A stretch of DNA of 64,000 nt from IMG/VR virus record IMGVR_UViG_3300006329_000001, positions 62,001 through 126,000 of that record; one strand, 5' to 3'. The notes beneath the pieces are model-generated. The model saw nothing but the letters and a program-made list of their open reading frames with translations, was not told the DNA's origin and ran no database searches. Positions 1-64,000 of this stretch are shown piece after piece. Both the position numbers and the translations under genes were made by a program. Position 1 is the first letter of the stretch; each line of letters starts with the position of its first letter. The stretch is from a virus.

Positions 1-3000
1 AATCTTGATCCAGATTGTGCACCAATTACAGTCTCACCAATAACAAATGGTGTCTCATTAGTTCTAGCATCTTCAGATGAGTTCTTAACGATCTCAATCA
101 ACTTAGGTGTAATGTAAGTCATTATATTATCACCATCAAAGAATGCGTACATTCTGGTCTTAGGTTTGATACGTTGTACATCAAATCCAACGTTCCTAGA
201 CCTGATCCATGGTATAAATGTACTATCAATAACACTGTCTCCTAGAGATCTTCTATCAATCCTAGGTACAACACGAGTTCTAATACCACTTCTTACCTGA
301 CGACGTGTAGTGGTAATAGTCTGAGTCGCCATGATTCTTCTAGGCACACCACGAGAGAATGAATGTTCTCTCCATCTTCTTGTGTTAGTTCTTCTAGTAC
401 CTGTCCAAGTAGTTCTCCATGCTCTCCATTGTATAGGAGCAAAACCTTGTTGGTTTACACGCAATCTTCTACGAGTTGCTTGGAAGTTACCTTCTATATT
501 TGTAATTCTTGCAGGAGCACGACGTGTGTCAGTCCAGTCATCAGATGCAGGTGTAAGATCAATACGACCAATGAATGTGAAGACGTTAAATGGGTTAACG
601 TTCTCCATTCTAGAAGCATATGGTTGTATGATTAACGCATCAGATGTGTATGGAAGAGTGATTAAGTTAGCAACTGCTTTCTGTACATTAGTAGAAGAAG
701 TTGAGTTCCACTGTAATGCTACGTTAGTAGTATAATGCTGTGGACGTAGATTACCTTCTGTGAAGTCTAATGAACACTTATAGTCTAAGTTCTCTGTAGC
801 AGAAGTTCCATGAGATGTAAAGTCATCAACCATGAATCCATTCTTAAGACGATCAAATCCATCATCATCATATGCTTTAACATTTCTAGCATCACTCTCA
901 AGAAGAGATAGAGAAGTATAGTACTCAACGTCTTGTAAACGTCTGTCCATGTTACCTATGTCTTCCATAGTGTAACGACGTTGTTGGTGTAGAGTAATAA
1001 TTACATCTTCATCTACATCATAAACATATGGTTGGTAGCTAATCTTGGCAAGTAACATTGCATTGTCAAGATCATCTGCTTCAGGAGGATCTTCTGAAGG
1101 TATACCTTCAGATAATTTTAGATCACCATCATGTGTCATGAATAGTTTATCACGACGTGGTAGATAGTATTCGTAGTCAGCACGGAATTCTTCTTCTACC
1201 TTAGGTACGTTAAAGATAGTAGAACCACCTGCACCACCAGTGCTTGTGAATACTCTTGAGTCAAAGTCTAAACTTACACAGTTTGTGTAGTATGGTTGCT
1301 CAACTGTACCAGATCCAGATGCTAGTTCTCCAACAGCAGGTCTGAAGTCTACAGTATCAGTTAAGTACTTACTATTGTTATTACCTCTCCATCTAGGAAT
1401 TTCAGAGAAGTCAATACCAGAGTAAGATTGGTTAGCAAAGTAGTCACCTGACGCTTCATGAATGAAGTAGTCAAATACAACTGCTAATTTTCTACGAGGT
1501 TCAGCAGTTCCACCTTTTCTAAGAAGTTTGGAAACACTATAGTAGTAGGAATTTAAGCTAGCGTCTAAGTCGAAGTTCGCTGTGATGTTTTTTGATCCTC
1601 TTTCGAGTGATCCATCAGCATCATCAACGACACCAACCAAAGCATTAAGATCGTCATCAAAGCCATCGATGGTCTCTCCTGAATTAAAGAATTCTGAACT
1701 TGTAGGTACAAGATATAATCTAAGATTGTTAGAGTTAAATGATACAACTCTTGCACGAGCACCACTTGTTCTACCAACAACAATAGATCCTGGATCGAAG
1801 AATACATTCTCCGTTAGAATCACATAAGGTACTTGAGCATCACCATCATCTTCTGATTCATATACAGCATGTAGTTTGTATACATCATTCAGTGCGAATG
1901 AAATCTCTTCATCCTCAATACGAGTACCATATAAGTTACCGTATGTTAAACCGTAGTTCTGTACATCAGTATTGTTTCTAGTACGAACAACTTTCATCAC
2001 TCGCATCTTAGCAGCAGTCTTAATCTTCTTAGATACTGTATTGACAGAAACTGCAGCAGTTAGAGTTACCTCAGTAATATTAGAAGCACCACCACTACCT
2101 TGGTTCATACCAGTGACCTGTAGTGACTGTCTATTAGCACCAAAGGTTACACCGATAGTAGGTGAGTTCTTAGTAGATTCATTCTCAATATCAATGTTAG
2201 TACCTACATTCCAACCATATCCTGTATGACTGTTAGCACCTTGTGTAACTGTAAGAATATAGTTCTCACTATCAAGAGTAGTAAACTGTTCGTTCTCTGG
2301 TAGTGTGAATGTAACGTCACCAGATGATAACTGTTTGTTAGCGAAGGTTTTTATTACAACAAATGATTCATCAGAGATTGACTTAATGGCATGTTTAGGC
2401 ATGTCAATAACCAATTCTCCATCCTGTACAGTCTTCGTTGCAAATCTAGGACGTAATCTAACAACCTGTGCTGAAGGATATTCAGCATCAGGAACAGTAC
2501 CTTTAGTTAAACCTGTGTCTAATGCAGCATGTTGGTTAGTGAAATCAAATACAACAGCAGTACCAGGATCATTCCTGTTTGCAGTAGTAAATCCAATAGC
2601 AGTTTGATCTATTCTCTTAACTCGAATAGAGTTCTGTGCTTTAAAATCTGTATTAGTTGCAGTTATAACTTCACCTGCACGAATATCACTTTCGAATCTT
2701 GTACCGAAACCTTCTATTCTATCGTTACCACCTGTTGCATCAATATTAATAGTTGTACCTGGAATAGCCTCTCTAAGGTTAAGTGCTAATGAAGCAGTAA
2801 AGATAACAGTAGCACCATCTTTACCTACAACTTGACGAACATCAGATTGCTCATAAGCATATACAGCATCCAATGTATCTAATACTCTACCATCTCTAGT
2901 GATAACTTCACCGATTTGGAAATCTCCTGAAACTTGATGTACTAAACAAGAAGCACCTGAACCACTGTAAACAAATGCAGTAGCACCTGACTGACGACCT

Positions 3001-4454
3001 TTTAATACTTCACCAGAGTTAACTGTCTGACTGTTTGCAAAGTTCAGAGCAGTAAACATCTGTATATCAAACATAAACAGATTGTATCTACTAGAATCTC
3101 TTTCTAATTGTAGAGTTCTTGCTTTACCAATTAGTGCACCCTGAACACTGTTAGATGCTCCTGTACCAGACCAATTGTCTCTTAGTTCTAATACCTGATA
3201 ACAGTTAGTTACACCCTCTCCAGAGATCTCTGGCCAACCCCAGATGTCATATACCTCACATGACTGTGATAAGTCAATAGGAATAATCTGGTTGTTACGT
3301 CCAACAAAGGTACGAGGTTTTGGTGCGTCAACATAGTTAGCAGCAAGTAGTTCTGTTCTAAAACCTTTTACATATGCTTTACCCTTACCAACCTCTAATG
3401 CCATGTAGTTGCTAGAAGCAACGTTACCATCTGCAGAATTTTGTCCTGCATTGTAAACACCATTATTAAAGAAATCATTTAGATGTTCTCTAGGACGTAC
3501 ATCAAATGAATCAACAACATAATCTCCATGCGTTTCATAAGTACGACGAGCAATAGATTTCTCAATCTCGTTATACTCAGTACGATCAACGAAGTTTTCT
3601 ACAATAGAATTCTTAAGACGTAAGAGTTCTATAAAGTTCTTATCAGTATCATCAGTTATTGGTTTCTTAACCAATGTACATTTGATTCTGAATCTATGAG
3701 AACCTGGTGCAGAATAGTTCGATGAACCAATCGCATTGTCTGTTAGGGCTGGGTCGTCTTCTGGAGTGATGATCGACTCTGATACTTCGAATCCGACTCT
3801 GTAGGAAGGATTATTGGTATACTGATCCAGGATAATGTAAGCAGAAGAAATGTCAACGAAATGCCCACGGATGAAATAAACTCCTTCATTGATATACGCT
3901 GTAGAACCTATTTGTGCTGCATCAACTGGTAATAGTTGAGCGAATGGTGATCCAACTTCGATTAAAGTATTACCGAATGTTAGTTCATTTTCACATATTA
4001 ACTGTTCGTTGTTCTGGAATACCTTTGTGTTTACATCAGATGTAGTATCACCAGACTCAACATACTTAAGATAGAAACTTATATAACCACGAGTTGATTC
4101 AGTAGCAGGGATAGAGAATAGGATCTTAGCTTTAATGCCAGTAGTAAGACCTTCTACAATCTTTCCATGTAACTGTTCCCTATAAGTCTCAACGTCAACT
4201 CCCAAAAACGCTTGCTGAATAAGGATGTTATGTACAGATAGGTCATATCCAATTTGTCCAGGAATGACCATAGCACCTTCTTTAAAGAGGTGCGTTCCCA
4301 TGTTCTCGATCTGATTCTGCAGAATCGATTGCATAGTGGTAAGTTCTCTTGCCTGGATTGGGAATCCTGGTCTAAAGAGTACTCTATAAAAATTATTGTC
4401 TTTGCTGAAATCGTCGAAATACGGAGCGATATTCAGATTGGTATTCTGTGGCAT
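1..4454 (-). CDS. Virion structural protein, DUF4815-type (3' part cut by window edge)
   Basis: An open frame starts at the ATG complementary to 4452-4454 (MPQNTNLNIAPYFDDF) and runs without a stop for about 1484 codons to the left edge, so the C-terminus is missing. The N-terminus is followed by FRPGFPIQARELTTMQSILQ, a start I associate with the large DUF4815-type structural proteins of T4-like cyanophages. The rest is low in cysteine and reads as beta-rich virion protein. It lies 4 bp downstream of gp8 and so probably belongs to the same late baseplate or tail operon. Where the sequence ends it is still in a mixed Ile/Val/Gly-rich region. Family assignment is from memory of the N-terminal pattern and gene order. 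Confidence 0.72.
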   Translation of the reverse strand, partial: MPQNTNLNIAPYFDDFSKDNNFYRVLFRPGFPIQARELTTMQSILQNQIENMGTHLFKEGAMVIPGQIGYDLSVHNILIQQAFLGVDVETYREQLHGKIVEGLTTGIKAKILFSIPATESTRGYISFYLKYVESGDTTSDVNTKVFQNNEQLICENELTFGNTLIEVGSPFAQLLPVDAAQIGSTAYINEGVYFIRGHFVDISSAYIILDQYTNNPSYRVGFEVSESIITPEDDPALTDNAIGSSNYSAPGSHRFRIKCTLVKKPITDDTDKNFIELLRLKNSIVENFVDRTEYNEIEKSIARRTYETHGDYVVDSFDVRPREHLNDFFNNGVYNAGQNSADGNVASSNYMALEVGKGKAYVKGFRTELLAANYVDAPKPRTFVGRNNQIIPIDLSQSCEVYDIWGWPEISGEGVTNCYQVLELRDNWSGTGASNSVQGALIGKARTLQLERDSSRYNLFMFDIQMFTALNFANSQTVNSGEVLKGRQSGATAFVYSGSGASCLVHQVSGDFQIGEVITRDGRVLDTLDAVYAYEQSDVRQVVGKDGATVIFTASLALNLREAIPGTTINIDATGGNDRIEGFGTRFESDIRAGEVITATNTDFKAQNSIRVKRIDQTAIGFTTANRNDPGTAVVFDFTNQHAALDTGLTKGTVPDAEYPSAQVVRLRPRFATKTVQDGELVIDMPKHAIKSISDESFVVIKTFANKQLSSGDVTFTLPENEQFTTLDSENYILTVTQGANSHTGYGWNVGTNIDIENESTKNSPTIGVTFGANRQSLQVTGMNQGSGGASNITEVTLTAAVSVNTVSKKIKTAAKMRVMKVVRTRNNTDVQNYGLTYGNLYGTRIEDEEISFALNDVYKLHAVYESEDDGDAQVPYVILTENVFFDPGSIVVGRTSGARARVVSFNSNNLRLYLVPTSSEFFNSGETIDGFDDDLNALVGVVDDADGSLERGSKNITANFDLDASLNSYYYSVSKLLRKGGTAEPRRKLAVVFDYFIHEASGDYFANQSYSGIDFSEIPRWRGNNNSKYLTDTVDFRPAVGELASGSGTVEQPYYTNCVSLDFDSRVFTSTGGAGGSTIFNVPKVEEEFRADYEYYLPRRDKLFMTHDGDLKLSEGIPSEDPPEADDLDNAMLLAKISYQPYVYDVDEDVIITLHQQRRYTMEDIGNMDRRLQDVEYYTSLSLLESDARNVKAYDDDGFDRLKNGFMVDDFTSHGTSATENLDYKCSLDFTEGNLRPQHYTTNVALQWNSTSSTNVQKAVANLITLPYTSDALIIQPYASRMENVNPFNVFTFIGRIDLTPASDDWTDTRRAPARITNIEGNFQATRRRLRVNQQGFAPIQWRAWRTTWTGTRRTNTRRWREHSFSRGVPRRIMATQTITTTRRQVRSGIRTRVVPRIDRRSLGDSVIDSTFIPWIRSRNVGFDVQRIKPKTRMYAFFDGDNIMTYITPKLIEIVKNSSEDARTNETPFVIGETVIGAQSGSR

Positions 4455-4458
4455 TGAT

Positions 4459-5994
4459 TTAGAATTCTACTACGATCTTGATATCTTCGATTTGGTCACC
4501 TGCACGAGAAATCGCACCTCTATTATCTATGTAAATAATCTCACCAGAGTTTGGCTCGATCTCAGGTTTAGCATATCCGTTGGTGAACGACATACCTAAA
4601 TCATATTCTGTGTTGTTAATAATACGAGTGGATGAACCAGAAACAATTGGGAAGTTGATGTCTGGGTCAGCAGAGGTACCTGATGTAGCACCTACCACAG
4701 GGTTACCACCCTCAAAGTCAGTTAGGTTACCAGTAATTTCTGGGAACACACCGTCAATTCTATTTTGATAGAATTTCAGGACTTTAGTGGTATCATTCCA
4801 TGAAATAACCCGACCTCTAGCAGTCACCTGTTGACCACCGACAGTTCGGGATTGTGTTATTATCTCATCAGTTTGGAACTGACCTGTAAAGGTTGGTGAG
4901 AATATAACCGCTTGAGTAGCAGATAATGTAATAGCAGATGTTAGAGCTGTAGTTCCGTACTGCTTGGGATTAATAACCAAACCAATACGACGATAGTCGT
5001 TATCAGTTGGGAAGTCACCTGATCCCTCAGCGTATGTAAATTTGGTGTTGATCATTACACGATATCCACCTAACTCAGAGTCTGGTTCAGCACCATGTCC
5101 TGTCTCAGGAGGAATGATAACGTCAATAGCAGCACCAGTACCAGTTCCTGCACCAATACCATTGACTTCATCAATAACGATCTTACCGAAGTTGTATCCA
5201 GATCCACCAGATGTCACAGTAGCGTTAACTATACGTCCACCATCAACAACCAGTGATACTCTTCCACCAACTCCATCACCTTTAATAGGAACGTTTTCAT
5301 ACGTTCCGTTGTTGTATCCAGTACCTGATGCTTGGATAACAACAGTATCAATCTCTCCACCAACAGCATCACCTGTAACAGCAACGTCTGCAAGTACAGG
5401 CATATAATCGTTAGAGAAGAATTTTAAGACTTGACCAACAGGTATAGTATAAAGATACTTCCAACGATAGCCGTCACTGGTAGTGATAATACTTGTGGAA
5501 GTACCAGTAGGCTCAACCGTGGATGGTTTGCCATTTGGGTCTGAAGGAGACGTGCCATTGTAGATACATTTATAAGTTTGATATTGTGAGTTAACTACAT
5601 AAAAATCAGCATCATACAACTTAGTTGCACCAGAAGACGCAGTTTTAGTAGAACTATAATCATGACGGTACATGTCATAGACATAACCTAATCCACCAGT
5701 AGTTTGTTCTGGTGGTGTCCAGTCAATTCGCCTTACAACCTGGATTGTATCGTTAGCAAGAACCCTCTTAAGAGAGATCATGTCAGCGAATGTGTCTGAA
5801 AACTCTTGGAAAGAATCGACAGGGGTAGGAGGAGCATTCTCATTGTCCCACTCTTGTGGTCTTCCAATGAAAACATACAACCTGTCCCTCGACGTTCCCG
5901 CCTCAAGGTCTGACTGCGATGGGTCGGCACCCTCTAGAGCTTTAATAAATCTCTCCGCAGTGAAAATTCTAAATTGATCGGTGAGTAGTGCCAT
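4459..5994 (-). CDS. 8: Baseplate wedge protein gp8-like, with inserted Gly-Tyr module
   Basis: 511 aa. The ends resemble T4 gp8: an N-terminal block with FIGRPQEWDNENAPPTPVDS and a VLANDTIQVVRRIDWT stretch, a SDGYRWKYLYTIP segment, and a C-terminus with GEIIYIDNRGAISRAGDQIE followed by DIKIVVEF. T4 gp8 is 334 aa. The extra length here includes a Gly-rich stretch at about residues 200-300 with GTGYNNGTYENVPIKG and GGSGYNFGKI, the same repeat type seen in the neighbouring proteins. Gp8 dimerises in the T4 baseplate wedge and contacts gp7 and gp10. The gene lies two steps downstream of gp6, apart from inserted structural genes. A CATAAATA late-promoter-like box sits 23 bp before the ATG. Confidence 0.85.
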   Translation of the reverse strand: MALLTDQFRIFTAERFIKALEGADPSQSDLEAGTSRDRLYVFIGRPQEWDNENAPPTPVDSFQEFSDTFADMISLKRVLANDTIQVVRRIDWTPPEQTTGGLGYVYDMYRHDYSSTKTASSGATKLYDADFYVVNSQYQTYKCIYNGTSPSDPNGKPSTVEPTGTSTSIITTSDGYRWKYLYTIPVGQVLKFFSNDYMPVLADVAVTGDAVGGEIDTVVIQASGTGYNNGTYENVPIKGDGVGGRVSLVVDGGRIVNATVTSGGSGYNFGKIVIDEVNGIGAGTGTGAAIDVIIPPETGHGAEPDSELGGYRVMINTKFTYAEGSGDFPTDNDYRRIGLVINPKQYGTTALTSAITLSATQAVIFSPTFTGQFQTDEIITQSRTVGGQQVTARGRVISWNDTTKVLKFYQNRIDGVFPEITGNLTDFEGGNPVVGATSGTSADPDINFPIVSGSSTRIINNTEYDLGMSFTNGYAKPEIEPNSGEIIYIDNRGAISRAGDQIEDIKIVVEF

Positions 5995-6016
5995 CTTAGC
6001 AGTTTAACCTTCCTTT

Positions 6017-6024
6017 TATTTATG
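6017..6024 (-). promoter_or_regulatory. T4-type late promoter-like box CATAAATA before gp8
   Basis: The minus strand reads CATAAATAAAAGG, one base off the T4 late consensus TATAAATA. It lies 22-23 bp upstream of the gp8 ATG, in the short gap after the 616-aa gene. An identical box at the same distance precedes the gene at 7881-9383, which supports function. Confidence 0.5.
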
Positions 6025-6028
6025 TGAC

Positions 6029-7879
6029 TTATTCAGGTTCGTTTCTGACGAGGTTTGTGAACTCCTCTTTCCAGAAAGTTGATGTTGCACCAGAGCTACC
6101 ACCTGTTAAGGTATCACTGGTTGTAAATTGATATGTATTACCGTTATTTGTTATATCTTCTAACGTTATTTCTACATATCCTGTAGCATAAGCATTGTTA
6201 AATGAGACAACTTTAGCAGTAACCCCAGTGCTTCCACCAGTTACTATCTCTCCAACGATGTAATTTACATTATTCCAAGATTTAGCAACTACTTTAGAAG
6301 TTGCACTATGTGCTAATCCATCACCAAGTGCACCTGCAACAGATACAGTTGATACTAGAGGAACTAAACTGGAATCATATAACTCATCACCTTGTTGGAA
6401 TAAGGTTGTGTTTTGACCACCAACGGTCTCCTCAATACCATAGAGTGATGATGCAACACCACCATCTAGGCTGATCTCATTCTCATAGTCTGTATCAGTA
6501 TTTACCAGGTCAGGGATTCCATCACCTGCACCATCTAGTTCATCATCATCTTCGAAGGTGAAATTCTCTAATAATCCTAGTGGTGAAGTGAATAGTACGA
6601 TGTTACTATTCTGTTGCTCAATTAAGACGTGTGGTGCTTCTCCAGTTTCTGTAGAACTAGCAACACCCCCAATAAACTGGATAACAGCAGTCTTTTCGTT
6701 AGAACGACCACCATCAATAAATGCCAATTCATCAACTTCGAAGATTAAGAATAACTCTCTAGTTGCCTTATTCCAGTCATATACAACAGCAACCTTATTA
6801 GTTTTATCTTCTTCTACTCTTCTAATTCTATCCGAAACAGTGAAGTTATATCCTGATAATCCAGTATCAACATTATTTGCTAAAGCATCTAAGACAATTC
6901 TCTGGTCATATCTAAAGTTAAGACCTCTAGTACATCCAGTAAAACTAATAGTAGTCTTACCAGTATATCTTACAATTTCTGTCCCTATCTGGAATTTACC
7001 AGAACCAGGATATGCATCAGTAGTCTGAACATATAAGACAGTATCTGCTGCAGCAGCATTTCTTAATAGTGCAGTTACATTATATAAATCACTCTCTAAT
7101 GATGTTCTATTTCTTTGCGTTCTTATTAAGTTAGTATCTCTAGTAAAGATAACCTGAGGAGGAGCAACATAACTACCACCTGGATTGAGGATATTGATCT
7201 CGGTTATAGCACCAAGATTAATCTTTGCCTCTGCAGTAGCACCGCTACCACCACCACCAATTAGCTGTATAATCGGAGGAGTCTCAAAAAACTCACCTGG
7301 GTTACTGATGTTAATTCCAGTAACAGAGCCGAACTGATTAACCTCAGCAATACCCGTTGCTCCGTCTCCACCACCACCTGATATAACAAGAGTAATATCG
7401 TTGAGATCGTAGTTCCTACCTTTACCTTCGATAGCAAGACCAGTTACACCACCCGTGATAGGAACAAGTTCAGCACCTGATCCTCCACCACCTTTTATCT
7501 CAGCATCAGCAGTAAAATATCCATCACCAGGCTGGGTGACTTGGACTGTTTGTATTCCACCAGTACCATCAGTCTTCAGTACAAGATTAGCATCTGCTTC
7601 TACAACACCAGAATCAGGACTTTCTACTTCCAATCTTAATGGATCATATCCTTCACCTGGATCTACCACATCAACAGAAAGAAGATCTCCATTGACACCA
7701 ATATTTGCACGCAAAACAGCATCCCTAATAGGAGTACCACAATTACCAACTACCAATCTTGGAGGATCAGAAACACTATAACCAGAACCAGGATTGGTCA
7801 CGATTACGTCTCTAACACCGAATACGCTATTAAAGACTGGTTCTATTGTTGCACCTGATCCTGGAACTGTTCTTGCCAT
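6029..7879 (-). CDS. Virion structural protein with Gly-Tyr beta repeats and a TSP3-like calcium motif
   Basis: 616 aa. Residues ~20-250 are a run of units of the form NPGSGYxxxPP...GGGGSGAxAxA...V.I (for example FVNP-type VTNPGSGYSVSDPPRL and INPG-like ILNPGGSYVAPPQVIF). The same unit occurs in gp8, the giant protein and the 1254-aa protein. Residues ~440-463 contain DDELDGAGDGIPDLVNTDTD, which resembles a thrombospondin type-3 calcium repeat. The C-terminal third has GGSTGVTAKVVSFN and GGSSGATSTFWK, a GxSGxTA motif also found in the giant protein. No catalytic motif is visible. The position between a fibre-like gene and gp8 points to a tail or baseplate role. Its T4 counterpart, if any, is not recognisable; it may occupy the gp9/gp10 niche. 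Confidence 0.75.
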   Translation of the reverse strand: MARTVPGSGATIEPVFNSVFGVRDVIVTNPGSGYSVSDPPRLVVGNCGTPIRDAVLRANIGVNGDLLSVDVVDPGEGYDPLRLEVESPDSGVVEADANLVLKTDGTGGIQTVQVTQPGDGYFTADAEIKGGGGSGAELVPITGGVTGLAIEGKGRNYDLNDITLVISGGGGDGATGIAEVNQFGSVTGINISNPGEFFETPPIIQLIGGGGSGATAEAKINLGAITEINILNPGGSYVAPPQVIFTRDTNLIRTQRNRTSLESDLYNVTALLRNAAAADTVLYVQTTDAYPGSGKFQIGTEIVRYTGKTTISFTGCTRGLNFRYDQRIVLDALANNVDTGLSGYNFTVSDRIRRVEEDKTNKVAVVYDWNKATRELFLIFEVDELAFIDGGRSNEKTAVIQFIGGVASSTETGEAPHVLIEQQNSNIVLFTSPLGLLENFTFEDDDELDGAGDGIPDLVNTDTDYENEISLDGGVASSLYGIEETVGGQNTTLFQQGDELYDSSLVPLVSTVSVAGALGDGLAHSATSKVVAKSWNNVNYIVGEIVTGGSTGVTAKVVSFNNAYATGYVEITLEDITNNGNTYQFTTSDTLTGGSSGATSTFWKEEFTNLVRNEPE

Positions 7880-7880
7880 G

Positions 7881-9383
7881 TTATACCACCACGATGTCTC
7901 CGATCATACCACCATGCTCAGTGCACTGATACTTGTAATTTGTACCAGCTGCAAGTGTCATAGGCACGGTGTATGTTGTTGTTCCTGTTGCTGAACCACT
8001 GACTCCTAAAGTAACTGCAGAACCACCATCTGAAACTCTGATCTCAAATGGATGTGTACTACCAGTTGTATTGTGGAACTTATAAGTAAATCCTCTATAC
8101 ACATAGAATGCAGGATCATCAGCAGTATCAGCTACACCTGGTCCTGTAAATCTATATGCAGAAGTACCATTTGATGATACTGAATACCATAATGTAGGAG
8201 AAGCACCACTTACAACAGCAAAATTCTCATCGAAATGGAATGAATGACCTTTATTAGAAACATCTCCAACTGGGAGATTCTCGTCCACATTAACAGTCAG
8301 TGTATTGCCAGCCATAGCAGTTGTACAACCAGTACCACCAGCTATAGTTAATGTAGTAGTAGCTGCTGCAGCTGCAGTAGATCCTGAATCCCCCGCAACT
8401 GTTTGGAATAAGTTCTGAACGATATTTGGAGCATCGTTAGTGATAGTAATAGCACCTGCGTTGAGGTTAGTGCTAATACCAGTACCACCTAAGAAGTTAA
8501 GACTATCAGTAGTTACAGTAGCTGAAGTTTGTCCATTATCTGCACCGAATGTCTCAAAGAGATTCTGATCAGGATCTCCAAGAGCTCCTGTCATATTGAT
8601 TGTTAAAGTGTCTCCAACCAATGCAGTACCAATGTTTGTACCACCAACAATATTAAAAGTGTCGTTAGGAGCAGATGCAGTGGTTGTACCAGTATCACCA
8701 GTAAATGTCTCGAATAAGTTTTGTGTCGTTCCACCGCTACCACCTGTCCCTTCCTCATCATTAGCAGGTGACCACTTCTGGGTTGATGCAACCCACTTAA
8801 GAACTTGTCCGTCTGAAGGACCACCACTCACAGTGGTATCAACATCACTTAATAATGAAATACTACTGTTTTCTGAGATAAGAGGTACCCAAGCAGCAGC
8901 ATGAGCGAAATATCCTTTACCTGTATCATGTGCATGAGCAAACATACCATGATGATCTGTGGCATTTGGTAATCCTGCTTCAGTGGCGTATGGTGCATAC
9001 CATTTAAAGTATCCATCATCACCATCAACATATGTGTATGCAGATCCAGATCCACCTGCCCAAAGTTTAATATCTCCTGTCCCAGTTTGCTTGATTACTA
9101 TGTCATCAGTACCGTCACAAACGATCTGATTAGCATTTGTATCAAGATTAGAACTTAAAATATTATAGTCACCTGCTCTAAAAGCACCACTGGGACTAGA
9201 AGTCCACTTTAAAACCTGTCCATCAGTCGGTGCTCCACTGATGTCCACTTGGATTGTAGTATCGTTACCTAATGCTGTGTAAAGCTCATCAAAGTTGGCA
9301 TTTACCTTGATGGCACCATCACGCAAAGTATCACCAGTGCCATCATTTGCAGAAGATCCAATACCAACTGATTGTTTAGCCAT
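7881..9383 (-). CDS. Tail-fibre-like structural protein with C-terminal cupredoxin-like domain
   Basis: 500 aa. The N-terminus (VGIGSSANDGTGDTLRDGAI followed by KVNANFDELYTALG) is a pattern common at the head of marine phage fibre and baseplate proteins. Residues ~215-375 hold three ~50-aa repeats, each starting QNLFETF/QTV and followed by GGTxIxT...TLTIN. The last ~80 residues (about 418-500) read like a small cupredoxin: a His in THPFEIRV, then KYQCTEHGGMIGDIVVV, giving the Cys-x2-His-x2-Met order of a type 1 copper site. Copper binding is an inference; the fold could also serve purely as a fibre tip. A CATAAATA box lies 23 bp before the ATG. Confidence 0.75.
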   Translation of the reverse strand: MAKQSVGIGSSANDGTGDTLRDGAIKVNANFDELYTALGNDTTIQVDISGAPTDGQVLKWTSSPSGAFRAGDYNILSSNLDTNANQIVCDGTDDIVIKQTGTGDIKLWAGGSGSAYTYVDGDDGYFKWYAPYATEAGLPNATDHHGMFAHAHDTGKGYFAHAAAWVPLISENSSISLLSDVDTTVSGGPSDGQVLKWVASTQKWSPANDEEGTGGSGGTTQNLFETFTGDTGTTTASAPNDTFNIVGGTNIGTALVGDTLTINMTGALGDPDQNLFETFGADNGQTSATVTTDSLNFLGGTGISTNLNAGAITITNDAPNIVQNLFQTVAGDSGSTAAAAATTTLTIAGGTGCTTAMAGNTLTVNVDENLPVGDVSNKGHSFHFDENFAVVSGASPTLWYSVSSNGTSAYRFTGPGVADTADDPAFYVYRGFTYKFHNTTGSTHPFEIRVSDGGSAVTLGVSGSATGTTTYTVPMTLAAGTNYKYQCTEHGGMIGDIVVV

Positions 9384-9405
9384 GTTTTTACAGTTTGTAC
9401 AGTTT

Positions 9406-9413
9406 TATTTATG
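9406..9413 (-). promoter_or_regulatory. T4-type late promoter-like box CATAAATA
   Basis: The minus strand reads CACATAAATAAAACTG, overlapping the stop codon of the YHYH gene and lying 23 bp before the ATG of the 500-aa fibre-like gene. Box and spacing match the one before gp8. Confidence 0.5.
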
Positions 9414-11004
9414 TGGCATCGAACGAGATACCAGTAGTATCCAACGATACGTTGGTACTTGAGAAGTCCTCAGCAGTTTGACCGCCACCAACACCTGTCA
9501 CAGTGAGAGTTGCAACGTCAGTTGTTAGAGGAGAGTTAGTTGCAGGGGTTGCACCCACAGGTCCTGTGATAACACATCTGTATTTGTATCCAGACATGTA
9601 TGACAGAGCAGTGAATGTAAGACTATTAGCAGTAGATCCTGTGATAACAGCAAATGAATATCCACCATCTGTAGATCTGAACCATTGATAAGTCTTAGGA
9701 CCATCCTCAGGACTAATAGATGCAGTAACAGTAAATGTAACTGATGAAGCAACTTCCACTGTAGCACTCTGAGGTTGTGCACCAAGCAATATAGTAGCTG
9801 GTGGTGCCTCACCGCCACCTGCAGGAGGTGCAGGAGGTGTAGCAGCACCATCATTATCTGGTTTCTGCAATACTTCTCTAGTAGTTAATCCAATAAGATA
9901 TGGAAACTGAGGAACTAAATTCTGTTCAGAATCTAATTGAGTAGATAAGAAATATGCATAAGTTCCATTAGGAAATTCAGGTGTTACTGCAAATCTACCA
10001 TTATGGTAATCAAGTGTTCCTAATCCTTCTTGGTATTCCCAATCTTGTATAAGTGATCCTGCAGGTGGATTCTGCTGAGTAGTACCATAAGTAGGTCTTC
10101 CATCTGCTTCCTCTGATTTAACTCTATATGAACTACTTGCTACTGCAATATCAGAACTATTATTCCATGGACTACTATAGATGTAAGGACCATAAACAGG
10201 GAATCCATCAAAAGCAATTCCAACCATTTTAGAATGTCCATCAGGATGTCTTAGATTGTCACCGTTATACTGACTGGAACCATAATAATCATTATATCCT
10301 GCCATTACAGAATTTGCCTTCCAACAAGAAAGGAAATCTGTATCATGATAATGATATTGACCTGTATTTTCAGGATGTCCACCACATGTATCATCACCAA
10401 AATCTACAACAGCATCTTCGAAATGTGCGTTCCAGTTAAATCCAGTAGGAGGGTTACCACCTGCACCTGCACTAGGATTAAAGAAGACGACACCGTTAGA
10501 TGCAACACCAATAGCACCTAAAGGTACTGCAGCTCTTGCATTTCTTTGATCAAAATATTGATAAGTTCCACTATATGTCTCTCTAGTATAATCAACAATC
10601 AACTCAAGATTGGTTGATGTTGCTCTCCAAAATTCTCCAGAAGCAACTGTCTGTTGAGTACCAGTATACTTAAATACTTGCTTCTTTTCATTAGCAGTTC
10701 CTTCATCCAATATGAAAAGGATTCTATCTCCAACTTGTATCGAACTTCCTAATAAAGCATTATCTGCAACAGATATAGGGATACTAATTACAAATCCATT
10801 TTGTGAAAAATTAGCATCATCAAAAGTTCTACTAATACCAAACGTACCACCCCTATAATACCAAGAATGCTCAAAGTCTTGCTCTGTTACATTGTTGGGA
10901 TTATTTACATTAGGAAAGGTACCAAAAGTAACGGGGTTGGGGAGTCCATCCCCGTCCACCGTTATTACTTTGGTTCCTTGATTATATGTTGATGTAGCAG
11001 CCAT
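9409..11004 (-). CDS. YHYH-domain virion protein with C-terminal Ig-like domain
   Basis: 531 aa. The central domain (about residues 180-380) carries the signature tetrapeptide in GQYHYHDTDFLSCW at about residue 215, then HPDGHSKMVGIAFDGFPVYG and GTLDYHNGRFAVTPEFPNGT, the hallmark blocks of the YHYH family. After a Pro/Ala/Gly linker (TPPAPPAGGGEAPP), residues ~400-505 form an Ig-like domain (QPQSATVEVASSVTFTV ... YQWFRSTDGG ... YKYRCVITG). Such domains on virions are usually thought to aid surface contact. It lies 7 bp downstream of the giant ORF, which carries a degenerate copy of the same YHYH region and also ends in an Ig domain, so the two genes may have exchanged parts. Confidence 0.82.
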   Translation of the reverse strand: MAATSTYNQGTKVITVDGDGLPNPVTFGTFPNVNNPNNVTEQDFEHSWYYRGGTFGISRTFDDANFSQNGFVISIPISVADNALLGSSIQVGDRILFILDEGTANEKKQVFKYTGTQQTVASGEFWRATSTNLELIVDYTRETYSGTYQYFDQRNARAAVPLGAIGVASNGVVFFNPSAGAGGNPPTGFNWNAHFEDAVVDFGDDTCGGHPENTGQYHYHDTDFLSCWKANSVMAGYNDYYGSSQYNGDNLRHPDGHSKMVGIAFDGFPVYGPYIYSSPWNNSSDIAVASSSYRVKSEEADGRPTYGTTQQNPPAGSLIQDWEYQEGLGTLDYHNGRFAVTPEFPNGTYAYFLSTQLDSEQNLVPQFPYLIGLTTREVLQKPDNDGAATPPAPPAGGGEAPPATILLGAQPQSATVEVASSVTFTVTASISPEDGPKTYQWFRSTDGGYSFAVITGSTANSLTFTALSYMSGYKYRCVITGPVGATPATNSPLTTDVATLTVTGVGGGQTAEDFSSTNVSLDTTGISFDAT

Positions 11005-11011
11005 GTTCTAT

Positions 11012-14000
11012 TTATTGGAAGATCTGAGTAGGTAAGAAGTTAGAGATGATTGTCGCACCAGTCTGAACTGTGAGGATCACAGAGTTGGAATATACAGGTG
11101 AAGCACCTGCAGCAGTTATCGCAACACGGAACTCATCACCATCATCTGCCTGTGCGGCTGAAGGTGTACTGTAAACAGAACTGGTTGCTCCAGTAATGTT
11201 AGCCCATGCAGTCTCACCATACTGCTTACGCTGCCACTGATAGTTAAGTGGAGTAGTTCCAACTGTACCATCAGAAGACTTGATGAATGCACCGAGAACA
11301 GTAAATCCTGCAGTCTGACCTTGGTTAACTGTTACGTTAACTGGTTGTGCTGTGATCTGAATGTAGCCAGGAACAATAACGATTGGGTTACCTTCGTTGT
11401 CAGTTCCTTCACCTGCGTAGGTATCAAATCCTTGGTTAACAGCAGGTCCTACTGGTGGAGTCCAGTCATCAGGAACTTCAGTCTCGACTGTAACTTCAGG
11501 ACTAGAGTATCCAACACCTGCAGTCTTAACATCAATTCTTAAAAGACCCATTAGTGCACGAACACGACCATCAAATCCAGAGGAAGATACAACATCAACG
11601 TTTGGACGTGATGTATATCCATCACCAGGAGAGGTGATTATTGCAGTATTAATTTCACCTGTTGTGATAGAAGCAAGTGCTTCTGCGTTACGTCCCTTAA
11701 CAGTTCCTGTGTATTCGAAAGTAATCAAGGAGTTGGAAGATTCGATCAACGCAACTTCACGATTCTCATTCTCACCCTCGATTTGTAGTAAGTCACCTGC
11801 CTCAATAGGAGGTACGACTGTAGCAGCAATAACGTCAGCATCAGAACCAATGTATGAGAAAGCAACGAATGTTGATCCCGCACGAGGAACTTCAGCAAAA
11901 ATTATTCTAGAACCAACAAGTTCGTAACCTACGCCTGGTTCCTGAATAACACCATTCAGTGAACAAATGATATTGTTCTCAGGAAGTATGGTACTAGAGC
12001 TAACACCTTCAGTTAGAGTTAGTGAGTAGAATCCACCTGCGTAACGTAAGTTAAAGGAAGATCTTAATGAATCAAACTCGAAGGAGATATCATCTAACTG
12101 ACGTAATTTACCAACGTAGTATCCGATGAATTCTGATCCAACTGTAGGAGGTTCAGTAAACTGAATCTGATCAGAGAATGCAGTGTATGCAAAGTTTGCA
12201 CCAGGTGGTTGTAGGATACCATTAACGAATGTTAATAGGTGACCTGCAGGATCTGGGAAGTAAGATTCACCGTTATTTACAGTTAACTTAAATGTAGTTT
12301 GCTCACCATCAAATCCTCTGAAGAATCTGTTACAACGTCCGACTAGACCCTTAGATTGTGTTACACCTGCAGACCAATCAGCATCAGAAATAATTGTTAA
12401 GTCAGATGGGAAATCACCAACTACATCTTCTAACCAAAGTCTACCAGTTGTACCGATAACACTCTTACCAGAAACCCTACCATAACCACTTACAGCATTT
12501 TCAGTAACACCATTTGCTTCTGCAAGGATAATTGGGAAGTTATTAAGGTTCTCAAATTTACCTAGTGCAGTACCACCACCAACTAACCAGTTAGAATCAG
12601 GAGTTACAATTTCACCATTGGAGTCAGTTCCATATGGTTGTAAGTTTGCAATCCACATCTTATGTGGTACTGGAGGAGTTGCTTCAGCATCAGGTGCTTG
12701 GTACTTAGTAACAACAGCAGTGAATCCTGGTTCCTTAATAATTGTACCTTGTAGTAAGTAAACTAAATCACCTGCGTTAAAGTCACCACTGTAACCACCA
12801 TCACGAACAATACTAGCAATATCTAATTCTATTGTAGAAACAGCATGTACATACTGATTAAGTTCTAATGGTTCGAAACCATCAGCACGAATATCTGCAA
12901 TGTCAAGAATCTTATCTGTGATAGATCCGTAAATTATATCACCATCTTTAAAGTCTTCTTGGATTGATTCGATATCGATTGTGATACGTCCACCAGTATT
13001 ACCAACTAGAGCACCTTCAGAATTTTCATAAGAAACGATATCTGCTTGAGCAGCATTTGTCTTGTTAAAGACTTTTTCACCAGTAGCAAAATTACCTCTA
13101 TCGGTGTTGATCAACATACGAGTAACACCTGCTCCATTGATAGAAGCAGTCTGTCCACTTGTTGCACCTTCGATAACATCATTATCAGAGAATGTTCCAG
13201 TTAGAGATTCTACATAAACGTAACCCTCATCACTCTGGTCACCTGTTAGAGGTGAAGTCTGAATAACTACTGCATTGTTAGCACCTGCACCTTGTTTCTG
13301 TACAGTCTCACCATTTGTAAATCTAGCAGTAGCAGCATCAATATTAAACTTGTAGTATAGTTTAACAATACTTGCTTCGTTATTTCTAATTCTAGTAACT
13401 TCAGCAAGTGCGTTAGATGTAGCACCAATTAGAATGTCAGCAACGTTAAATCCTGCACTAATTGGTTGTTCCAAATCACGCATTGGATATTGTGCAGCAG
13501 GTAAAGAAATACCAGAACGTACAACTGTTTGTAATCTTTGTTGACCAGTTAGAGATTTGTTTAACTGGAATAATCTATATCTTGCATCATGCTTAATTTC
13601 ACGAGCAATTTCGAACCAATCTGCAGTTGCGTTAAGAACATAGTAGTATGTCTGATCCTGTAAACTTTGTTCGATCTGACCAGATGCAGGAACATAAGCA
13701 ACAATATCACCACGGAAGAAGAAGTTAGGACGTGTAATCCTTACAACACTTTCTCTTCTTTCGAATCCAACTTCGATAGTTGGAGTCAATAGAATCAATT
13801 CTGGATCAGTGTTATAATCTTCACCCTCATCATATAGATTTTGTAAGTTAGTAACATGAGTACTATTGATATAATTAACTAAGTTGTTAGAAGGAGGTTG
13901 AGATCTGTTTAAACCATGGTACGCAAGGTTTAGAGAACTATCAATTCTAAACTCTGTACTTTCCCAATCGTACTCAAATCTATCAGGGATAGCAGCACTA

Positions 14001-17000
14001 TTTGTAGTATCTTTGTAGATATCATATCCAGACCACTGAGAAGTATTATTCTGATCATACAATGTACGTTTTACATACTCACGAATTCTAGTTGTGTAGA
14101 ATAGTAAGTGCTGTCTAACAACAGTTGGGAATGCGATAAAGTTACCTTCACCATCAAACCAAGTGTTAACCAACTTAAGCATACCTTGGTTACCACCTGT
14201 ATTCATGTCATACAATAATGCATGAATCATATCATCAGCAAATTGCTTGTCTGCACCAGTACCAGGATATTGGTTAACAGTTCTATCGTATGCCTTGTTA
14301 ACAATTGCGTGCTTATTAAAGAGAAGATGTCTTGCACACTTCTTATCAGACTTAGATCCACCACCAAGTGTATTGAGTAATACATCGAATAATGTATCAG
14401 TTGCAGACGTTACATTATAACAAGTAAATGTCTGATAGTTTTGGTTAAATCTGAATGGTGGAATCTTCTCGATAGCATCCAAGTGACTTCCACCACCACC
14501 TTTAGCAAGATAGATTGTGTCAATGATGATTTGCATCAAAGATTCTATATTTGCTGCAGCAGTTGGACATGTTGTATTCCAATCTCCTGCATCAGCACCA
14601 TCAGTATGGAATGTGATTGATACATCACGTTCTGCCATTTCAGGAGCGTACTTAACTGGCCAAATCATTGGTAGAGATTTAGTAATCGTACCATCAGTTA
14701 GAGCTGCAGGTGTGTTAATTGCAGTAGTATAGATTGCCATCGAAGTTGTGATAGCAGATGCAACATCAGCACACTTAGGATTATTAGTGTCAGCAGTAAT
14801 TACATAGTTACTTGCACTATATGGTTTAAAGTCAAGATCATTGTAGAATGATTGCTTATACTTGTGTCCACTTCTAGGATATGTCTTCTGTGCAGTATTA
14901 CCATCTCTTGAGCATGTGAATGTCAAGGAGTTAGGTGCTAACTTAACAGATGTTCCAGTGAATAGATCATGTGAACCAATTGTTAATGCTAAGTATCCAG
15001 TTGCAGGATCGTAAGTAGCATTAGTTGGTGTGTAAGTGACGATTGGTGATTGACCAACATCAACAGTAATTGTGTTACCTGACTTAGCAACGATAGGCAT
15101 TGGTCTATCGAAAGCAGGATCCTTAGCACGAGGATATGTATGATTAGTTGTGTAATCATCTTGTGCACAAGTGAATGTTAATGAATCAGTTCTGATCTTA
15201 ACGTTTGCACCTGCTCTAACAACACCACCAGAAGTTGCAGATACAAATGAATGAGTTGTAGTGTTAGTAGAAGGAATATTTTCTAGAACTTGTACATCAA
15301 ATGTATTTGTTCCTACGTTAGAAATAGTCAACCAGTTTCCACTTGCAGGGTCACTTGATCTTGGATAAGAATGATTACCTGAACCTTGTGTACATGTGAA
15401 GGTTAATGAATTATCAGCAATGTTAACTTTGTCTCCATTGTTCCATCCATGACCATTAATAGTTAAGGTCATTACACCTGTATTTGGATCATATGCAGCA
15501 CCAGTAACTGTCTTCGCTGCACTTGGTCCTTCTAGTGTGTTTGATCCAATATCTAATACTAAGTGTCCAGTACCTGCATCATATGTTGCGTTAGAAACAT
15601 TAAAGTCTACAAACGGTGTTGAGGTTACGTTAACAGTTATTGAGGTTGATGTGTATGCAGTTATGGATAATGTTTGACCAGATGCATAATCAGTAGATCT
15701 TGGATATCCATGAACTGTGGAGTTACCATCAAAATCACAAGTGAAGTTTAATCCATTATCATCAATCGTGATTGTGTTGGAATTAGTTAAGTTGTGAGCA
15801 GAAGCAAAGGTAAGAATTAATTCACCAGTAGTACCATCATATGTTGCTCCATTAGGTGTCAACTCAGTAGGTGCACCACCAACATTGACACAGTTAGTTG
15901 CAGCACTTACAAATGTATGATCGTATGCACCACCAGTCATTACTGCACCAGGTAGAGCACTTACAAATTGATGCTGATAATTACCACCAGTGATTAGAGC
16001 ACCAGTTTGAGCACTTACAAATGCGTGAGTGTACTGATCGTTAGGACCAGAAGCACCAACTTGTAATGTAACTACACCTGAAGGATTCTGTCTTGTAATA
16101 CCATTGGTTGTAGCTGATACAAACTGATGAGTGTAATCACCACCAGTGTGGATAGCACCTGCAGTTGCAGATTTAAAGGTATGCTGATAATTACCACCAC
16201 TAATTACAGCACCAGAAACTGCATACTGGAAGTAATGAGTTGTGAGGTTGGAGATAGCACCAGATCCATCATTTACATCTAATGTAATTGTTCCATCTTG
16301 CTTATGAAGACCATTAGCAGCGAATGATTGGAATTGATGTGTGTACTGATCATTAGGACCAGAGATACCAACTTGTATACTGAAGTTATTGTTATCAACG
16401 AATGTTACTGGTAACCACTCATCATATACTGGGTCAGTTGTTCTTGGATATGAGTGATCGCTAGAATTACCATCTTTATTACATCTAAATGTAACTGCAT
16501 TAGGAGCAATCTTAACCATGTCACCTGCATAAGTTACTCCATTAGGAGAAGCAGTTACAAAATTATGAGTTGTAGTATCAGAAGATATACCAACATTAAC
16601 TTCGAATGTATCGTTAGTTACGTTAGTAACTTGTAGCCACTTATCGAATGGATAATCAGATCCACCAGGAGCAGCAGAACCATACTGTCTAGGATATGAT
16701 TTAACAGCACTGTTACCATCTAATCCACATGTGAATGAAATTGAGTTAGCAGCAATCTTAATTCTATCGTTATTCGCAAAACCATGATTAGTGATAGTAA
16801 CAACCATCTTACCATCAGCAGGTGTGTAGGTTGCACTTTCGATAGTATGTGTTGTATGACCCGCTAAACCATGGTTGTTCATGGTTAGTGTCATTACACC
16901 AGTAGATGAGTTGTATGCAGCACTTGTTGGTGTATGTGTTGTATGTCCAACAGCATCAATATTAATTGCTGTATTCCATGCAGGGTCAGGACCATTAGGT

Positions 17001-20000
17001 GCTGAAGCACGAGGATAAACGTGATTTGTTGCTTGACTATCTTCGTCACACTTAAAGACTAAAGAACTTGTTGCTATCTTAATGCTCTCTCCAGTTCTAA
17101 ATTCATGAGCACCAATTGATAGAACGATGTTACCAGTATTAGGTGTAAAGACTGCATTGTGTACATCATAATTCTTAATAACAGATGCACCAACATTAAC
17201 TGTGATTGTAGTCTCAGTAGTACCGATAATCTGAACTGGTTCACCACTAACAGGATCAGTTGTTCTTGGGTAAGTTTTAGTTGAGTTATTTCCATCCATC
17301 ACACAAGTAAAGGATAGAGAATTATCAGCAATCTTAATATTAGTTCCTTGACTTAATGTATGGTTACCGATAGTTAAGATTAAGTTACCAGTATTAGGTT
17401 CGTAAACTACGTTAGTAGGAGTAAACTTCTTAATCTTAGAAGTACCAACATTAACTGTAAATGTATCATTAGTCTTAGAAATAATAGGTAACCATTGTCC
17501 ACTTACAGGATCAGTTGATCTTGGATATGTGTGGTTACTGTAGAAATTATCCATTGAGCAAGTTAATGTCAATGAATTATCAGCAACGTTAATCTTGTCT
17601 CCTACACCAAATCCATGTCCTGAAACTGTTAGAGTTAATAGACCTGTACCTGCATCATAAGCAGCATTAGTTGCAGTATGAGTTGTAGATGCAACATCAA
17701 CAATATCAATAGCAGTATCGAATGAAGGATCAGCACCATAGTTAAGTGCTAGAGATTCATTTCTCATTACCTGAATCGCTAGATCTCTTGCATAGTTACA
17801 TATCCAGATTGCTTCAGTAGCATGAGTTAGACCTTCATTAACATAGTATTCAGCAGCACGAACAATCTTGTTGTTACCACCATGACGTAGGTTCCAAACC
17901 ATAGCGTCAAGGAAGTCACTTAAGTCATGTACACAGTTGATATTTCCACCAGGAATATTAAGTGAAGGATATTGTACTTTAGCAGCAGCAATAGTTTCTT
18001 CAGCAATAACACGGATATTTCTTTCGATTACATCAGCAGCGTTAATGAATCTATCTTTAACAGCATTACGTTCGTAAGTAGAAACGTCAACGTTGTCAAA
18101 GGACTCACTACCGCCACCAGTTATACCATCGTCATCTCCTGTATCTGCATCTGGGTTATAGATGTAAAGGTTCTCACGACCAAATCCATTACGGATAGTC
18201 ATAATTGCAATTTCAGTTGCAATCTTAAGAACACTAATACCTGCTTCATCTTCACCAGGAGCAACTCCAACATTACATGTAATTTGACCAGTCTGTCTCT
18301 TAAGTCCATCTGTGGTAAATGATACAAATGAATGAGCAGAAGTATTAGTAGAAGGAACAGTTGTTAATACCTGAACACTGAAAGTATTAGCATCAACATA
18401 AGTTACAGGTAACCATGCTTTGTATGCAGGATCTTGAGGTCTTGGATATTGCTTAGTCTGTGAATTACACTGTAATGAAAGAGCATTTTCAGTTATCATT
18501 ACATAATCATTTGCCTTCGTAATACCATTAGAAGTTGCAGACTTAAATGTATGTGCAGTTACGTTAGTAGAAGGAATCTCTGCTAGAACCTGAACATCAA
18601 AAGTATTATTAGTTACGTTAAGAATAGGTAACCATGAATTTGAGGCAGGGTCAGTAGAACGAGGATATGTATGATCAGATACGTTGTTGTCTAACATACA
18701 TGTAAATGTTAATGAGTTATCAGCAATCTTTACACTATCACCAACACTAAATCCATGGTTAGTGCAGGTCAATGTCATGATACCTGTCTCTGGATTATAA
18801 GTAGCAGTTTCTACAGTATCCTGTGACTGACCAGTAAACGGATGACCATTTAATGTAAATGCTACAACACCTGTATTAGGATCATAAGTAGCACCTGTTG
18901 GTGTATGAGATGTTTGTGATACCTCAGTAATTTCTACAGATGTATTATAAACAGGATCTGTATCACGAGGATATGAATGCTCAGTTATATAATCATCTCT
19001 ATCACATGTAAATGTTAATGCTTCTTTCTTAAATCTGAAACTCTGTCCAGTAACTAATTGGTGTGCACCAATAGTCATTTGTAATGCACCTGATACAGGG
19101 TTGTAATCAGCAGCAGATACGTTGTAGTAAACTAAAGGAGTTGTACCAACATTAACTGTAATTGTTGATAATGTATATGCAGTAATAGCAAGAGACTTAC
19201 CATATGCAGGATCACCTTTACGAGGATAAGTATGATTGTCCTCATTCTGGTTCATTTCACAAGTGAAGGTTAAACCATCTTCTGCAATCTCAATAGTATT
19301 AGAAGAAGTTAATCCGTGACTTGGAATTGTTAAAATTAAGTTACCAGTAGAAGGTTGATAAACTACGTTTTGTGGAGTATGTTGTCCACCACCATTATCA
19401 GTAACAGCATTAGTTGCAGCAGTTACAAATGTATGTCCATAGTTACCACCTGCTTCGATAGCATTTAGAGATGCTCTAACGAATTGGTGTGTATGCTGAC
19501 GACCATTTAACTGAATAAGATTATCAGTCTCAGGATCAAGATATAATGCAGCAGCTTCATATGTCTTACTGTTACCACCCTTTCTAAGGTCATGTGCAAC
19601 AGCCTTTAATATATCAAGAACATCATCTACACAATTCTGAGCACCATCAGGAACAGTGAAGTTAAGGAACTTAGAAAGATCGTTCATTGTATGAACTGCT
19701 TCCCAAGCAATTACATTAGCGTTCTTCTCAATCAAGTGAGCAGCATCTAATACTCTGTTATTAGAATCATAAGCATCAGGATTATAACCCTCTGGGTCAA
19801 TAGTGATTGTTGGATCTCTATAAACTGCAAGGTCTGTGTACTGCATTGGATAGTAGTCATCCTGATATACAGTTGGAATATCTTCTCCAAGACCTGCAGC
19901 AGTTTGACCTTGAGGTAAGAGAGTGTTGTTGATACACTTCTTACATAACATTCTTACATATTCATATACATCCAATACAGCACTTAGTTCATTGTCAACC

Positions 20001-23000
20001 GAATAAAGTTCGTTATTAGCGTTGAGGAACTTACTGGTGTTGTACTGGATAGCATTAGTTCCACCTGTAACCAAGTCAGCAATAATAGCAGGAAGAATAT
20101 AAGTCTTGATTTCGAAAGTGCACTTATTAGGATTAGCGTTAGGGTTTTGATAGAAGTCATAAGTTGTACTATTAATATTTGCTTGGTAGGTTGCTTCTAA
20201 CCAACCAACTGCTTCAGCAGCGATTGCATCACGGTTCTGCCAAATTAGATCACCTGCATCTCTGAATCTCTGACCTGTAGGTCCAAGAACATCTCCAATA
20301 TCATCACATAATTTAACAATAGCATCCTGAATCTCTTGTGAAGCAGGAGATGAGAAGTTGTTAGGTATACGAAGTATATCAGTATACTGAGTACCACCAT
20401 AAGTCTTAAGATCTGAACTTGTAGTTGTAATTACATAATTACAAATTGGTGCTAATTCTCTATAGGTGTAAATTGACTGAAGAATCTCATTAGCGATATG
20501 CTCTAATCCTTCGTATGCAGTTAAGTAGTTTCTAGCAGCAAGTGTACTGTTATAGTTACCACCATAACGTAAATCTTGGATAACACCTTTAAGAATAAAC
20601 TCTTTAGTATCTCTTAAACAGAAACTTGTACCCTGTTGAGGACCAACTCCATCAGCAGTATCACCAGGCATCACCAAATCAGGGAATTTTGCCTTCATCT
20701 TCCAGACTGCAGTTTCAGCAATCCATGCTCTGTTAAGTTCTAAAATATCTGCTGCTTGACGGAAAGCATCTCTTGATATATCAACTTCCTCAACAATAAC
20801 TTCACGAGTATCATAATCAACTTTAGTTGCTTGAGAAGCAGAATTAGTAGTACCAGTTAGAGTTGCATATGCTTCATTATTACTCATAATGATAGGCAAC
20901 TCATTACTCATTGAGAAGGTAATACCAGTTGTAGATGTTGGGAATAGAGTAGAAGGTGTAAAGGATGAAGTATACTTAGACTCTCCACCATAGAATACAA
21001 CGTTATCAATATATCCAACATAGTTGTTACCACCGTTCCACTCAGCACCAATAGTCATCTTACGTTCACGGTAAGTATTAGTGTCTGTGTAATCAGTACC
21101 AACTTGTGAACCATTAACCCAAAGTTTGAGTATTTGACTGGTTCTAGTCATGGCAATGTGATACCATGTATTAGCACTCATACCATGAGCACCACTAATC
21201 ACATCAGAACCATTAATCTTATACTTCAGGTTACCTGAATCAAAGTAAAGACTTGGAGAATTAACTTCTGAAGCACCACTTGTACGCATATCAAGTAGGT
21301 ACTTAGTAGTGTTCATTGCAGTTGTAGGACGTACCCACATCTCAATGGTAAAGTCTGATGTGCCAAATGCAGGTATAGTGGATAATGCATATGAGAGGTA
21401 TGCTCCTGAATCAAGTTTCAGGGACTTCGTTCCACTACGTTTTTCTATAGCTGTTAGTCTTGCTGAAGCAGGATATATGGTAGTAGCATTAGTAACTGCA
21501 CTCTGGAATGTATGTGCATAACTACCACCAACTTCTACAGCATCTGCGATTGCTCTTACAAATGTATGTGGAGTAGTATTAGAAGAAGGAGCAGAACTTA
21601 ATACGTTAATAGTAATAGTTCCATCTTGTCTAGTAATGTTGTTAGAACCAGAAGTTACATATGTGTGAACATATTGCTCATCTGCAGGAGATTCACCAAC
21701 CTGAACACCAATATTATTATCATCGATTACAGTAACATCTAACCACTGATTATCGACTGGATCAGTGCTTCTTGGATATGTGTGATTACTACCATTACCA
21801 TCTTTAGTGCAACTGAATGTTAATGAATCGGTAGCAATCTTGATTCTGTTACCAGTCTGCATTCCATGGTTAACAATACTAAGTTTAAGAGTACCGTTAG
21901 AAGGTTCATAAACTGCATCAGATGAAGTAAATGTTGCTTGTACACCAATAGAGGTTACATTAATCTTAGTATTGTATACAGGGTCTTGTCCACCTGAAGG
22001 GTTACCTGAACCTGCAACTCTAGGATAAGAGTGCTCTGTAGCATCACTATCTTGAGTACAAGTAAAGATCAATGAATTTGGTTTTAATCTAATACTGTCA
22101 CCAACATTAAGATTATGGTTACCAACATTAAGAACAGTAGAACCTGTGATTGGATCATAATCTGCACCAGTTACTTGTAAGTATGTCTTAGGAGTAGCAC
22201 CAACATTAACTGTAAATGTATTAGTTGTAGTTTTTAAAATCTGAAGTTGTTGTCCTTGTCCAACTGGATCATCAGCACGAGGATAGTCATGGTTGGATGC
22301 ATTACCATCCATTGCACAACTAAATCTCAATGCATTAACAGCAAACGATACTTTATTACCTACAGAATAACCATGGTTATTAAGAGTAAGAGTTAACTGT
22401 CCAGTATCAGGATCATATGTTGCTCCTGTAGGAGTTATATTAACGTTAGATCCACCAGGATTATTAGTAATCTTAGTATTGGTGACATACTCTTTAAGTT
22501 TAAAGATACCAGTAACAGTTTGAGCATACAACCATCTTAAACCAGAGTTTGCACCCTTAAGTGGGAATGATGCACCAGTAGTTGCTCCTATAATTGTGTC
22601 ACCAGGAACGAAGAATCCAGTACCACCTCTATCCTTATAAGCAAACTTGTAAACACGAATGTTCTCATTCTCTTGATAAGTACCATCTGAGATAACTGAG
22701 AGTGCATTGATATTATCAAGGTTACCACCTGCCTTAACGGAATTAGCAATAGCAGATACAAATGTATGTGTGTAGTTACCACCAGAAATTACAGCACCTG
22801 CAGTTGCAGATACAAATGTATGAGCATCAGTATTAGAGATAGCACCCTGTCCACCGTTCACATTAACTGTGATTGTGGTTCCTGTTTTAGAAATGATAGG
22901 AAGTGCAGTGTCATACGCATAGTCAGCACCACTAGATGTGTTAGCACCATTAGCACGAGGATATAATCCTTCACCACCACCGTTGTAAGCACACTGGAAT

Positions 23001-26000
23001 CTTAATGATTCAGTGGCAAGTTTAATACTTGTACCAACTTCTAAAGTGTGTGCACCAATAGTTAATTGCAAATCACCAGAAGTTATATTGTAATTTGCAG
23101 CAGTAACATCATGGTTAACGAGAGGAGTTGTACCAACGTTAATTGTAATTGTTGTATTTCCACCACCAACAGCAGTAATAGGGATCTGCTTTTCATACCA
23201 TGGGTCAGTAGGACGTGGGTATGTCTTTTGAGCAGTATTACCATCCATACCACAAGTAAATGTTAATCCATAAGGATCAATTCTTACAGTGTCAGATGTT
23301 GTTAAAGTATGTGATCCAATGGTAAGAACCATGTCACCAGTTGTGGCATTATAAGTTGCACCTGAAGGAGTGAACTGATCACCACTAAATGCAGTAGTAG
23401 CAAGATTTGCTAAAGTATCAATAGAAGATGCTACGTTTGCACAGTTTGTTTCATTCTGGTTAGATCCTGAAGCATAATCTGGATCATAGTAATGTGCAAC
23501 ACTAGAACTCTCTAGATATGGAGCAGAGTATGTTGTAGGATCATTAAGGTTATAACCAGTTTCACTAAGAGACTGACTGTAGAGCAAGTTTCTCATTGCT
23601 CTCTTACATAATTCTTTTGCTTTATTAAATGCAGTTATCGCTTCTTCTGTTTCTGGAAGACCATTGTTAATTGGAATTCCATTTGAGTCAAAGAACTTCT
23701 TAGTAAAGGTTACAATTGCATAATTACCATCACTTTCTAGGTCATCTGCAATAGCATCAATAAAGTATCCTGTATCTCTATTACACTTGATCTCTTTAGG
23801 AGTATAACCTGCATCAGGTGTAGTAAGATCAATAAGATCACTTAGTGACGCTGCTTCGAGGACTTCCTTAACATTGGTCCAAAGAGTTGTAAGAGCAGCC
23901 TGAACGTCAGCACAATTGTCAGCACCGTTGTTAGTAGTATTGGTACCTGCTGATCCATAATTACCGCCAGGATTAGGGTCAGCAGTAATACCAGTATTGT
24001 TATTAGGTCCACTAGATTGCTCATTGTATTTTGTATAAACGACAGCATCAATAGTTTCAGATCCACTTAAAGTGTTCTGAATAGCATCCTGCATATAATC
24101 TACACATCTCTGGAATCCCCAAACAGTTTCAGTTTCTTCACCAAGAAGATATGCTAATGATGTGCCATCAGGGAAGTACTTTTGTAAGAACTTACGAGTA
24201 TAAACTGTACCACCCCATCCTGTATCTCTTGAGAGAGCATCGATGAGATATCTCATATCTCTCTTACATTTAGTAGCACTAGGAATTGTAGAACTAGGAT
24301 ACTGAACAATCATGTCCTGATATGCCTTAGCAATAATCCATTCGCTATTTTTTTGTATTAAACGATATCCATCTTTAAATCTACCATACTGAGTAGTTTC
24401 TGTTTCTCCAGTGTAGTAGAAATCTGGATAGTCGATTGCAATCTGAGAGGTTGCAAAATCGATAATTTCTTGTCTATTATTTCTAATGCTTCTAGCAGCA
24501 TCTTTATATCTGTTAATAGCGTCAGTTTCAGCATTACCGTAACTAACATTGATAGAACGAATCTTATCATTATTAGTGATTGTACCACCAGATAAGTTGT
24601 TATATTCGATCTCAGTAGAACGTACTGACTCATAATCAAGGAAGTCAGCGTTAATACGATCTGCAGCGTCAGTTAATGTAGTAGGAGTAATAGTTGTCTC
24701 AGAGATATTATCAAGAATAATATTCTGGTTAGATAGAGATATAAGTCTCTCAAATACTAATCCGAAGAATGTAGAACCTTTGTTAATGATAAGAGTATCT
24801 ACAACGTCACCTAACTTGATATCACCTGAAACAGTAGCATTTAACGATCCAGCAGTAATTGTTTCACCATCAACAAAATTAGCAACAGATTTAGCTACAA
24901 AGTACAATACAGGTGGTTGTGCTTCAGCATCTACTCTAACAACTTCAGCAAGAGCACCTGAAATTCCACCAGTTAGTTGATCTCCTTCTTCGAAGGCTAC
25001 TGCAGTTGCAAGGTTGATAGAACTGATAGGATCTCTATATGGAGAAATTCCAACTACTTTAGCAGCAATATTTGATGCTGAAGAGTATATAAAGTCATTT
25101 AAGAAAATAGCATAAGCACCAGTCTCATATTCGGCAGTACCAGAAGTCTTAGAAAGAACTAAGAAGGAATCAGTATTACCATCAAGGTCTAAGTTAGTTT
25201 CTTCGACTTTAGCGGTTTCTCCACTTAAAGCAACCTTAGTAACGATTTCTTCGAACTCAAAGATAGTTTCTTGACTTAAAACATCAATGGAACCAATTAA
25301 AGCACTAAATCCAGTTCTAGAAACGTCAATTCTTTCATTGAGTTGATAAGGACCAGATGTGATGTCAATAACATCAATACTTGCTGCACCAGTAGCAACA
25401 ACTCTAGAATTGGCATTAGAAGTGAATCCAGAAACAAAATCACCGATTTGTGGGAAAATACCACCAATAGTGTTTAGATTAAGTCTAGTAATCTGTAATA
25501 TCTGTATTTCTACGTTTCTGTAAACAACCTTAGAATCTGGTCTTGGTGGTTCAGCAAATACGATCTGATTACCAACAATTTGATATGCAGTACCAGGTGA
25601 CTGGATAACACCGTTTAAGGTGACCAACATCTGATTTTCTTTAATTATTACCTGTTCACCTTCTACACTAAGTGGGAATCCTTTAGTAGAACCATCAAAC
25701 TGATCTGAGATGTTATCTAACTTCTTAACGATAGATGTTAAGATTTCCTCAGAGTTTGTTAGTCTTTTCTTTCTGAATAGAACTTCAGAGTTGTTAAATG
25801 TAGAATATATTGGTTGAGCAGCACCAAATGATGTAATTTGGTTAACATTGGTATATTCGTTAATATTAACCTGTTTTGTAAACTCAGTACCAATCTTACG
25901 TCCAGAAACGTCCTTACCACCAGTCAGTTCTAACTGACCGAACATATTAAATCCTGCAGGGTGATTATTCTCTAATACCTGCTTCTTCCAACGGTTAATT

Positions 26001-29000
26001 GGAATTTGTGACTTAATAACATATGAGAAGTTCTGATAGAAGTAAGAGTCCTGAATCTTTTGTACGATCTCAGAAGGTTTACCAACGTCATCAATAAATC
26101 TACCAGATGTTCTTGTAAGAGCATCAATATTAAGAATACCTCTTGCAATGTTAACATTGTCAATAATACCAGATGCACGAGATATAACACCTTGTACTTT
26201 ACCACCTACAACAAATTCACCACTTGGATTAACAATCTTAAGAATTTTAGGACCAATTTGCCAACCGTCATTAATAGAAACAGTACCGAAGGCATTTGCT
26301 AATTCATAAGATTCACCTTGGAATACTTCTTCAGATTCTAAGAATCTTGAGGTTTCTACAACAGCAGTTGCTTGACCACCGAATACCTCAGTAAGAAGAA
26401 CCTGTCTTCCATCACCTTGTGTTAAGAAGGTAATAAAGTTACCAGAATCAGCATCAGCAGGTGTTAACGCAAATCTAAGTTGATCAGATTCTAGTGAGTT
26501 AGCATCACCTGCAATAGCATAGTAAGTCTGTGTAGATGACAATGAAGTCAAACCAACTGAACTTGGTTTTGGTAGTTCACCAATTGTAGTACCGATATCT
26601 TCTGCACGGAACTGTACAGCAGCACCAGTTGTAATACCATGTGGGAAGTTAAACTGTAGATAGTTAAGGTCTAAGTTAACAACGTATGTAAATTCTGATT
26701 TTAGAGTAACAACTGGTTCTGAACTATATCCTGCACCTGGATCTTTAACGATGATCTCAGACAGTCTGTTGTTTTTAACAACTGCCTCAGCATTAGCACC
26801 AGTTCCACCACCACCTTCGATTACAACAACAGGAGCAGATGTATAGCCAGCACCTGGATTGGTTATCTTGATCTGTGATAGTATTGAGGTATTAAAGAGT
26901 TGTAAGTTAACTGGGAATGCAATCTCAGGACGTAGAGTATAGTCATGAGAGTAACCATAACCAAATTCATTGTTCTTAAGAGTTTTAATCTTACCAATCT
27001 GTGTACCAGTTAAGAATATAGAAGCACCTGTACCTTCAGCAGGTATAACAACAGTTAATTCTGCACCAGAACCAGAAAGTGTAGGTCCAAGAATTCCTGG
27101 TATACCATCTACATCGATAACACCAGTTGTGTATCCAGAACCAGGATCAATAAGAGCAACATCACTGATTGTTCCTGAATCAGTCTCAGCATCAATAGTA
27201 ACTGTGATGTTAGCTAGACCACCTTCACCATCACCTATAATAGGAACCTGTGTATATACGCCAGGTGCATATTCAGTACCACCGTTAGTAATTCTTATCT
27301 TCTCAATCTTACGATCAGATGCAACCTCTGAAATAATTGGTAGTTTCTTATAGAATCCACCTGGAGAGATCAACTTAATTGTGTTAATAGGTCCAATCGC
27401 TTTCTTAGAAGTTGTGGAATAGTATGAATTAGGTTTATCCTGATCATCCAATCCAATCATTGCAGTATTAAATTCTGGTTCATGCTCTAATGGGAATCTG
27501 AACTCAGTATCACTAATAATCGCAGCAATATTAAATGTACCATCATAAGGAGTCTTAATAACATCAATAAAGGACTCAGAACCAACTGGAGAGTTAGTAG
27601 ATAGTGTTCTACTAGGATCAAAGTAGTATGTGATGTTAGTTACTTCACCACCAACTGTAAACTTAACTATAGGAACTTCGGTAGAAGAAGATTGACCAGG
27701 AATTCCTTCACGTTCGATAACGTTAAATGAGTATTCTAGTTTAAACTGGTTATCTTGAGAGAATGATAAGTAGTAGTCTTGGTTAGAAGCATCACTCATA
27801 TCAAAGATATAAGAGTGGTTTCTTACCAACATTAGAGTTGGGTGCTTAGATGATATCTTAACACTAGCAATAGCAGAATTATCAAATAAAGGATCAGATA
27901 AAGCAGTTGCCCTCATTCTATAAGTAAAGTCTCTTGATGAGAAGACTTCTTCTACGAAGAATGATCCATCAAACTGTGTGCCCTGGAATCCCTCAACAAA
28001 GAGGATATCTCCTGCACTAAATCTATGTGCACTAAGAGCATTACAGTATATAAGATCAGTCCTAGTCTCTCCTGTGCGAATAATATCCTTATTAAGAGTA
28101 ACTACTAATTCTATTTTCTTAACTGTAGTTACGCCATTAATTTGACCAATTTTAGGAAAATCTGTCTTTGGCCCTGCCGTTACACTACCACCAAGCGAAA
28201 TTACATCACCAACTATGAAATCAGATCCAGGATATACCTCAAGAATCTTAACTCTATAATCACCAGGATCATAAGGTCTGAACCTAGCATATTGTGATAA
28301 TGCATCATACTGTTGCTGCCATGTCCAAACTACAGTACCATCAGTTGCAGTACCAGAAGTATGTGTAGGTGCAACAGTACTAGAAACACCTGCAGTAGTA
28401 CACTTATATCTCTGTCTTCCCCAGTAGACTTCATCATTTAATGAGAATGACTTACTAGGACTCCATAAAGGTATAGTTGGTTTTGGCCAAGCATGTTCTA
28501 TTAGATCAACTTCTATAGGACCAGCAACACTAATAAACTGCCATAAAACACCACCATCGGTTACTATACCAATCTCATGAGTAGGTGCAGTAACACCAGA
28601 TGTAGCATTGTTAGTTGCTTTGTATATCTTACCTGCGTTGTAAACCTGTGTATCAACTGTATATGCTTTACTTGTTACCCACTGATCTTGTGTTCTTGCT
28701 TGTTCGAATACAACATCATCAATAGTATTCTCCTCACCAATATCATTTTGATATAGATCAGTAGTATCATTACTAAATGTACCATATATCTTACCAACCT
28801 TATACTTATTACCAACACCAGGTGTGTCTATTGTACCAGTTGGAACCTCAACAATAGTACCAAATCCCTGAACAATACCATTCTCATTTGTCTGCTGTAG
28901 AATTGTTCCTTTAGTAAATTTAATATCTTGGTTAAATGTAAATTCCTTAACTAAGTCAATCTTCTGGAATCCTGCATCTCTGACGTAGAACTTCGCCATA

Positions 29001-32000
29001 GGAACTGCAGTTACCTTAACTTTTCTACCAAGTGGTGAAGGTATTGTAGAAGTCTTAGATGCAAATGTATGACTAGCACTTGTAAAGTTGTAACTACCTG
29101 GTGCAAGTTGTGATATAACATCAGAGTAGTCAAGAATCTGTAAACCAGATGAACCTTGAGTCCATACTGTTACAACAGGATTACTTAAAGTATTAATGTT
29201 AATCCCTGATGTTTCTGTAAACTTAAGTGCTTTAGTATGAGTAGTTTCAGAGAATGCACTATAGTCACCTCTCTTATCATGCTGACGATCAAACTTAATA
29301 ATGTTAACTCTAGAGTCAGTAGAAGTGATTCTATAACGTTCAGTAGGAAGAGTAAATGTTCCACTCCATACTGAATTAGGATCAATAACAAAATCATCAA
29401 TAGTACCCAATAAGCAGTTACCTGTAGCAGGTGTTGTCTTATTAGCACCAACATATACATCATTAAGACCAATATTTGTTACTACAGTTGCAGTACAAAC
29501 CTGTGCACCATCAAAGTAAACAGAATACTTATATGAACCTAAGGTTGGTTCTTCCTTAACTATTGCCCAATGATGGAATGAAGATGACCCCATCGCAGTC
29601 CAATATGTACTACCAACTGATGCAGTAGTAGATCCACCACCACCCTGAGGTGCAATGGTCATCTCAATCTTACCTAGATTAGGACTAGAAGCATTACCAT
29701 CAACAGTAACAACAAGACTATTGCCAGTTGCATCATCAATAGTAAACATCTCAACCTTCGGATTGTTCGAAGCATGAGATGGTTCCATGTAAGACCATGA
29801 AGATACAGTCCAATTAGTTGTTATTCCAGCTCCTGCTGCCTTCATATAAGCAGGACCACCAGAGAACTTCAGAGCACCTGCACCAAACTTAAATTCTGAG
29901 GTATTATGAATAGCATATGCAGCATTTGAGAAACTTGTAGTTACAAGTGCTTGTTTTGTGCTATCTTCATCTAAATCATTCTCATTCTCAAAACGAGCAA
30001 CATATGTCTGTACTGGAAGTTGCTTATTACATGGAATAATAACATCACCAGAGTTATCTACTTGGTGACTCCATGCTGACATACCAATATCATCAGTATC
30101 TTCGATATTAGTACTCTTAAGAAGACTTCCATCATACTTAAAGTTCATTGCAACGATTTGACGATCATTATCCCAATATTTCAGATCAGCAACGACACTT
30201 ACATTACCAAAGACATCTAAATTGATACCTGCATGTTTAACTGCTTCGAAATTGCCACTAGGAGCAATAATCTTAGAAAACTCGTATGTTGGACCTGCTG
30301 CAGGATTGGTAGAAAGTTGATCAATAGGTATCTTAAAGAATGCTATACCATAATTCTTAGTTCCATTCCACATATCACATATGAAGAATAGATCGTTCCA
30401 CTCATCAAGAATGAACTGTGGTCTCTGTACACTACCACCTGCTATAGCAAGTCTCTTAGTATAGTTAAGTTCGATGTTTGCACCATCGTACTCCATTTCA
30501 CCGAATAATAAGTCATTATTATCAGCATCAACACCAGTCCAAAGCATTTTATTGTTTCCAATGAACTTAAGTTGGTTCATTGACTCACCTTCGTCATCAG
30601 AAGCAAATTTACGCTTCTCTACAACGTCACCTAGGTTATTAAGTTGCATAACCCAGATATCGTTAGGATCTGGAGAGTTAGTATCAGTCCAACCGCAAAT
30701 ATAGACTCTTTGCTCATCATCTAGGTGAATATCACCTGCATAGTCTCTTCTAGCAGATCCAGAGACACCTGCGATCTCTTTTTGCCATCTGACAATACCT
30801 TCAGGTGCATTTGCATTATTAAACCCAGATTCGTACTTAGCAACTAAAATATCGGGATTATAAGTCGCAGTTGTCTGAGATTCGGTTTCACCGATAATAT
30901 AGATCAATTCATTCTCTTCAGAAGTCTCATCAAGGTACATTGACTTCCAACGAGCAACTTTATTGGATGCAGAAGGTAAAAGTGTTCTATCCCAAACTAA
31001 AACACCCAAATCAGTAAATTTAGCAAGGAATGCAGAAGAATCACCATTAACTTGAGTTAATTCACCACAAATGTAGATATAACGGTCTGTGGTTATCTGA
31101 GAATCGAATATTTGGATTTTATCGGTATCTTCGTAATATTCAGATAACCAATAGTAAGTTTTCTTGTATTGTTGTGGATGAGAGACTCTAATCTGTGGAG
31201 GAGCGTCTACATCGTATCCAAAACCACTATTAACGATATTAACGCTTCCAACCTTACCAGTTGTCTCATCTAGAACAATATTAAAGTTAACGTCTTGTCC
31301 AGAAGAGGTAATGATCTCATAAGTCGGTGGAATCTGTGTATTGTAACCAATACCCGATTGTGTTACTGTAATAGTCTCAATACCAGTAACAACTGACATA
31401 TAGTAACGCTTGTTAGTATTATCAGTAATAACTCGACTGTTAACAATAATTTCGTCTTGTGCGATAAGTTCATGGTCTGTAGCAGTGGTGATTTTACCGT
31501 ATGGGATGTCATTAATGACTTCCTTTGTATATGCAGCAATGTCTCGGCCCTGGACCGACTCAATAATGGCAGAAGCTCCGAACCCGTCTGTACCTGTGTT
31601 ATCGAAGAATAAAGTGTCATCAACCTGATAAGAAACACCTGCGTTCTCAACAACGAATCCATCAATCTGTGCAGACTCGAATTTAGTGGTTGTATCAACC
31701 TCAATATCAACTCTTGACTCTGCTGATACTCTAGGGAAGTAATCATAGATCTGTAGTGCTGCTTCTTCTGTTATTGCTTGTTCTGTTGCAATTTCAGCAG
31801 GAGATATGATTGCATCACCATCTAAGTCCTCAATTTCGAAGATAAGAAGATCACCTTCTCTTTCAGTCACAAATGAGTCTGCCTGTTGGTTTGGTTGACG
31901 CTCAATATCAATATCAACGTTTACATATGGATCTCTGAATCTTGCAACGTCTTGAGGGATGTTTTCTTGTGTTGCAGTTTGTGATAAGTTCCATGTATCA

Positions 32001-35000
32001 ACAACTGAGTTAAAACTAGGACCAATGATGTATGGGAAGACTGGTAAACCTGCATCTGACTCATCAATGGTTATAAAGTATGCATATGTACCTGCAGGAT
32101 AGTCTGGAGTCTTACAGAAACGTCCATTATAAGCATCTAGGTCACCTTGTTGGAATGTGTACTTATAATCGTTTACAAAGTATCCTGCAGGGTATGTGTC
32201 TAGTGAAGGACCATCAATACGAGCAGGATTTGGGTTTGTATCCTCATCTTCTACAATTTCTGTCTTTAAAGTGTAAGAAGAACGCATTCTTCTAATACCA
32301 CTGTTCTGATCAGTAGGATCAATGTATCCATAAGGACCATAGATGGGATTACCATCAAATGCCCATCCAATGATAGGAGAGTGACTAATGTTAGAAGGAA
32401 CTTCTTGGAAACGGTTAGTTTCTGGATTTAAGAAGACGTTATCACCAATTACATAACGTAATTCCTTAGGATCGGAAACGTGAGCATATTCACCACCATA
32501 TTGGTTATTAAAACCAGTAAAGACGTATCCTCTTGCTATATCATACTTTCTCTTAAGAGATCCATCAGTATTTTGTGCTGTAGGGTTAGCAGGATCAGGA
32601 TCTAACTGATATTCTATATTTTTGTTCCACTGGAAGACATCTGCAGTAAATGTTGCTAATTGACCAACTGCTTCTAATCTAACAGTTGTCATTCCTTGTG
32701 TATATCCAACACCCTTGTTAGTAATCGATACTGAGATAACTTTACCCTTATCTTCTCCTAAAGTACCAATAACAGCAGTTGCTTGAGCACCAAATCCATC
32801 ACCATTGACATAAACCTTAGGTGCTGATGTATAAGCATCACCAGAGTTAATAATAGCGATAGATACGATTCTACCGTTAATAACGATAGGTTGTGCTAGT
32901 GCTCCTTCACCAGAATTAAGTTTTATAGTTGGTGTAGAAGTATATCCGACACCTGGGTTAGATAATGTAACTGCACTGATTGCACCTCTTACAGAAGCAG
33001 TTGCAAGTGCTCCAGAACCTTTTCCACCAGTAATTGATATAGTTGGTTGTGAGGTATATCCAGTTCCTGGGTTTTCTACAAGAATTCTTGTTACTCTACC
33101 ATTAGTAACAACCGCTTGAGCAGTTGCACCGCTACCACCACCTCCAACGATAGAAATTAGTGGTTGTTCTGTATATCCACTACCTTCTGCAGTAACTTCG
33201 ACTGAATCTAGTGATCCATTAACAGTTACAGTCGCTGCAGCACCTGTACCGCCACCACCAGTGATTTCTAAGGTAGGTCTTGATCCTGCATCATAATCTA
33301 CACCTTCATTAGTGATATTAACAGTAGTTAAAGGACCAAAGGTAACAAATTCACTAGATTTGTAAGACCAAGCAGAAACACCGTTAACCCAAGCACCAAT
33401 TGGATAGTTTGCACCAACTTCTGTTCTTGTAGAGATAGTTTCGACAATTCTAGGGAAACGAAGTAGTTTTCTTTGGTTTCCTGGAATCATTGCAGACCCT
33501 TGGAAAGGACCTACCTTATAGTTGGGCAATCCAGACGCTGCAACGTAAACGTAGTTAGTATTAAAGAATGCGTTCTGTATATTAGAGGTAAATAACGAAA
33601 TTACTTCATCAATAGTGGTTTCAGTTGACTTTCCTCTATTAAGGTCAACAGAAAGAAGTATATTACCCTGTGGAACAATGTCCATTGGGGTAGGAATGCT
33701 GTATGAGAAGGTAAAGTCGTCTAAACGAGAAGTAACCTCAAAAGTACCATTATAAACAGCAGGGTTTGCACCATAAATGGTAACTTGATCTTCTACAAGC
33801 AAACCATGTGGGTTAGAGCAGACAACAGTAGCAGTTTGGTTGTTAAGACCACCAGGATTGATGGAAGTAACGCTAATTAGCTTCTTAACGTTGTATAGCC
33901 ATGATTGGAGTCTCTCATCTTCACCAGATGAACCTAGAGCAGCAACATTTAACTTATCTCCAGGCAAATAGTAAGATCCACTGTCTTCTAATTCAGTAGT
34001 ACCCGCTTCAGCAATACCAAGTACTCTTAACTTGACTTCAGTTGACAATCCACGGTTAACATAGACAAAAATATCAGAATGAATGATTGTACCAGGATCC
34101 CAATCCTCTACAACACCATTTTGAGACCTAGTACACTCAATAAACTGGTTTAGTGACTTTTCTTTGTACTGAACAGTCTCTTCATCATCAATAATGATAG
34201 TACCGTTCTTTTCTGGCCATCCAATTGTACTATCAACCGTAATTATGTTACCTGTGGTTGTTAGTGGTTCTACAAGGTTGGTTTTATAAGGAATCTTAAA
34301 CTCACCAGTGAGTGTTTCTTCAGATATTGCTAATTCATAGATTACGTCAGTTCCCTCAATAATAGAAATGACGTTTTCGATCAAAACGTTAGCATCTTTG
34401 ATGTTTTGGTCAACAGGATCTGCATATTGGACTAATTGAGCATTTCCTAAATCTGCAGGATCACCAGAAATCAATTTTGCACGCAAAATGGTGTCAACAA
34501 CCCAAGAAGCATCGGAAGGTTTGATTAATTCATCTCTAGGATAGAATATATCAACTTCTTCACCAAATAGAATCTTAAAGAGGTATTGAGCAGCAGTTTT
34601 CGTACCTTTAGAAAGGTAGAAGTCCTTAATTGTCTTAATTACCTGAATCGGATTGACTTGAGTGTAGTCAATATTGATTGTAGGCATATATTGACGACGG
34701 AACTTGTCAAATACCTGTGTAATAATCTGTGCATCAAGGTTATGTACAACTGCACCAGTTGCATGGTCACTTTGCCTTAGTTGTTCCTCCTTAGCAAAGA
34801 TCTGATTACCAAATTTATCAAAATCAACAATTTCAGATACACCTCTAGCACATCCTTGTAATGAAGATGGTTGATATTCCTTACCAGTAGATAAAATACT
34901 AAATCCAGTTACTTCTCCAAATCCAACGTCGCAAGATGCCTGTGCTGCCAAGGGTTCTGCGATGTAAACTGTGGGAGGTTCAGTTGTAGAGTAACCTGTA

Positions 35001-36742
35001 CCAAAGTTTATAATGTTAATATCTGTGATAACACCGTTAAAGACGGTTGCTGCTGCTTCAGCACCAGTACCACCAATTGATTCTCCTAGTGATCCTTTAC
35101 GATCATCTACAATGTATACAGAAGGTGCATCAGTATAACCAGTACCACCAGTTAATAGATTTATGTTAGTAACACTACCATTTGCTACGGTTACATCAAG
35201 AACTTGTGCACCAATTGGTTGTACAACTCTAGCTCTTGGTGGAGTGGTATAACCACGTCCTCTGTTAGTGATAGTAACTGCAACAATTTCGCCATCTGGA
35301 GACACAGTGCACTCAGCAACAGCATCAACACCATCTGTCGGAGCCTTGTCGATGTAGATGACAGGAGGATTACTATAGCCGATACCACCATCAGTAATAC
35401 TAATAGATCCAGCATTTAAACGTCCCTCCGAGTCAATAGTTGGGTCACTTATTATAGCACCACTTGGGTTAACAAAGGAGATAGCGGGTATAAAATCGTA
35501 GCCTGAACCAGAATTTGTAACTTTTATACTATCTACTTGTCCAGTTGTATCATTAACAGTAATTTCTGCTTTTGCACCTGAACCATTAGTCATATCACTA
35601 GGTTCAGTGATTTTAACCTTAGGAGGGTTATAAGAAGTGTAACCTTGACCACCGTTGATCAACTGAATGTCCTTAATACCTGCGACTAGGGTTCTTGCAG
35701 CAGCACCTTCACCTGTACCTACTGATGTAACGGTAACTTTAGGTGCAAAATTTAGTTCATATCTCTTACCACCATCTTTGACCTGAATTTCTTCGATTTG
35801 ACCATTTAGACCAACACGAGTAACCGCTTTAGCACCTGATCCAACAGAAGGTGAAACATATTCGATAGAACGAATATGAAAAACATCCTGTGGAGTGATA
35901 TTTACAAAATATTTGATTCTAGTGTTGTTATCAGTCAACACATAGTCAATATATGGTCTTAATAGAACACCATTACGGTTAATGATAAGACCAATCTCTG
36001 AAATTGGAGAATATGGAAGATTATCATAAGTAATGGTCATAGAATCTTGACCTGCTAGATCAGCAACAGCAGGGAAGACCAATTCTTTAATTACAGAATC
36101 AGCAAAACCAATGTAATAAAGGATTCTAGTAGAACCAACTACATCAGTACCGATTCTAGTTCTAGGAGCAGTAGTAAAGGTAATATTAGTACCACTAATC
36201 GTATAATCCACATTAGGGATCATACTCTGATTGTAGACTATGACTGCTAAGTGCTCTGCTGAGACAGGTGAGACTGGAGTACCTAAGAACTTGAGTGGAA
36301 AGGTTGTAGTGACATCATCAAAGTCTAAAAATGGACTTTCTAGTTCTTGTCTCTTCTTATTAAATTCTTCTAGTGATAATCCTGGAGTTAGAATAGCATC
36401 AGGACCACGAACCGTATTTTGGTAGTAAATTACCTCATTATCAATCATCACAGATCCATCACGATCCATGAATCCATCAATTGACTCAACTTCTATTAAA
36501 CTATTTGTAGCATCAACGTCCTTAATCAAAGTAGTGCTAGATGCGAGCACTTTTTGATCATATTGGTCAATGTCAAGGTAATCTAATATATTGTTTAATA
36601 AGTCGTACGGACGACCTGTCTTCTCTTGAGATTTATAGTACTCAAAAAGAAACGAGACAAATTGCTCGTCTTCGTGTTTGATAAAGTCAGGTAACTGACC
36701 TTCGACTCTATCAGATATATTAACAGAACTTAGAGTTTGCAT
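11012..36742 (-). CDS. Giant multidomain virion protein (8576 aa) in the gene 7 position
   Basis: One uninterrupted frame of 8576 codons sits between gp6 (4 bp upstream) and the YHYH gene, where T4 has baseplate gene 7 (gp7 ~1030 aa). Approximate layout: 1-300 N-terminal baseplate-like region; 300-600 Gly-Tyr repeats; 677-755 helical block with [20 protein letters not shown]; 1130-1350 second Gly-Tyr array; 1459-1575 YHYH-like domain without the tetrapeptide; ~1638-1650 EF-hand-like loop [12 protein letters not shown]; 1853-2265 beta-propeller-like repeats; 2265-2470 LamG-like; 2684-2811 two CBM5/12-like units; 3118-3348 third Gly-Tyr array; 4150-7520 a long array of YPR beta repeats and GGN helical repeats with a second LamG at ~5090-5267; ~8170-8290 fibre-adaptor-like LNGVIQxPG units; 8459-8576 Ig-like domain. 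No protease or glycosidase active site was recognised. It probably makes a long baseplate-attached fibre or adhesin. Confidence 0.85.
14160..24290 (-). repeat. Seven helical Cys...DLxxGGN modules in the giant protein
   Basis: A helical segment with a Cys, a following Asp-rich helix and a DLxxGGN turn recurs at residues ~4156, 4316, 5372, 5538, 5701, 6268 and 7468-7518. Examples are [57 protein letters not shown] and [21 protein letters not shown] partner helix with CKRAMRNLL or [10 protein letters not shown] often follows. The modules bracket the YPR arrays. I know of no named family for them. Confidence 0.6.
14845..23305 (-). repeat. Array of 18 YPR beta repeats inside the giant protein
   Basis: Within residues ~4480-7300 a unit of about 75-90 aa recurs. 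Its consensus is YDPxTGxLxLTIxxHxL, then [20 protein letters not shown], then a HxYPRxTDP core, and finally WLPI...TFTVNVG. I counted 18 YPR-bearing copies. Some are partial, and short SAHTFVSAxxxAVxxGG segments separate others. Copies differ from each other at many positions, so they look like old, diverged duplications and not an assembly stutter. Each core carries one Cys (FTC). The array is interrupted by a LamG-like domain and by the helical GGN repeats. Confidence 0.8.
26700..27390 (-). repeat. Gly-Tyr repeat array 3 of the giant protein
   Basis: Residues ~3118-3348 contain units such as [38 protein letters not shown] and [15 protein letters not shown]. Their form is x-G-x-GY-x3-P-x-(V/I), followed by GGGGTGAxAxA. 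Confidence 0.7.
32690..33345 (-). repeat. Gly-Tyr repeat array 2 of the giant protein
   Basis: At least six consecutive ~35-aa units (residues ~1132-1350) read [91 protein letters not shown] and [10 protein letters not shown]. The regular period suggests a beta-solenoid. Confidence 0.75.
34950..35840 (-). repeat. Gly-Tyr repeat array 1 of the giant protein
   Basis: Residues ~300-600 hold about eight units of the same type, for example [55 protein letters not shown] and [19 protein letters not shown]. Confidence 0.72.
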
Positions 36743-36746
36743 CTAA

Positions 36747-38843
36747 TTAGAAACAGGATTCGACTTCTGGATACTCGAAAGCATCGATTGGGTAACTGAT
36801 GATATTTATTGGGGTTCCACCGTAGTTCCATCCACCAAAGTTATTAGGATCAAATGTTGGAACAGTTGTTGGGTTAGTAATGAAATCAATTGGGTAAACT
36901 TCAGGGTTAAAGATTGTAGGATCAACTCCTGGTGGAATTGTAATCGAATCTGAGTCTGGGTATACAACAACAGGAATTCTTGGAGTGCCATCAGATGTAT
37001 CAGCAACATCTAAAGGTCCTACACAAACTATACCGTTTTGATAATCAACGGTTCCTATGCTGTTATTAAGAATTACTTCTTTTTCGTTACGAGTGGCAAC
37101 TAATAGAAGATTTCCTTTTCCATCATCACGAATATTAACTGGTACTAACACTTCAGTTGTTCTAGTACCTGAGGCATATACAGCTTCTGATGCATCTGAC
37201 GAAGCAGTACCACCACCTGCAGTAGATCCGTCCGCTAAGAGGTCTGCAAGGTTCTCTGTGTACCCTGTAGCGTAGAACTTACCAGATTTAACTGCACTAT
37301 ACTTAGGAGGGCATGTGGAGTCTCCTGCATCGTTTCCACCTAAGTCACTTGGGTTCGTAATTGGGTTACCAAAGTCTAAACATTGGGTAAATACGTTTCC
37401 AAATGTAAATTGGTCTAAATTTTGACCCATAGTAAGTTGAGTACTGGTTCCAGAAATAGCATCGTCTGAAGCATCAACCATTGAGTTAAATTTAGATTTC
37501 TCTAATCTATTGTTAAACCTATTTTCACGATTCTGACCGTTATACTGGTCAATAGACTTGAGAATTTCAGTACCTAGTTCATTTGACGATCTAGAAGTTT
37601 CGTTACCGTTATAGAAAGGATAAACTTTAGGTGTAATATAGAATATTCTTGGGTCAACGATTACTGGTTCGATAGATGCCATCGAATACTTCAGTAATTG
37701 GTTCTTAATACGAACCTTTGTGGTAGTATTAAGGTTAACACCTGATTTTGACCTAACAGCAATATAAACCTTACCGTAAATAGGAGGATTTAACTTCTCA
37801 CCACCATATGCGGTAACTGCTGCTGCTTGAGGATACAGAGTAGAAACGATATAAGCATAATCGTCTTCTGTAACTGCCCTAGACTGCGTTGAGAACTGCC
37901 TAGGAGCACGGAATTTGACTGCCAACGCTGATTCCCTGTCAGTACCATCTTGACTGCTGTCTATGGTCGCTAGAGACATGCTAGAAGGAGGTATAGCACG
38001 ACCTTGGGAGTCTACTGCTTGTCCAATAAAGGAGAACTTAGTACATCCGTTTGCTTCGGTTCCTGCAGTACTTACATACTCTAATATAATGAACTCATTA
38101 TCAATCAATTTACGTCCTAGAACCCCATCACCGAAGATTACCTTGTATCTAAGGTCTTCAGTCTCCTCTAGGAAGTAGTTTCTTGATGTAGATGTTAAAT
38201 CTACCACGTTTGTAGACAATGAATACTCATCAAGCTCTACAGACTGTTCTGAAGGTTTAACAGAAACAGTCAAAAGTTCAGTATCGACTGATTCAGCAGG
38301 TATTACAAACTCTTGCTTTTTAGTGTCATCAACTGTGTATGTAAATCTAAGTAAATTACCCTGATGAATAATAACCTTAGTAAAACTTGCTATACCATTG
38401 TTTTGGTCAACTGATACAGTTACATCATCTAGTAAACAATAAGTGTAGGTGTCATTTGTGTTACTAGAAATGTAGACATCACCCTTTCTGATAGTTACTG
38501 TGTCTGGGTATGATTGTCCACCTGGAATCAGTGCAGTCTGAATTGCCATTCTGACGCACGCTTTTGATGCTTTAATGGAACGAGGGGTATAACCAAGCTG
38601 CTTTGCTATTCTTACAATATTATCCCTTACCGTTGCTGACTCAAGAAACGCTTCATTCATGCTCATGTTAGCATTAAATGAAGTGTAGTATGTGTTGTAG
38701 GCAAGTATGTCTATTAAGTATGAAGCAGCCGATCCCTCAAAGTCATAATCGGTAAACTCATCACGAGTACGCAAATACGACTTAATGGACTCTTTTATCT
38801 CAAAGAAATCCAGAGAGGTTAATTCTGATGGGGTAGCTGGCAT
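36747..38843 (-). CDS. 6: Baseplate wedge protein gp6-like
   Basis: 698 aa, close to T4 gp6 (~660 aa). The N-terminus reads FFEIKESIKSYLRTRDEFTD followed by YDFEGSAASYLIDILAYNTYY and LGYTPRSIKASKA. These are the conserved blocks of gp6/baseplate J-like proteins (the DYDFEGS...LAYNT core is shared with T4). The middle part contains TEDDYAYIVSTLYPQAAAVTA and a KVYIAVRSKSG strand, also typical. Gp6 forms the inner baseplate ring that links the wedges. It is preceded by gp25 with a 1-bp gap and followed by the giant ORF after 4 bp, so the three are surely co-transcribed. Confidence 0.92.
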   Translation of the reverse strand: MPATPSELTSLDFFEIKESIKSYLRTRDEFTDYDFEGSAASYLIDILAYNTYYTSFNANMSMNEAFLESATVRDNIVRIAKQLGYTPRSIKASKACVRMAIQTALIPGGQSYPDTVTIRKGDVYISSNTNDTYTYCLLDDVTVSVDQNNGIASFTKVIIHQGNLLRFTYTVDDTKKQEFVIPAESVDTELLTVSVKPSEQSVELDEYSLSTNVVDLTSTSRNYFLEETEDLRYKVIFGDGVLGRKLIDNEFIILEYVSTAGTEANGCTKFSFIGQAVDSQGRAIPPSSMSLATIDSSQDGTDRESALAVKFRAPRQFSTQSRAVTEDDYAYIVSTLYPQAAAVTAYGGEKLNPPIYGKVYIAVRSKSGVNLNTTTKVRIKNQLLKYSMASIEPVIVDPRIFYITPKVYPFYNGNETSRSSNELGTEILKSIDQYNGQNRENRFNNRLEKSKFNSMVDASDDAISGTSTQLTMGQNLDQFTFGNVFTQCLDFGNPITNPSDLGGNDAGDSTCPPKYSAVKSGKFYATGYTENLADLLADGSTAGGGTASSDASEAVYASGTRTTEVLVPVNIRDDGKGNLLLVATRNEKEVILNNSIGTVDYQNGIVCVGPLDVADTSDGTPRIPVVVYPDSDSITIPPGVDPTIFNPEVYPIDFITNPTTVPTFDPNNFGGWNYGGTPINIISYPIDAFEYPEVESCF

Positions 38844-38844
38844 G

Positions 38845-39258
38845 TTAGGTTCTCTCTAGGATGAACTCAACTGTTTGTGTAATATTCTGACCAATTATAG
38901 AATATTCGATTCCAACGTCTAACTCATTATCATCTAATGATTGGTTAACGCTTATTTGCTTAACCGCCACTCTGGGTTCTAATCGTTTAATCGTATTTTC
39001 TATTTCATCACGAAGATCTTCTGCAAGAAAGACATCAAAGGGTTCGAAGAGTAGTCCTGCTACTCTAGATCCAATGTCATACTGATAAGGTCTTTCACCA
39101 AACTGAGTAAGTATTAAATTACGAACAGATTGCTTAATTGCATTCTCATTTTTGACAGCACTAAAGTCCCTAGTATTAGGATTTGACTTAAAGGAAATTG
39201 CAAAATCCTTAAAACCTCTACTAAAGAACTTCTCAGACCTAAATCTGTAGCCTGCCAT
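38845..39258 (-). CDS. 25: Baseplate wedge protein gp25-like (GPW/gp25 family)
   Basis: 137 aa, matching the usual length of T4 gp25. The family core is plain: a VRNLILTQFGERPYQYDIGS stretch, then RVAGLLFEPFD, then a helix LAEDLRDEIENTIKRLEPRV and a final beta pair. Gp25 is the part of the inner wedge core that contacts gp6 and the sheath initiator site. The ATG is preceded, 31 bp upstream, by a perfect TATAAATA late box. The stop is 1 bp before gp6. Confidence 0.93.
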   Translation of the reverse strand: MAGYRFRSEKFFSRGFKDFAISFKSNPNTRDFSAVKNENAIKQSVRNLILTQFGERPYQYDIGSRVAGLLFEPFDVFLAEDLRDEIENTIKRLEPRVAVKQISVNQSLDDNELDVGIEYSIIGQNITQTVEFILERT

Positions 39259-39288
39259 TATTTAATTGTTTATAACAGTTATCTGGAT

Positions 39289-39296
39289 TATTTATA
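39289..39296 (-). promoter_or_regulatory. T4-type late promoter TATAAATA before gp25-gp6
   Basis: The minus strand reads GCTATAAATAATCC, a perfect match to the T4 late consensus TATAAATA. It overlaps the stop of the SET gene and lies 31 bp before the gp25 start. It would drive the gp25-gp6-giant ORF transcript. Confidence 0.7.
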
Positions 39297-39579
39297 GCAC
39301 TTTGTAGAAAGTATACTTTAAAAACAATTCTTCACCTTTTTTAATGGGTTTAATGGTCTTCATATAGTACTTCGAACCTTCTGACCACTTCCTACAGTTA
39401 GGTTTTTCACTGTGATTTATAAACCCTCCTAGGGGTGTTCTAATTATCTCTTCATCTACAACAATATGGGACATCCCAAGTAACAAATTCTCAGGAATAT
39501 CCTGTGAGGCAAAAATGCCCTGTCCTGAGACAGGGCTATCTTTTATATGTAAGTACTTTGGCAATGCCTGATAGCTCAC
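39292..39579 (-). CDS. Small SET-domain protein (putative protein-lysine methyltransferase)
   Basis: 95 aa with a GTG start that overlaps the stop of the 44-aa gene upstream (GTGA). SET landmarks are in order: SGQGIFASQDIP at residues 18-29 (GxG, AdoMet binding), FINHSEKPNC at 53-62 (the NHS motif) and GEELFLKYTFY at 82-92 (the ELxxxY motif that supplies the catalytic Tyr). It is shorter than usual SET domains (~130 aa) because the central SET-I insert is nearly absent and there is no pre-SET or post-SET cysteine cluster. SET enzymes transfer methyl groups to lysine side chains. The target is unknown, but the location inside the baseplate operon suggests a virion or translation protein. Confidence 0.8.
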   Translation of the reverse strand: MSYQALPKYLHIKDSPVSGQGIFASQDIPENLLLGMSHIVVDEEIIRTPLGGFINHSEKPNCRKWSEGSKYYMKTIKPIKKGEELFLKYTFYKVL

Positions 39580-39710
39580 TTTCCTTGTCCTCTATATTTC
39601 TTCTTTGCTCCATTACGGGAAGTTGCAGAGTACTTTGTATTCATCGATGACCCTTGTCTGGTCTTCTTTGGTTTAGTCTCTTTTAAATTCCCTGCGATGT
39701 AAACTGCCAT
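39576..39710 (-). CDS. Small basic protein, unknown function
   Basis: 44 aa starting MAVYIAGNLKETKPKKTRQG and ending KKKYRGQGK. It is very rich in Lys, Arg, Ser and Thr and has no hydrophobic core, so it is probably disordered and may bind nucleic acid or protein. AAAGGAGATTATGG gives a good ribosome site. Its stop overlaps the GTG of the SET gene (GTGA), so the two are translationally coupled. A disordered Lys-rich peptide next to a methyltransferase could be a substrate; this is only a guess. Confidence 0.7.
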   Translation of the reverse strand: MAVYIAGNLKETKPKKTRQGSSMNTKYSATSRNGAKKKYRGQGK

Positions 39711-39728
39711 AATCTCCTTTGAGTGTTT

Positions 39729-40259
39729 CTATGATGATAGCACATTAGGACTACCATATGCAACCACTGAAGAACATGGCCAAGAAAAACCAGGAAATCC
39801 AATACCCAGAGGATCGAATATTCGACCTATAGGGAGTTTGTAGCAAAAGACAGTCTTAGATTGTGCAATGAGGATTCTAGTGTGACCTATACCACCATCT
39901 TCTATGGTCAATAGGGAACATGGGTACGGAGTTGGTATCGGGCATACCGCTTTACCGCACGGACACATGTGTATTACTATATTAGTACACGGTGAGGGGT
40001 GATTAATGAACCTGTCACCAAATGTCATAGTTGGTAAGAAGTTCGTTAGTACTGTTGCCTTCAGTGGATGTAGCGGACCAAAGGGTATCAAAGGAAGAGG
40101 TGGCCACCAACATGTCCACTGTTTAATCTTGATAGGGTACATGGGAGGTGGTCCTGCACATCCCATGACACAATGAACCGTAGACGGAATACAGATTCCG
40201 TGCCCAGAGCAAGGCAATCCCGTAATGGGTGCTACAGGTAATAGAAATCCGTATGCCAT
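39729..40259 (-). CDS. PAAR-like baseplate spike-tip protein, Cys/His-rich
   Basis: 176 aa. The PAAR-type features are the stretch TVLTNFLPTMTFGDRFINH, which parallels the VLINGxPAARxGDxxxH unit, and the ending SSVVAYGSPNVLSS. In between there are many Cys and His residues (GHGICIPSTVHCVMGCAGPP, HMCPCGKAVCPIPTPYPC), more than in T4 gp5.4 (97 aa), which suggests metal binding at the tip. In T4 the PAAR gene 5.4 also lies just upstream of the gene 6 cluster, so gene order supports the call. PAAR proteins sharpen the central spike that pierces the host envelope. Confidence 0.7.
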   Translation of the reverse strand: MAYGFLLPVAPITGLPCSGHGICIPSTVHCVMGCAGPPPMYPIKIKQWTCWWPPLPLIPFGPLHPLKATVLTNFLPTMTFGDRFINHPSPCTNIVIHMCPCGKAVCPIPTPYPCSLLTIEDGGIGHTRILIAQSKTVFCYKLPIGRIFDPLGIGFPGFSWPCSSVVAYGSPNVLSS

Positions 40260-40262
40260 AAT

Positions 40263-43200
40263 CTAGTCTGCAGAATAATGTGTGTCAGGTATTATAAACT
40301 CCTTGTCAAATTCATCCCTATCCTCATCGGAAGGATCGTGTGACGCAGGGTTAATCCGCTTAGTATTATCTATTAGAGTACCAGGATTGGTTAAATTGGT
40401 CATGTTTCCGAATACAAGATCGCATTCACTGAAGTATGGGTTACCAAAGTTCTTAATAGATTCACCATAGGTGATAGTTGACCCAGTATTATAGTTCAGT
40501 ACCGTCATAGTTCCGTTAAACGGTCCTAATAGTATCTCAAACTCACTCACGAGTTTCGGATTTATAGCAATTGCACAGTCAGATACGAAGTCAAGTGCTA
40601 GAGAACCTCCCGAACAAGGAGGATTGGCAATATACCCAACTCCCCAATATCCCGTAGATGCAGTTTTATTGGTACCTGGGTTTGCAGGGTTATATCCGCA
40701 ATACACATCTAAGCATCCATTAGGGTTACTAGCATGGCGGAGATAGGTATCCCAACACTCATTAGGAGGTACTCCATTTACGGGCATGGCTACACCTATG
40801 TTCGTATAGTACCAATATCGTACATCAAGTTCCTGCCCAGTCTCAGGATCTTCCTCATGGGCAATCCAACCTACCTGAGTTCCTGGTGCATGAGTAGATA
40901 AGTTGTCACCTAACCAAGTTTTAAACTGTTCATACTCCGAAAATCCTGATCTGTTGTAATCGTAAGTATTTTCATCACTTCCAACAGGCACAAATACAAT
41001 ATCAGACGCATTACTTGGGTCACGATAGCACCTACCCTCAATATCACCTCGTTTACATGGCCAACACTTGCTATTTCCACCTGGTCCTGAGTCTCTAGTC
41101 CAAGTTAAATTGGGTTCTGGTAAATTCCTTAGGAAGTTCATGAAAGCTTGCCCCTGAGGACCAATTGTATGCCCCTCTAATGCCATCGAAACCCTGAAAC
41201 TAGCCTTCTCTGCCTTCGAAGCACAATATTTGTATACCATGTACCCATATGCCCTCTGTTTACCCTCTTCATTTAACTCAATATAGGGGCAAGGTATGTC
41301 AAAGAAACGTGTAGCGGTGTATAACTTAGGTTGAGGTAGTTTAATACAGTTGTCTTTGTTGTTCCAACCCCATAAATCGGAGAATCCGTCACTTCTATCG
41401 TCTGTTATCCTCACTCCCTTTAACATTTCGGGGTATTGGTTATTCATCATCTCATTAAAACGTGGAGATGCCTTAATCGGACCTGATAAATCCTCCGCAG
41501 TAAACAATGCGTCCTCATATATCCTTGGAAATTCGATGTTTATGCAACTTGCGGGGAAGTTTGAGCACAAATTCGTAGTCTCATCATCATAATCCTTGAT
41601 TCTGACGTAACCAGTAGGGTACTTTGTGGTAAATCCGTTCATCATAGTGTTAAAACCGCCTATGATACCGTCATCCATCTGGTCTATCTGATCATCTGAG
41701 GCATCTGCACGCCCTTTGATGCTCTCTTTTAGTCCATTCTCTGCTCTAATGTTATCTTTAAAGGTTTTTGTCGATAAATTTACGTTAGGACCACGCATTT
41801 TATACGATTCCTTCTCAGTATCGACGATATAAACGTTAGGTCTATTGTTTGGGTCTGGATCATAACCTGATCCACGGTCTTTTATGAGCACTTCTATCAC
41901 AGATCCGTCCTCATTGATCTGTGCAATCTCTAAAACTGCCTTTTTGAGTGGAGTTTTACCTTTTCCTTCCCCACTTGCTCTCCGTAATTGCTTTGCTCCT
42001 GTGTTTATACTCTCGTTTGTACCTTTTATCTGCACATCTCCTGGTGCAGCACCCTTACCATAGGGCATTAAGTTCTCTCTTTCCTGATATGACTCACTCA
42101 TATCCTCTTCTAGCACCGCAGACTGCTTCTTTTTGATATCTTTCATACCAAAATTGTTCTTACTACCGTCTGGATTGTTAACTGGGTCGTTCGGAGAGTT
42201 CACAAATGTCTGATCCCAACCTCCCATGTTGTGAAATACCTTCCTTGCATTGTCATTAGCGGATCTTTCGGTCAAAACTGCAGGTTGTTCGATCTCAATC
42301 TTCGGTGCAGCATACCCAAATCCACCATTTATGATGTCTATACTCTCAACTTGTCCTTCAGAATTGATATTTGCTCTTATTTCTGCTGTATCTAAGGTAC
42401 GATTTGCGATTAATTGTGATGGATCTATCTCAATACGGTAGTAAGTGATCTTTTTAGGGAACTCATACACTCCAAAGAACGCACCTTTGTCCTTAATACC
42501 ATATCCTGCAAGTACTTGGATCTCTCCTAAGTCCGTAGAAGTGAATGCTTGCTGATATGTGAACTCATTTCCTTGACCAGATAGCTCCATATACCCAACT
42601 TTTAGCTCATCACCGAAGTATCTGACCTGTGTGATGTCCCATCCGTTGATTTGTTCACCTATAAAGAAGGAACCTGTGGTAGTTGTGTATCGAAATAGTA
42701 TTCTTGTACTGGTAGTATCCGCAACTAAGAACGATTCATTGACATTTTTCGACTTCATGTCGGATAGAGACATCTTAGTTTTGAGTGTTTCCCACGAATC
42801 TGACCTTATTTCATAGAATCTACTGTATTCTACAGGTACAGGAACGCAGACAGGGCACCCTGAATAGTCAGTATCGTTAGGGCAACACGCTGCATCACTC
42901 AAACTGAAGTTAATTCCGTAGATTGGACCGTTCCATGGGAACGATGTATCATACAGATAGTACATAAACTGCGAATCATACGACTGTTCGTATGAAAGAT
43001 AGCGGGGAAGTGCTGCTTTTACTGCACCATTCCTACCATAGAACCACTCAAACAGTGCATCTGTGGTATTAACACCAGCTACATTGTCAGGATTACCCCA
43101 ACCTTGGATCGAAGGTACGCCATTTTGCTCTCGAAGATACTTTAAGAGTGTCCAGTCGTTGTTCCACTGGTACCAATTTGACCTATTTACGTTACATTCT

Positions 43201-44027
43201 CCCGTTGGACCGATAGATCCGATGTCAGCATACTGGGTAACTGCACTACTTGCCTTGTTTAACTCAAAACAGTAACCAACTATACCTACATATCCCCATA
43301 ATTGATCTCTAGGATCCTTACAATCTGGCACTCCACCACCAGGATTCTGCAATCCAACCTCATTTTGAGGAGAAATAGTGTAGAAGTGGTCTCTCTTCAT
43401 TGTATTTGTATTGTAATAATACTCATACAACGGTCTTACCGACTCACCAGGTGCAGCATACGGTGCTGCGTTCGCTGCACTTGTCCAAATATATCCAATT
43501 ATCTCTCTTAATGCATATCCAGAAGGAGGAGATGCAGTCGTAGACAGCATTGTGTCGTTCAGAGTTGCATTGTAATGTGCATACAACGCTGTAGAACCTG
43601 CTGCTTGGTCTCTTGCTATATGAAATACTGGTCTTCCATCACGAGGTTCCTTGTTATAACCCTCCATGACCTTCTTTGCATTGGGGTCATTGGGGAAATC
43701 ACTCCTGTGATCTAATACTTTGTTCCTTGTATAGGTATGATCTTGATATTTACTACGATACCATCTATAAACTCCTGAACGAAACCCGTCACAAGTTCCC
43801 ACACAGGTCTCATCATCATCTCCCAGATATAAAACTACGTCTTTACCCGCAATCATAGATCCAGGACCGAATCCATTAAACGTTATATTGTAATTAGTTC
43901 CTGGTCCGCTATGGTTATCGTGAGATTGATACCCACCAAAAGCAGGACGCTGAAACGTCTGTGAAAACGTAGACGATGATACAACGTTAGGATAACTTCT
44001 TCCAGTCTCTATTATATAAGCTGGCAT
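40263..44027 (-). CDS. Large virion structural protein with lectin-like DUF5648-type repeats
   Basis: 1254 aa. Residues ~128-255 hold two copies of a repeat in which an ...LYxxYN...DTMLSTT/DHFYTIS... motif is followed by GY...IVGY (ALYAHYNATLNDTMLSTTA and PLYEYYYNTNTMKRDHFYTI), the pattern of DUF5648-like carbohydrate-contact repeats. One Gly-Tyr unit (NGGFGYAAPKIEIEQPA) is near residue 575 and another (DRGSGYDPDPNNRPNVYIV) near 725. A Lys/Glu-rich, possibly disordered segment separates them. The C-terminal part has scattered Cys pairs (KCWPCKRG, LDVYCGYN). It precedes the PAAR gene by 3 bp, a position held by the hub/lysozyme gene 5 in T4, but I see no lysozyme or OB-fold signature. Exact role unknown. 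Confidence 0.7.
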   Translation of the reverse strand: MPAYIIETGRSYPNVVSSSTFSQTFQRPAFGGYQSHDNHSGPGTNYNITFNGFGPGSMIAGKDVVLYLGDDDETCVGTCDGFRSGVYRWYRSKYQDHTYTRNKVLDHRSDFPNDPNAKKVMEGYNKEPRDGRPVFHIARDQAAGSTALYAHYNATLNDTMLSTTASPPSGYALREIIGYIWTSAANAAPYAAPGESVRPLYEYYYNTNTMKRDHFYTISPQNEVGLQNPGGGVPDCKDPRDQLWGYVGIVGYCFELNKASSAVTQYADIGSIGPTGECNVNRSNWYQWNNDWTLLKYLREQNGVPSIQGWGNPDNVAGVNTTDALFEWFYGRNGAVKAALPRYLSYEQSYDSQFMYYLYDTSFPWNGPIYGINFSLSDAACCPNDTDYSGCPVCVPVPVEYSRFYEIRSDSWETLKTKMSLSDMKSKNVNESFLVADTTSTRILFRYTTTTGSFFIGEQINGWDITQVRYFGDELKVGYMELSGQGNEFTYQQAFTSTDLGEIQVLAGYGIKDKGAFFGVYEFPKKITYYRIEIDPSQLIANRTLDTAEIRANINSEGQVESIDIINGGFGYAAPKIEIEQPAVLTERSANDNARKVFHNMGGWDQTFVNSPNDPVNNPDGSKNNFGMKDIKKKQSAVLEEDMSESYQERENLMPYGKGAAPGDVQIKGTNESINTGAKQLRRASGEGKGKTPLKKAVLEIAQINEDGSVIEVLIKDRGSGYDPDPNNRPNVYIVDTEKESYKMRGPNVNLSTKTFKDNIRAENGLKESIKGRADASDDQIDQMDDGIIGGFNTMMNGFTTKYPTGYVRIKDYDDETTNLCSNFPASCINIEFPRIYEDALFTAEDLSGPIKASPRFNEMMNNQYPEMLKGVRITDDRSDGFSDLWGWNNKDNCIKLPQPKLYTATRFFDIPCPYIELNEEGKQRAYGYMVYKYCASKAEKASFRVSMALEGHTIGPQGQAFMNFLRNLPEPNLTWTRDSGPGGNSKCWPCKRGDIEGRCYRDPSNASDIVFVPVGSDENTYDYNRSGFSEYEQFKTWLGDNLSTHAPGTQVGWIAHEEDPETGQELDVRYWYYTNIGVAMPVNGVPPNECWDTYLRHASNPNGCLDVYCGYNPANPGTNKTASTGYWGVGYIANPPCSGGSLALDFVSDCAIAINPKLVSEFEILLGPFNGTMTVLNYNTGSTITYGESIKNFGNPYFSECDLVFGNMTNLTNPGTLIDNTKRINPASHDPSDEDRDEFDKEFIIPDTHYSAD

Positions 44028-44266
44028 TACTCAAGTTCTTTGATACGACCCTCCAACATATTTAGTCTCGTATACAGATCGTCAAATAATTGACTTAAGT
44101 TTAAATACTCTTCATACCCCTCAGGTTTGTATTTTACCATATTAGCACCAGGCGGGGGTATCTTACTAAATGCTTCTTCCAATCTCTTGGATCTCTCGGC
44201 AAGGTTTTCGAGTGCCTTACCGATCATCTCCATATGTTCTTTGTACTGATCTAAGAATTCTTCCAT
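44027..44266 (-). CDS. Small coiled-coil protein, unknown function
   Basis: 79 aa. Two heptad-rich helices (YKEHMEMIGKALENLAERSK then RLEEAFSKI; and LSQLFDDLYTRLNMLEGRIK) flank a PPPGANMVKYKPEGY loop. It looks like a helical hairpin or a dimeric coiled coil. Its stop overlaps the ATG of the 1254-aa virion protein (TAATG), so a chaperone or assembly role for that protein is possible but not shown. Confidence 0.7.
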   Translation of the reverse strand: MEEFLDQYKEHMEMIGKALENLAERSKRLEEAFSKIPPPGANMVKYKPEGYEEYLNLSQLFDDLYTRLNMLEGRIKELE

Positions 44267-44280
44267 AATGAAACGACGGT

Positions 44281-44312
44281 ATTTTTTTTTACGGTAATTT
44301 TTTTTTAATCCT
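44281..44312 (-). promoter_or_regulatory. Twin A-tract/ACCGT repeats before the coiled-coil gene
   Basis: The minus strand holds two tandem copies of a nine-A tract followed by (T)TACCGT, directly upstream of the coiled-coil gene. A related copy (AAAAAAGTACCGTC) lies at about 46424-46438. I cannot say whether this is a promoter, a protein site or an mRNA element. Confidence 0.35.
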
Positions 44313-44469
44313 TTACCTTATTAAGTATAACAGACCCGTCAATATCTTCTTCGAAATCTAACAAAGTCCCTTCTATCCATCCCAAGTCCTCAACAAGTGC
44401 CTCAGGGAGTCTCATGAAGAAATCTCCTTCATCGTCCAATTCTACTTTCATAGCATATCTGTGATCCAT
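44305..44469 (-). CDS. AbrB/SpoVT-like small protein
   Basis: 54 aa from the ATG at 44469. A longer frame back to 44526 would need a TTG start and would overlap the hydrolase gene; ATG 44451 is another option. The core, MKVELDDEGDFFMRLPEALV followed by EDLGWIEGTLLDFEEDIDG and SVILNKV, matches the swapped-hairpin pattern of AbrB/MazE-type domains (xLPxxLxxxLGWxEGxxL...GSIxLxK). Such domains bind DNA as dimers. In cyanophages small proteins of this kind are common without a partner toxin, and none is seen here. Confidence 0.65.
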   Translation of the reverse strand: MDHRYAMKVELDDEGDFFMRLPEALVEDLGWIEGTLLDFEEDIDGSVILNKVKD

Positions 44470-44494
44470 TAGTATTTTTGTATCTCTAGACACT

Positions 44495-44986
44495 TTATAT
44501 AGTGTTTTCTTTTTTCCGAAGTACAAGTTCTGTATAACTTAAATACATCTTCCCATCAGTATCTAAATCCACCAATGTGGAATTGCACTGGTATGGATGA
44601 TGTAACATATAACCTCCCTCAAGGTATATTCCGATATGATTCGCTAAACGATGCCCTTCAGCGTTCCTATACCCTCCTTGTAGAGGTTGTATGTACAGTC
44701 TCATGATCATGACATCACCCTCTTTCATGATATGATGATCAAAAGATTCCATGTTGTTTCCCTGATATATTACAGTACTGCCACCAGGTGCAGCAGCATG
44801 TATATAATCTGTTTTAAAGTAATACTTCTTCTCTGAGGGATAGTCATATAAAGGTATACCGTATTGCTCCTCATAGAACTTAAGGATAACACCATAACAT
44901 CCTCCGATGTTCTGTTTTTGTTTCCACCACGGTAAGTCCATATAAGACTTCCACTTCTGCCAAGTGTCTGAGTAGGTAGGTCTCAT
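44495..44986 (-). CDS. NlpC/P60-like cysteine peptidase (tail-associated hydrolase)
   Basis: 163 aa. The catalytic Cys is C30 in NIGGCYGVILKFYEEQYGIP, at the head of a helix as in NlpC/P60 enzymes. GDVMIMRL (residues 90-97) is the usual GDxxxF-like strand, and NHIGIYLEGGYMLHHP gives the catalytic His H117, with H129/H130 as the third polar residue. The family cleaves peptide bonds in peptidoglycan stem peptides, and phage members are often tail proteins that open the wall at infection. The ATG overlaps the preceding NdhS-like stop (ATGA). The position just upstream of the structural block fits a tail role. Confidence 0.78.
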   Translation of the reverse strand: MRPTYSDTWQKWKSYMDLPWWKQKQNIGGCYGVILKFYEEQYGIPLYDYPSEKKYYFKTDYIHAAAPGGSTVIYQGNNMESFDHHIMKEGDVMIMRLYIQPLQGGYRNAEGHRLANHIGIYLEGGYMLHHPYQCNSTLVDLDTDGKMYLSYTELVLRKKENTI

Positions 44987-45186
44987 TTCTTTTTAGGGTA
45001 GTATTGGAAACCTTCTGTAACTTCCTCAAGTTCAGAAATTCTAAAGGTAATCATCTTATCCCATGGGGTATGTTGATCCATTAGAATTGCTGCTTTCTTT
45101 CCTTGTACTCTCTGTACACACCCAACATACCCTCTGTAGATTGAGTTTTCATCAATTACTTTAACTGTAGTACCTGGTAAAATCAT
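44983..45186 (-). CDS. NdhS-like small SH3-fold protein (NDH-1 subunit S family)
   Basis: 67 aa. The sequence MILPGTTVKVIDENSIYRGY, then VGCVQRVQGKKAAILM and WDKMITFRISELEEV, follows along its whole length the pattern I know for cyanobacterial NdhS (PGxxVRV...YxGxxGxVQRVxxGKAAVL...WDKxVTFRxSELE). NdhS is a small SH3-like subunit on the stromal/cytosolic arm of NDH-1 that helps it accept electrons from ferredoxin in cyclic electron flow. The gene overlaps the NifU-like gene upstream (ATGA) and the hydrolase downstream. Alternative: a general KOW/SH3 protein without photosynthetic role. The family match is from memory, not a search. Confidence 0.65.
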   Translation of the reverse strand: MILPGTTVKVIDENSIYRGYVGCVQRVQGKKAAILMDQHTPWDKMITFRISELEEVTEGFQYYPKKK

Positions 45187-45422
45187 ACTGATATAACTTG
45201 CTGAACTTCTGGAAATCTTTCCTTAACCAACTTCTCAATACCCATTGCCATTGTCTGAGCACTCATAGCACATCCTGCACAAGCACCCAACATTCTTACC
45301 ATTACTATAGGACCTTCCTTAAGATAATCTATAGCAACAAACTCCAAATACCCTCCATCTGCTTCGATGTAAGGACGTATCTCATCGAGTACGTTGTTCA
45401 CGTTAAGATCAGTTAGTTCCAT
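45183..45422 (-). CDS. NifU C-terminal-domain-like iron-sulfur scaffold
   Basis: 79 aa, the length of a lone NifU C-terminal domain. Landmarks are LDEIRPYIEADGGYLEFVAI at residues 12-31 (the IRPxxxxDGGxxE motif) and MLGACAGCAMSAQTM with the C48-x2-C51 pair that would bridge a shared 4Fe-4S cluster between two subunits. Host NifU/NfuA proteins deliver such clusters to apo-proteins, including photosystem I and ferredoxin in cyanobacteria. Here it sits in a four-gene overlapping string with the NdhS-like and hydrolase genes. In the phage it could support iron-sulfur enzymes or the host electron chain during infection. Confidence 0.88.
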   Translation of the reverse strand: MELTDLNVNNVLDEIRPYIEADGGYLEFVAIDYLKEGPIVMVRMLGACAGCAMSAQTMAMGIEKLVKERFPEVQQVISV

Positions 45423-45574
45423 ACTCTCCTCAACTGCCTTACATCTGTTACACCAAAGAGTGATTTACATTTGTTTTCAGCATCCTCTCGTAGGTTACTC
45501 TCACAAAGAAACTCTACACTAACTAAACGGTTGCTAGGGTAGAGTACTTGTGCTGTCCATGTTGTAGGTTTCAT
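45413..45574 (-). CDS. Small protein, unknown function
   Basis: 53 aa, starting MKPTTWTAQVLYPSNRLVSV and ending TDVRQLRRVWN. It starts in an ATGA overlap with the stop of the oxygenase upstream and ends 10 bp inside the NifU-like gene. The tight overlaps on both sides and a good amino acid mix argue that it is real. It looks like a small alpha-beta protein with a single strand pair and a helix containing CKSLFGVTDV. No family recognised. Confidence 0.65.
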   Translation of the reverse strand: MKPTTWTAQVLYPSNRLVSVEFLCESNLREDAENKCKSLFGVTDVRQLRRVWN

Positions 45575-46206
45575 GCAGGTGTTACGTTAAATGTCAATGT
45601 GATTCTATTATCTGTCTGGTTACTTTCATATCCATGAGTCAGATTACTAGGATAGATTACCACATCACCTTTCTTAAACGGTACTGTTGCTTCCTGTAGA
45701 TTAAAAGCAGTCATCTGTTTAAACGGTAACATCATTACAGGGAACATCTGAGACTGTACCTGACGTTTAAACTTGAGAAAACTATGTGCTTCCTGATCAT
45801 AGTTAATAAAGAACGTACCACTAAACACACAGTTAGCATGTTCATGGGGAGCATAGATAGCACCTTGATGTGCAACCTCTACATATACATCATTAATACG
45901 AAACTCAGAAGCATAGTTTAAACCTTCATTATTATGAAAGTGTACACATTCCATTAACTGCTTCTCTAGATCAGGCATATCCTTAAGGATCTGATTCGTT
46001 TTACCTACCTGTTGTACGTTATGACATAGAACTGCTCTCTCGTTTATCTCAACGAAATCCTGATTCTTCATCCATTTCAGTACAGGATCTACAAACTCTT
46101 CTATATTAAACTTACTCACAGGAGTCATAAAAAGACCATACGTCTCTCTATCCAAGCGAGTATGTTCACTAAAGTCCTGCTTGATGTCGTGTATGCTAGT
46201 GCTCAT
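45571..46206 (-). CDS. 2OG-Fe(II) oxygenase, HxH type (oxygenase A)
   Basis: 211 aa. The double-stranded beta-helix signature is YAPHEHANCVFSGTFFINYD (metal ligand region HEH, then SGTFF strand) and KKGDVVIYPSNLTHGYESNQ with a distal His and an Arg in TDNRITLTFNV (2-oxoglutarate contact). This is the pattern of the phage-rich 2OG-FeII_Oxy_5-like family, where HxH replaces the usual HxD. Such enzymes use O2 and 2-oxoglutarate to hydroxylate a protein, nucleic acid or small molecule; the substrate is unknown. It is separated from the other ten oxygenase genes by about 7.5 kb and sits before the NifU-like gene. Confidence 0.82.
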   Translation of the reverse strand: MSTSIHDIKQDFSEHTRLDRETYGLFMTPVSKFNIEEFVDPVLKWMKNQDFVEINERAVLCHNVQQVGKTNQILKDMPDLEKQLMECVHFHNNEGLNYASEFRINDVYVEVAHQGAIYAPHEHANCVFSGTFFINYDQEAHSFLKFKRQVQSQMFPVMMLPFKQMTAFNLQEATVPFKKGDVVIYPSNLTHGYESNQTDNRITLTFNVTPA

Positions 46207-46342
46207 TGTGTTTCTTGGTAGTACGCTTTATTAATTTAGCATACTTAACTTCTTCTTTAGTATACCACCCTTTATGCTCTTTAGCAAGTTTGATGATTTT
46301 CTTTGCGGACTTTCTGTCCGACTTCCTCTGTGTCTCATCCAT
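46196..46342 (-). CDS. Small Lys-rich protein, unknown function
   Basis: 48 aa, MDETQRKSDRKSAKKIIKLA followed by a KEEVKYAKLIKRTTKK helix. It is strongly basic and mostly helical, so nucleic acid binding is possible. Its stop overlaps the start of oxygenase A by 11 bp. The ATG follows an AT-rich stretch with no strong ribosome site, so an ATG four bases on (out of frame) was considered and dropped. Confidence 0.55.
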   Translation of the reverse strand: MDETQRKSDRKSAKKIIKLAKEHKGWYTKEEVKYAKLIKRTTKKHNEH

Positions 46343-46504
46343 ATGAGAAATTTTTATATACGAAAAATATTTTTAATATAACATAATATAACGACCCCTC
46401 TGGGATACGTTTATAGCTTAGAAAGACGGTACTTTTTTAATTATAGACAACGAACGGACGAAATTAACTGTCATAAGTGTTAATAACTGTGTGCGTGCTA
46501 TGTA
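46343..46504 (-). promoter_or_regulatory. AT-rich intergenic region with a TATAAT box and a late-like box
   Basis: About 160 bp without a gene. The minus strand has CTATAATTA (TATAAT at 46440-46445), like the -10 boxes of the early cassette described elsewhere, and downstream of it TATATAAAAA at about 46350-46358, which resembles a T4 late box. An AAAAAAGTACCGTC copy of the A-tract/ACCGT motif lies between. The region probably drives the 48-aa and oxygenase A genes. Confidence 0.4.
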
Positions 46505-46711
46505 TTACATAGTGTCCTCAATATATCCCACATCATAACATAAACCCTCTGCTATGAAGTAGTCACATAACTGTTGTAATTGTCCATGCAATTCTTCATT
46601 TAAACCTGTGTCAATTAGACCCTGTGCTAACAAGATCTGTTCATCAGGTGGACAACATCCAGACTCATAAAGTTCCAGGAGAAACTGTAAAGAATAGGGA
46701 ATAGATTTCAT
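46505..46711 (-). CDS. Small protein, unknown function
   Basis: 68 aa, helical: MKSIPYSLQFLLELYESGCC, then EQILLAQGLIDTGLNEEL and LQQLCDYFIAEGLCYDVG. Four Cys residues, two adjacent (GCC), and an acidic charge. It starts in an ATGA overlap with the stop of the 57-aa gene upstream. No family recognised. Confidence 0.65.
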   Translation of the reverse strand: MKSIPYSLQFLLELYESGCCPPDEQILLAQGLIDTGLNEELHGQLQQLCDYFIAEGLCYDVGYIEDTM

Positions 46712-46881
46712 GCTAATTGTTTACTATAACTCTCAGCATCTTTGAGTGCTAATTGATAAGATTTAAACGCTCCGTTAGGTTTACAATTTGGGTAATCATA
46801 TGCCCAAAAATGTTTACTACCCTTTGTCCACAATTTAATAGTAACTGGGGGGTTAGTTTCCAAAGTAATTGTTTTAGTCAT
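46708..46881 (-). CDS. Small protein, unknown function
   Basis: 57 aa from the ATG at 46881 (a TTG three codons upstream is less likely). MTKTITLETNPPVTIKLWTK is followed by HFWAYDYPNCKPNGAFKSYQ and a C-terminal helix LALKDAESYSKQLA. It looks like a small beta-sheet plus one helix. It overlaps the next gene by ATGA. No family recognised. Confidence 0.65.
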   Translation of the reverse strand: MTKTITLETNPPVTIKLWTKGSKHFWAYDYPNCKPNGAFKSYQLALKDAESYSKQLA

Positions 46882-46942
46882 TAGAGGCAATTAAGGCAAA
46901 AAAGTGTTAAGCAATTAAGGCAATATAGGCATCTAATTCTTG

Positions 46943-47110
46943 TTACTTAGTGGGCATATTAGGCAGGTCATTGTTAATAGTTTTCCACAAGTCTGTGGAT
47001 AACTTGTTAGAAACTCCCTTATGATTAGGTCGGGATTGTTTCCTCTTTTCTCTCAAACTTTTCGCCTTATGTGATACATAGAGGTCGTTTCGTTTGTATG
47101 TCCTACCCAT
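46943..47110 (-). CDS. Small basic protein behind a strong promoter
   Basis: 55 aa, MGRTYKRNDLYVSHKAKSLR followed by a KRKQSRPNHKG linker and LSTDLWKTINNDLPNM. Strongly basic. It is the first gene after the consensus sigma70 promoter at 47153-47181, so it should be made early. It has no recognised family, and a role in host takeover (for example nucleic acid binding) is possible. A TTTTCCACAA...TGTGGATAAC inverted element lies within its coding sequence. Confidence 0.6.
   Translation of the reverse strand: MGRTYKRNDLYVSHKAKSLREKRKQSRPNHKGVSNKLSTDLWKTINNDLPNMPTK
46980..47003. repeat. TTTTCCACAA/TGTGGATAAC inverted element, copy 1
   Basis: The sequence GTTTTCCACAAGTCTGTGGA is followed by TAAC: a six-base inverted repeat TCCACA/TGTGGA around 4 bases, ending in a TGTGGATAA that equals the complement of a DnaA box (TTATCCACA). 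It lies inside the 55-aa gene. The second copy is at 47307-47339. Confidence 0.5.
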
Positions 47111-47152
47111 TGGTAATTAGTGTTATTAATTAACACTTAAGTAACTGCTAGT

Positions 47153-47181
47153 ATTATATAGCAAAAATGCCTATGTGTCAA
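47153..47181 (-). promoter_or_regulatory. Consensus sigma70 promoter
   Basis: On the minus strand TTGACA (47176-47181) and TATAAT (47153-47158) are separated by exactly 17 bases, a perfect match to the host sigma70 consensus. Transcription would start at about 47146 and enter the 55-aa gene at 47110. This is the only perfect -35/-10 pair I found in the window. Confidence 0.8.
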
Positions 47182-47306
47182 ATTGTGTTGACGTGCTGAT
47201 AGTGTTGACAATTCGGTGATGATATGAGACAATTTGAGACACCAACAACTCCGTACATTCCGAAAGGTATAAAACACTTAACTATGTTTTTTAAAACATT
47301 TATAAA

Positions 47307-47339
47307 GTTTTCCACAATTTCCCGTAACTGTGGATAACT
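47307..47339. repeat. TTTTCCACAA/TGTGGATAAC inverted element, copy 2
   Basis: The arms GTTTTCCACAA (47307-47317) and CTGTGGATAAC (47329-47339) are the same as in copy 1, with a longer middle (11 bases). It lies just downstream of the 71-aa gene stop. It may be a terminator-like hairpin or a protein site; the DnaA-box-like end is notable in both. Confidence 0.5.
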
Positions 47340-47350
47340 CTATACGCCCA

Positions 47351-47566
47351 CTAGGTTATTTCTACCCAATTCTCTCTGGGGAACTCTGGTAACTCTGGGT
47401 CATTTGCTGACTTTAGTTCAGTTGCTGTGATGCCCTCTAGTGCATCAAAATGGGGATAAAACAGTTCATCTAGAATTTTCTCTGACATGACTTCCTGTTC
47501 ATCATCCATAAAAACCCGATAATGCTTAAAGGCATTGTAGATTAGTTCATACTCTTTTCTGTTCAT
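47351..47566 (-). CDS. Small acidic protein, unknown function
   Basis: 71 aa, MNRKEYELIYNAFKHYRVFM, then DEQEVMSEKILDELFYPHFD and a Pro/Glu-rich tail PELPEFPRENWVEIT. Helical first half, acidic overall. It starts at a clear ATG behind an AATGAA-type leader. No family recognised. The acidic tail could mimic nucleic acid, but nothing proves it. Confidence 0.65.
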   Translation of the reverse strand: MNRKEYELIYNAFKHYRVFMDDEQEVMSEKILDELFYPHFDALEGITATELKSANDPELPEFPRENWVEIT

Positions 47567-47600
47567 TGGTTTCTGTCCTATAGTGTGAATAAATGGGGGA

Positions 47601-47939
47601 TTATCTCAAATAGAGATAACCACCTGCCCAACTAGCACGATTTAGACATAAATTCCTGGAATTCTCGTCTAGTAGGTTATAGCGTACATGTTTAGCGGGT
47701 GCTTTCCATGAAGCAGGTTTGTAAACGTCACCTGTTTTTTTATCAACAAATGCGTGTACTGATCTACTGGAATACTCGCCATTTCTCTTTTCGCATTGGT
47801 TGATTTTAAAATACTTTCTACCTGATTCGATTCTAAACTGTAAATCTTGCCCCTGTGGGTACTGGTGGTTATAGTCCTCTGTGAGTGCTGTGCATAACTG
47901 TTGAGCGTAGTTTAGAACTGGGTTTGTTGCTGTTGTCAT
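47601..47939 (-). CDS. Conserved-looking phage protein, unknown function
   Basis: 112 aa. The N-terminus is a helix (TATNPVLNYAQQLCTALTED), the middle a beta region with GRKYFKINQCEKRNG, and the rest reads HAFVDKKTGDVYKPASWKAP then AKHVRYNLLDENSR. The KKTGDVYKPASWKAPAKHVR block occurs, as far as I recall, in many marine phage proteins of unknown function. It is followed by a 46-bp gap and the 77-aa gene. It may be a small DNA- or RNA-binding protein given the basic stretch. Confidence 0.7.
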   Translation of the reverse strand: MTTATNPVLNYAQQLCTALTEDYNHQYPQGQDLQFRIESGRKYFKINQCEKRNGEYSSRSVHAFVDKKTGDVYKPASWKAPAKHVRYNLLDENSRNLCLNRASWAGGYLYLR

Positions 47940-47985
47940 GATGTTTAATAAAAAAAAATTTGCGTGCTGTGAGTGATTGTGAGAT

Positions 47986-48219
47986 TTACTGATTGATTGC
48001 TCTTGTGTTGATTACGAGGTCTCTGACTCTTTCCCTGTCTAGTGAGTCTCCGTTGCCCCAAGTGACGTGAGTTCCCTCTTCGCATAAATCCAGATAATTT
48101 AGTGTTGCTAGTGCTAACTCTTGTCTGGTTAACCCTTGGATAGGGTAGAGGGCATCAGGATGACTAGGTAAATAGAACATTTCGCAATAGTCAAGAAAGT
48201 CTTTAAAATTAGTTGGCAT
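47986..48219 (-). CDS. Small protein, unknown function
   Basis: 77 aa, MPTNFKDFLDYCEMFYLPSH, then LTRQELALATLNYLDLCEEG and LDRERVRDLVINTRAINQ. Mostly helical. Its ATG lies 11 bp inside the end of the 53-aa gene upstream (48209-48370), so the two are probably coupled. No family recognised. Confidence 0.65.
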   Translation of the reverse strand: MPTNFKDFLDYCEMFYLPSHPDALYPIQGLTRQELALATLNYLDLCEEGTHVTWGNGDSLDRERVRDLVINTRAINQ

Positions 48220-48370
48220 TGTTCCATCCTCTGTAAATGTTTAAAATTGTCATTAACTCGTTGTATTCTTGAGTTGAGTATGCTCTTTTGTCCTCTGGTA
48301 TGAAGTCTGACCAATCTGTGCCATCAAACTTGATTTCGAGGGTGTTTTCTGGTGAGAGTCTTGTTTGCAA
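48209..48370 (-). CDS. Small protein with TTG start after the early leader cassette
   Basis: 53 aa, LQTRLSPENTLEIKFDGTDW then a DFIPEDKRAYSTQEYNELM stretch. The start is taken as TTG at 48370 because GGAG (48380-48383) in the repeated CCTACGGAG leader lies 9 bases before it, just as the same leader lies 8-9 bases before ATG in two other genes. The upstream in-frame stop is in the leader itself, so no other long start exists. It overlaps the next gene by 11 bp. No family recognised. Confidence 0.6.
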   Translation of the reverse strand: MQTRLSPENTLEIKFDGTDWSDFIPEDKRAYSTQEYNELMTILNIYRGWNNAN

Positions 48371-48379
48371 TTTTTGATG

Positions 48380-48444
48380 CTCCGTAGGTGTCTATAATAG
48401 TATTATAAAGGATTTTCTGAATAAAGTATATACAGAATGTGCGG
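48380..48444 (-). promoter_or_regulatory. Early promoter-leader cassette P1
   Basis: Minus strand: TATAAT (48402-48407), then a leader ending TATTATAGACACCTACGGAG with the ribosome site GGAG 18 bases after the -10 box, then the TTG start. The TGTGCGG element on the + strand (48438-48444) lies 31 bases from the box, as in P5. Confidence 0.65.
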
Positions 48445-48447
48445 AAA

Positions 48448-48834
48448 TTAATCCGTCACATTGTAGTGCTTTTTGATGAGATTTCTGTATCTAACTGCAT
48501 TGCTTCCTAATACTGATTCTATCGCTACCTCGTCAAATTCGATTCTGTCGATTTCCCACTTATCATTTTCGATTGCTCTAATAAATGCGTACTCGTCAGA
48601 ATGTGCATCATGATCGAAATTGTTATATGTTAATGTGCCACCATATAGATTTCTGGTTAAATCCTCTCTTGAGTGAACATAAAAAACTGTGCATATGTGT
48701 GCATCATTTACTCTGATCTCTGAAGTGAACTCGTTACCTGTGTGAGTTGAGTTCCATACCATTACGTTATTTCTTAAGGAACAGGTGTTTCTCTTGTCGA
48801 TTGCTTCGATTACTCTTGTTTGGTAAGCATCCAT
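48448..48834 (-). CDS. Protein of unknown function behind cassette P2
   Basis: 128 aa. MDAYQTRVIEAIDKRNTCSL is followed by strands with VMVWNSTHTGNEFTSEIRVN and AHICTVFYVHSRED, then an acidic/aromatic part with FDHDAHSDEYAFIRAIENDK and EIDRIEFDEVAIESVLGSNA. It reads like an alpha-beta protein with one sheet. The ATG lies 8 bases after the GGAG of the repeated leader. No family recognised. It is one of the larger proteins in the small-gene region. Confidence 0.7.
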   Translation of the reverse strand: MDAYQTRVIEAIDKRNTCSLRNNVMVWNSTHTGNEFTSEIRVNDAHICTVFYVHSREDLTRNLYGGTLTYNNFDHDAHSDEYAFIRAIENDKWEIDRIEFDEVAIESVLGSNAVRYRNLIKKHYNVTD

Positions 48835-48842
48835 TTTTCGTA

Positions 48843-48923
48843 CTCCGTAGGTGTCTATAATATAATTATAGTCTATTTTGGTGCTTATTCTATACTGAGT
48901 GTGTAGATATTATTATTGGCACA
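48843..48923 (-). promoter_or_regulatory. Early promoter-leader cassette P2 (fullest copy)
   Basis: Minus strand, upstream to downstream: TGTGCCAATAATAATA (48908-48923), CTACACACTCAG (48895-48906), TATAGAATAAGC (48883-48894), 12 bases, TATAAT (48865-48870), then the leader TATTATAGACACCTACGGAG. Parts recur at the same spacing in P1, P3, P4 and P5. Confidence 0.7.
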
Positions 48924-48931
48924 AGATCGGT

Positions 48932-49102
48932 TTACAAATCTGTGTTTCTCTGCTCTTCTAATAATTGAGTAATACAATTATCAATACATTCGAAAATTGT
49001 GGTTTCTGTTCCCTCGTTATCCTTAGGTAGATTTCCAAAATCTGTGAATTCTGCCATCCTTCGAATATCGTAGAGATCGCATAAAATGTCTTGTATGTTC
49101 AT
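48932..49102 (-). CDS. Small acidic protein, unknown function
   Basis: 56 aa, MNIQDILCDLYDIRRMAEFT then GNLPKDNEGTETTIFECIDN and a last helix CITQLLEEQRNTDL. Acidic, helical, three Cys. It starts in an ATGA overlap with the 77-aa gene upstream and ends just before cassette P2. No family recognised. Confidence 0.62.
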   Translation of the reverse strand: MNIQDILCDLYDIRRMAEFTDFGNLPKDNEGTETTIFECIDNCITQLLEEQRNTDL

Positions 49103-49332
49103 GAAAGTTCCTCCAAATTAAATTCCTTTTGTATGTCCTCAAATATAATACTATCCCAAGAATTCATTTCCTCAAATACACTTTGCTGTCCTGTATCTTG
49201 TCTTATGTTCTCGAAATCAATATGACTTGACTCTGCAATTAATTCTCTCATCTGATCGGGTGTAAGGTTATTTACATAATCGTTAACAAATTTCCTTACT
49301 ACCTTATCATATTCCTTAATTGATAATGTCAT
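49099..49332 (-). CDS. Small acidic helical protein, unknown function
   Basis: 77 aa from the ATG at 49332, chosen because TTTGGAGGTGG supplies a strong ribosome site 6 bases before it; an in-frame upstream ATG at 49362 has none. MTLSIKEYDKVVRKFVNDYV is followed by NNLTPDQMRELIAESSHIDF and a C-terminus with WDSIIFEDIQKEFNLEELS. Very acidic helices. It overlaps the upstream 54-aa gene at the start and the 56-aa gene at the end. No family recognised. Confidence 0.65.
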   Translation of the reverse strand: MTLSIKEYDKVVRKFVNDYVNNLTPDQMRELIAESSHIDFENIRQDTGQQSVFEEMNSWDSIIFEDIQKEFNLEELS

Positions 49333-49496
49333 CATGCCACCTCCAAATCTGATAGATAGCACTCAACTGTCATCATTTCATATTCGATAATGTCTGTCAT
49401 GATAACTGCATAGTTATTAATTGGTTCACATATAACAACGTGACCTGTTAAATCGTCATGTATTTTTGACTTAACATTAGTTCCAATTTTAATCAT
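49332..49496 (-). CDS. Small SH3/KOW-like protein, unknown function
   Basis: 54 aa, MIKIGTNVKSKIHDDLTGHV followed by VICEPINNYAVIMTDIIEYE and MMTVECYLSDLEVA. The pattern of a short beta-barrel with VKSKIHDDLTGHVV is like a KOW/SH3-type strand pair. It overlaps its neighbours by ATGA-type junctions on both sides, which supports it as real. Too short for the usual gene cut-off. Confidence 0.6.
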   Translation of the reverse strand: MIKIGTNVKSKIHDDLTGHVVICEPINNYAVIMTDIIEYEMMTVECYLSDLEVA

Positions 49497-49621
49497 TGTG
49501 CCATGTCCTCAAATAGTCGGTTAGTTAGTGCAATTTGCTCATCCTCTGTGAGTTCGGGAAAATCTGCTTGCACTTCCTCAAATAGATTTTCCAGGATTTC
49601 GGTGTTTACTGAATGTGACAT
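49493..49621 (-). CDS. Small acidic helical peptide, unknown function
   Basis: 42 aa, MSHSVNTEILENLFEEVQAD then FPELTEDEQIALTNRLFEDM and AQ. Two amphipathic acidic helices. ATGA overlap with the 54-aa gene downstream, and its ATG lies just behind the end of the 65-aa gene. Very likely translated with its neighbours, although too short to assign. Confidence 0.58.
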   Translation of the reverse strand: MSHSVNTEILENLFEEVQADFPELTEDEQIALTNRLFEDMAQ

Positions 49622-49622
49622 A

Positions 49623-49820
49623 TTAAACTCCAACCATTTTTGCTATATCTGCCATGAACTCTTCATATTTCCATTGTGCTGATTGAGTTAACATTTTTGC
49701 TCCGTACATAGGAAAATCGCCTGTGTCCTTCGCTTCTGCTACTACCTCGTCATAACATGCTTGGAAAATACCTTCCTGTGTTACTGGGTATGCTGTGATG
49801 TCAATGTATAAGAATTGCAT
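49623..49820 (-). CDS. Small protein behind cassette P3, unknown function
   Basis: 65 aa, MQFLYIDITAYPVTQEGIFQ then ACYDEVVAEAKDTGDFPMYG and KYEEFMADIAKMVGV. Helical and acidic. The ATG lies 9 bases after GGAG of the repeated leader, so it is the first gene of the P3 transcript. No family recognised. Confidence 0.65.
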   Translation of the reverse strand: MQFLYIDITAYPVTQEGIFQACYDEVVAEAKDTGDFPMYGAKMLTQSAQWKYEEFMADIAKMVGV

Positions 49821-49829
49821 TTTTAAAGT

Positions 49830-49893
49830 CTCCGTAGGTGTCTATAATACTATTATAATAAAAAATAGGACTAATTTAATACTGAGTGTGTAG
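49830..49893 (-). promoter_or_regulatory. Early promoter-leader cassette P3
   Basis: Minus strand: CTACACACTCAG (49882-49893) then TATAAT (49852-49857) and the leader TATTATAGACACCTACGGAG with GGAG at 49830-49833, 18 bases from the -10 box, exactly as in P1 and P2. Confidence 0.65.
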
Positions 49894-49919
49894 ATTTCTT
49901 TTCTGTCCACCATTTGCTT

Positions 49920-50105
49920 TTAATTCTCTGAATCTATGGTAAGTAAACCATCATGTAATATCTGGAATAAATCAGATAACTCATTTACTAATTTTTCATC
50001 ATCATTACCTTGCATATATCCCTCAATGGTATAAAGTAAGGTTTCGATTTGATAATTAGTGAAATCGTATGATGCTGTTGTTTTAGGTGTGATAGTTACT
50101 TTCAT
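49920..50105 (-). CDS. Small acidic protein, unknown function
   Basis: 61 aa, MKVTITPKTTASYDFTNYQI then ETLLYTIEGYMQGNDDEKLV and a last helix NELSDLFQILHDGLLTIDSEN. A short beta start then two helices. It follows the 69-aa gene by an ATGA overlap. No family recognised. Confidence 0.62.
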   Translation of the reverse strand: MKVTITPKTTASYDFTNYQIETLLYTIEGYMQGNDDEKLVNELSDLFQILHDGLLTIDSEN

Positions 50106-50311
50106 TTTCTTATTTCGTAGTAAATGTTAGTGATCTCATAACCTGATTTATCAGTAATTAGATCGATTAGGTCATTTTCGTTGTTTGCTTCGTATTGTCC
50201 TAAATGCCGATCTCTAAGTGCAATTTCCTCATCATAAGTAAATTGTAAATCTGGGTCTCCATCCCCTATCTCATCTAAGTAAAACTCAATATCAGTTACT
50301 AAGTATTTCAT
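50102..50311 (-). CDS. Small acidic protein, unknown function
   Basis: 69 aa, MKYLVTDIEFYLDEIGDGDP then DLQFTYDEEIALRDRHLGQY and a C-terminal EITNIYYEIRK strand. The VTDIEFYLD...GDGD stretch is strikingly acidic. It overlaps the upstream 71-aa gene and the downstream 61-aa gene by ATGA. No family recognised. Confidence 0.65.
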   Translation of the reverse strand: MKYLVTDIEFYLDEIGDGDPDLQFTYDEEIALRDRHLGQYEANNENDLIDLITDKSGYEITNIYYEIRK

Positions 50312-50523
50312 GACTCAATTAACCTCAATTCTTTATAATTATGACACATAATCCTTTGATTATCGTTATTAATTAATACAGTACGATTTGATGCAGGTGT
50401 ATATCCTTTTGCATCAATTTGTCCTTTAATGTAGTTAATTAACACATAATAAACTCTATCATTAAATGATACTAAATCACCTACTCCAATATGGTAAGGT
50501 GTATGATATTGATTATTTGGCAT
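50308..50523 (-). CDS. Small SH3-like protein, unknown function
   Basis: 71 aa from the ATG at 50523; the longer frame back to 50559 needs a GTG and would overlap the upstream gene more. MPNNQYHTPYHIGVGDLVSF followed by NDRVYYVLINYIKGQIDAKG and NQRIMCHNYKELRLIES reads as a small beta-barrel: the GDLVSFNDRVYYVL strand pair is typical of SH3/KOW folds. It may bind RNA or protein. No named family recognised. Confidence 0.62.
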   Translation of the reverse strand: MPNNQYHTPYHIGVGDLVSFNDRVYYVLINYIKGQIDAKGYTPASNRTVLINNDNQRIMCHNYKELRLIES

Positions 50524-50659
50524 TGTAAACCTCACCTGATAATACTTTATCAAATACACTTCTCTGGAGATCGGTCAATTCGAAATCCATATCCCTGAGA
50601 ATGTCATATAATTTGATGAGTTCATATTGCTCATCAAATGTTATCGCAAATAGGTTCAC
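50513..50659 (-). CDS. Small helical protein with GTG start, unknown function
   Basis: 48 aa, GTG start at 50659 in a GTGA overlap with the stop of the 46-aa gene. It reads MNLFAITFDEQYELIKLYDI then LRDMDFELTDLQRSVFDKVL. Helical and acidic. Its end overlaps the next gene by 11 bp. The overlaps on both sides support it. Confidence 0.55.
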   Translation of the reverse strand: MNLFAITFDEQYELIKLYDILRDMDFELTDLQRSVFDKVLSGEVYNAK

Positions 50660-50796
50660 TTCATCACCTCATCAACTAAGTTATCATATGTTTGGATGTC
50701 CCATCCTTTTTGCTCTGGTACATCCATTTCATAAGCAAACATAACTAAGTCCTGTAAGTACTCAAGTTGTGAATCTGTCAATTTTAAAGTTTTCAT
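50656..50796 (-). CDS. Small acidic helical protein, unknown function
   Basis: 46 aa, MKTLKLTDSQLEYLQDLVMF then AYEMDVPEQKGWDIQTYDNL and VDEVMK. The sequence resembles the 48-aa downstream and other short helical peptides of this region in make-up, though not closely in order. GTGA overlap with the next gene. No family recognised. Confidence 0.58.
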   Translation of the reverse strand: MKTLKLTDSQLEYLQDLVMFAYEMDVPEQKGWDIQTYDNLVDEVMK

Positions 50797-50800
50797 GATC

Positions 50801-50971
50801 TTATACTGTTATAAATGGTTGATTAAGTTGGATAGGGTCGGTTTCATTCGCTAGAAATATATTACTAGCAACGTGGTAACCCTTATAGGATTTGTTGTAA
50901 ACTATTACATCCTGTAATAGTTGGTCATCAGTTAAATTACTGAGTTCGGTTAATAGGTCGAGATACTTCAT
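50801..50971 (-). CDS. Small protein, unknown function
   Basis: 56 aa, MKYLDLLTELSNLTDDQLLQ then DVIVYNKSYKGYHVASNIFL and ANETDPIQLNQPFITV. One helix then three strands. It lies 10 bp after the 105-aa gene and 5 bp before the 46-aa gene. AAGGAGTAATTAATG gives a good ribosome site. Confidence 0.62.
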   Translation of the reverse strand: MKYLDLLTELSNLTDDQLLQDVIVYNKSYKGYHVASNIFLANETDPIQLNQPFITV

Positions 50972-50981
50972 TAATTACTCC

Positions 50982-51299
50982 TTATGAAAATGCTAGTTCG
51001 AAACCATTTACAAAATCCTCGGATAGATTTTTGTAACCTACGAACCACTCCCAGTTCTTCTGAAATACTCTTGCACCATAAGAAAACTCATAGCAAAGTG
51101 CATTTAGTCTGGATTTGGTGGTGTTGCTCTGCCAACCACCATCAAAGAGAATTAAAGAGTTGTTTGTAACAGTTGCAATATGGTTACCATGTAGGTAAAC
51201 GTTAGCACCTTCTGAATCATGAGTAACTTGTGTGTTACTGTTGCTGAAGTTGCTTCCGTTGCGGATTGCTCTGTTCATTGCTCTTTCGATTTGTCTCAT
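50982..51299 (-). CDS. Conserved phage protein of unknown function
   Basis: 105 aa. MRQIERAMNRAIRNGSNFSN is followed by HDSEGANVYLHGNHIATVTN, SLILFDGGWQSNTTKSRLNA and a C-terminus with VFQKNWEWFVGYKNLSEDF. The blocks VYLHGNHIA, GGWQSNTTKSRLNAL and VFQKNxEWFV are, as I recall, shared by a widespread small protein of tailed phages; the function is unknown. It has a strong ribosome site (AAAGGAGAATTCATG) and is preceded by an unusual structured leader (51323-51376) and promoter P4, so it is probably highly expressed and regulated. Confidence 0.75.
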   Translation of the reverse strand: MRQIERAMNRAIRNGSNFSNSNTQVTHDSEGANVYLHGNHIATVTNNSLILFDGGWQSNTTKSRLNALCYEFSYGARVFQKNWEWFVGYKNLSEDFVNGFELAFS

Positions 51300-51322
51300 G
51301 AATTCTCCTTTGAGATTGATTT

Positions 51323-51376
51323 GGGTTAAGGGTCAGGTGACGTGAGAGGCATAACCCATGACTCCGTTTGACCCTT
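51323..51376 (-). promoter_or_regulatory. Structured 5' leader with possible pseudoknot and leader peptide
   Basis: On the transcript AAGGGUCA (51369-51376) can pair with UGACCCUU (51328-51335), and GGGUUA (51352-51357), which lies between them, can pair with UAACCC (51323-51328), downstream of the second arm. The order A-B-A'-B' is that of an H-type pseudoknot. ACGGAG is followed 9 bases later by ATGCCTCTCACGTCACCTGA (frame MPLTSPDP, closed by TAA after CCCT), a possible 8-aa leader peptide that would be read through the second arm. This resembles an attenuator. Confidence 0.45.
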
Positions 51377-51384
51377 ATGAATCT

Positions 51385-51414
51385 ATTATAGTCGATCAGG
51401 TCGCTTATTCTATA
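51385..51414 (-). promoter_or_regulatory. Early promoter P4
   Basis: Minus strand TATAGAATAAGC (51403-51414), 12 bases, then TATAAT (51385-51390): the same two elements at the same spacing as in P2. It would drive the 105-aa gene and its leader. Confidence 0.6.
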
Positions 51415-51419
51415 TAAAA

Positions 51420-51441
51420 TGGACACTCTTTTAACTGTCCA
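51420..51441 (-). terminator. Weak hairpin, possible terminator
   Basis: Minus strand TGGACAGTTAAAAGAGTGTCCA (stem TGGACA/TGTCCA, 10-base loop) followed by TTTTAT. Weak, but placed between the 106-aa gene and promoter P4, where a terminator would make sense. Confidence 0.35.
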
Positions 51442-51545
51442 CTCAATATTTACTTCGTTCGCATTGTATGGTAGGTGATATGCTATTGTAGTTTATGGTA
51501 AGGTTTATTGTAGATAACAATACCAATAGTGTTAAACATATATTT
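51442..51545. other. Gap with no gene seen
   Basis: Between the P4/hairpin region and the 106-aa gene lies about 100 bp of AT-rich sequence (part of a 246-bp gene-free stretch from 51300). I see no ORF of credible length on either strand. Confidence 0.5.
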
Positions 51546-51866
51546 CTATACATCTTCTAGAAATATAATGCTATCATTTTGTCTAGACCAATTATCAGGT
51601 ATTGCATCAGGTGGTGGGATGAGTGGTTCATATAATCCTCTACCTTTTGGAATAGGTACTAATTTTAATCTATTATTAAGTGAAAATCGATCTATCAAAA
51701 TATCATTTAATACATTAATCGATTCATTCATTTGTTGATAACCTCTACCTACAAATATTTGACCACTAACTACACTTATTGTAGCAATGCCCCAAAATAG
51801 ATAATAAAATCTGCTTTTAACTTGTGCTTTAATTTTAGTCTTTTTAGTTGTGTAATCCTTAACCAT
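51546..51866 (-). CDS. Small single-pass membrane protein
   Basis: 106 aa. A basic N-terminus (MVKDYTTKKTKIKAQVKSR) is followed by one hydrophobic helix, FYYLFWGIATISVVSGQIFV, at about residues 20-40, then a soluble part with MNESINVLNDILIDRFSLNN and a Pro-rich tail PKGRGLYEPLIPPPD. The positive N-terminus suggests N-in topology with the rest outside. It may be a lysis- or superinfection-related membrane protein, but nothing specific is seen. ATGA-like overlap with the 80-aa gene upstream. Confidence 0.68.
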   Translation of the reverse strand: MVKDYTTKKTKIKAQVKSRFYYLFWGIATISVVSGQIFVGRGYQQMNESINVLNDILIDRFSLNNRLKLVPIPKGRGLYEPLIPPPDAIPDNWSRQNDSIIFLEDV

Positions 51867-52101
51867 GCTTAACCTCGAAATGCTTTTTAATTGTTAAATG
51901 TCTGACTATCTCAAATAATTTGTTATAGTCAACTCCTTCCCACTCTGTCCACTCTGAAACATAATCAGATTGAGATTTATCAAATCCTCCTTTTATTAAG
52001 GTAGGTGCTGACATTAATTCATTATTAGTATCGAACCAAAATGTTCTTCCGAACTCTTCAGATACTATATAATTCTCATCATTATAAAGTTTTCTGTTCA
52101 T
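51859..52101 (-). CDS. Small protein, unknown function
   Basis: 80 aa, MNRKLYNDENYIVSEEFGRT then WFDTNNELMSAPTLIKGGFD and a Trp-rich YVSEWTEWEGVDYNKLFEIV ending IKKHFEVKHG. Acidic and aromatic. It overlaps the 92-aa gene upstream by 20 bp and the membrane protein gene downstream by 8 bp. No family recognised. Confidence 0.65.
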   Translation of the reverse strand: MNRKLYNDENYIVSEEFGRTFWFDTNNELMSAPTLIKGGFDKSQSDYVSEWTEWEGVDYNKLFEIVRHLTIKKHFEVKHG

Positions 52102-52360
52102 TTAATCTGTCCTCCATTGGTTTTTTAAATTTACTGTTTGCATAGTCTTTAACTTCATTAACAACGTCATCAAAATGATCTTCCCAATAGTTAATACAAT
52201 CATCTATAAATTCTGTTTCTGATTGAGAATCTACATATCTATTCATGTCATCAATTACATAACTAACTAAATCTTTTACTGACATATTATCAACAATTCT
52301 ATCAACATAATGATATTTTAATTCTTGTAATTCTTCAGTTGTTAGTTTTGGATTTGTCAT
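52082..52360 (-). CDS. Small acidic helical protein, unknown function
   Basis: 92 aa, MTNPKLTTEELQELKYHYVD then NMSVKDLVSYVIDDMNRYVD and FIDDCINYWEDHFDDVVNEV. Entirely helical and strongly acidic in the middle, with a basic end (KFKKPMEDRLNEQ). The VKDLVSYVIDDM motif resembles, by eye, other short early cyanophage proteins. It abuts the next gene upstream (1-bp spacing). No family recognised. Confidence 0.66.
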   Translation of the reverse strand: MTNPKLTTEELQELKYHYVDRIVDNMSVKDLVSYVIDDMNRYVDSQSETEFIDDCINYWEDHFDDVVNEVKDYANSKFKKPMEDRLNEQKTL

Positions 52361-52567
52361 TTAATTGTCCTCCTCTAGTGATTGATCTAATTTAGTTTCA
52401 TCAGGTTGTTCAGTAAGTGATTCATCATAAACTCTGATTGATAATTCACCCATGTGATGATCTGGAAATCCGTTTCTATCAAGTGCTTCGCCCACTATTC
52501 CCCAGATTTTATGAACTTCGGCATCATTTAGATAGAGTGCCATGTTATAATAGAATTCATTTTGCAT
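52361..52567 (-). CDS. Small acidic protein, unknown function
   Basis: 68 aa from ATG 52567. The frame stays open to 52627, but that longer start would overlap the upstream gene by ~70 bp, whereas the chosen start overlaps by only 11. MQNEFYYNMALYLNDAEVHK is followed by IWGIVGEALDRNGFPDHHMG and VYDESLTEQPDETKLDQSLE. No family recognised. Confidence 0.62.
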   Translation of the reverse strand: MQNEFYYNMALYLNDAEVHKIWGIVGEALDRNGFPDHHMGELSIRVYDESLTEQPDETKLDQSLEEDN

Positions 52568-52736
52568 TGTCAAGTCTCTCCATAATGTGTGAATCGAAAG
52601 GGAAATTTGGATGTGTTTTTCTAACATCCTCTGCCCATATTTTGAGTTGTTTATCTGACATTAAACTCAATTCTGGTTCATGTCTGTTAAGCACTCTAGG
52701 CAATTTAAACCTATGAAATTGCGTTGTGTTACACAT
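52557..52736 (-). CDS. Small basic protein, unknown function
   Basis: 59 aa from ATG 52736, chosen because GAGG lies 6 bases before it; ATG 52748 is in frame too. MCNTTQFHRFKLPRVLNRHE is followed by PELSLMSDKQLKIWAEDVRK and THPNFPFDSHIMERLDNAK. Helical, with several His and Arg residues. Overlaps both neighbours by 8-11 bp. No family recognised. Confidence 0.6.
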   Translation of the reverse strand: MCNTTQFHRFKLPRVLNRHEPELSLMSDKQLKIWAEDVRKTHPNFPFDSHIMERLDNAK

Positions 52737-52872
52737 TTTCATCCTCATCTACTGTGAAGCGAACATATGTTAATCCTTCTGTTTGCTGAACAAATGAAGC
52801 ATCTAGGTCATGCTCTAAAACAAAATCAGTAATTAAACTTTCTAATTTTGATCTGGTTATGTAAGAAGTCAT
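52729..52872 (-). CDS. Small acidic protein, unknown function
   Basis: 47 aa, MTSYITRSKLESLITDFVLE then HDLDASFVQQTEGLTYVRFT and VDEDENV. A helix followed by a strand pair. Its ATG forms an ATGA overlap with the 61-aa gene upstream and its stop overlaps the next gene by 8 bp. Confidence 0.6.
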   Translation of the reverse strand: MTSYITRSKLESLITDFVLEHDLDASFVQQTEGLTYVRFTVDEDENV

Positions 52873-53054
52873 GTTACATCCTCTGGGTCAAATTGGTCAT
52901 AAACTGTTGCTGTTAGTTGCATATCCCACAATTCTGGATAGACATTTTGGGCATTTAAGGCATCTGAAAAAATCTCTGAGATCAATTCTAGTTTCTCTAC
53001 TGTGAGTAGAGGATAGATGTCAAATTGTATTGGTTCTTTAGTCTGCATCTTCAT
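52869..53054 (-). CDS. Small acidic protein, unknown function
   Basis: 61 aa, MKMQTKEPIQFDIYPLLTVE then KLELISEIFSDALNAQNVYP and a C-terminal strand DMQLTATVYDQFDPEDVT. Its make-up (helix then a TATVYD-type strand) resembles the 68-aa product of 52361-52567, so the two may be diverged paralogues. It overlaps its neighbours at both ends. Confidence 0.62.
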   Translation of the reverse strand: MKMQTKEPIQFDIYPLLTVEKLELISEIFSDALNAQNVYPELWDMQLTATVYDQFDPEDVT

Positions 53055-53223
53055 CTACCTCGATTGATCTCATGAACTGTGATGTAAACTCATCTAGTTT
53101 TTCTCTTGTTGTTATTCTGGAATCTGTTACCTTATCATCAGACTCACCAAAATAATAAAAGTATTTGTTTAGATTATTGATGAGATTTAAGAGTGCTATC
53201 TCATTTGTTGTGTAGTCGCTCAT
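53038..53223 (-). CDS. Small acidic helical protein, unknown function
   Basis: 61 aa, MSDYTTNEIALLNLINNLNK then YFYYFGESDDKVTDSRITTR and KLDEFTSQFMRSIEVDEDAD. Helical with an acidic tail. It starts one base before the stop of the 87-aa gene (TAATG-type junction). No family recognised. Confidence 0.63.
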   Translation of the reverse strand: MSDYTTNEIALLNLINNLNKYFYYFGESDDKVTDSRITTREKLDEFTSQFMRSIEVDEDAD

Positions 53224-53486
53224 TAGTCTGCTGTTCCTCCATAATACTTGTAGTGGTCATCAATAGTTTCATCATTGTGGATGTAACCCTCGTCATCAAC
53301 ATAACCTGCATCCATGTAGTAATCAAGTTGTTCTCTGAGAGTTTGTTGCTCTTCATTGGTTAGTTTCTGAATGAAACCACCAACAACATCAGCAAGGAAA
53401 TCTGAATCTTTATGTGCTTGTCTTACTGTGTCTCTTGTGAGATCAGATAGATTGATTTCAGATTTGGGTGTTCTAGGTGTAATCAT
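53223..53486 (-). CDS. Small acidic protein, unknown function
   Basis: 87 aa, MITPRTPKSEINLSDLTRDT then SDFLADVVGGFIQKLTNEEQ and YYMDAGYVDDEGYIHNDETI. The second half is very rich in Asp and Tyr. It starts in an ATGA overlap with the 63-aa gene. No family recognised. Confidence 0.65.
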   Translation of the reverse strand: MITPRTPKSEINLSDLTRDTVRQAHKDSDFLADVVGGFIQKLTNEEQQTLREQLDYYMDAGYVDDEGYIHNDETIDDHYKYYGGTAD

Positions 53487-53674
53487 AATTCTGATAGATT
53501 TTGTAAGAGTAAGAACTCATACTGGATGTCCTCATCTTCTGGGTCAACACCATCAACTACCCATTCTTGGAATAGAGCATGAGCATTTTCGTATTGCTCA
53601 TTGGTTATTTGATGTGTAATAGACTTGAGAAGTGAGTCACCCATGTTGTCGATTAATGGTTGTCTGTCAATCAT
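53483..53674 (-). CDS. Small acidic helical protein behind promoter P5
   Basis: 63 aa, MIDRQPLIDNMGDSLLKSIT then HQITNEQYENAHALFQEWVV and DPEDEDIQYEFLLLQNLSEL. It is the first gene of the P5 transcript, preceded by AAGAGAAC at a suitable distance. It could be a small regulator of the following string of overlapping genes, but nothing specific is seen. Confidence 0.63.
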   Translation of the reverse strand: MIDRQPLIDNMGDSLLKSITHQITNEQYENAHALFQEWVVDGVDPEDEDIQYEFLLLQNLSEL

Positions 53675-53702
53675 GAGTGGTAGTTCTCTTGTGTATGAAC
53701 TA

Positions 53703-53761
53703 ATTATAGTCTATTTTATGGTAGAATTCATTGTAATATGTGCGGTATTATTATTGGCACA
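53703..53761 (-). promoter_or_regulatory. Early promoter P5
   Basis: Minus strand: TGTGCCAATAATAATA (53746-53761), a CCGCACA element (53739-53745), then GAATTCTAC and a TATAAT box (53703-53708) in the context AAAATAGACTATAATTA, which is identical to P2 over that stretch. The first element lies 38 bases from the box, as in P2. It overlaps the end of oxygenase B. Confidence 0.62.
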
Positions 53762-54331
53762 CTACCGAACATCCAAATTAAATGATAGAGTGGTTCTCTT
53801 AGTATCATTCTTTTGTAGGTGAACTCCATGACGTATGAAACTAGGAAATACTATCATATCACCTTGACGTATGGGTGGGTACATGATAGGGTCTTGTTTC
53901 ATGATATGAGTATAACCTGAGATAGTATGATCTAGATTCATATTCTCAAAATAGAATTTAGCATCCTTCTCAGCATCATAGTTAATGAATATCACACCAC
54001 TAAAATTGATGAACTCTGGAAATTGTATATGGTGATGTGGTTCTTGCCAATTACCTTGATTATATACATTTACCCAACTGTTAACTATTTTAATATTCAC
54101 CTCAGGTGGAAAATATTGATATAGATATGGTGCTAAGAATTGTCCTAACTCATCAGGTGGTATTATGTCATTCTCATCAAAGAATGTTGTAGTTGTATCA
54201 CAATTCCATTTATCCTTACTACTTGATAATAGATGAGAACAAGAATCAGTTAATTGTCCAAAAATATCACCATGATCTCTAATATGAACATGATGATATT
54301 TGATAGGGAATAAATCGTATGTATTCCTCAT
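53762..54331 (-). CDS. 2OG-Fe(II) oxygenase, HxH type (oxygenase B)
   Basis: 189 aa. The metal region is NWQEPHHHIQFPEFINFSGV with the strand IFINYD after it, and the distal part is RQGDMIVFPSFIRHGVHLQK with Arg in DTKRTTLSFNLDV. WVNVYNQGNW before the first His is shared with oxygenase D (WINVYNQGDM), so the two are close relatives. Function: predicted 2-oxoglutarate-dependent hydroxylase, substrate unknown. The gene starts one base from the stop of the nuclease-like gene (TAATG-type overlap). Confidence 0.82.
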   Translation of the reverse strand: MRNTYDLFPIKYHHVHIRDHGDIFGQLTDSCSHLLSSSKDKWNCDTTTTFFDENDIIPPDELGQFLAPYLYQYFPPEVNIKIVNSWVNVYNQGNWQEPHHHIQFPEFINFSGVIFINYDAEKDAKFYFENMNLDHTISGYTHIMKQDPIMYPPIRQGDMIVFPSFIRHGVHLQKNDTKRTTLSFNLDVR

Positions 54332-55470
54332 TAAATTGCTTCCCTTAGTCTTAAGTATGTGTTGGTAGAGGTTGCTAACTCTTTTGATTTAGCAGGTCTT
54401 CTCTCTCCCCATGCTAATAATACTTTCTTACCTTTATCCTTCTTCTCTCTTAATCCTTCGAACCTATCCTCATTTAATGCGTGCCATGCTCCATTTTTCT
54501 GAAGTGTGCAGGGTTGATTGATAGTTAGGATCACACCTTTTGGATCGCATATTTCATAGAATACTGATTGACCTCTAGCATATGTGTTAACATTAGTAGC
54601 ATTGCCTAGTCTCTCTTGTAACTTAGCATAATCCTTATTTGTTATGCTGAATAAGTAGTTTCCTTTACCTATGCACAATAAATGCTCATCAGATACAATA
54701 CCAGTTGCTTTTAATAGTCTCTTGAGTACTAACTTATTATCAATCTGGTTAACTGCTTCAGATATAGTTTGAGCAACTTGCTTACCAATAGATTTGCAAT
54801 CTGACTCCCATTGTGTCTTTACATCATCCCAGTATCTTGCTTGATCGCTATTGATGTAGAAATTACGAACTGCATCATTAATAGCATCTAATTGATGATA
54901 ATAACCCAATAATTGTGGTGCAATCTCTTCTACTAAATTATCTCTTACTTCTCTCTTACTACCTTTAAACTTCTTACCTTGAGCATCCTTATAAATTCCT
55001 GGTGAACAATTAGTATTGTCAAATAAGAAATTATTTAATGTGCTGTTAAATGTACCTGAGCATACTTGTATAGAATCAAATCCATTTTTGTAGTTCTTAA
55101 CTGATACTGATAACTGTTCACAATTATCAAATGTGATTAATAGATCACCTTTTAAATTCTTGTTTCTATACTCTGCATCTACACAAGTGAAGTAAAACTT
55201 TCTGTTAGGGAACTGATTAATAAACTCTGGTAATAGTTGATGTACTGTCTTATCAACATTTGTTTTATACTTAGAGGATAGGAACTTGCTTAATACTCCT
55301 CTCTCTGTACAATATGAAATCCACTCCTCTTCCTGAGTAGCAGAGCAATGTGAAATTGCAACATCATGATTCTCTGCGTGCTTTTGTAGTTCTGAAGCAA
55401 GATAGATTTCAGCAGCATCTTGGATGTAGTGATCTGTAGATGAACCTGCTCCTCTTTTTGTTTTTGTCAT
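54331..55470 (-). CDS. PD-(D/E)XK-like nuclease (restriction-enzyme-like)
   Basis: 379 aa from ATG 55470; the open frame reaches a TTG at 55509, but the ATG has the better ribosome site. The candidate active site is KGDLLITFDN followed by LSVSVKNYKNGFDSIQV: a Gly-Asp on one strand (D109) and a VSVK strand (K125), the spacing of a PD-(D/E)XK core, with Ser where D/E is usual. An upstream acidic residue is in the helix HYIQDAAEIYLASELQ. The rest, with LLKATGIVSDEHLLCIGKGN, has the feel of type II restriction enzymes. No methyltransferase partner is visible, so a role in degrading host or rival phage DNA is possible. Confidence 0.6.
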   Translation of the reverse strand: MTKTKRGAGSSTDHYIQDAAEIYLASELQKHAENHDVAISHCSATQEEEWISYCTERGVLSKFLSSKYKTNVDKTVHQLLPEFINQFPNRKFYFTCVDAEYRNKNLKGDLLITFDNCEQLSVSVKNYKNGFDSIQVCSGTFNSTLNNFLFDNTNCSPGIYKDAQGKKFKGSKREVRDNLVEEIAPQLLGYYHQLDAINDAVRNFYINSDQARYWDDVKTQWESDCKSIGKQVAQTISEAVNQIDNKLVLKRLLKATGIVSDEHLLCIGKGNYLFSITNKDYAKLQERLGNATNVNTYARGQSVFYEICDPKGVILTINQPCTLQKNGAWHALNEDRFEGLREKKDKGKKVLLAWGERRPAKSKELATSTNTYLRLREAI

Positions 55471-55496
55471 TGATTCGCCTTTGCAAATAGTGTTTA

Positions 55497-55715
55497 TTAA
55501 TCTAACCAAGAATCGTTTTCTGTAATCTTGAGTAGGTTGGGATTCTTTCGAACCTCATGTTGATAGTCTAACTCTTTATACAACTTATTGAGCAACTTTG
55601 TAACATAAGTTGATCTCTCTAATTTGTGTGATAATGAGAGTAGTTCCTCAACGTGCTGTTTACATTTTACAAGTGTAAAACATTCTTGGGTTGATACATC
55701 TATTTTACTATCCAT
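55497..55715 (-). CDS. Small helical protein, unknown function
   Basis: 72 aa from ATG 55715, where AAGGAGG lies 10 bases before the start; the frame is open to 55778 without a ribosome site. MDSKIDVSTQECFTLVKCKQ is followed by HVEELLSLSHKLERSTYVTK and LLNKLYKELDYQHEVRKNPN. Long amphipathic helices suggest a helical hairpin. It lies between oxygenase C and the nuclease, and its first codons overlap the end of oxygenase C. Confidence 0.62.
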   Translation of the reverse strand: MDSKIDVSTQECFTLVKCKQHVEELLSLSHKLERSTYVTKLLNKLYKELDYQHEVRKNPNLLKITENDSWLD

Positions 55716-56277
55716 TTGCAGAATAACCTCCTTGTGTTGTGATACTAGGTGAACTGTCCTTATGGTCAGCGATTGCACCTAAACTGATTCTCATTTTATC
55801 ATGCACATAAGGTGGATTCCCCTTATGTATCATGCTACTATCAAATACTATTATTCTACCTTGTCTAAATCTAACTCTATCCCCAGTTATAAATTCTGTA
55901 TCACCTGATTCACCAAATGCGTGGTATATTATACTTGTTGCAGGTATGTGTCTATCATCATGTAATTGTGATTCCATATCAGGTGATTGAGCATTAACTA
56001 ATAACCTATGGATATGTGATATGGGTTTATCCTTACATATATCTTTCTTTATACATTCACAAAAATAACTAAAAAACCAATAGAATGGTGATGTATCACT
56101 AAAGTTATCATCCCTGATAACAGTATTTCCCCAAAACCTAGTCTCTTTATAATCACCATAAGGTGCATTATTATAGTACATAGGGCAATATTCAGTTATC
56201 CATTGTGCCACGTCATCAACAATCCAATCAGGAAAATATCCATCAATGACCTTGACACCTTTAATATTATATGTCAT
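55708..56277 (-). CDS. 2OG-Fe(II) oxygenase, HxD type (oxygenase C)
   Basis: 189 aa. Prolyl-4-hydroxylase-like layout: an N-terminal half with VIDGYFPDWIVDDVAQWITE, then ESQLHDDRHIPATSIIYHAF with the HxD pair, a GDTEFITGDRVRFRQGRIIV stretch, and FDSSMIHKGNPPYVHDKMRI with the distal His and Arg. It is closest in layout to oxygenases F and H. Predicted to hydroxylate an unknown substrate. ATGA overlap with oxygenase D upstream and an 8-bp overlap with the 72-aa gene downstream. Confidence 0.82.
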   Translation of the reverse strand: MTYNIKGVKVIDGYFPDWIVDDVAQWITEYCPMYYNNAPYGDYKETRFWGNTVIRDDNFSDTSPFYWFFSYFCECIKKDICKDKPISHIHRLLVNAQSPDMESQLHDDRHIPATSIIYHAFGESGDTEFITGDRVRFRQGRIIVFDSSMIHKGNPPYVHDKMRISLGAIADHKDSSPSITTQGGYSANG

Positions 56278-56909
56278 GCTATATCTCTCCTTATCTCTTC
56301 TTGAGTTGGGATATACTTATTACCTGTTAACCTAAAGTTAGCAGATATAGTAATACGTTTATGTTCTGATTTTTGCATACTTACTTGATGATGTTGGTAG
56401 GCAGGGAATATAATAATATCCCCTTCTTTGACCTCAGGAAACCATGTAGTATGTACTGGGTAGTATTTACTAAAGTTACCTAAATGTACCTTTTGGTCAG
56501 GATGATAAAATATAAAATTAGCATCCTCCTCAGGTATATAGTCTAAGAAATATGCACAACTAAATGTACAATCATCCCCACCTGCGTGAGTATGTACATC
56601 TTGCATATCTCCCTGATTATATACATTAATCCATGACTCAAACATACTTATTCTATTGTTGACATCACCACCTAATTTCATGTGCATATCCATGAGACTA
56701 TCTTGTATTGCCTTCTCAAAAACATCCCATGAAAAGTCTGTTAGATTTGTATTACTATCAAAACTGGATGATAGGTTACAATTCCACTCACTTGGATTAT
56801 TTAATTGTGCATCATCTAATTCTTTAAGAAATAATCTCTTAAGGTATTGATGACTTGGCACTTCTCCATGATAATAAAATCCTGGAAATAGTGCCTTAAT
56901 GTCTCCCAT
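56274..56909 (-). CDS. 2OG-Fe(II) oxygenase, HxH type (oxygenase D)
   Basis: 211 aa. WINVYNQGDMQDVHTHAGGD gives the HxH site, followed by a SCAYFLDY strand, then KEGDIIIFPAYQHHQVSMQK with the distal His and KRITISANFRL with the Arg. Its N-terminus (MGDIKALFPGFYYHGEVPSH) has the LFP..YY pattern shared by this subfamily. It starts one base after the helicase stop and overlaps oxygenase C by ATGA. Paralogue of oxygenase B by shared motif. Confidence 0.83.
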   Translation of the reverse strand: MGDIKALFPGFYYHGEVPSHQYLKRLFLKELDDAQLNNPSEWNCNLSSSFDSNTNLTDFSWDVFEKAIQDSLMDMHMKLGGDVNNRISMFESWINVYNQGDMQDVHTHAGGDDCTFSCAYFLDYIPEEDANFIFYHPDQKVHLGNFSKYYPVHTTWFPEVKEGDIIIFPAYQHHQVSMQKSEHKRITISANFRLTGNKYIPTQEEIRRDIA

Positions 56910-56910
56910 G

Positions 56911-58146
56911 TTATGTTACTAAAGAAACTGGTGGTTGTCCATCAACAAATATAGCATCAACAACTTTCTGTAGTCTCTTGATGATATGTTTAGTCTTAGG
57001 ATGTACTGGTACTGTTACATAACCTGTTGGTTTATTGTATAGTTTCCAGTTCATAGGTGCTAACTCACCTGAGTTGATTCTATTACGATCATCACTATCT
57101 AGTCTAATAACCCGACCTATAGTCTGTGCCATTTCGACAACTGATAAGTAACGTAACATAATAGTATGAGTCAAACCAGATACGTTAATGCCCTCTGAAA
57201 GTATGCTGTAATGAAAGCATATAAAGGATATTGTAGCATCTTTTGACCACTCATGCAATGTTTTAAGGAACTCATGACGTGAGACTTTCTTGTCATTAAC
57301 GTATGCACCAAATTTACTGGTAACGTGTAATACATTGATGTCTCTCTCTTTTAGTTCCTCTAAGAGTGAAGTATGTCCTAACATATGACCTAATACCTTA
57401 GAACTAGGAACTGATACTAATACCTTAAGAATACCATCATCATAAGCATTATCAATGATGTCTATTATACTATCTTGTGCAGGTTTTTCTGTATTAAATG
57501 GAACAATAGTAGGTGGTAGTATAGTTCCACTCTCTATTAATTCTTGTGCCTTTACATTGCAAATAGTATTACCATAGACATCAACATTATTCATACCTCT
57601 TTCATGCTTACGAGATATACGAGGTGTTGCTGTAAAGAAATAGTTGCGTGTAGCATATTCTGAGAAGTATTTGGTACTCTCAAAGAATGATCTCGCTACA
57701 CTATTATGTGATTCATCATAATATACTGTATCAACCTCAACATCTAAACACTCTTGTATCTTGTGAAGTGAATGATATGTTGTAAATATCAGTTGATTAT
57801 TGATGCTATTGTGAAACCATTGTGTGATCTCATCATGCTTAGTAGTATTAAGGTATTCACTCTTACCACTATGAACATGTAATACATCAGCATCACAATA
57901 TTCCATGAAATCTCTGCATAGTTGTTGTGCCAATAATATACGAGGGGCGACTACAACTAAAGTCTGTGGGATGCTTTTTGAGAACTGGTTTAGAGCATCC
58001 TGTATCATAATATATGTTTTGCCTCCACCAGTAGGCACTATGATTTGACCTTTATCATCCGATACCATAGAGTCTAATGCCCTCTGTTGATGTGGTCGTA
58101 ATGAAATAGTCAATGAATTAATAATGTAATAATTTAATTGTACCAA
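56911..58146 (-). CDS. SF2 DNA/RNA helicase (DEAD/DEAH-type)
   Basis: 411 aa with all core SF2 motifs: a Q-motif-like LRPHQQRALDSM (residues 16-27), Walker A VPTGGGKT (37-44), motif II DESH (144-147), motif III TATP (172-175), and motif VI QTIGRVIRLD (341-350). The start shown is a TTG at 58146 that sits in the U-tract of the upstream terminator, so the true start may be the TTG at 58113 or another non-ATG codon. No N- or C-terminal extra domain is visible. It could remodel replication or recombination forks, or act with the nuclease-like gene 54331-55470 as a restriction-like pair. T4 UvsW is larger and I do not equate the two. Confidence 0.85.
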   Translation of the reverse strand: MVQLNYYIINSLTISLRPHQQRALDSMVSDDKGQIIVPTGGGKTYIMIQDALNQFSKSIPQTLVVVAPRILLAQQLCRDFMEYCDADVLHVHSGKSEYLNTTKHDEITQWFHNSINNQLIFTTYHSLHKIQECLDVEVDTVYYDESHNSVARSFFESTKYFSEYATRNYFFTATPRISRKHERGMNNVDVYGNTICNVKAQELIESGTILPPTIVPFNTEKPAQDSIIDIIDNAYDDGILKVLVSVPSSKVLGHMLGHTSLLEELKERDINVLHVTSKFGAYVNDKKVSRHEFLKTLHEWSKDATISFICFHYSILSEGINVSGLTHTIMLRYLSVVEMAQTIGRVIRLDSDDRNRINSGELAPMNWKLYNKPTGYVTVPVHPKTKHIIKRLQKVVDAIFVDGQPPVSLVT

Positions 58147-58173
58147 TAAAAAAGCACCTGTGTAAAGGTGCTT
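58146..58173 (-). terminator. Rho-independent terminator
   Basis: Minus strand AAGCACCTTTACACAGGTGCTT: an 8-bp stem (58166-58173 with 58152-58159) and a TTACAC-type 6-base loop, followed by TTTTTATT. A perfect terminator for the gene at 58181-58477, just ahead of the helicase. Confidence 0.8.
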
Positions 58174-58180
58174 GTGACAG

Positions 58181-58477
58181 TTACTTAATTGCTACTCTGT
58201 CAGGAACTTTGATGCCTGTATTCATAACAAAGTTAACTACAAATGCTTCTAGGTATATTAGAGGTAGTATAACAAAATCAATACCTGATAGTTTGGATAG
58301 ATCAGGGGATGTTGTCTTGGGTTCTACCTTAATAACCTCAACTTTAGGTTTCGCAGGTGTTGTCTTGCGTGTCCTTCTTTTGCGAGGTGTTGTAGGTGTT
58401 GTCAATGTAGATAATAATAAATGACGAGAGAAAACAAAACGATTAACTGAGAGGTTCGACTTAAAGACCTGTTCCAC
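58181..58477 (-). CDS. Small C-terminal-anchored membrane protein
   Basis: 98 aa from a GTG at 58477; a TTG at 58405 (73 aa) is also possible, and neither has a clear ribosome site. A Thr/Pro/Lys/Arg-rich linker (TTPTTPRKRRTRKTTPAKPK then VEVIKVEPK) is followed by one hydrophobic helix, DFVILPLIYLEAFVVNFVM, at about residues 66-85, then a short tail KVPDRVAIK. The linker is positively charged and probably cytoplasmic. Terminated by the hairpin at 58146-58173. No family recognised; no high-light-inducible (ExxNxR) motif is present. Confidence 0.55.
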   Translation of the reverse strand: MEQVFKSNLSVNRFVFSRHLLLSTLTTPTTPRKRRTRKTTPAKPKVEVIKVEPKTTSPDLSKLSGIDFVILPLIYLEAFVVNFVMNTGIKVPDRVAIK

Positions 58478-58504
58478 CTCGTTTTAACTATGCTAGTTAA
58501 ATCT

Positions 58505-58600
58505 TTAGTCATCTAATGACTTAAGGGATGAGATCACCCATGCCTCAGTAGGTGGTTTGTTTTCCCATTTATATATTACCACAAGGTCAACCCATTGCAA
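58505..58600 (-). CDS. Possible very small protein (31 aa)
   Basis: A TTG immediately after the TGA of the 61-aa gene opens the frame LQWVDLVVIYKWENKPPTEA then WVISSLKSLDD. It fills most of an otherwise empty stretch but has no ribosome site. It is in the same frame as the gene before it, so it could also be a read-through tail of that gene. Low confidence. Confidence 0.3.
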   Translation of the reverse strand: MQWVDLVVIYKWENKPPTEAWVISSLKSLDD

Positions 58601-58786
58601 TCATGCTTGTGCCAGTTTGTTGACCTGTCCACACTTACAATCGGGGCAATCGATCTCTGATCGGTAACCTTCCAGTTTATTCAGTAGGTTTCCCAGTTCT
58701 AAACCATTTTGACAATAGTTCCCCATTGTCTTGCGAACTGTATCAATCATAAGATCAGTTTCTTGCTGACTAAAAACATATCTCAT
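58601..58786 (-). CDS. Small protein with CxxC-type C-terminus, unknown function
   Basis: 61 aa from ATG 58786 (GGAG 9 bases upstream; the frame is open to a GTG at 58858). MRYVFSQQETDLMIDTVRKT is followed by MGNYCQNGLELGNLLNKLEG and a cysteine cluster DCPDCKCGQ near the C-terminus, which could bind zinc or a cluster. ATGA overlap with the 51-aa gene upstream. No family recognised. Confidence 0.65.
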   Translation of the reverse strand: MRYVFSQQETDLMIDTVRKTMGNYCQNGLELGNLLNKLEGYRSEIDCPDCKCGQVNKLAQA

Positions 58787-58938
58787 AGTAGTATTGCTCC
58801 AATAATAAATCCTTTGCCAAATGCTAGGCATAACATTTGATAGTCTGTTAGATTCCACTTAACTTGTATCTTCTTAGCAAGTGCTTTATCCCAATCTTTA
58901 ATTTTAGTCAGGGCATTACCCAAGTTAAAATTATACAT
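58783..58938 (-). CDS. Small membrane-like protein, unknown function
   Basis: 51 aa, MYNFNLGNALTKIKDWDKAL then a C-terminal hydrophobic helix LTDYQMLCLAFGKGFIIGAI ending LL. The helix is short but could span or dip into a membrane. AGGAGGACACTTATG gives a strong ribosome site. It ends in an ATGA overlap with the next gene. No family recognised. Confidence 0.63.
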   Translation of the reverse strand: MYNFNLGNALTKIKDWDKALAKKIQVKWNLTDYQMLCLAFGKGFIIGAILL

Positions 58939-58956
58939 AAGTGTCCTCCTAAAATA

Positions 58957-59304
58957 CTATTTATTCTCAGGTTCTTTACCAGTTATTTCTTTTGGCAAAT
59001 CCTCATTTCCAGGATGTTCTCTTATATAACCAGTATAATTTTTCTTGTTGTGGAAATGGGTGTCCTCCATCCATAAATCATCCCATTGATGTGCATAAAC
59101 TAATACTTTTACCTGTCTCTTGCCGTTCATAGTCTCTGGGTCATCCCACTCATGTGTAACGACAGTAATATATTGATCTGATATGAAATCAATATAACCT
59201 TCCTCTCCGTCAGGTGTCTTGACTCTCATACCCTTCTCAAGTGACTTGAGTATGTTTCTTAATTCCAATCTTACAGACTCCGATAGAAAAATAGGTGTAC
59301 TCAT
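58957..59304 (-). CDS. SH3/KOW-like small protein, unknown function
   Basis: 115 aa. After a helical N-terminus (SVRLELRNILKSLEKGMRVK) comes a beta-barrel-like segment with TPDGEEGYIDFISDQYITVV, THEWDDPETMNGKRQVKVLV and YAHQWDDLWMEDTHFHNKKN, then a Lys/Glu/Pro tail. It resembles a KOW/SH3 domain with an aromatic face. It is the head of a short overlapping string with oxygenase E (ATGA). It may bind RNA or the substrate of the oxygenases; this is a guess from position. Confidence 0.65.
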   Translation of the reverse strand: MSTPIFLSESVRLELRNILKSLEKGMRVKTPDGEEGYIDFISDQYITVVTHEWDDPETMNGKRQVKVLVYAHQWDDLWMEDTHFHNKKNYTGYIREHPGNEDLPKEITGKEPENK

Positions 59305-59906
59305 AATTTTAGTAGTGAAGTTGGATTACCAAAATCACCCTTAAGAAATATATTAAATGCTAGTGAGTATCTCTCTCGCATTATTTGATTAGGTGTAACT
59401 AGATGCACTAAAGAACTGGGGAACATTACCACCATGCCATCCTTAGGTTGTATTGTCCATTGCTTACTATTATATAGATTACCTGTTTTGATACGAGGTG
59501 CAACCATACAATAAGATTGATCTCTGAATACTAAATCACCACATCTTTCATGTGTTTGTAGATAACAAATACCACTAAACATGCTGTTGCGGTGGGAATG
59601 GTCATGTGTTTTCTCTTGGAATTTATGTCTATTAATCCATGAGCAAGTATATGTTATTTCATGACATCTTTCATCAATTCCTAATACTTTCCATACATAT
59701 TCTTCCACATGATATTGTAACCAATCTCTAAATTTAGGTAGTTTATTCAGAACATTCATTTCGAATGTCTGACTACCTTCTCTTGGTGCTTTGTGATACT
59801 CCCATCCCTCAATGTCTCTAATAATATTAGGCATTGATGGGTCTTCTGCAACATATACAGGGGATGAGAACAGAGGTAGTATATCAGTTCTTACTGAAGT
59901 TCGCAT
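59301..59906 (-). CDS. 2OG-Fe(II) oxygenase, HxH type (oxygenase E)
   Basis: 201 aa. The metal site is EKTHDHSHRNSMFSGICYLQ (HDH, then SGICY strand), followed by GDLVFRDQSYCMVAPRIKTG and KDGMVVMFPSSLVHLVTPNQ with the distal His, then an Arg in RERYSLAFNIFLKG. The N-terminus LPLFSSPVYVAEDPS matches the LFxxPVY start of this subfamily, so ATG 59906 is taken as the start although it overlaps oxygenase F by 23 bp. Substrate unknown. Confidence 0.82.
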   Translation of the reverse strand: MRTSVRTDILPLFSSPVYVAEDPSMPNIIRDIEGWEYHKAPREGSQTFEMNVLNKLPKFRDWLQYHVEEYVWKVLGIDERCHEITYTCSWINRHKFQEKTHDHSHRNSMFSGICYLQTHERCGDLVFRDQSYCMVAPRIKTGNLYNSKQWTIQPKDGMVVMFPSSLVHLVTPNQIMRERYSLAFNIFLKGDFGNPTSLLKL

Positions 59907-60372
59907 TGATTAGAATCCTATTCTTGTGTTCACTTGGAGAATGACCAGTATGTTCTATCTTGCCATCAAATAATAATAGTCTGTTCGCTTTCGGTTCTAC
60001 TTGCCATGTAATTCCTTCTTCTTTTAGTAGGGTGTTGCCATCACTATCATTAACATAGTATATACACACCCAATGTGGTTCTTTCTCATCAACGTGCCAC
60101 CCATGTCTATACCCATTTGGATTAAGTATTGTCATGTCTGCTCTAACCCTCAAGACATTTCGGGCATTTAGGGCAGATTCCATCATTTCTACGAGGTGTG
60201 CAAATATGGGGTGTTCCTCAGCAGTTAACCAATGATTAAAACCAAATGCTTGTAGGTCATCATTACCATAGGTTAAAGTTTGTTGCATAAACCAAGGGAA
60301 CTCCCATGATGTCATGTAATCATGTAGTTCTTTCCATTTGTCATGATCGAGGAAGTTATCCTCAATCTTCAT
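59884..60372 (-). CDS. 2OG-Fe(II) oxygenase, HxD type (oxygenase F)
   Basis: 162 aa from ATG 60372 (MKIEDNFLDHDKWKELHDYM), which overlaps the upstream 58-aa gene by 11 bp; ATG 60402 is in frame and would overlap it by 41. The active-site blocks are YRHGWHVDEKEPHWVCIYYV (HxD in HVD), DGNTLLKEEGITWQVEPKAN, then RLLLFDGKIEHTGHSPSEHK with the distal His and an Arg in NRILINANF. The layout is that of small prolyl-4-hydroxylase-like enzymes. Together with JmjC-type G it forms one of two similar gene pairs. Confidence 0.83.
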   Translation of the reverse strand: MKIEDNFLDHDKWKELHDYMTSWEFPWFMQQTLTYGNDDLQAFGFNHWLTAEEHPIFAHLVEMMESALNARNVLRVRADMTILNPNGYRHGWHVDEKEPHWVCIYYVNDSDGNTLLKEEGITWQVEPKANRLLLFDGKIEHTGHSPSEHKNRILINANFSKN

Positions 60373-60538
60373 GCTTGAGATGTAAGGCGGACGCAATTTC
60401 ATCTATCAGTTCACGTTGTTCTTCTGGAAGTTTTCCCAACTTATTATACCATTCTTTTTGTAATAAGAAAAGTGCCTTAGTTAATGTTTGTTTATGCTTC
60501 TGCTGTAGAGTCAAACACTCTACTGCTATTGATGTCAT
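60362..60538 (-). CDS. Small helical protein, unknown function
   Basis: 58 aa, MTSIAVECLTLQQKHKQTLT then KALFLLQKEWYNKLGKLPEE and QRELIDEIASALHLKHED. Helical, slightly basic. It lies between JmjC-like oxygenase G and oxygenase F with an 11-bp overlap into F. No family recognised. Confidence 0.62.
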   Translation of the reverse strand: MTSIAVECLTLQQKHKQTLTKALFLLQKEWYNKLGKLPEEQRELIDEIASALHLKHED

Positions 60539-60566
60539 GATGCCCCCACATGCGGATTAATACTAT

Positions 60567-61265
60567 TTAGAATAGTTGATACGATTCCCGATCACTACAC
60601 TCACACCTCTTAGGACACCAGATAGGTACTGATATTGAGAGTCTCTTCTTAGAGGGATATGCTTTGTGTAGTTTCCTTTGTGGCAAGTATAGCACATCTC
60701 CCGCTTTAAGCACAGTATCCAACTGAATTGTTAGTTCATCCTGACTTGGTACATGTGGGTACTCTTCTGTGCTTGGTATCAATGCACTTGCTCTGTTCTC
60801 ATACACTACCCATCTAGTCTCACCATCCATCTGCATAATATAAGTTGGACCTTGATCCCAATGTGGATGAAATGATTTTGCTTGTGGTCTTGTACCTAAG
60901 TTCATAAAGATATGACAGTCAGCACACCCATCAAATCTAGTCTCGAACTCAGTTAATAGTTCTTCTACCTTACTATTACCATGACCATACTGTGATATAT
61001 TTACTGTCCATCCATCCTTTGCATACGCAAATAGATCAGTCTTCTTATATACTCCCTTATAAAACCATGGTTCTTCTACTGTCTCTAAATCTATTCTCTT
61101 ACCATCATCACCTAATACTGTAGTGATGTAATTCCATGGGGCATTTAGGGCATTTTCTGCATCCTCCCATGTGACTATCTGACCTACAGCATTATGCCAT
61201 ACTCTAGGTTCATCATTATATTTGTAGACCTCAGGGTCAAGAAATTCGTAGTTTAAAATTGACAT
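60567..61265 (-). CDS. JmjC/cupin-type 2OG-Fe(II) oxygenase (oxygenase G)
   Basis: 232 aa. The JmjC core is present: a HIFMNLGTRPQAKSFHPHWD segment with the HxD pair (HWD), followed by PTYIMQMDGETRWVVYENRA, and AGDVLYLPQRKLHKAYPSKK with the third His ligand, then RLSISVPIWCPKR. The layout is that of bacterial ROXA/YcfD-type hydroxylases, which hydroxylate ribosomal proteins, but this form is about half the size and lacks the C-terminal dimerisation domain. It shares length and block order with oxygenase I (61751-62467), so they are paralogues. Start overlaps the end of oxygenase H by 29 bp. Confidence 0.8.
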   Translation of the reverse strand: MSILNYEFLDPEVYKYNDEPRVWHNAVGQIVTWEDAENALNAPWNYITTVLGDDGKRIDLETVEEPWFYKGVYKKTDLFAYAKDGWTVNISQYGHGNSKVEELLTEFETRFDGCADCHIFMNLGTRPQAKSFHPHWDQGPTYIMQMDGETRWVVYENRASALIPSTEEYPHVPSQDELTIQLDTVLKAGDVLYLPQRKLHKAYPSKKRLSISVPIWCPKRCECSDRESYQLF

Positions 61266-61767
61266 TCATTGCAATCCTAATACCCTGTGTAGGTGATGAT
61301 GAAGCATGGATCTCTGATCCACCGAATACTATCATCTTACCTTTAAGTGGTGACTCTCTGTGAATAATTTTATGATCCTTATCAAAGAAAAATGTATCAC
61401 CCTCTGCTTCATTGACATAATATAATGCAGTAGTGTGATCGAAATCATAATCTGTATGTGGTGCATGATGTAGCATACCATCAGGATAACATAGTCCTAA
61501 TCGTACACGATATATGTCCTCCACTCTTGCATCACATTTCTCTGCAATGCAATATAATGCACTCTCAAATAATCCTGTCTGTTCACTAACAGGTTGATAC
61601 TCATCTATTAATTGATGAGAGAATGACTGTGCCTTGATACCATCATGACTGTCTGCAACTTGATATGTAGTATCATCTAACCAATACCATGGAAATGTAG
61701 GGTTACGACAAATACTGTCCAGTTGATTAACTATAGGTTCTGGTAACGTATTAAAAACGGATTTCAT
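61237..61767 (-). CDS. 2OG-Fe(II) oxygenase, HxD type (oxygenase H)
   Basis: 176 aa from ATG 61767, which follows GATAGGAGACAGT; an in-frame start at 61806 lies further inside oxygenase I. Active-site blocks: LHHAPHTDYDFDHTTALYYV (HTD), NEAEGDTFFFDKDHKIIHRE, then KGKMIVFGGSEIHASSSPTQ with the distal His and Arg in GIRIAMNVNF. Close in layout to oxygenase F. With JmjC-type I it forms the second JmjC-HxD pair. Substrate unknown. Confidence 0.82.
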   Translation of the reverse strand: MKSVFNTLPEPIVNQLDSICRNPTFPWYWLDDTTYQVADSHDGIKAQSFSHQLIDEYQPVSEQTGLFESALYCIAEKCDARVEDIYRVRLGLCYPDGMLHHAPHTDYDFDHTTALYYVNEAEGDTFFFDKDHKIIHRESPLKGKMIVFGGSEIHASSSPTQGIRIAMNVNFKLRIS

Positions 61768-62467
61768 ACTGTCTCCTATCACTTGGTACATCACGAGGAT
61801 ATGCACATGGTATGCTCATACTTAATCTCTTACCACCTGGAAATGGTTTATGGTATGTCCTCGCAGGGAAATACATTACATCACCTGCTTCTAGTGTAAC
61901 GTCAAGATCAACTGTTAGGTTATGTCCTTCATTATCAGGACTATATGGGTTGTCATCCATCTTAATTAATGCACTACACCTCTCTTTATATACTTGCCAG
62001 TGTGTTTCTCCTTCTAACTGACATATAAAATTGGGTGGTAAATCCCAGTGTGCACCAAAGGATACACCATTTGGTTTAGCATTACCAAATATATGTGCAT
62101 CACAATTACAATCATATCTGTCCTCTATATTTTCTAATAGATTATCTACTGCTGCATTAAAATGTCCATACTGTTCTATAGTAAATGTTAACCCCTCCTC
62201 AATACCTTGGAACAGTTCTTCCTTAATAGGAAACTTATCTTCATACCATACCTCAAACTTCTCAGTAAGGTCTAGTCTCCTACCATCAGTATTGAGCAAG
62301 CAACATCTATAATGCCATGGGTTATTCATGCACTTGGTTACATCATCCCATGTACAATACTGTTCGGGATTCTTTAATGCACCTTTCCAGACTCTTGGTC
62401 TATCATCTGTCTGGAATATATTTGGATTTAGAAATGGTAAATTAAGAACTTCCATAGTCTCCTTCAC
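61751..62467 (-). CDS. JmjC/cupin-type 2OG-Fe(II) oxygenase (oxygenase I)
   Basis: 238 aa. Core blocks: HIFGNAKPNGVSFGAHWDLP with the HxD pair, NFICQLEGETHWQVYKERCS, then AGDVMYFPARTYHKPFPGGK with the third His and RLSMSIPCAYPRD. The N-terminus (LPFLNPNIFQTDDRPRVWKG) parallels that of oxygenase G (YEFLDPEVYKYNDEPRVWHN), confirming common origin. ATG 62467 or ATG 62455 could be the start. It overlaps oxygenase J by 26 bp. Predicted to hydroxylate a protein; no direct evidence of target. Confidence 0.8.
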   Translation of the reverse strand: MKETMEVLNLPFLNPNIFQTDDRPRVWKGALKNPEQYCTWDDVTKCMNNPWHYRCCLLNTDGRRLDLTEKFEVWYEDKFPIKEELFQGIEEGLTFTIEQYGHFNAAVDNLLENIEDRYDCNCDAHIFGNAKPNGVSFGAHWDLPPNFICQLEGETHWQVYKERCSALIKMDDNPYSPDNEGHNLTVDLDVTLEAGDVMYFPARTYHKPFPGGKRLSMSIPCAYPRDVPSDRRQYEIRF

Positions 62468-63080
62468 TTGGGTCTAGTGGGAACCCACTAAAATTTATAC
62501 TAATAGCAATGCGTTCATCTTTGCCATTTGGTTGTGTCTCATGATATAACCATGATGGGAATATAACATAATCATATGATTTTGCTTTATATGTATAATG
62601 TTTCTTATCGTTAATAAAACTAGATTCTAGAGGTGACATACCCCAAATAGTTTCTAGTGGATCACGAAATAATAAATGACCATAGTCAGGGTTCTTCTTA
62701 AGATAATATACACATGATACATGTGACTTACCTCTACCTGCTGAGTGATTATGCTCTGATGTAGTATCTCCTTCGAAATGCTGATTCGACCACATACTGT
62801 CAATATACATGTGGAAGTCTCTGCGATAATCAAGAGTATTATCCCAGTAATCATGTACTTCATCTAACATAGGCATGGTTAACCAATCAAATGTAGGTGA
62901 TTGATACAATTCCATTCCTTGTTTTAGTTCACCAGTTGATTTACCTGATTCACCTGCCCATACACCACGATTAGCAACTGACCATGCTTCATCTAAGAAT
63001 GATAGTGATGCTGTCAGTTGTTCATCAGTTGGTACTATCGTTCCCGTCACTACGGGTACCGAGAATAGTTGTTCTATCAT
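62442..63080 (-). CDS. 2OG-Fe(II) oxygenase, HxH type (oxygenase J)
   Basis: 212 aa. The metal site is TTSEHNHSAGRGKSHVSCVY with the CVYYLKK strand, then GHLLFRDPLETIWGMSPLES, and SYDYVIFPSWLYHETQPNGK with the distal His, followed by DERIAISINFSGFPLDPSE with the Arg. N-terminus MIEQLFSVPVVTGTIVPTDE fits the LFxxPV start, so the 56-bp overlap with oxygenase K is real. Overlapping tandem paralogues of this type suggest recent or maintained duplication. Substrate unknown. Confidence 0.83.
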   Translation of the reverse strand: MIEQLFSVPVVTGTIVPTDEQLTASLSFLDEAWSVANRGVWAGESGKSTGELKQGMELYQSPTFDWLTMPMLDEVHDYWDNTLDYRRDFHMYIDSMWSNQHFEGDTTSEHNHSAGRGKSHVSCVYYLKKNPDYGHLLFRDPLETIWGMSPLESSFINDKKHYTYKAKSYDYVIFPSWLYHETQPNGKDERIAISINFSGFPLDPSEGDYGSS

Positions 63081-63741
63081 GACTTTTAATAATATCAGAC
63101 ATATCTCTTTTGTTCCTGTTCGGAATCAAATTAAATGAGATACTAATACGATCTTCATCAGTATGGTTCTCTCTCACACCATGAGATACCCATGATGGAA
63201 ATAGAACTAATCGACCTTCTTTTGGTGGATAAGACATAGTTGCATGAGTATGTGGTGCTTCTGCCTTACTCAAATCCTCTGCTAATCCGAGAGAATGAAC
63301 TACATATCCCTCCATAGGATTCTTATGGAATGTGATACTACCACAATCCCCTTCCTTAGGAGTCTTGACATAAAATGCACCAGACATTATAGAACCTGGA
63401 TGCACATGTACCTCATTGTATCCTCCCTTATTATTAATATTAATCCATACGTTAGCAAATTCCAACGTAGTAGCACATGACTCAAATGAATCAAATGCTT
63501 TATTACCCCAGTGTTTAATTTGTCTGCATAAATTAGCAAACTCATCATCCTCTGGTTCTTGCACTAATTCCTCACCAAAAAAGTCAGGGGACTGATAATT
63601 CAGTATTCCCCTGTTACTTCTTTCTTTTGTAGGCATACCCTCAGCAATACCATAACATATTTCTTGCATTGCTGCTACATCAATATCTAAATCCAACCAC
63701 CAAATAGGAGTGGGGAAAATATAATCAAGATTGAGATCCAT
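63025..63741 (-). CDS. 2OG-Fe(II) oxygenase, HxH type (oxygenase K)
   Basis: 238 aa. Landmarks: N-terminal YIFPTPIWWLDLDIDVAAMQ (FPTPI start), ANVWININNKGGYNEVHVHP with the HxH site and the MSGAFYVKTPKEGDCGSITF strands, then KEGRLVLFPSWVSHGVRENH with the distal His and an Arg in EDRISISFNLIPNRNK. This is a full, typical member of the phage 2OG-FeII_Oxy_5-like family. Its 3' end carries a Ser/Asp/Arg-rich tail that overlaps the start of oxygenase J by 56 bp. Substrate unknown. Confidence 0.85.
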   Translation of the reverse strand: MDLNLDYIFPTPIWWLDLDIDVAAMQEICYGIAEGMPTKERSNRGILNYQSPDFFGEELVQEPEDDEFANLCRQIKHWGNKAFDSFESCATTLEFANVWININNKGGYNEVHVHPGSIMSGAFYVKTPKEGDCGSITFHKNPMEGYVVHSLGLAEDLSKAEAPHTHATMSYPPKEGRLVLFPSWVSHGVRENHTDEDRISISFNLIPNRNKRDMSDIIKSHDRTTILGTRSDGNDSTN

Positions 63742-64000
63742 TAGGTCAACTTGTTAAGATCGTCTCTTACTTCTCCTTGCCAATCTGATAATTTACTATA
63801 GTCTTTCTTCTTAGTTGCACTATCTGAGTACTTAGAGGAAGTTGCTACCTTGATATTACTTCTCTCCTTCGCCATTTCAGATTCTAACCATGGTTGCTCA
63901 GGTTCTTTAAGTACAAACTTACGATACATGTTGATAGTCTCAAGACCACCTTCGATCTTAACCAAATCATCCCTCATTTCATTGAGTTCAGTGAAATTGA
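63741..64000 (-). CDS. Partial unknown protein (5' end outside window)
   Basis: The frame is open from the right edge (first complete codon reads Asn, then FTELNE) through an internal ATG at 63977 to a stop at 63741, about 86 codons. MRDDLVKIEGGLETINMYRK is followed by EPEQPWLESEMAKERSNIKV and a Ser/Lys-rich stretch with YSKLSDWQGEVRDDLNKLT. No ribosome site precedes the internal ATG, so the gene probably begins outside the window. Its stop touches the start of oxygenase K. Family not recognised. Confidence 0.6.
   Translation of the reverse strand, partial: NFTELNEMRDDLVKIEGGLETINMYRKFVLKEPEQPWLESEMAKERSNIKVATSSKYSDSATKKKDYSKLSDWQGEVRDDLNKLT

What the first reader, a model, noticed from the sequence alone, without database searches (positions are those of the whole stretch)
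7884..8130. Cupredoxin-like tip on a phage fibre protein
The last ~80 residues of the 500-aa fibre-like protein have His (HPFEIRV) and Cys-x2-His-x2-Met (CTEHGGM) in the order of a type 1 copper site. A copper protein at a fibre end would be unusual and could mark a receptor-binding or redox role, or be a borrowed fold that lost copper.
Basis: partly seen in the sequence, partly recalled or inferred. Interest (0 to 1): 0.5.

Follow-up and report, generated by a model that had tools for sequence, protein, structure and literature searches.

The report
Copper-protein-like cap on cyanophage baseplate connector
Marine viruses that infect ocean cyanobacteria carry, on a tail-baseplate protein, a module that looks like a blue copper protein with all four metal-holding residues kept, which suggests these virus particles may carry copper on their outside; the binding itself has not been measured.

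Summary
The 500-aa protein (7881-9383, -) is a T4 gp9-type baseplate / tail-fibre connector, not a fibre as such. Its last ~105 residues (7884-8198) are predicted with high confidence (pLDDT 93.3) as a cupredoxin: the 28 Foldseek PDB matches at E<=0.001 are copper-protein cupredoxins; best VIA-align Z 10.5, rmsd 2.3 over 93 residues. H444, C487, H490 and M493 align with the type 1 copper ligands of plastocyanin and amicyanin. In a capped sample collected by the N-terminus only (best 80 loci), 69 of 70 3'-complete ORFs carry the domain, and 65 of 65 distinct domains keep H, C, H and M at ~50% mean identity. The module also sits in other tail proteins of marine cyanophages, including a T7-like podovirus fibre. 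Ten searches of an open-access library showed no report of it. Best reading: a real copper-type site on the virion with a structural or attachment role. Copper binding, ligand geometry, position and function are untested.

The parts
7881..9383 (-). gp9-type baseplate wedge / tail-fibre connector, 500 aa
   Evidence: PF07880 T4_gp9_10_N E 4.1e-10; phrog_677 E 1.8e-146; T4 gp10/gp9 and related chains in the PDB E 8.7e-07 to 1.6e-03
9198..9377 (-). N-terminal gp9/gp10 baseplate-attachment segment, residues 3-62
   Evidence: PF07880 match; aligned to T4 gp10 and gp9
8928..8936 (-). His-Ala-His (HxH) at residues 150-152, in DHHGMFAHAHDTGKGYFAH; candidate second metal motif, not universal
   Evidence: an AHxH is in 40 of 66 distinct gp9 ORFs
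8580..8723 (-). shaft repeat 1 (QNLFETF..., residues 221-268)
   Evidence: read from the sequence
8430..8567 (-). shaft repeat 2 (residues 273-318)
   Evidence: read from the sequence
8280..8417 (-). shaft repeat 3 (residues 323-368)
   Evidence: read from the sequence
7884..8198 (-). cupredoxin-fold C-terminal domain, residues 396-500
   Evidence: AlphaFold2 pLDDT 93.3, pTM 0.85; Foldseek and VIA-align matches to cupredoxins
8052..8054 (-). His444, proposed first copper ligand
   Evidence: invariant in 65 of 65 distinct domains; aligned with the ligand His of plastocyanin and amicyanin
7923..7925 (-). Cys487, proposed thiolate ligand
   Evidence: invariant in 65 of 65; a single Cys in 63 of 65 domains
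7914..7916 (-). His490, proposed ligand
   Evidence: invariant in 65 of 65
7905..7907 (-). Met493, proposed axial ligand
   Evidence: invariant in 65 of 65

Best explanation
The C-terminal 105 residues are a cupredoxin domain with an intact type 1 (blue) copper-type site (H444, C487, H490, M493) that most likely binds copper. By the T4 model (recalled) the gp9 N-terminus plugs into the baseplate and the C-terminal heads of the trimer face the long tail fibres, so the domain would be a metal-locked beta-sandwich head at the baseplate/fibre junction. I think its main role is mechanical: a rigid, exposed, copper-clamped head that holds the long tail fibre or touches the host surface. Electron transfer is possible but not required. 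Shown here: fold (predicted), ligand order, alignment and invariance, and recurrence in other tail proteins of marine cyanophages. Inferred: copper as the metal, the site's geometry, position in the virion, and the role.
For: Fold: pLDDT 93.3; the 28 PDB matches at E<=0.001 are copper-protein cupredoxins, 27 by their titles and 3cvd by recall; VIA-align Z 10.5 to the N-terminal cupredoxin of a three-domain nitrite reductase. Constraint: 12 of 128 columns are invariant in 65 distinct domains at mean identity 0.50, and 4 of the 12 are the ligands (chance for four named columns 4.6e-5, treating columns as independent). This set was collected by the gp9 N-terminus, not by the domain; 7 of the 65 repeat a row of A2 in their last 80 residues. 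Ligand-loop length varies (58 C-x2-H-x2-M, 4 C-x2-H-x3-M, 3 C-x4-H-x2-M of 65) while the ligands stay, as across known cupredoxins (recalled). One Cys in 63 of 65 domains, so no disulfide inside the domain explains it. In 14 named phages whose gp9-type or gp9-annotated head I read, 14 keep H/C/H/M, but these were found by the domain itself. Head role: in the ~217-aa gp9s the domain follows about 105 N-terminal residues directly. Of 11 phages searched and without a match to the gp9 N-terminus, 9 carry the domain in other proteins; the same N-terminal query finds 13 of 14 other phages.
Against: No metal was measured. No coordinates were available, so convergence of the four ligands is not shown. 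Pfam PF00127 is below its cut-off and the NCBIfam amicyanin model far below (15.7 of 110.2 bits). The residue after His444 is Pro in 65 of 65, whereas it is Asn in the amicyanin and plastocyanin aligned; His-Pro at the type 1 site of laccases is only my recall. S-SSM7 has three places with a gp9-type N-terminus but only one domain, in a 251-aa protein elsewhere, so the N-terminus does not always come with the head. Virions are built in the cytoplasm, where free copper is very low (recalled), so loading would have to come after lysis or be by another metal. For a purely mechanical role an invariant Met is more than needed.
Confidence: 0.55

Rival explanations
1. Redox or entry role: the exposed copper site exchanges electrons or copper with a host envelope component and so triggers or aids adsorption to picocyanobacteria.
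For: All four ligands, the axial Met included, are invariant; the Met tunes the potential in cupredoxins (recalled). By first word of the record name, the 341 phage records matched at E<=0.01 are Synechococcus 264, Cyanophage 50, Prochlorococcus 23 and Marine 4. None in Pelagibacter phage HTVC008M or freshwater cyanophage S-CRM01 at E<=1.
Against: No partner protein, no redox data, and no report of such a head in the library searches. By fold alone, viral proteins outside cyanophages match too, e.g. giant-virus 'beta-sandwich' proteins and uncultured Caudovirales, so the fold is not a cyanophage mark.
Confidence: 0.15
2. Copper lure: the phage displays copper so that a host copper-uptake or surface copper-binding protein takes it as cargo, a copper version of the iron Trojan/Ferrojan Horse idea.
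For: Metal-carrying tail proteins have been proposed for iron (HxH motifs; PMC11705849, passages read). The window gp9 itself has one HxH.
Against: Nothing here links the domain to a receptor. Cupredoxin sites hold copper tightly and are half buried (recalled), unlike a cargo site.
Confidence: 0.08
3. Apo scaffold: a cupredoxin fold borrowed as an adhesion domain; the ligands stay for folding reasons or bind zinc.
For: An internal extra copy in some gp9s has Gln in place of the Met (YYWCHHHTGQ; Gln in 4 of 101 rows), and a very weak match in the window's giant ORF lacks the His (E 4.7), so copies without the standard set may exist.
Against: In the main C-terminal domain no ligand is lost in 65 of 65 distinct sequences, with pairwise identity down to 0.27. 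A lone Cys, two His and a Met conserved together are hard to explain without a metal. The AHxH motif of the same protein is kept in only 40 of 66 distinct ORFs, so the conservation is not general.
Confidence: 0.17
4. Chance resemblance of a beta-sandwich fibre domain to cupredoxins.
For: Sequence similarity is weak (E 0.0043 to 0.14).
Against: The fold search matches cupredoxins at E<=0.001 and the ligand columns are among the few invariant ones.
Confidence: 0.03

Closest known systems
Amicyanin / plastocyanin / pseudoazurin (type 1 copper cupredoxins, PF00127)
   Same: Fold, ligand order H...C..H..M, and for amicyanin the same C-x2-H-x2-M loop
   Different: C-terminal domain of a virion baseplate protein, not a soluble electron carrier; His is followed by Pro, not Asn; about 20% identity in the structural matches; below the curated cut-offs
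N-terminal cupredoxin of three-domain nitrite reductase (2dv6, 6tfo) and rusticyanin
   Same: Best structural matches (Z 10.0-10.5, and 8.2-9.1 for rusticyanin)
   Different: Those are parts of redox enzymes or carriers; no catalytic domain here
T4 gp9 (baseplate wedge tail-fibre connector) and gp10
   Same: N-terminal segment (PF07880), neighbours of gp8 and gp6 type
   Different: T4 gp9 (288 aa) is matched only in its first 64 residues; no match to the shaft repeats or the cupredoxin head
PHROG 677, cyanophage gp9
   Same: This protein belongs to it (E 1.8e-146); its profile holds the cupredoxin domain: four other carriers match from position 258-308 to 408-409
   Different: The family is labelled only as baseplate wedge tail fiber connector; copper or cupredoxin is not named
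HxH iron sites of T4 gp37 / Trojan (Ferrojan) Horse tail fibres
   Same: A metal site proposed on a phage tail protein (PMC11705849, passages read)
   Different: Iron by His-x-His in a fibre trimer versus a four-ligand copper-type site inside one domain

Membership tests
Cupredoxin fold | Greek-key beta-sandwich that matches solved cupredoxins | tested here: met
   predicted model only:
Type 1 (blue) copper proteins | His, Cys, His (and usually Met) ligands in order, at aligned positions | tested here: met
Type 1 (blue) copper proteins | Ligands converge in 3D with type 1 geometry | not testable with these tools
   the structure tools return no coordinates; none were in the data folder
Type 1 (blue) copper proteins | Copper bound, absorbance near 600 nm | not testable with these tools
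   needs protein
Pfam PF00127 Copper-bind | Score at or above the gathering cut-off (21.2 bits) | tested here: not met
   window domain 17.9 bits; at E<=0.1, 32 of 54 family members match the model, best E 0.00048
Amicyanin (TIGR02657) | Score at or above 110.2 bits | tested here: not met
   15.7 bits: it is not an amicyanin
T4 gp9/gp10 N-terminal family (PF07880) | Score at or above the gathering cut-off (25 bits) | tested here: met
   40.5 bits
gp9 long-tail-fibre connector | Binds the long tail fibre in the virion | not testable with these tools
   inferred from family and gene order

The most novel reading that the evidence does not exclude
Marine cyanophages carry a redox-competent blue-copper head on the baseplate, and copper or electron exchange with the picocyanobacterial surface takes part in host recognition or in firing the tail.
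Probability: 0.15. Interest if true: 0.88.

Novelty: new variant of a known kind. Interest (0 to 1): 0.6.

Why it matters
T4-like cyanophages are abundant and well-sequenced ocean viruses (recalled), yet this module, present in 69 of 70 gp9 ORFs of the sample, carries no copper label in the families and records that I saw. If it holds copper, copper becomes a part of the virion that can be counted, removed and tested for its effect on adsorption. By recalled numbers (18 gp9 per baseplate, 1e9-1e10 cyanophages per litre) it would hold about 3e-14 to 3e-13 M copper, far below the roughly nanomolar copper of seawater (recalled), so it would matter for infection, not for the ocean's copper budget.

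Tried and rejected
Chance motif: rejected by fold search and ligand survey. The first ligand survey (97 of 97 rows with all four columns present; the other 4 of 101 rows lack the first column and have Gln for Met) was biased, because the search patterns contain His-Pro and Tyr-Gln-Cys; it was replaced by the N-terminus-anchored survey. Limits of that survey: its A3 query rows come from gp9s that carry the domain; one search stopped at 600 pattern matches and kept the best 80 of 575 confirmed loci, so it leans to the window's kin; 11 of 81 ORFs were set aside because the contig ends inside the gene (1 of the 11 shows the domain). The one 3'-complete ORF without the domain is L204 (499 aa). Five of 66 domain rows failed the first regular expression: three with a longer loop, two internal partial copies with Gln.

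Host plastocyanin as source: similarity is weak and no tree with plastocyanins was made, so origin is open. A tree of 53 domains mixes gp9 copies and copies from other virion proteins (7 changes; well-supported branches force at least 3), which suggests exchange, but 23 of 50 inner branches are open and the bootstrap had not settled. Bacterial relatives in genome contigs (19 loci): L098-L102 are gp9 genes by their N-termini, so probably phage contigs in MAGs or assemblies; L107-L116 are weak or partial.

Full-length fold: pLDDT 73.8, pTM 0.34, so domain arrangement is not usable; the 29 matches at E<=0.001 are again cupredoxins (two titles name no protein). T4 gp9 is not among the rows shown; that proves nothing. 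The N-terminal search of 11 phages was empty; I added the control later (13 of 14 found; S-H34 not found). That control also showed that of my 14 named heads only 11 lie in one frame with a gp9-type N-terminus: in S-ShM2 it is in a separate overlapping frame, and the gp9-annotated proteins of S-SSM7 and S-H34 have none. Papers: PMC8115048 (passages) reports a viral nitrite reductase gene, not this domain; PMC10966104 (passages) has copper only as grids; PMC2984593 (passages) lists gene 9 as baseplate socket and petE as a separate gene. Library searches whose listings showed no report of this domain; most subscription journals and all preprints are missing there.

Full report
What is there. The window lies in a 162,717-base virus record. 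Read on the - strand it holds a gp6-like gene, a giant 8,576-aa gene, a YHYH-domain protein, gp9, a 616-aa protein and a gp8-like gene. From the giant gene on, the same five genes with similar lengths lie in cyanophage P-RSM6; gp9, a ~615-aa gene and a baseplate wedge gene follow each other in P-TIM40, S-WAM1 and S-SZBM1 too. The protein at 7881-9383 (-) is a T4 gp9/gp10-type connector: PF07880 40.5 bits against a cut-off of 25, phrog_677 E 1.8e-146. It has an N-terminal baseplate segment, a middle part, three ~48-residue repeats (221-368) and the C-terminal head.

Is it a cupredoxin? The head was folded from an alignment of 54 sequences (A2): pLDDT 93.3, pTM 0.85. Foldseek against the PDB gave 28 matches at E<=0.001: three-domain nitrite reductase, rusticyanin, plastocyanin, amicyanin, pseudoazurin, laccases (the title of 3cvd names no protein, plastocyanin by recall). 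TM-scores are modest (query-normalised 0.39-0.50). VIA-align gave Z 10.5, rmsd 2.3 over 93 residues for 2dv6. A 13-sequence profile found plastocyanin (E 0.019) and amicyanin (E 0.034 and up) with all four ligands aligned. PF00127 stays below its cut-off, so by sequence it is a distant relative. Among predicted viral structures the best matches are cyanophage gp9 and long-tail-fibre proteins, but giant-virus 'beta-sandwich' proteins also match.

Is the metal site kept? Of 81 ORFs with this N-terminus, 70 have an intact 3' end, and 69 of 70 carry the head. Of 65 distinct heads, 65 have H, C, H and M at the ligand columns; 12 of 128 columns are invariant and 4 of these are the ligands; mean pairwise identity is 0.50, minimum 0.27. 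7 of the 65 share their last 80 residues with an A2 row. The loop between the ligands changes length (58, 4 and 3 of 65, with L141 counted as x2) without losing a ligand. 63 of 65 heads have a single Cys. In 14 named phages the head of the gp9-type or gp9-annotated protein keeps all four; 11 of the 14 have the gp9 N-terminus in the same frame. As a contrast inside the same protein, an AHxH is present in 40 of 66 distinct ORFs.

How widespread? tblastn of the head against 50,697 phage records gave 341 with a match at E<=0.01: by first word of the name Synechococcus 264, Cyanophage 50, Prochlorococcus 23, Marine 4. At E<=1 there are 354, three of them with other names (Pseudomonas 2, Phage 1). 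The gp9 N-terminus in contrast matches 1,681 records at E<=0.001, with Escherichia, Klebsiella and others. In viral contigs the scan stopped at 600 pattern matches, 586 of them confirmed. All 20 named records searched with A2 have a match at E<=0.01, but they were chosen because they had matched. P-SSM2 has four matches, in open frames of 566, 1,098 (two) and 1,175 aa; P-HM1 four; podovirus P-GSP1 one, near the N-terminus of a 668-aa tail fibre (phrog_892). Freshwater cyanophage S-CRM01 and Pelagibacter phage HTVC008M have none at E<=1; two phages are too few to prove a host rule. Most copies read in other proteins keep the ligands, but the residue after the first His varies (Pro, Gln, Ala) and one internal copy has Gln for Met. 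S-SSM7 shows that gp9-type N-termini can occur without the head.

What it most likely does. In T4, gp9 joins the long tail fibres to the baseplate (recalled; the family name says the same). The head is the conserved end of this connector in the sampled marine phages, follows the ~105-residue N-terminal part directly in the ~217-aa gp9s, and recurs in other tail proteins: of 11 phages without a match to the gp9 N-terminus, 9 carry the domain elsewhere. I therefore read it as a structural or attachment head whose fold is clamped by a copper-type site. The invariance of the axial Met leaves a redox role open. Not shown: copper, geometry, position, function.

Novelty. Cupredoxins are well known and so is gp9. 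The combination, a type 1 copper-type site on the virion of T4-like marine cyanophages, I did not find in ten searches of the held library, which lacks most subscription journals and all preprints. The domain is in deposited genomes and in PHROG 677, but not named for copper in the labels that I saw.

Noticed in passing
window 11012-36742 (-): A giant 8,576-aa ORF between the gp6-like gene and the YHYH protein; P-RSM6 has a CDS of nearly the same length (103907-129628). Residues ~2936-2987 resemble the start of a cupredoxin-like fibre domain with Tyr where His would be, but only at E 4.7.
   Followed up: partly
window 9409-11004 (-): Neighbouring virion protein with a YHYH domain (PF14240 E 5.6e-37) and a weak Ig-like match near its end; the YHYH part is a possible metal binder (recalled idea, not tested).
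   Followed up: no
window 8928-8936 (-): HxH (His150, His152) in the middle part of the same gp9, like the iron motif proposed for tail fibres; AHxH in 40 of 66 distinct ORFs.
   Followed up: partly
L163 residues 261-301, L164 residues 261-298: Some gp9s have a second, internal cupredoxin-like stretch with C-x2-H-x2-Gln, as in stellacyanin (recalled); L039, L041, L049 and L061 have a second match at the same place.
   Followed up: partly
L226 3944-5944: T7-like Prochlorococcus podovirus P-GSP1 carries the same head near the N-terminus of its tail fibre: module shared across phage families.
   Followed up: yes
L125 1145-2387: In S-ShM2 the gp9 N-terminus and the gp9 head lie in two overlapping annotated CDSs, so the gene looks split or frame-shifted.
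   Followed up: no
L100 (NZ_RMVE01000006.1): A 188,235-base contig filed under Nonlabens xiamenensis carries a gp9 head nearly identical to that of cyanophage P-TIM40 (188,632 bases); probably a phage contig in the assembly.
   Followed up: no

Follow-up and report, generated by a model that had tools for sequence, protein, structure and literature searches.

T4 gp7 has been placed in the non-cyanophage core of T4-like phages (PMC3037559) and has been reported absent, with VrlC in its place (PMC7029224). Very large proteins have also been found by mass spectrometry in purified virions, namely T4-GC969 of S-SM1 (SSM1_102, 6180 aa; PMC3037559) and S-SZBM1_208 (6619 aa; 71 peptides, 13.5% coverage, emPAI 0.41), the latter within the emPAI range of the wedge proteins (gp6 0.23, gp8 homolog 1.37; PMC9146016). 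Another member of this group, S-PM2d081 of S-PM2, became mutated while the phage coevolved with its host in a chemostat (PMC9910659). Long tail fibres are reported missing from S-SZBM1, S-WAM1, P-RSM6 and P-TIM40, and no long fibres were reported by transmission electron microscopy of S-SZBM1 (PMC9146016).

Here, we analyzed a window of 64,000 nucleotides (positions 62,001 to 126,000 of IMG/VR record IMGVR_UViG_3300006329_000001), whose nearest relatives are these four phages and which carries a gene for an ortholog of the virion proteins above, hereafter the giant (Table 1). We consider it likely that the giant is a cyanomyovirus wedge protein built on a T4 gp7 core, with lectin-like modules and tunable repeat arms that contact the host.

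The gene and its neighbourhood

An earlier note on this DNA had described a single 8576-codon frame without a stop, lying between gp6 and a YHYH gene in the position of T4 gene 7, and our analysis agrees on each point. The frame runs for 25.7 kb from ATG to stop with no internal stops, and the 8576-aa product has a predicted mass of 927.7 kDa and a pI of 4.6. P-RSM6 CPXG_00128 (8573 aa) aligned across residues 1-8576 at 93.6% identity in only three blocks, with dN/dS at 0.218 for the whole gene and no higher than 0.33 in any segment. Uninterrupted ortholog frames of 6622-9152 aa occurred in IMG/VR contigs, and a separate 25.9-kb contig of 100% identity preserved the spacing from residue 640 to residue 6345 exactly (17,115 bp). 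One contig (L099) shows an apparent stop at 3864 aa, but only 5 bases before the contig ends, and we did not count it as a real split. Repeat-rich sequence carries the usual risk of an assembly artefact or of fused genes, for which no support was found here; this explanation, to which we give practically no weight, is already refuted by the full-length gene of a cultured phage, by the contig with identical spacing and by purifying selection throughout. Given the full-length P-RSM6 ortholog, the dN/dS values and the uninterrupted frames in independent contigs, the ORF is a real gene and misassembly is ruled out. The giant was also said to be among the largest phage proteins: it is very large, but neither unique nor the largest, considering the P-RSM6 protein and the 9152-aa forms in IMG/VR.

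The PHROG 701 profile matched in six of six segments of the giant, covering model positions 3 to 6135 of 6136, and the giant belongs to this family, already annotated as "virion structural protein" or "baseplate wedge initiator". In the gene order gp25-gp6-giant, it directly follows gp6 in the baseplate wedge operon, as T4 gp7 does. Extra genes may separate the gp7-like giant from gp8 in cyanophages. The giant has domains in common with gp8, orf616 and the YHYH gene, which are baseplate neighbours; the YHYH domain of the giant is paralogous to the adjacent gene 9409-11004, and its second Gly-Tyr array is also present in gene 6029-7879.

Table 1. Features of the giant gene and its neighbours, in window coordinates.
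Feature	Residues	Position	Strand	Basis
Giant gp7-like gene		11012..36742	(-)	ORF; ortholog of P-RSM6 CPXG_00128
gp7 core piece 1, N-terminal helical motif	8-67	36542..36721	(-)	blastp with bridging Desulfovibrio phage ORF
Gly-Tyr beta array I, between core pieces 1 and 2	about 300-625	34868..35845	(-)	Motif pattern
gp7 core piece 2 (DFYLSKGT...)	701-747	34502..34642	(-)	Family profile
Gly-Tyr array II	about 1140-1330	32753..33325	(-)	Motif pattern
YHYH domain	1414-1560	32063..32503	(-)	PF14240 E 2.7e-29
Beta-propeller-like region, weak	1860-2260	29963..31165	(-)	SBBP E 0.0065, under cut-off
LamG/ConA-like domain 1, borderline	2297-2453	29384..29854	(-)	PF13385 E 5.1e-6
CBM5/12-like units, weak	2680-2830	28253..28705	(-)	PF02839 E 9.4e-4, two stretches, under cut-off
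Gly-Tyr array III	about 3270-3350	26693..26935	(-)	Motif pattern
gp7 core piece 3	3561-3608	25919..26062	(-)	Bridging ORF and family profile
LNGVIQxPGxxY domain, first copy	3672-3740	25523..25729	(-)	Self-match to 8133-8293, E 4e-14
Helical repeat units	4078-4385	23588..24511	(-)	Iterated HMM, unit E-values 1e-8 to 4e-30
YPR insertion site A, 2 units	4454-4671	22730..23383	(-)	Absent from S-WAM1, S-SZBM1, G013, G014
YPR insertion site B, 3 units	4762-5091	21470..22459	(-)	Ortholog comparison
LamG/ConA-like domain 2	5120-5252	20987..21385	(-)	PF13385 E 1.5e-20
Helical repeat units	5327-5758	19469..20764	(-)	Iterated HMM
YPR insertion site C, 4 units	5747-6162	18257..19504	(-)	Ortholog comparison
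Helical repeat unit	6231-6328	17759..18052	(-)	E 7.7e-34
YPR insertion site D, 9 units	6335-7290	14873..17740	(-)	14 units in 9152-aa relatives
Helical repeat unit	7468-7561	14060..14341	(-)	Iterated HMM
LNGVIQxPGxxY domain, C-terminal copies, inside conserved C-terminal block	8133-8293	11864..12346	(-)	
C-terminal Ig-like domain	8458-8561	11060..11371	(-)	Common to C-terminus of gene 9409-11004, E 1e-5
gp6, upstream neighbour		36747..38843	(-)	PF21379 E 2.7e-17
YHYH + Ig gene, downstream neighbour, two domains common with giant		9409..11004	(-)	PF14240 E 5.6e-37
gp8 homolog		4459..5994	(-)	phrog_438; region common with giant 3134-3289, E 1e-11
VrlC gene, separate, downstream of gp8		3-4454		phrog_358

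A gp7-like core in three segments

A single-sequence PDB search with the N-terminus of the giant returned nothing useful, and gp7 was reached only by family profiles. With the profile of core segment 2 (T4 residues 730-760), gp7 was the only match among 177,635 PDB sequences (E 4.3e-6), and with that of core segment 3 (T4 861-897), it was again the only PDB match, at E 0.010 and 0.026. Taken alone, the PDB match of segment 3 reaches only E 0.01. The two profiles derive from stretches of the giant approximately 2,850 residues apart, and neither matched VrlC, gp6, gp8 or gp10. A bridge is provided by an ORF of Desulfovibrio phage 7757, residues 12-280 of which align in one piece with T4 gp7 648-888, while its alignment with the giant falls into three ordered pieces (47-68 bits, versus at most 26 for 60 shuffles). 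The first of these pieces is the weakest (giant 8-67 versus bridging ORF 8-67, E 3e-4), and the third reaches 54% identity (E 1e-15). The motifs of the three segments, a helical motif, DFYxxKGT...LF and FSYxIKS...HPAGF, follow the T4 order. In an AF2 model of residues 1-780, the core helices had a pLDDT of about 40-70, Gly-Tyr array I was mostly beta with a pLDDT of about 90, and there were no significant PDB fold matches.

Judged from these alignments, the giant and the core of T4 gp7 are homologous. In the giant, inserted modules split this core into three distant segments, and 4,968 residues come after the third. This takes the assignment beyond the positional one of the earlier note. The T4-specific Pfam domains Gp7_helical, Gp7_5th and Gp7_6th matched T4 gp7 in three of three cases and the giant in none; therefore, we call the giant gp7-like rather than a member of the Straboviridae-type gp7 subfamily. 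It follows that cyanophages have not lost T4 gp7 and that VrlC is no replacement for it. At this locus, VrlC was rejected as a gp7 replacement given that the gp7 core profiles match no VrlC and that VrlC is a separate gene.

Modules, repeats and proposed host contact

Much of the module list in the earlier note was recovered. The three Gly-Tyr arrays stand as motif patterns and the YHYH region is a clear family match, and one of the two proposed LamG-like domains is strong (5120-5252), while the other falls just under the PF13385 cut-off (27.1 versus 27.6 bits). The CBM-like and propeller-like regions were found as weak matches under cut-off, the latter with no PDB sequence match. The Ig domain matched phrog_613/4069 and is shared with the neighbouring gene, but was not significant in Pfam, and the proposed EF-hand-like loop found no family support in the Pfam search. 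Pfam matches to "Phycobilisome" and "PepQ_N" fell on short parts of repeat segments, and we attribute them to chance.

The two kinds of long repeats were resolved by iterated HMM searches into a YPR beta unit, present 18 times, and a helical unit, present 7-8 times. Across 14 orthologs of the clade, protein length equals 6729 plus about 104 (104.5) residues for each YPR unit (r = 0.998), with 0-23 copies among relatives and 18 at four sites in the giant. The N-terminal part through core segment 3 is nearly constant (3600-3684 aa), empty sites in orthologs have clean seams of 0-2 aa, and the 9152-aa forms carry five additional units at site D only. The YPR repeat is a unit of approximately 104 residues, a predicted beta-barrel, whose copy number sets protein length within the clade; together with the insertions inside the gp7 core, this ladder bears out the suggestion of growth by accretion of modules. 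The YPR unit had no sequence match in Pfam or the PDB. For a beta-barrel of the E1-FCCH/endosialidase kind, Foldseek returned phi92 endosialidase (probability 0.99, but E 0.2) and Uba1 (probability 0.87), and the fold resembles cyanophage tail-fibre and wedge-initiator models.

Orthologs of the giant are virion proteins, as the earlier note had expected of the giant and as the S-SM1 and S-SZBM1 detections establish. Main texts present the S-SZBM1 peptides as totals (71; 13.5% coverage), a form that would also suit a polyprotein made as one chain and then cut into several virion proteins, with no 928-kDa chain in the particle. We regard this as very improbable: the frame stays continuous in every relative, uninterrupted by splits or inteins, and processing is not known for T4 baseplate proteins.

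By sequence, Gly-Tyr beta arrays separate core segments 1 and 2, and segments 2 and 3 are separated by YHYH, propeller-like, LamG-like, CBM-like and additional Gly-Tyr modules, which stand where T4 gp7 has its domain V. Segment 3 is followed by helical repeats, a LamG domain and four YPR blocks. In the wedge-protein reading that we prefer, every one of the six wedges may have a gp7-like core packed on gp6, and the insertions and the tail would reach outward from it, forming six multi-domain arms with affinity for glycans on the host surface; YPR copies would act as a spacer, tunable in length or avidity, and in phages reported without long tail fibres these arms could account for adsorption, at least in part. 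Adhesion by these modules, which the earlier note had proposed in the form of a very long adhesive fibre or baseplate appendage, we infer from LamG domain 2, the YHYH domain, the weak CBM5/12 match, the fold likeness of the YPR unit, the S-PM2d081 mutations and the relatives reported without long tail fibres. Against such adhesion arms we count the absence of long fibres from electron micrographs of S-SZBM1 and the other candidate receptor-binding proteins in its virions (S-SZBM1_52, 53, 54 YadA and 200; PMC9146016).

The modules might instead be architectural, enlarging and stiffening the baseplate periphery as a second layer or skirt and holding other fibres, with YPR units as neutral spacers that make no receptor contact. 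The variation from 0 to 23 YPR copies in an otherwise constant architecture would suit this, as would the domains shared with gp8, orf616 and the YHYH gene, and S-SZBM1 without visible long fibres (PMC9146016). We nevertheless think it rather unlikely, given that modules of the LamG, YHYH and CBM-like types typically make contact with glycans and that mutations arose in the S-PM2 ortholog during coevolution with the host (PMC9910659). Going further than our preferred reading, gp7 itself could be the receptor-binding organ of fibre-less cyanomyoviruses, a baseplate-integral, length-tunable adhesin that replaces tail fibres, its core opened at two loops for lectin-type modules and its tail a repeat arm evolving by gain and loss of ~104-residue units at fixed sites; we offer this tentatively, as a possibility with somewhat less in its favour than against it.

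Comparison with known wedge proteins

These results show that marine T4-like phages have kept the core of T4 gp7, pulled apart by insertions. The giant family is a clean case of virion protein size (6.6 to 9.2 thousand residues) being set by repeat copies at fixed sites, and the giant itself can be named as a concrete candidate attachment protein for abundant ocean phages in which long tail fibres are reported missing.

The three core segments keep their order in T4 gp7 itself (PDB 5IV5, 5HX2), which occupies the same place after gp6. However, its core is contiguous and spans approximately 240 residues, in contrast to 3,600 in the giant, and it has a 640-residue N-terminal half that the giant lacks. 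The core is also contiguous in compact gp7-like proteins, those of Stenotrophomonas phage Moby (503 aa), Desulfovibrio phage 7757, Sinorhizobium phiM12 (1007 aa) and Pelagibacter HTVC008M (1016 aa), which lack the insertions of the giant and, wherever annotation is available, sit in the gp6-gp8 position. All four keep segments 2 and 3 in the order seen in the giant, and segment 1 was aligned in the first three.

Among the large forms, S-SM1 SSM1_102 (6180 aa) and P-SSM4 gp7 (7312 aa) run collinear with the giant to residue ~3,850-4,070 and again through the C-terminal block, at 41-48% identity; their repeat region differs. S-SZBM1_208, S-WAM1 BOW92_gp159 and P-TIM40 AU107_gp099, annotated as "baseplate wedge initiator" or "virion structural protein", lie in the same gene order and are collinear over the N-terminal half (to ~3,800-4,450) and the C-terminal ~1,300 residues; at 6619, 6737 and 7351 aa, they have 0, 0 and 5 YPR units, versus 18 in the giant. 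The closest counterpart, CPXG_00128 (YP_007675165.1; PHROG 701) of the cultured cyanophage P-RSM6, has the same neighbours (gp25, gp6, the YHYH gene, a gp10-like gene and gp8) and the same 18 YPR units, and differs from the giant at about 6% of residues and by being 3 residues shorter.

An open frame in the gene 7 position

The earlier note had claimed a single open frame of 8576 codons at the position of T4 gene 7. The frame stands: on the minus strand, it encodes 8576 residues (predicted mass 927.7 kDa, pI 4.6) and has one stop, which is terminal. The source IMG/VR virus record is 162,717 bp long, and the window comprises its bases 62001-126000. In the reading direction, the giant gene is preceded by a PAAR gene, gp25, and gp6, and followed by a YHYH+Ig gene, a gp9/10-like gene, a Gly-Tyr gene, gp8, and VrlC. 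A candidate cell-wall enzyme adjoins these baseplate genes, and an unusual pile-up of dioxygenases, with at least five separate 2OG-Fe(II) oxygenase genes and a JmjC-type gene, lies inside 18 kb of the window.

Coordinates of features in the window
Feature	Position	Strand	Evidence or remark
Giant gp7-like gene	11012-36742	-	8576 codons
54-bp direct tandem repeat	15902-16023	-	inside giant gene; adjoins YPR block
NlpC/P60-type peptidase	44495-44986	-	PF00877, E 1.4e-5
2OG-Fe(II) oxygenase gene 1	45571-46206	-	PF13759
2OG-Fe(II) oxygenase gene 2	53762-54331	-	PF13759
2OG-Fe(II) oxygenase gene 3	56274-56909	-	PF13759
2OG-Fe(II) oxygenase gene 4	59301-59906	-	PF13759
JmjC-type gene	60567-61265		
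2OG-Fe(II) oxygenase gene 5	62442-63080	-	PF13759

Misassembly, the main worry of the earlier note, was ruled out, and the giant gene is genuine and conserved. Among 50,697 phage records searched by megablast, cyanophage P-RSM6 matches the query from end to end (93.3% DNA identity), and its CPXG_00128 (8573 aa, neighbours as in the window) shares 93.6% identity with the giant across residues 1-8576, with a dN/dS of 0.218 overall and 0.06-0.33 across all 21 segments. The frame around the second gp7 core piece has no stops in 19 virus records, and open frames in virus records include 8576, 8581, 9151, 9152, 9152, 7076-7189, and 6622-6973 aa (one record, possibly more, being cut by contig ends). 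In a separate 25.9-kb contig of 100% identity, the distance from residue 640 to residue 6345 is also 17,115 bp.

Absence from virions fails as an objection for close orthologs, because those of S-SM1 and S-SZBM1 were detected in purified particles. The S-SM1 ortholog bears the tag T4-GC969; in purified S-SM1 virions, T4-GC969 is one of the proteins for which multiple peptides were reported (PMC3037559). S-SZBM1_208, a 'baseplate wedge initiator' of 6619 aa and 724 kDa, was recovered from CsCl-purified particles with 71 peptides, 13.5% coverage, and an emPAI of 0.41 (PMC9146016, Table 1). In our alignments, this protein is the S-SZBM1 ortholog of the giant, with 71% identity across the first 4,450 residues.

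A gp7-like core in three pieces

A simple search gave no match between T4 gp7 and the giant. An ORF of Desulfovibrio phage 7757 bridges the two. Over residues 12-280 it aligns without a break to T4 gp7 648-888, and likewise to gp7 of RB49, VH7D, avDM6, and IME-CF2 (for avDM6 and IME-CF2, over a shorter span). Against the giant, that stretch breaks up into three pieces, in order, at residues 8-67, 701-747, and 3561-3608 (core pieces 1-3). Bridge scores with T4 gp7 and the giant were 47-68 bits, and shuffled controls reached at most 26 bits. From 11 relatives we made profiles of pieces 2 and 3. Run against all PDB sequences, they matched only gp7, at T4 positions 730-758 (piece 2, E 4.3e-6 and 5.9e-5) and 862-896 (piece 3, E 0.010 and 0.026), in the same order as in the giant; VrlC, gp6, gp8, and gp10 proteins had no match to either profile. 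With the gene following gp6 and gp7 core segments in order, the placement at T4 gene 7 was borne out. T4 gp7 differs in its 640-residue N-terminal half, which has no counterpart in the giant before core piece 1, and its T4-specific Pfam domains were not found in the giant. Because of these missing parts, we call the giant gp7-like, a core homolog as judged from sequence, outside the Straboviridae gp7 subfamily. In an AF2 model of residues 1-780, the core helices had pLDDT of about 40-70, and the model had no significant PDB fold match.

Inserted modules and a repeat-driven length ladder

Of the modules listed in the earlier note, the Gly-Tyr arrays, YHYH, and one strong LamG held up, whereas the other LamG is borderline and the propeller and CBM5/12 units are weak. 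Gly-Tyr arrays sit between core pieces 1 and 2. T4 domain V has ~100 residues, whereas the interval at the same place in the giant, between pieces 2 and 3, has ~2,800, with Gly-Tyr arrays, YHYH, the propeller, the borderline LamG, and the CBM5/12 units. C-terminal of piece 3 are an 'LNGVIQxPGxxY' domain that recurs near the C-terminus, 7-8 helical units, the strong LamG, four blocks of a ~104-residue repeat (the YPR unit), and a conserved C-terminal block; the Ig-like end is common to the next gene. Neighbouring baseplate genes hold YHYH, Ig, Gly-Tyr, and other stretches in common with the giant, so modules have passed from one wedge gene to another.

Cys and Tyr-Pro-Arg are invariant in the YPR unit. 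A single HMM, applied to 14 orthologs of the giant's clade (6619 to 9152 aa), counted 0, 0, 0, 0, 1, 2, 3, 4, 5, 18, 18, 18, 23, and 23 copies, and length followed 6729 + 104.5n for n copies, with an r of 0.998 (0.9976 with near-duplicates collapsed) that is descriptive because the 14 sequences are related. The site-by-site result is independent of r: compared with four repeat-free relatives, extra sequence lies in the same four places (sites A-D), whose empty seams measure 0-2 residues, and the 9152-aa forms equal the giant at sites A-C (2, 3, and 4 units) but have 14 units at site D, where the giant has 9. In the relatives with 1-5 copies, anchor mapping left some units unassigned to any of the four sites. 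The N-terminal part through core piece 3 is nearly constant across the 14 orthologs (3600-3684 aa).

By sequence, the unit had no Pfam family and no PDB relative. A two-unit AF2 model (pLDDT 82.7) is nearly all beta strand, and Uba1, the ubiquitin-activating enzyme, and phi92 endosialidase (prob 0.99, E 0.2) are among its top-scoring matches in the PDB, a predicted likeness that is no more than suggestive. Cyanophage tail-fibre proteins and wedge initiators are among the viral proteins whose predicted structures contain the unit. Of the DNA duplications in the giant gene, the 54-bp tandem repeat, which codes short 'GGxYxHTFxSA' repeats, most clearly looks recent.

Proposed host contact and relation to known baseplate proteins

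By analogy with T4, the gp7-like core probably packs with gp6 in each wedge, and the insertions and C-terminal arm probably point outward. Contact with surface glycans would fall to LamG and YHYH and, with less certainty, to the CBM-like modules, and YPR arms would govern reach or avidity. Indirect support for host contact comes from S-PM2d081, the 3048-aa S-PM2 ortholog, which acquired mutations while coevolving with Synechococcus for 500 days (PMC9910659), and from S-SZBM1, S-WAM1, P-RSM6, and P-TIM40, the closest relatives, in which long tail fibres are reported missing (PMC9146016). However, those virions contain other candidate fibre proteins (PMC9146016), and no image shows an arm. Cyanomyovirus S-CREM2 has a separate ~4,970-aa long tail fibre and a small ~1,940-aa wedge gene at the gp7 position (PMC10665884, Table 3), a single case in keeping with fibre and gp7 sizes being inversely related.

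PHROG 701 (6136 positions, labelled 'virion structural protein') matches every part of the giant, either end matches in hundreds of cyanophage records, and relatives are variously annotated 'hypothetical protein', 'gp7', or 'baseplate wedge initiator'. Gp7-like baseplate proteins of HTVC008M (L007, 33435-36485) and PHROGs 701, 4406, 18802, 19630, and 3465 carry 'head closure Hc2' or 'head and packaging' labels, likely a misannotation, probably because Gly-Tyr arrays are shared. A second P-HM1 gene annotated gp7 (PHM1_095, T4-GC 511; L009, 28325-33001) lacked any gp7 core segment over the part examined and probably encodes a tail-fibre-like protein. We found no description of the split core or of the copy-number ladder in the searchable literature, most subscription papers lying outside the search.

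T4 gp7 was described as absent from cyano- and pelagimyophages, with VrlC in its place (PMC7029224), and gp7 was placed in the non-cyanophage core (PMC3037559). Our finding of the gp7 core in the gene after gp6, in HTVC008M and in cyanophages, with VrlC as a separate gene, bears on both statements. Phage by phage, proteins at the gp7 position measure 503 aa in Moby, 1007 in phiM12, 1016 in HTVC008M, 1032 in T4, 3048 in S-PM2, 4067 in Bellamy, 4446 in P-HM1, 6171 in S-SSM5, 6180 in S-SM1, 6619 in S-SZBM1, 6737 in S-WAM1, 7312 in P-SSM4, 7351 in P-TIM40, and 8573 in P-RSM6. The giant belongs to a known but poorly described kind, and a near-identical protein from a cultured phage is already in GenBank.
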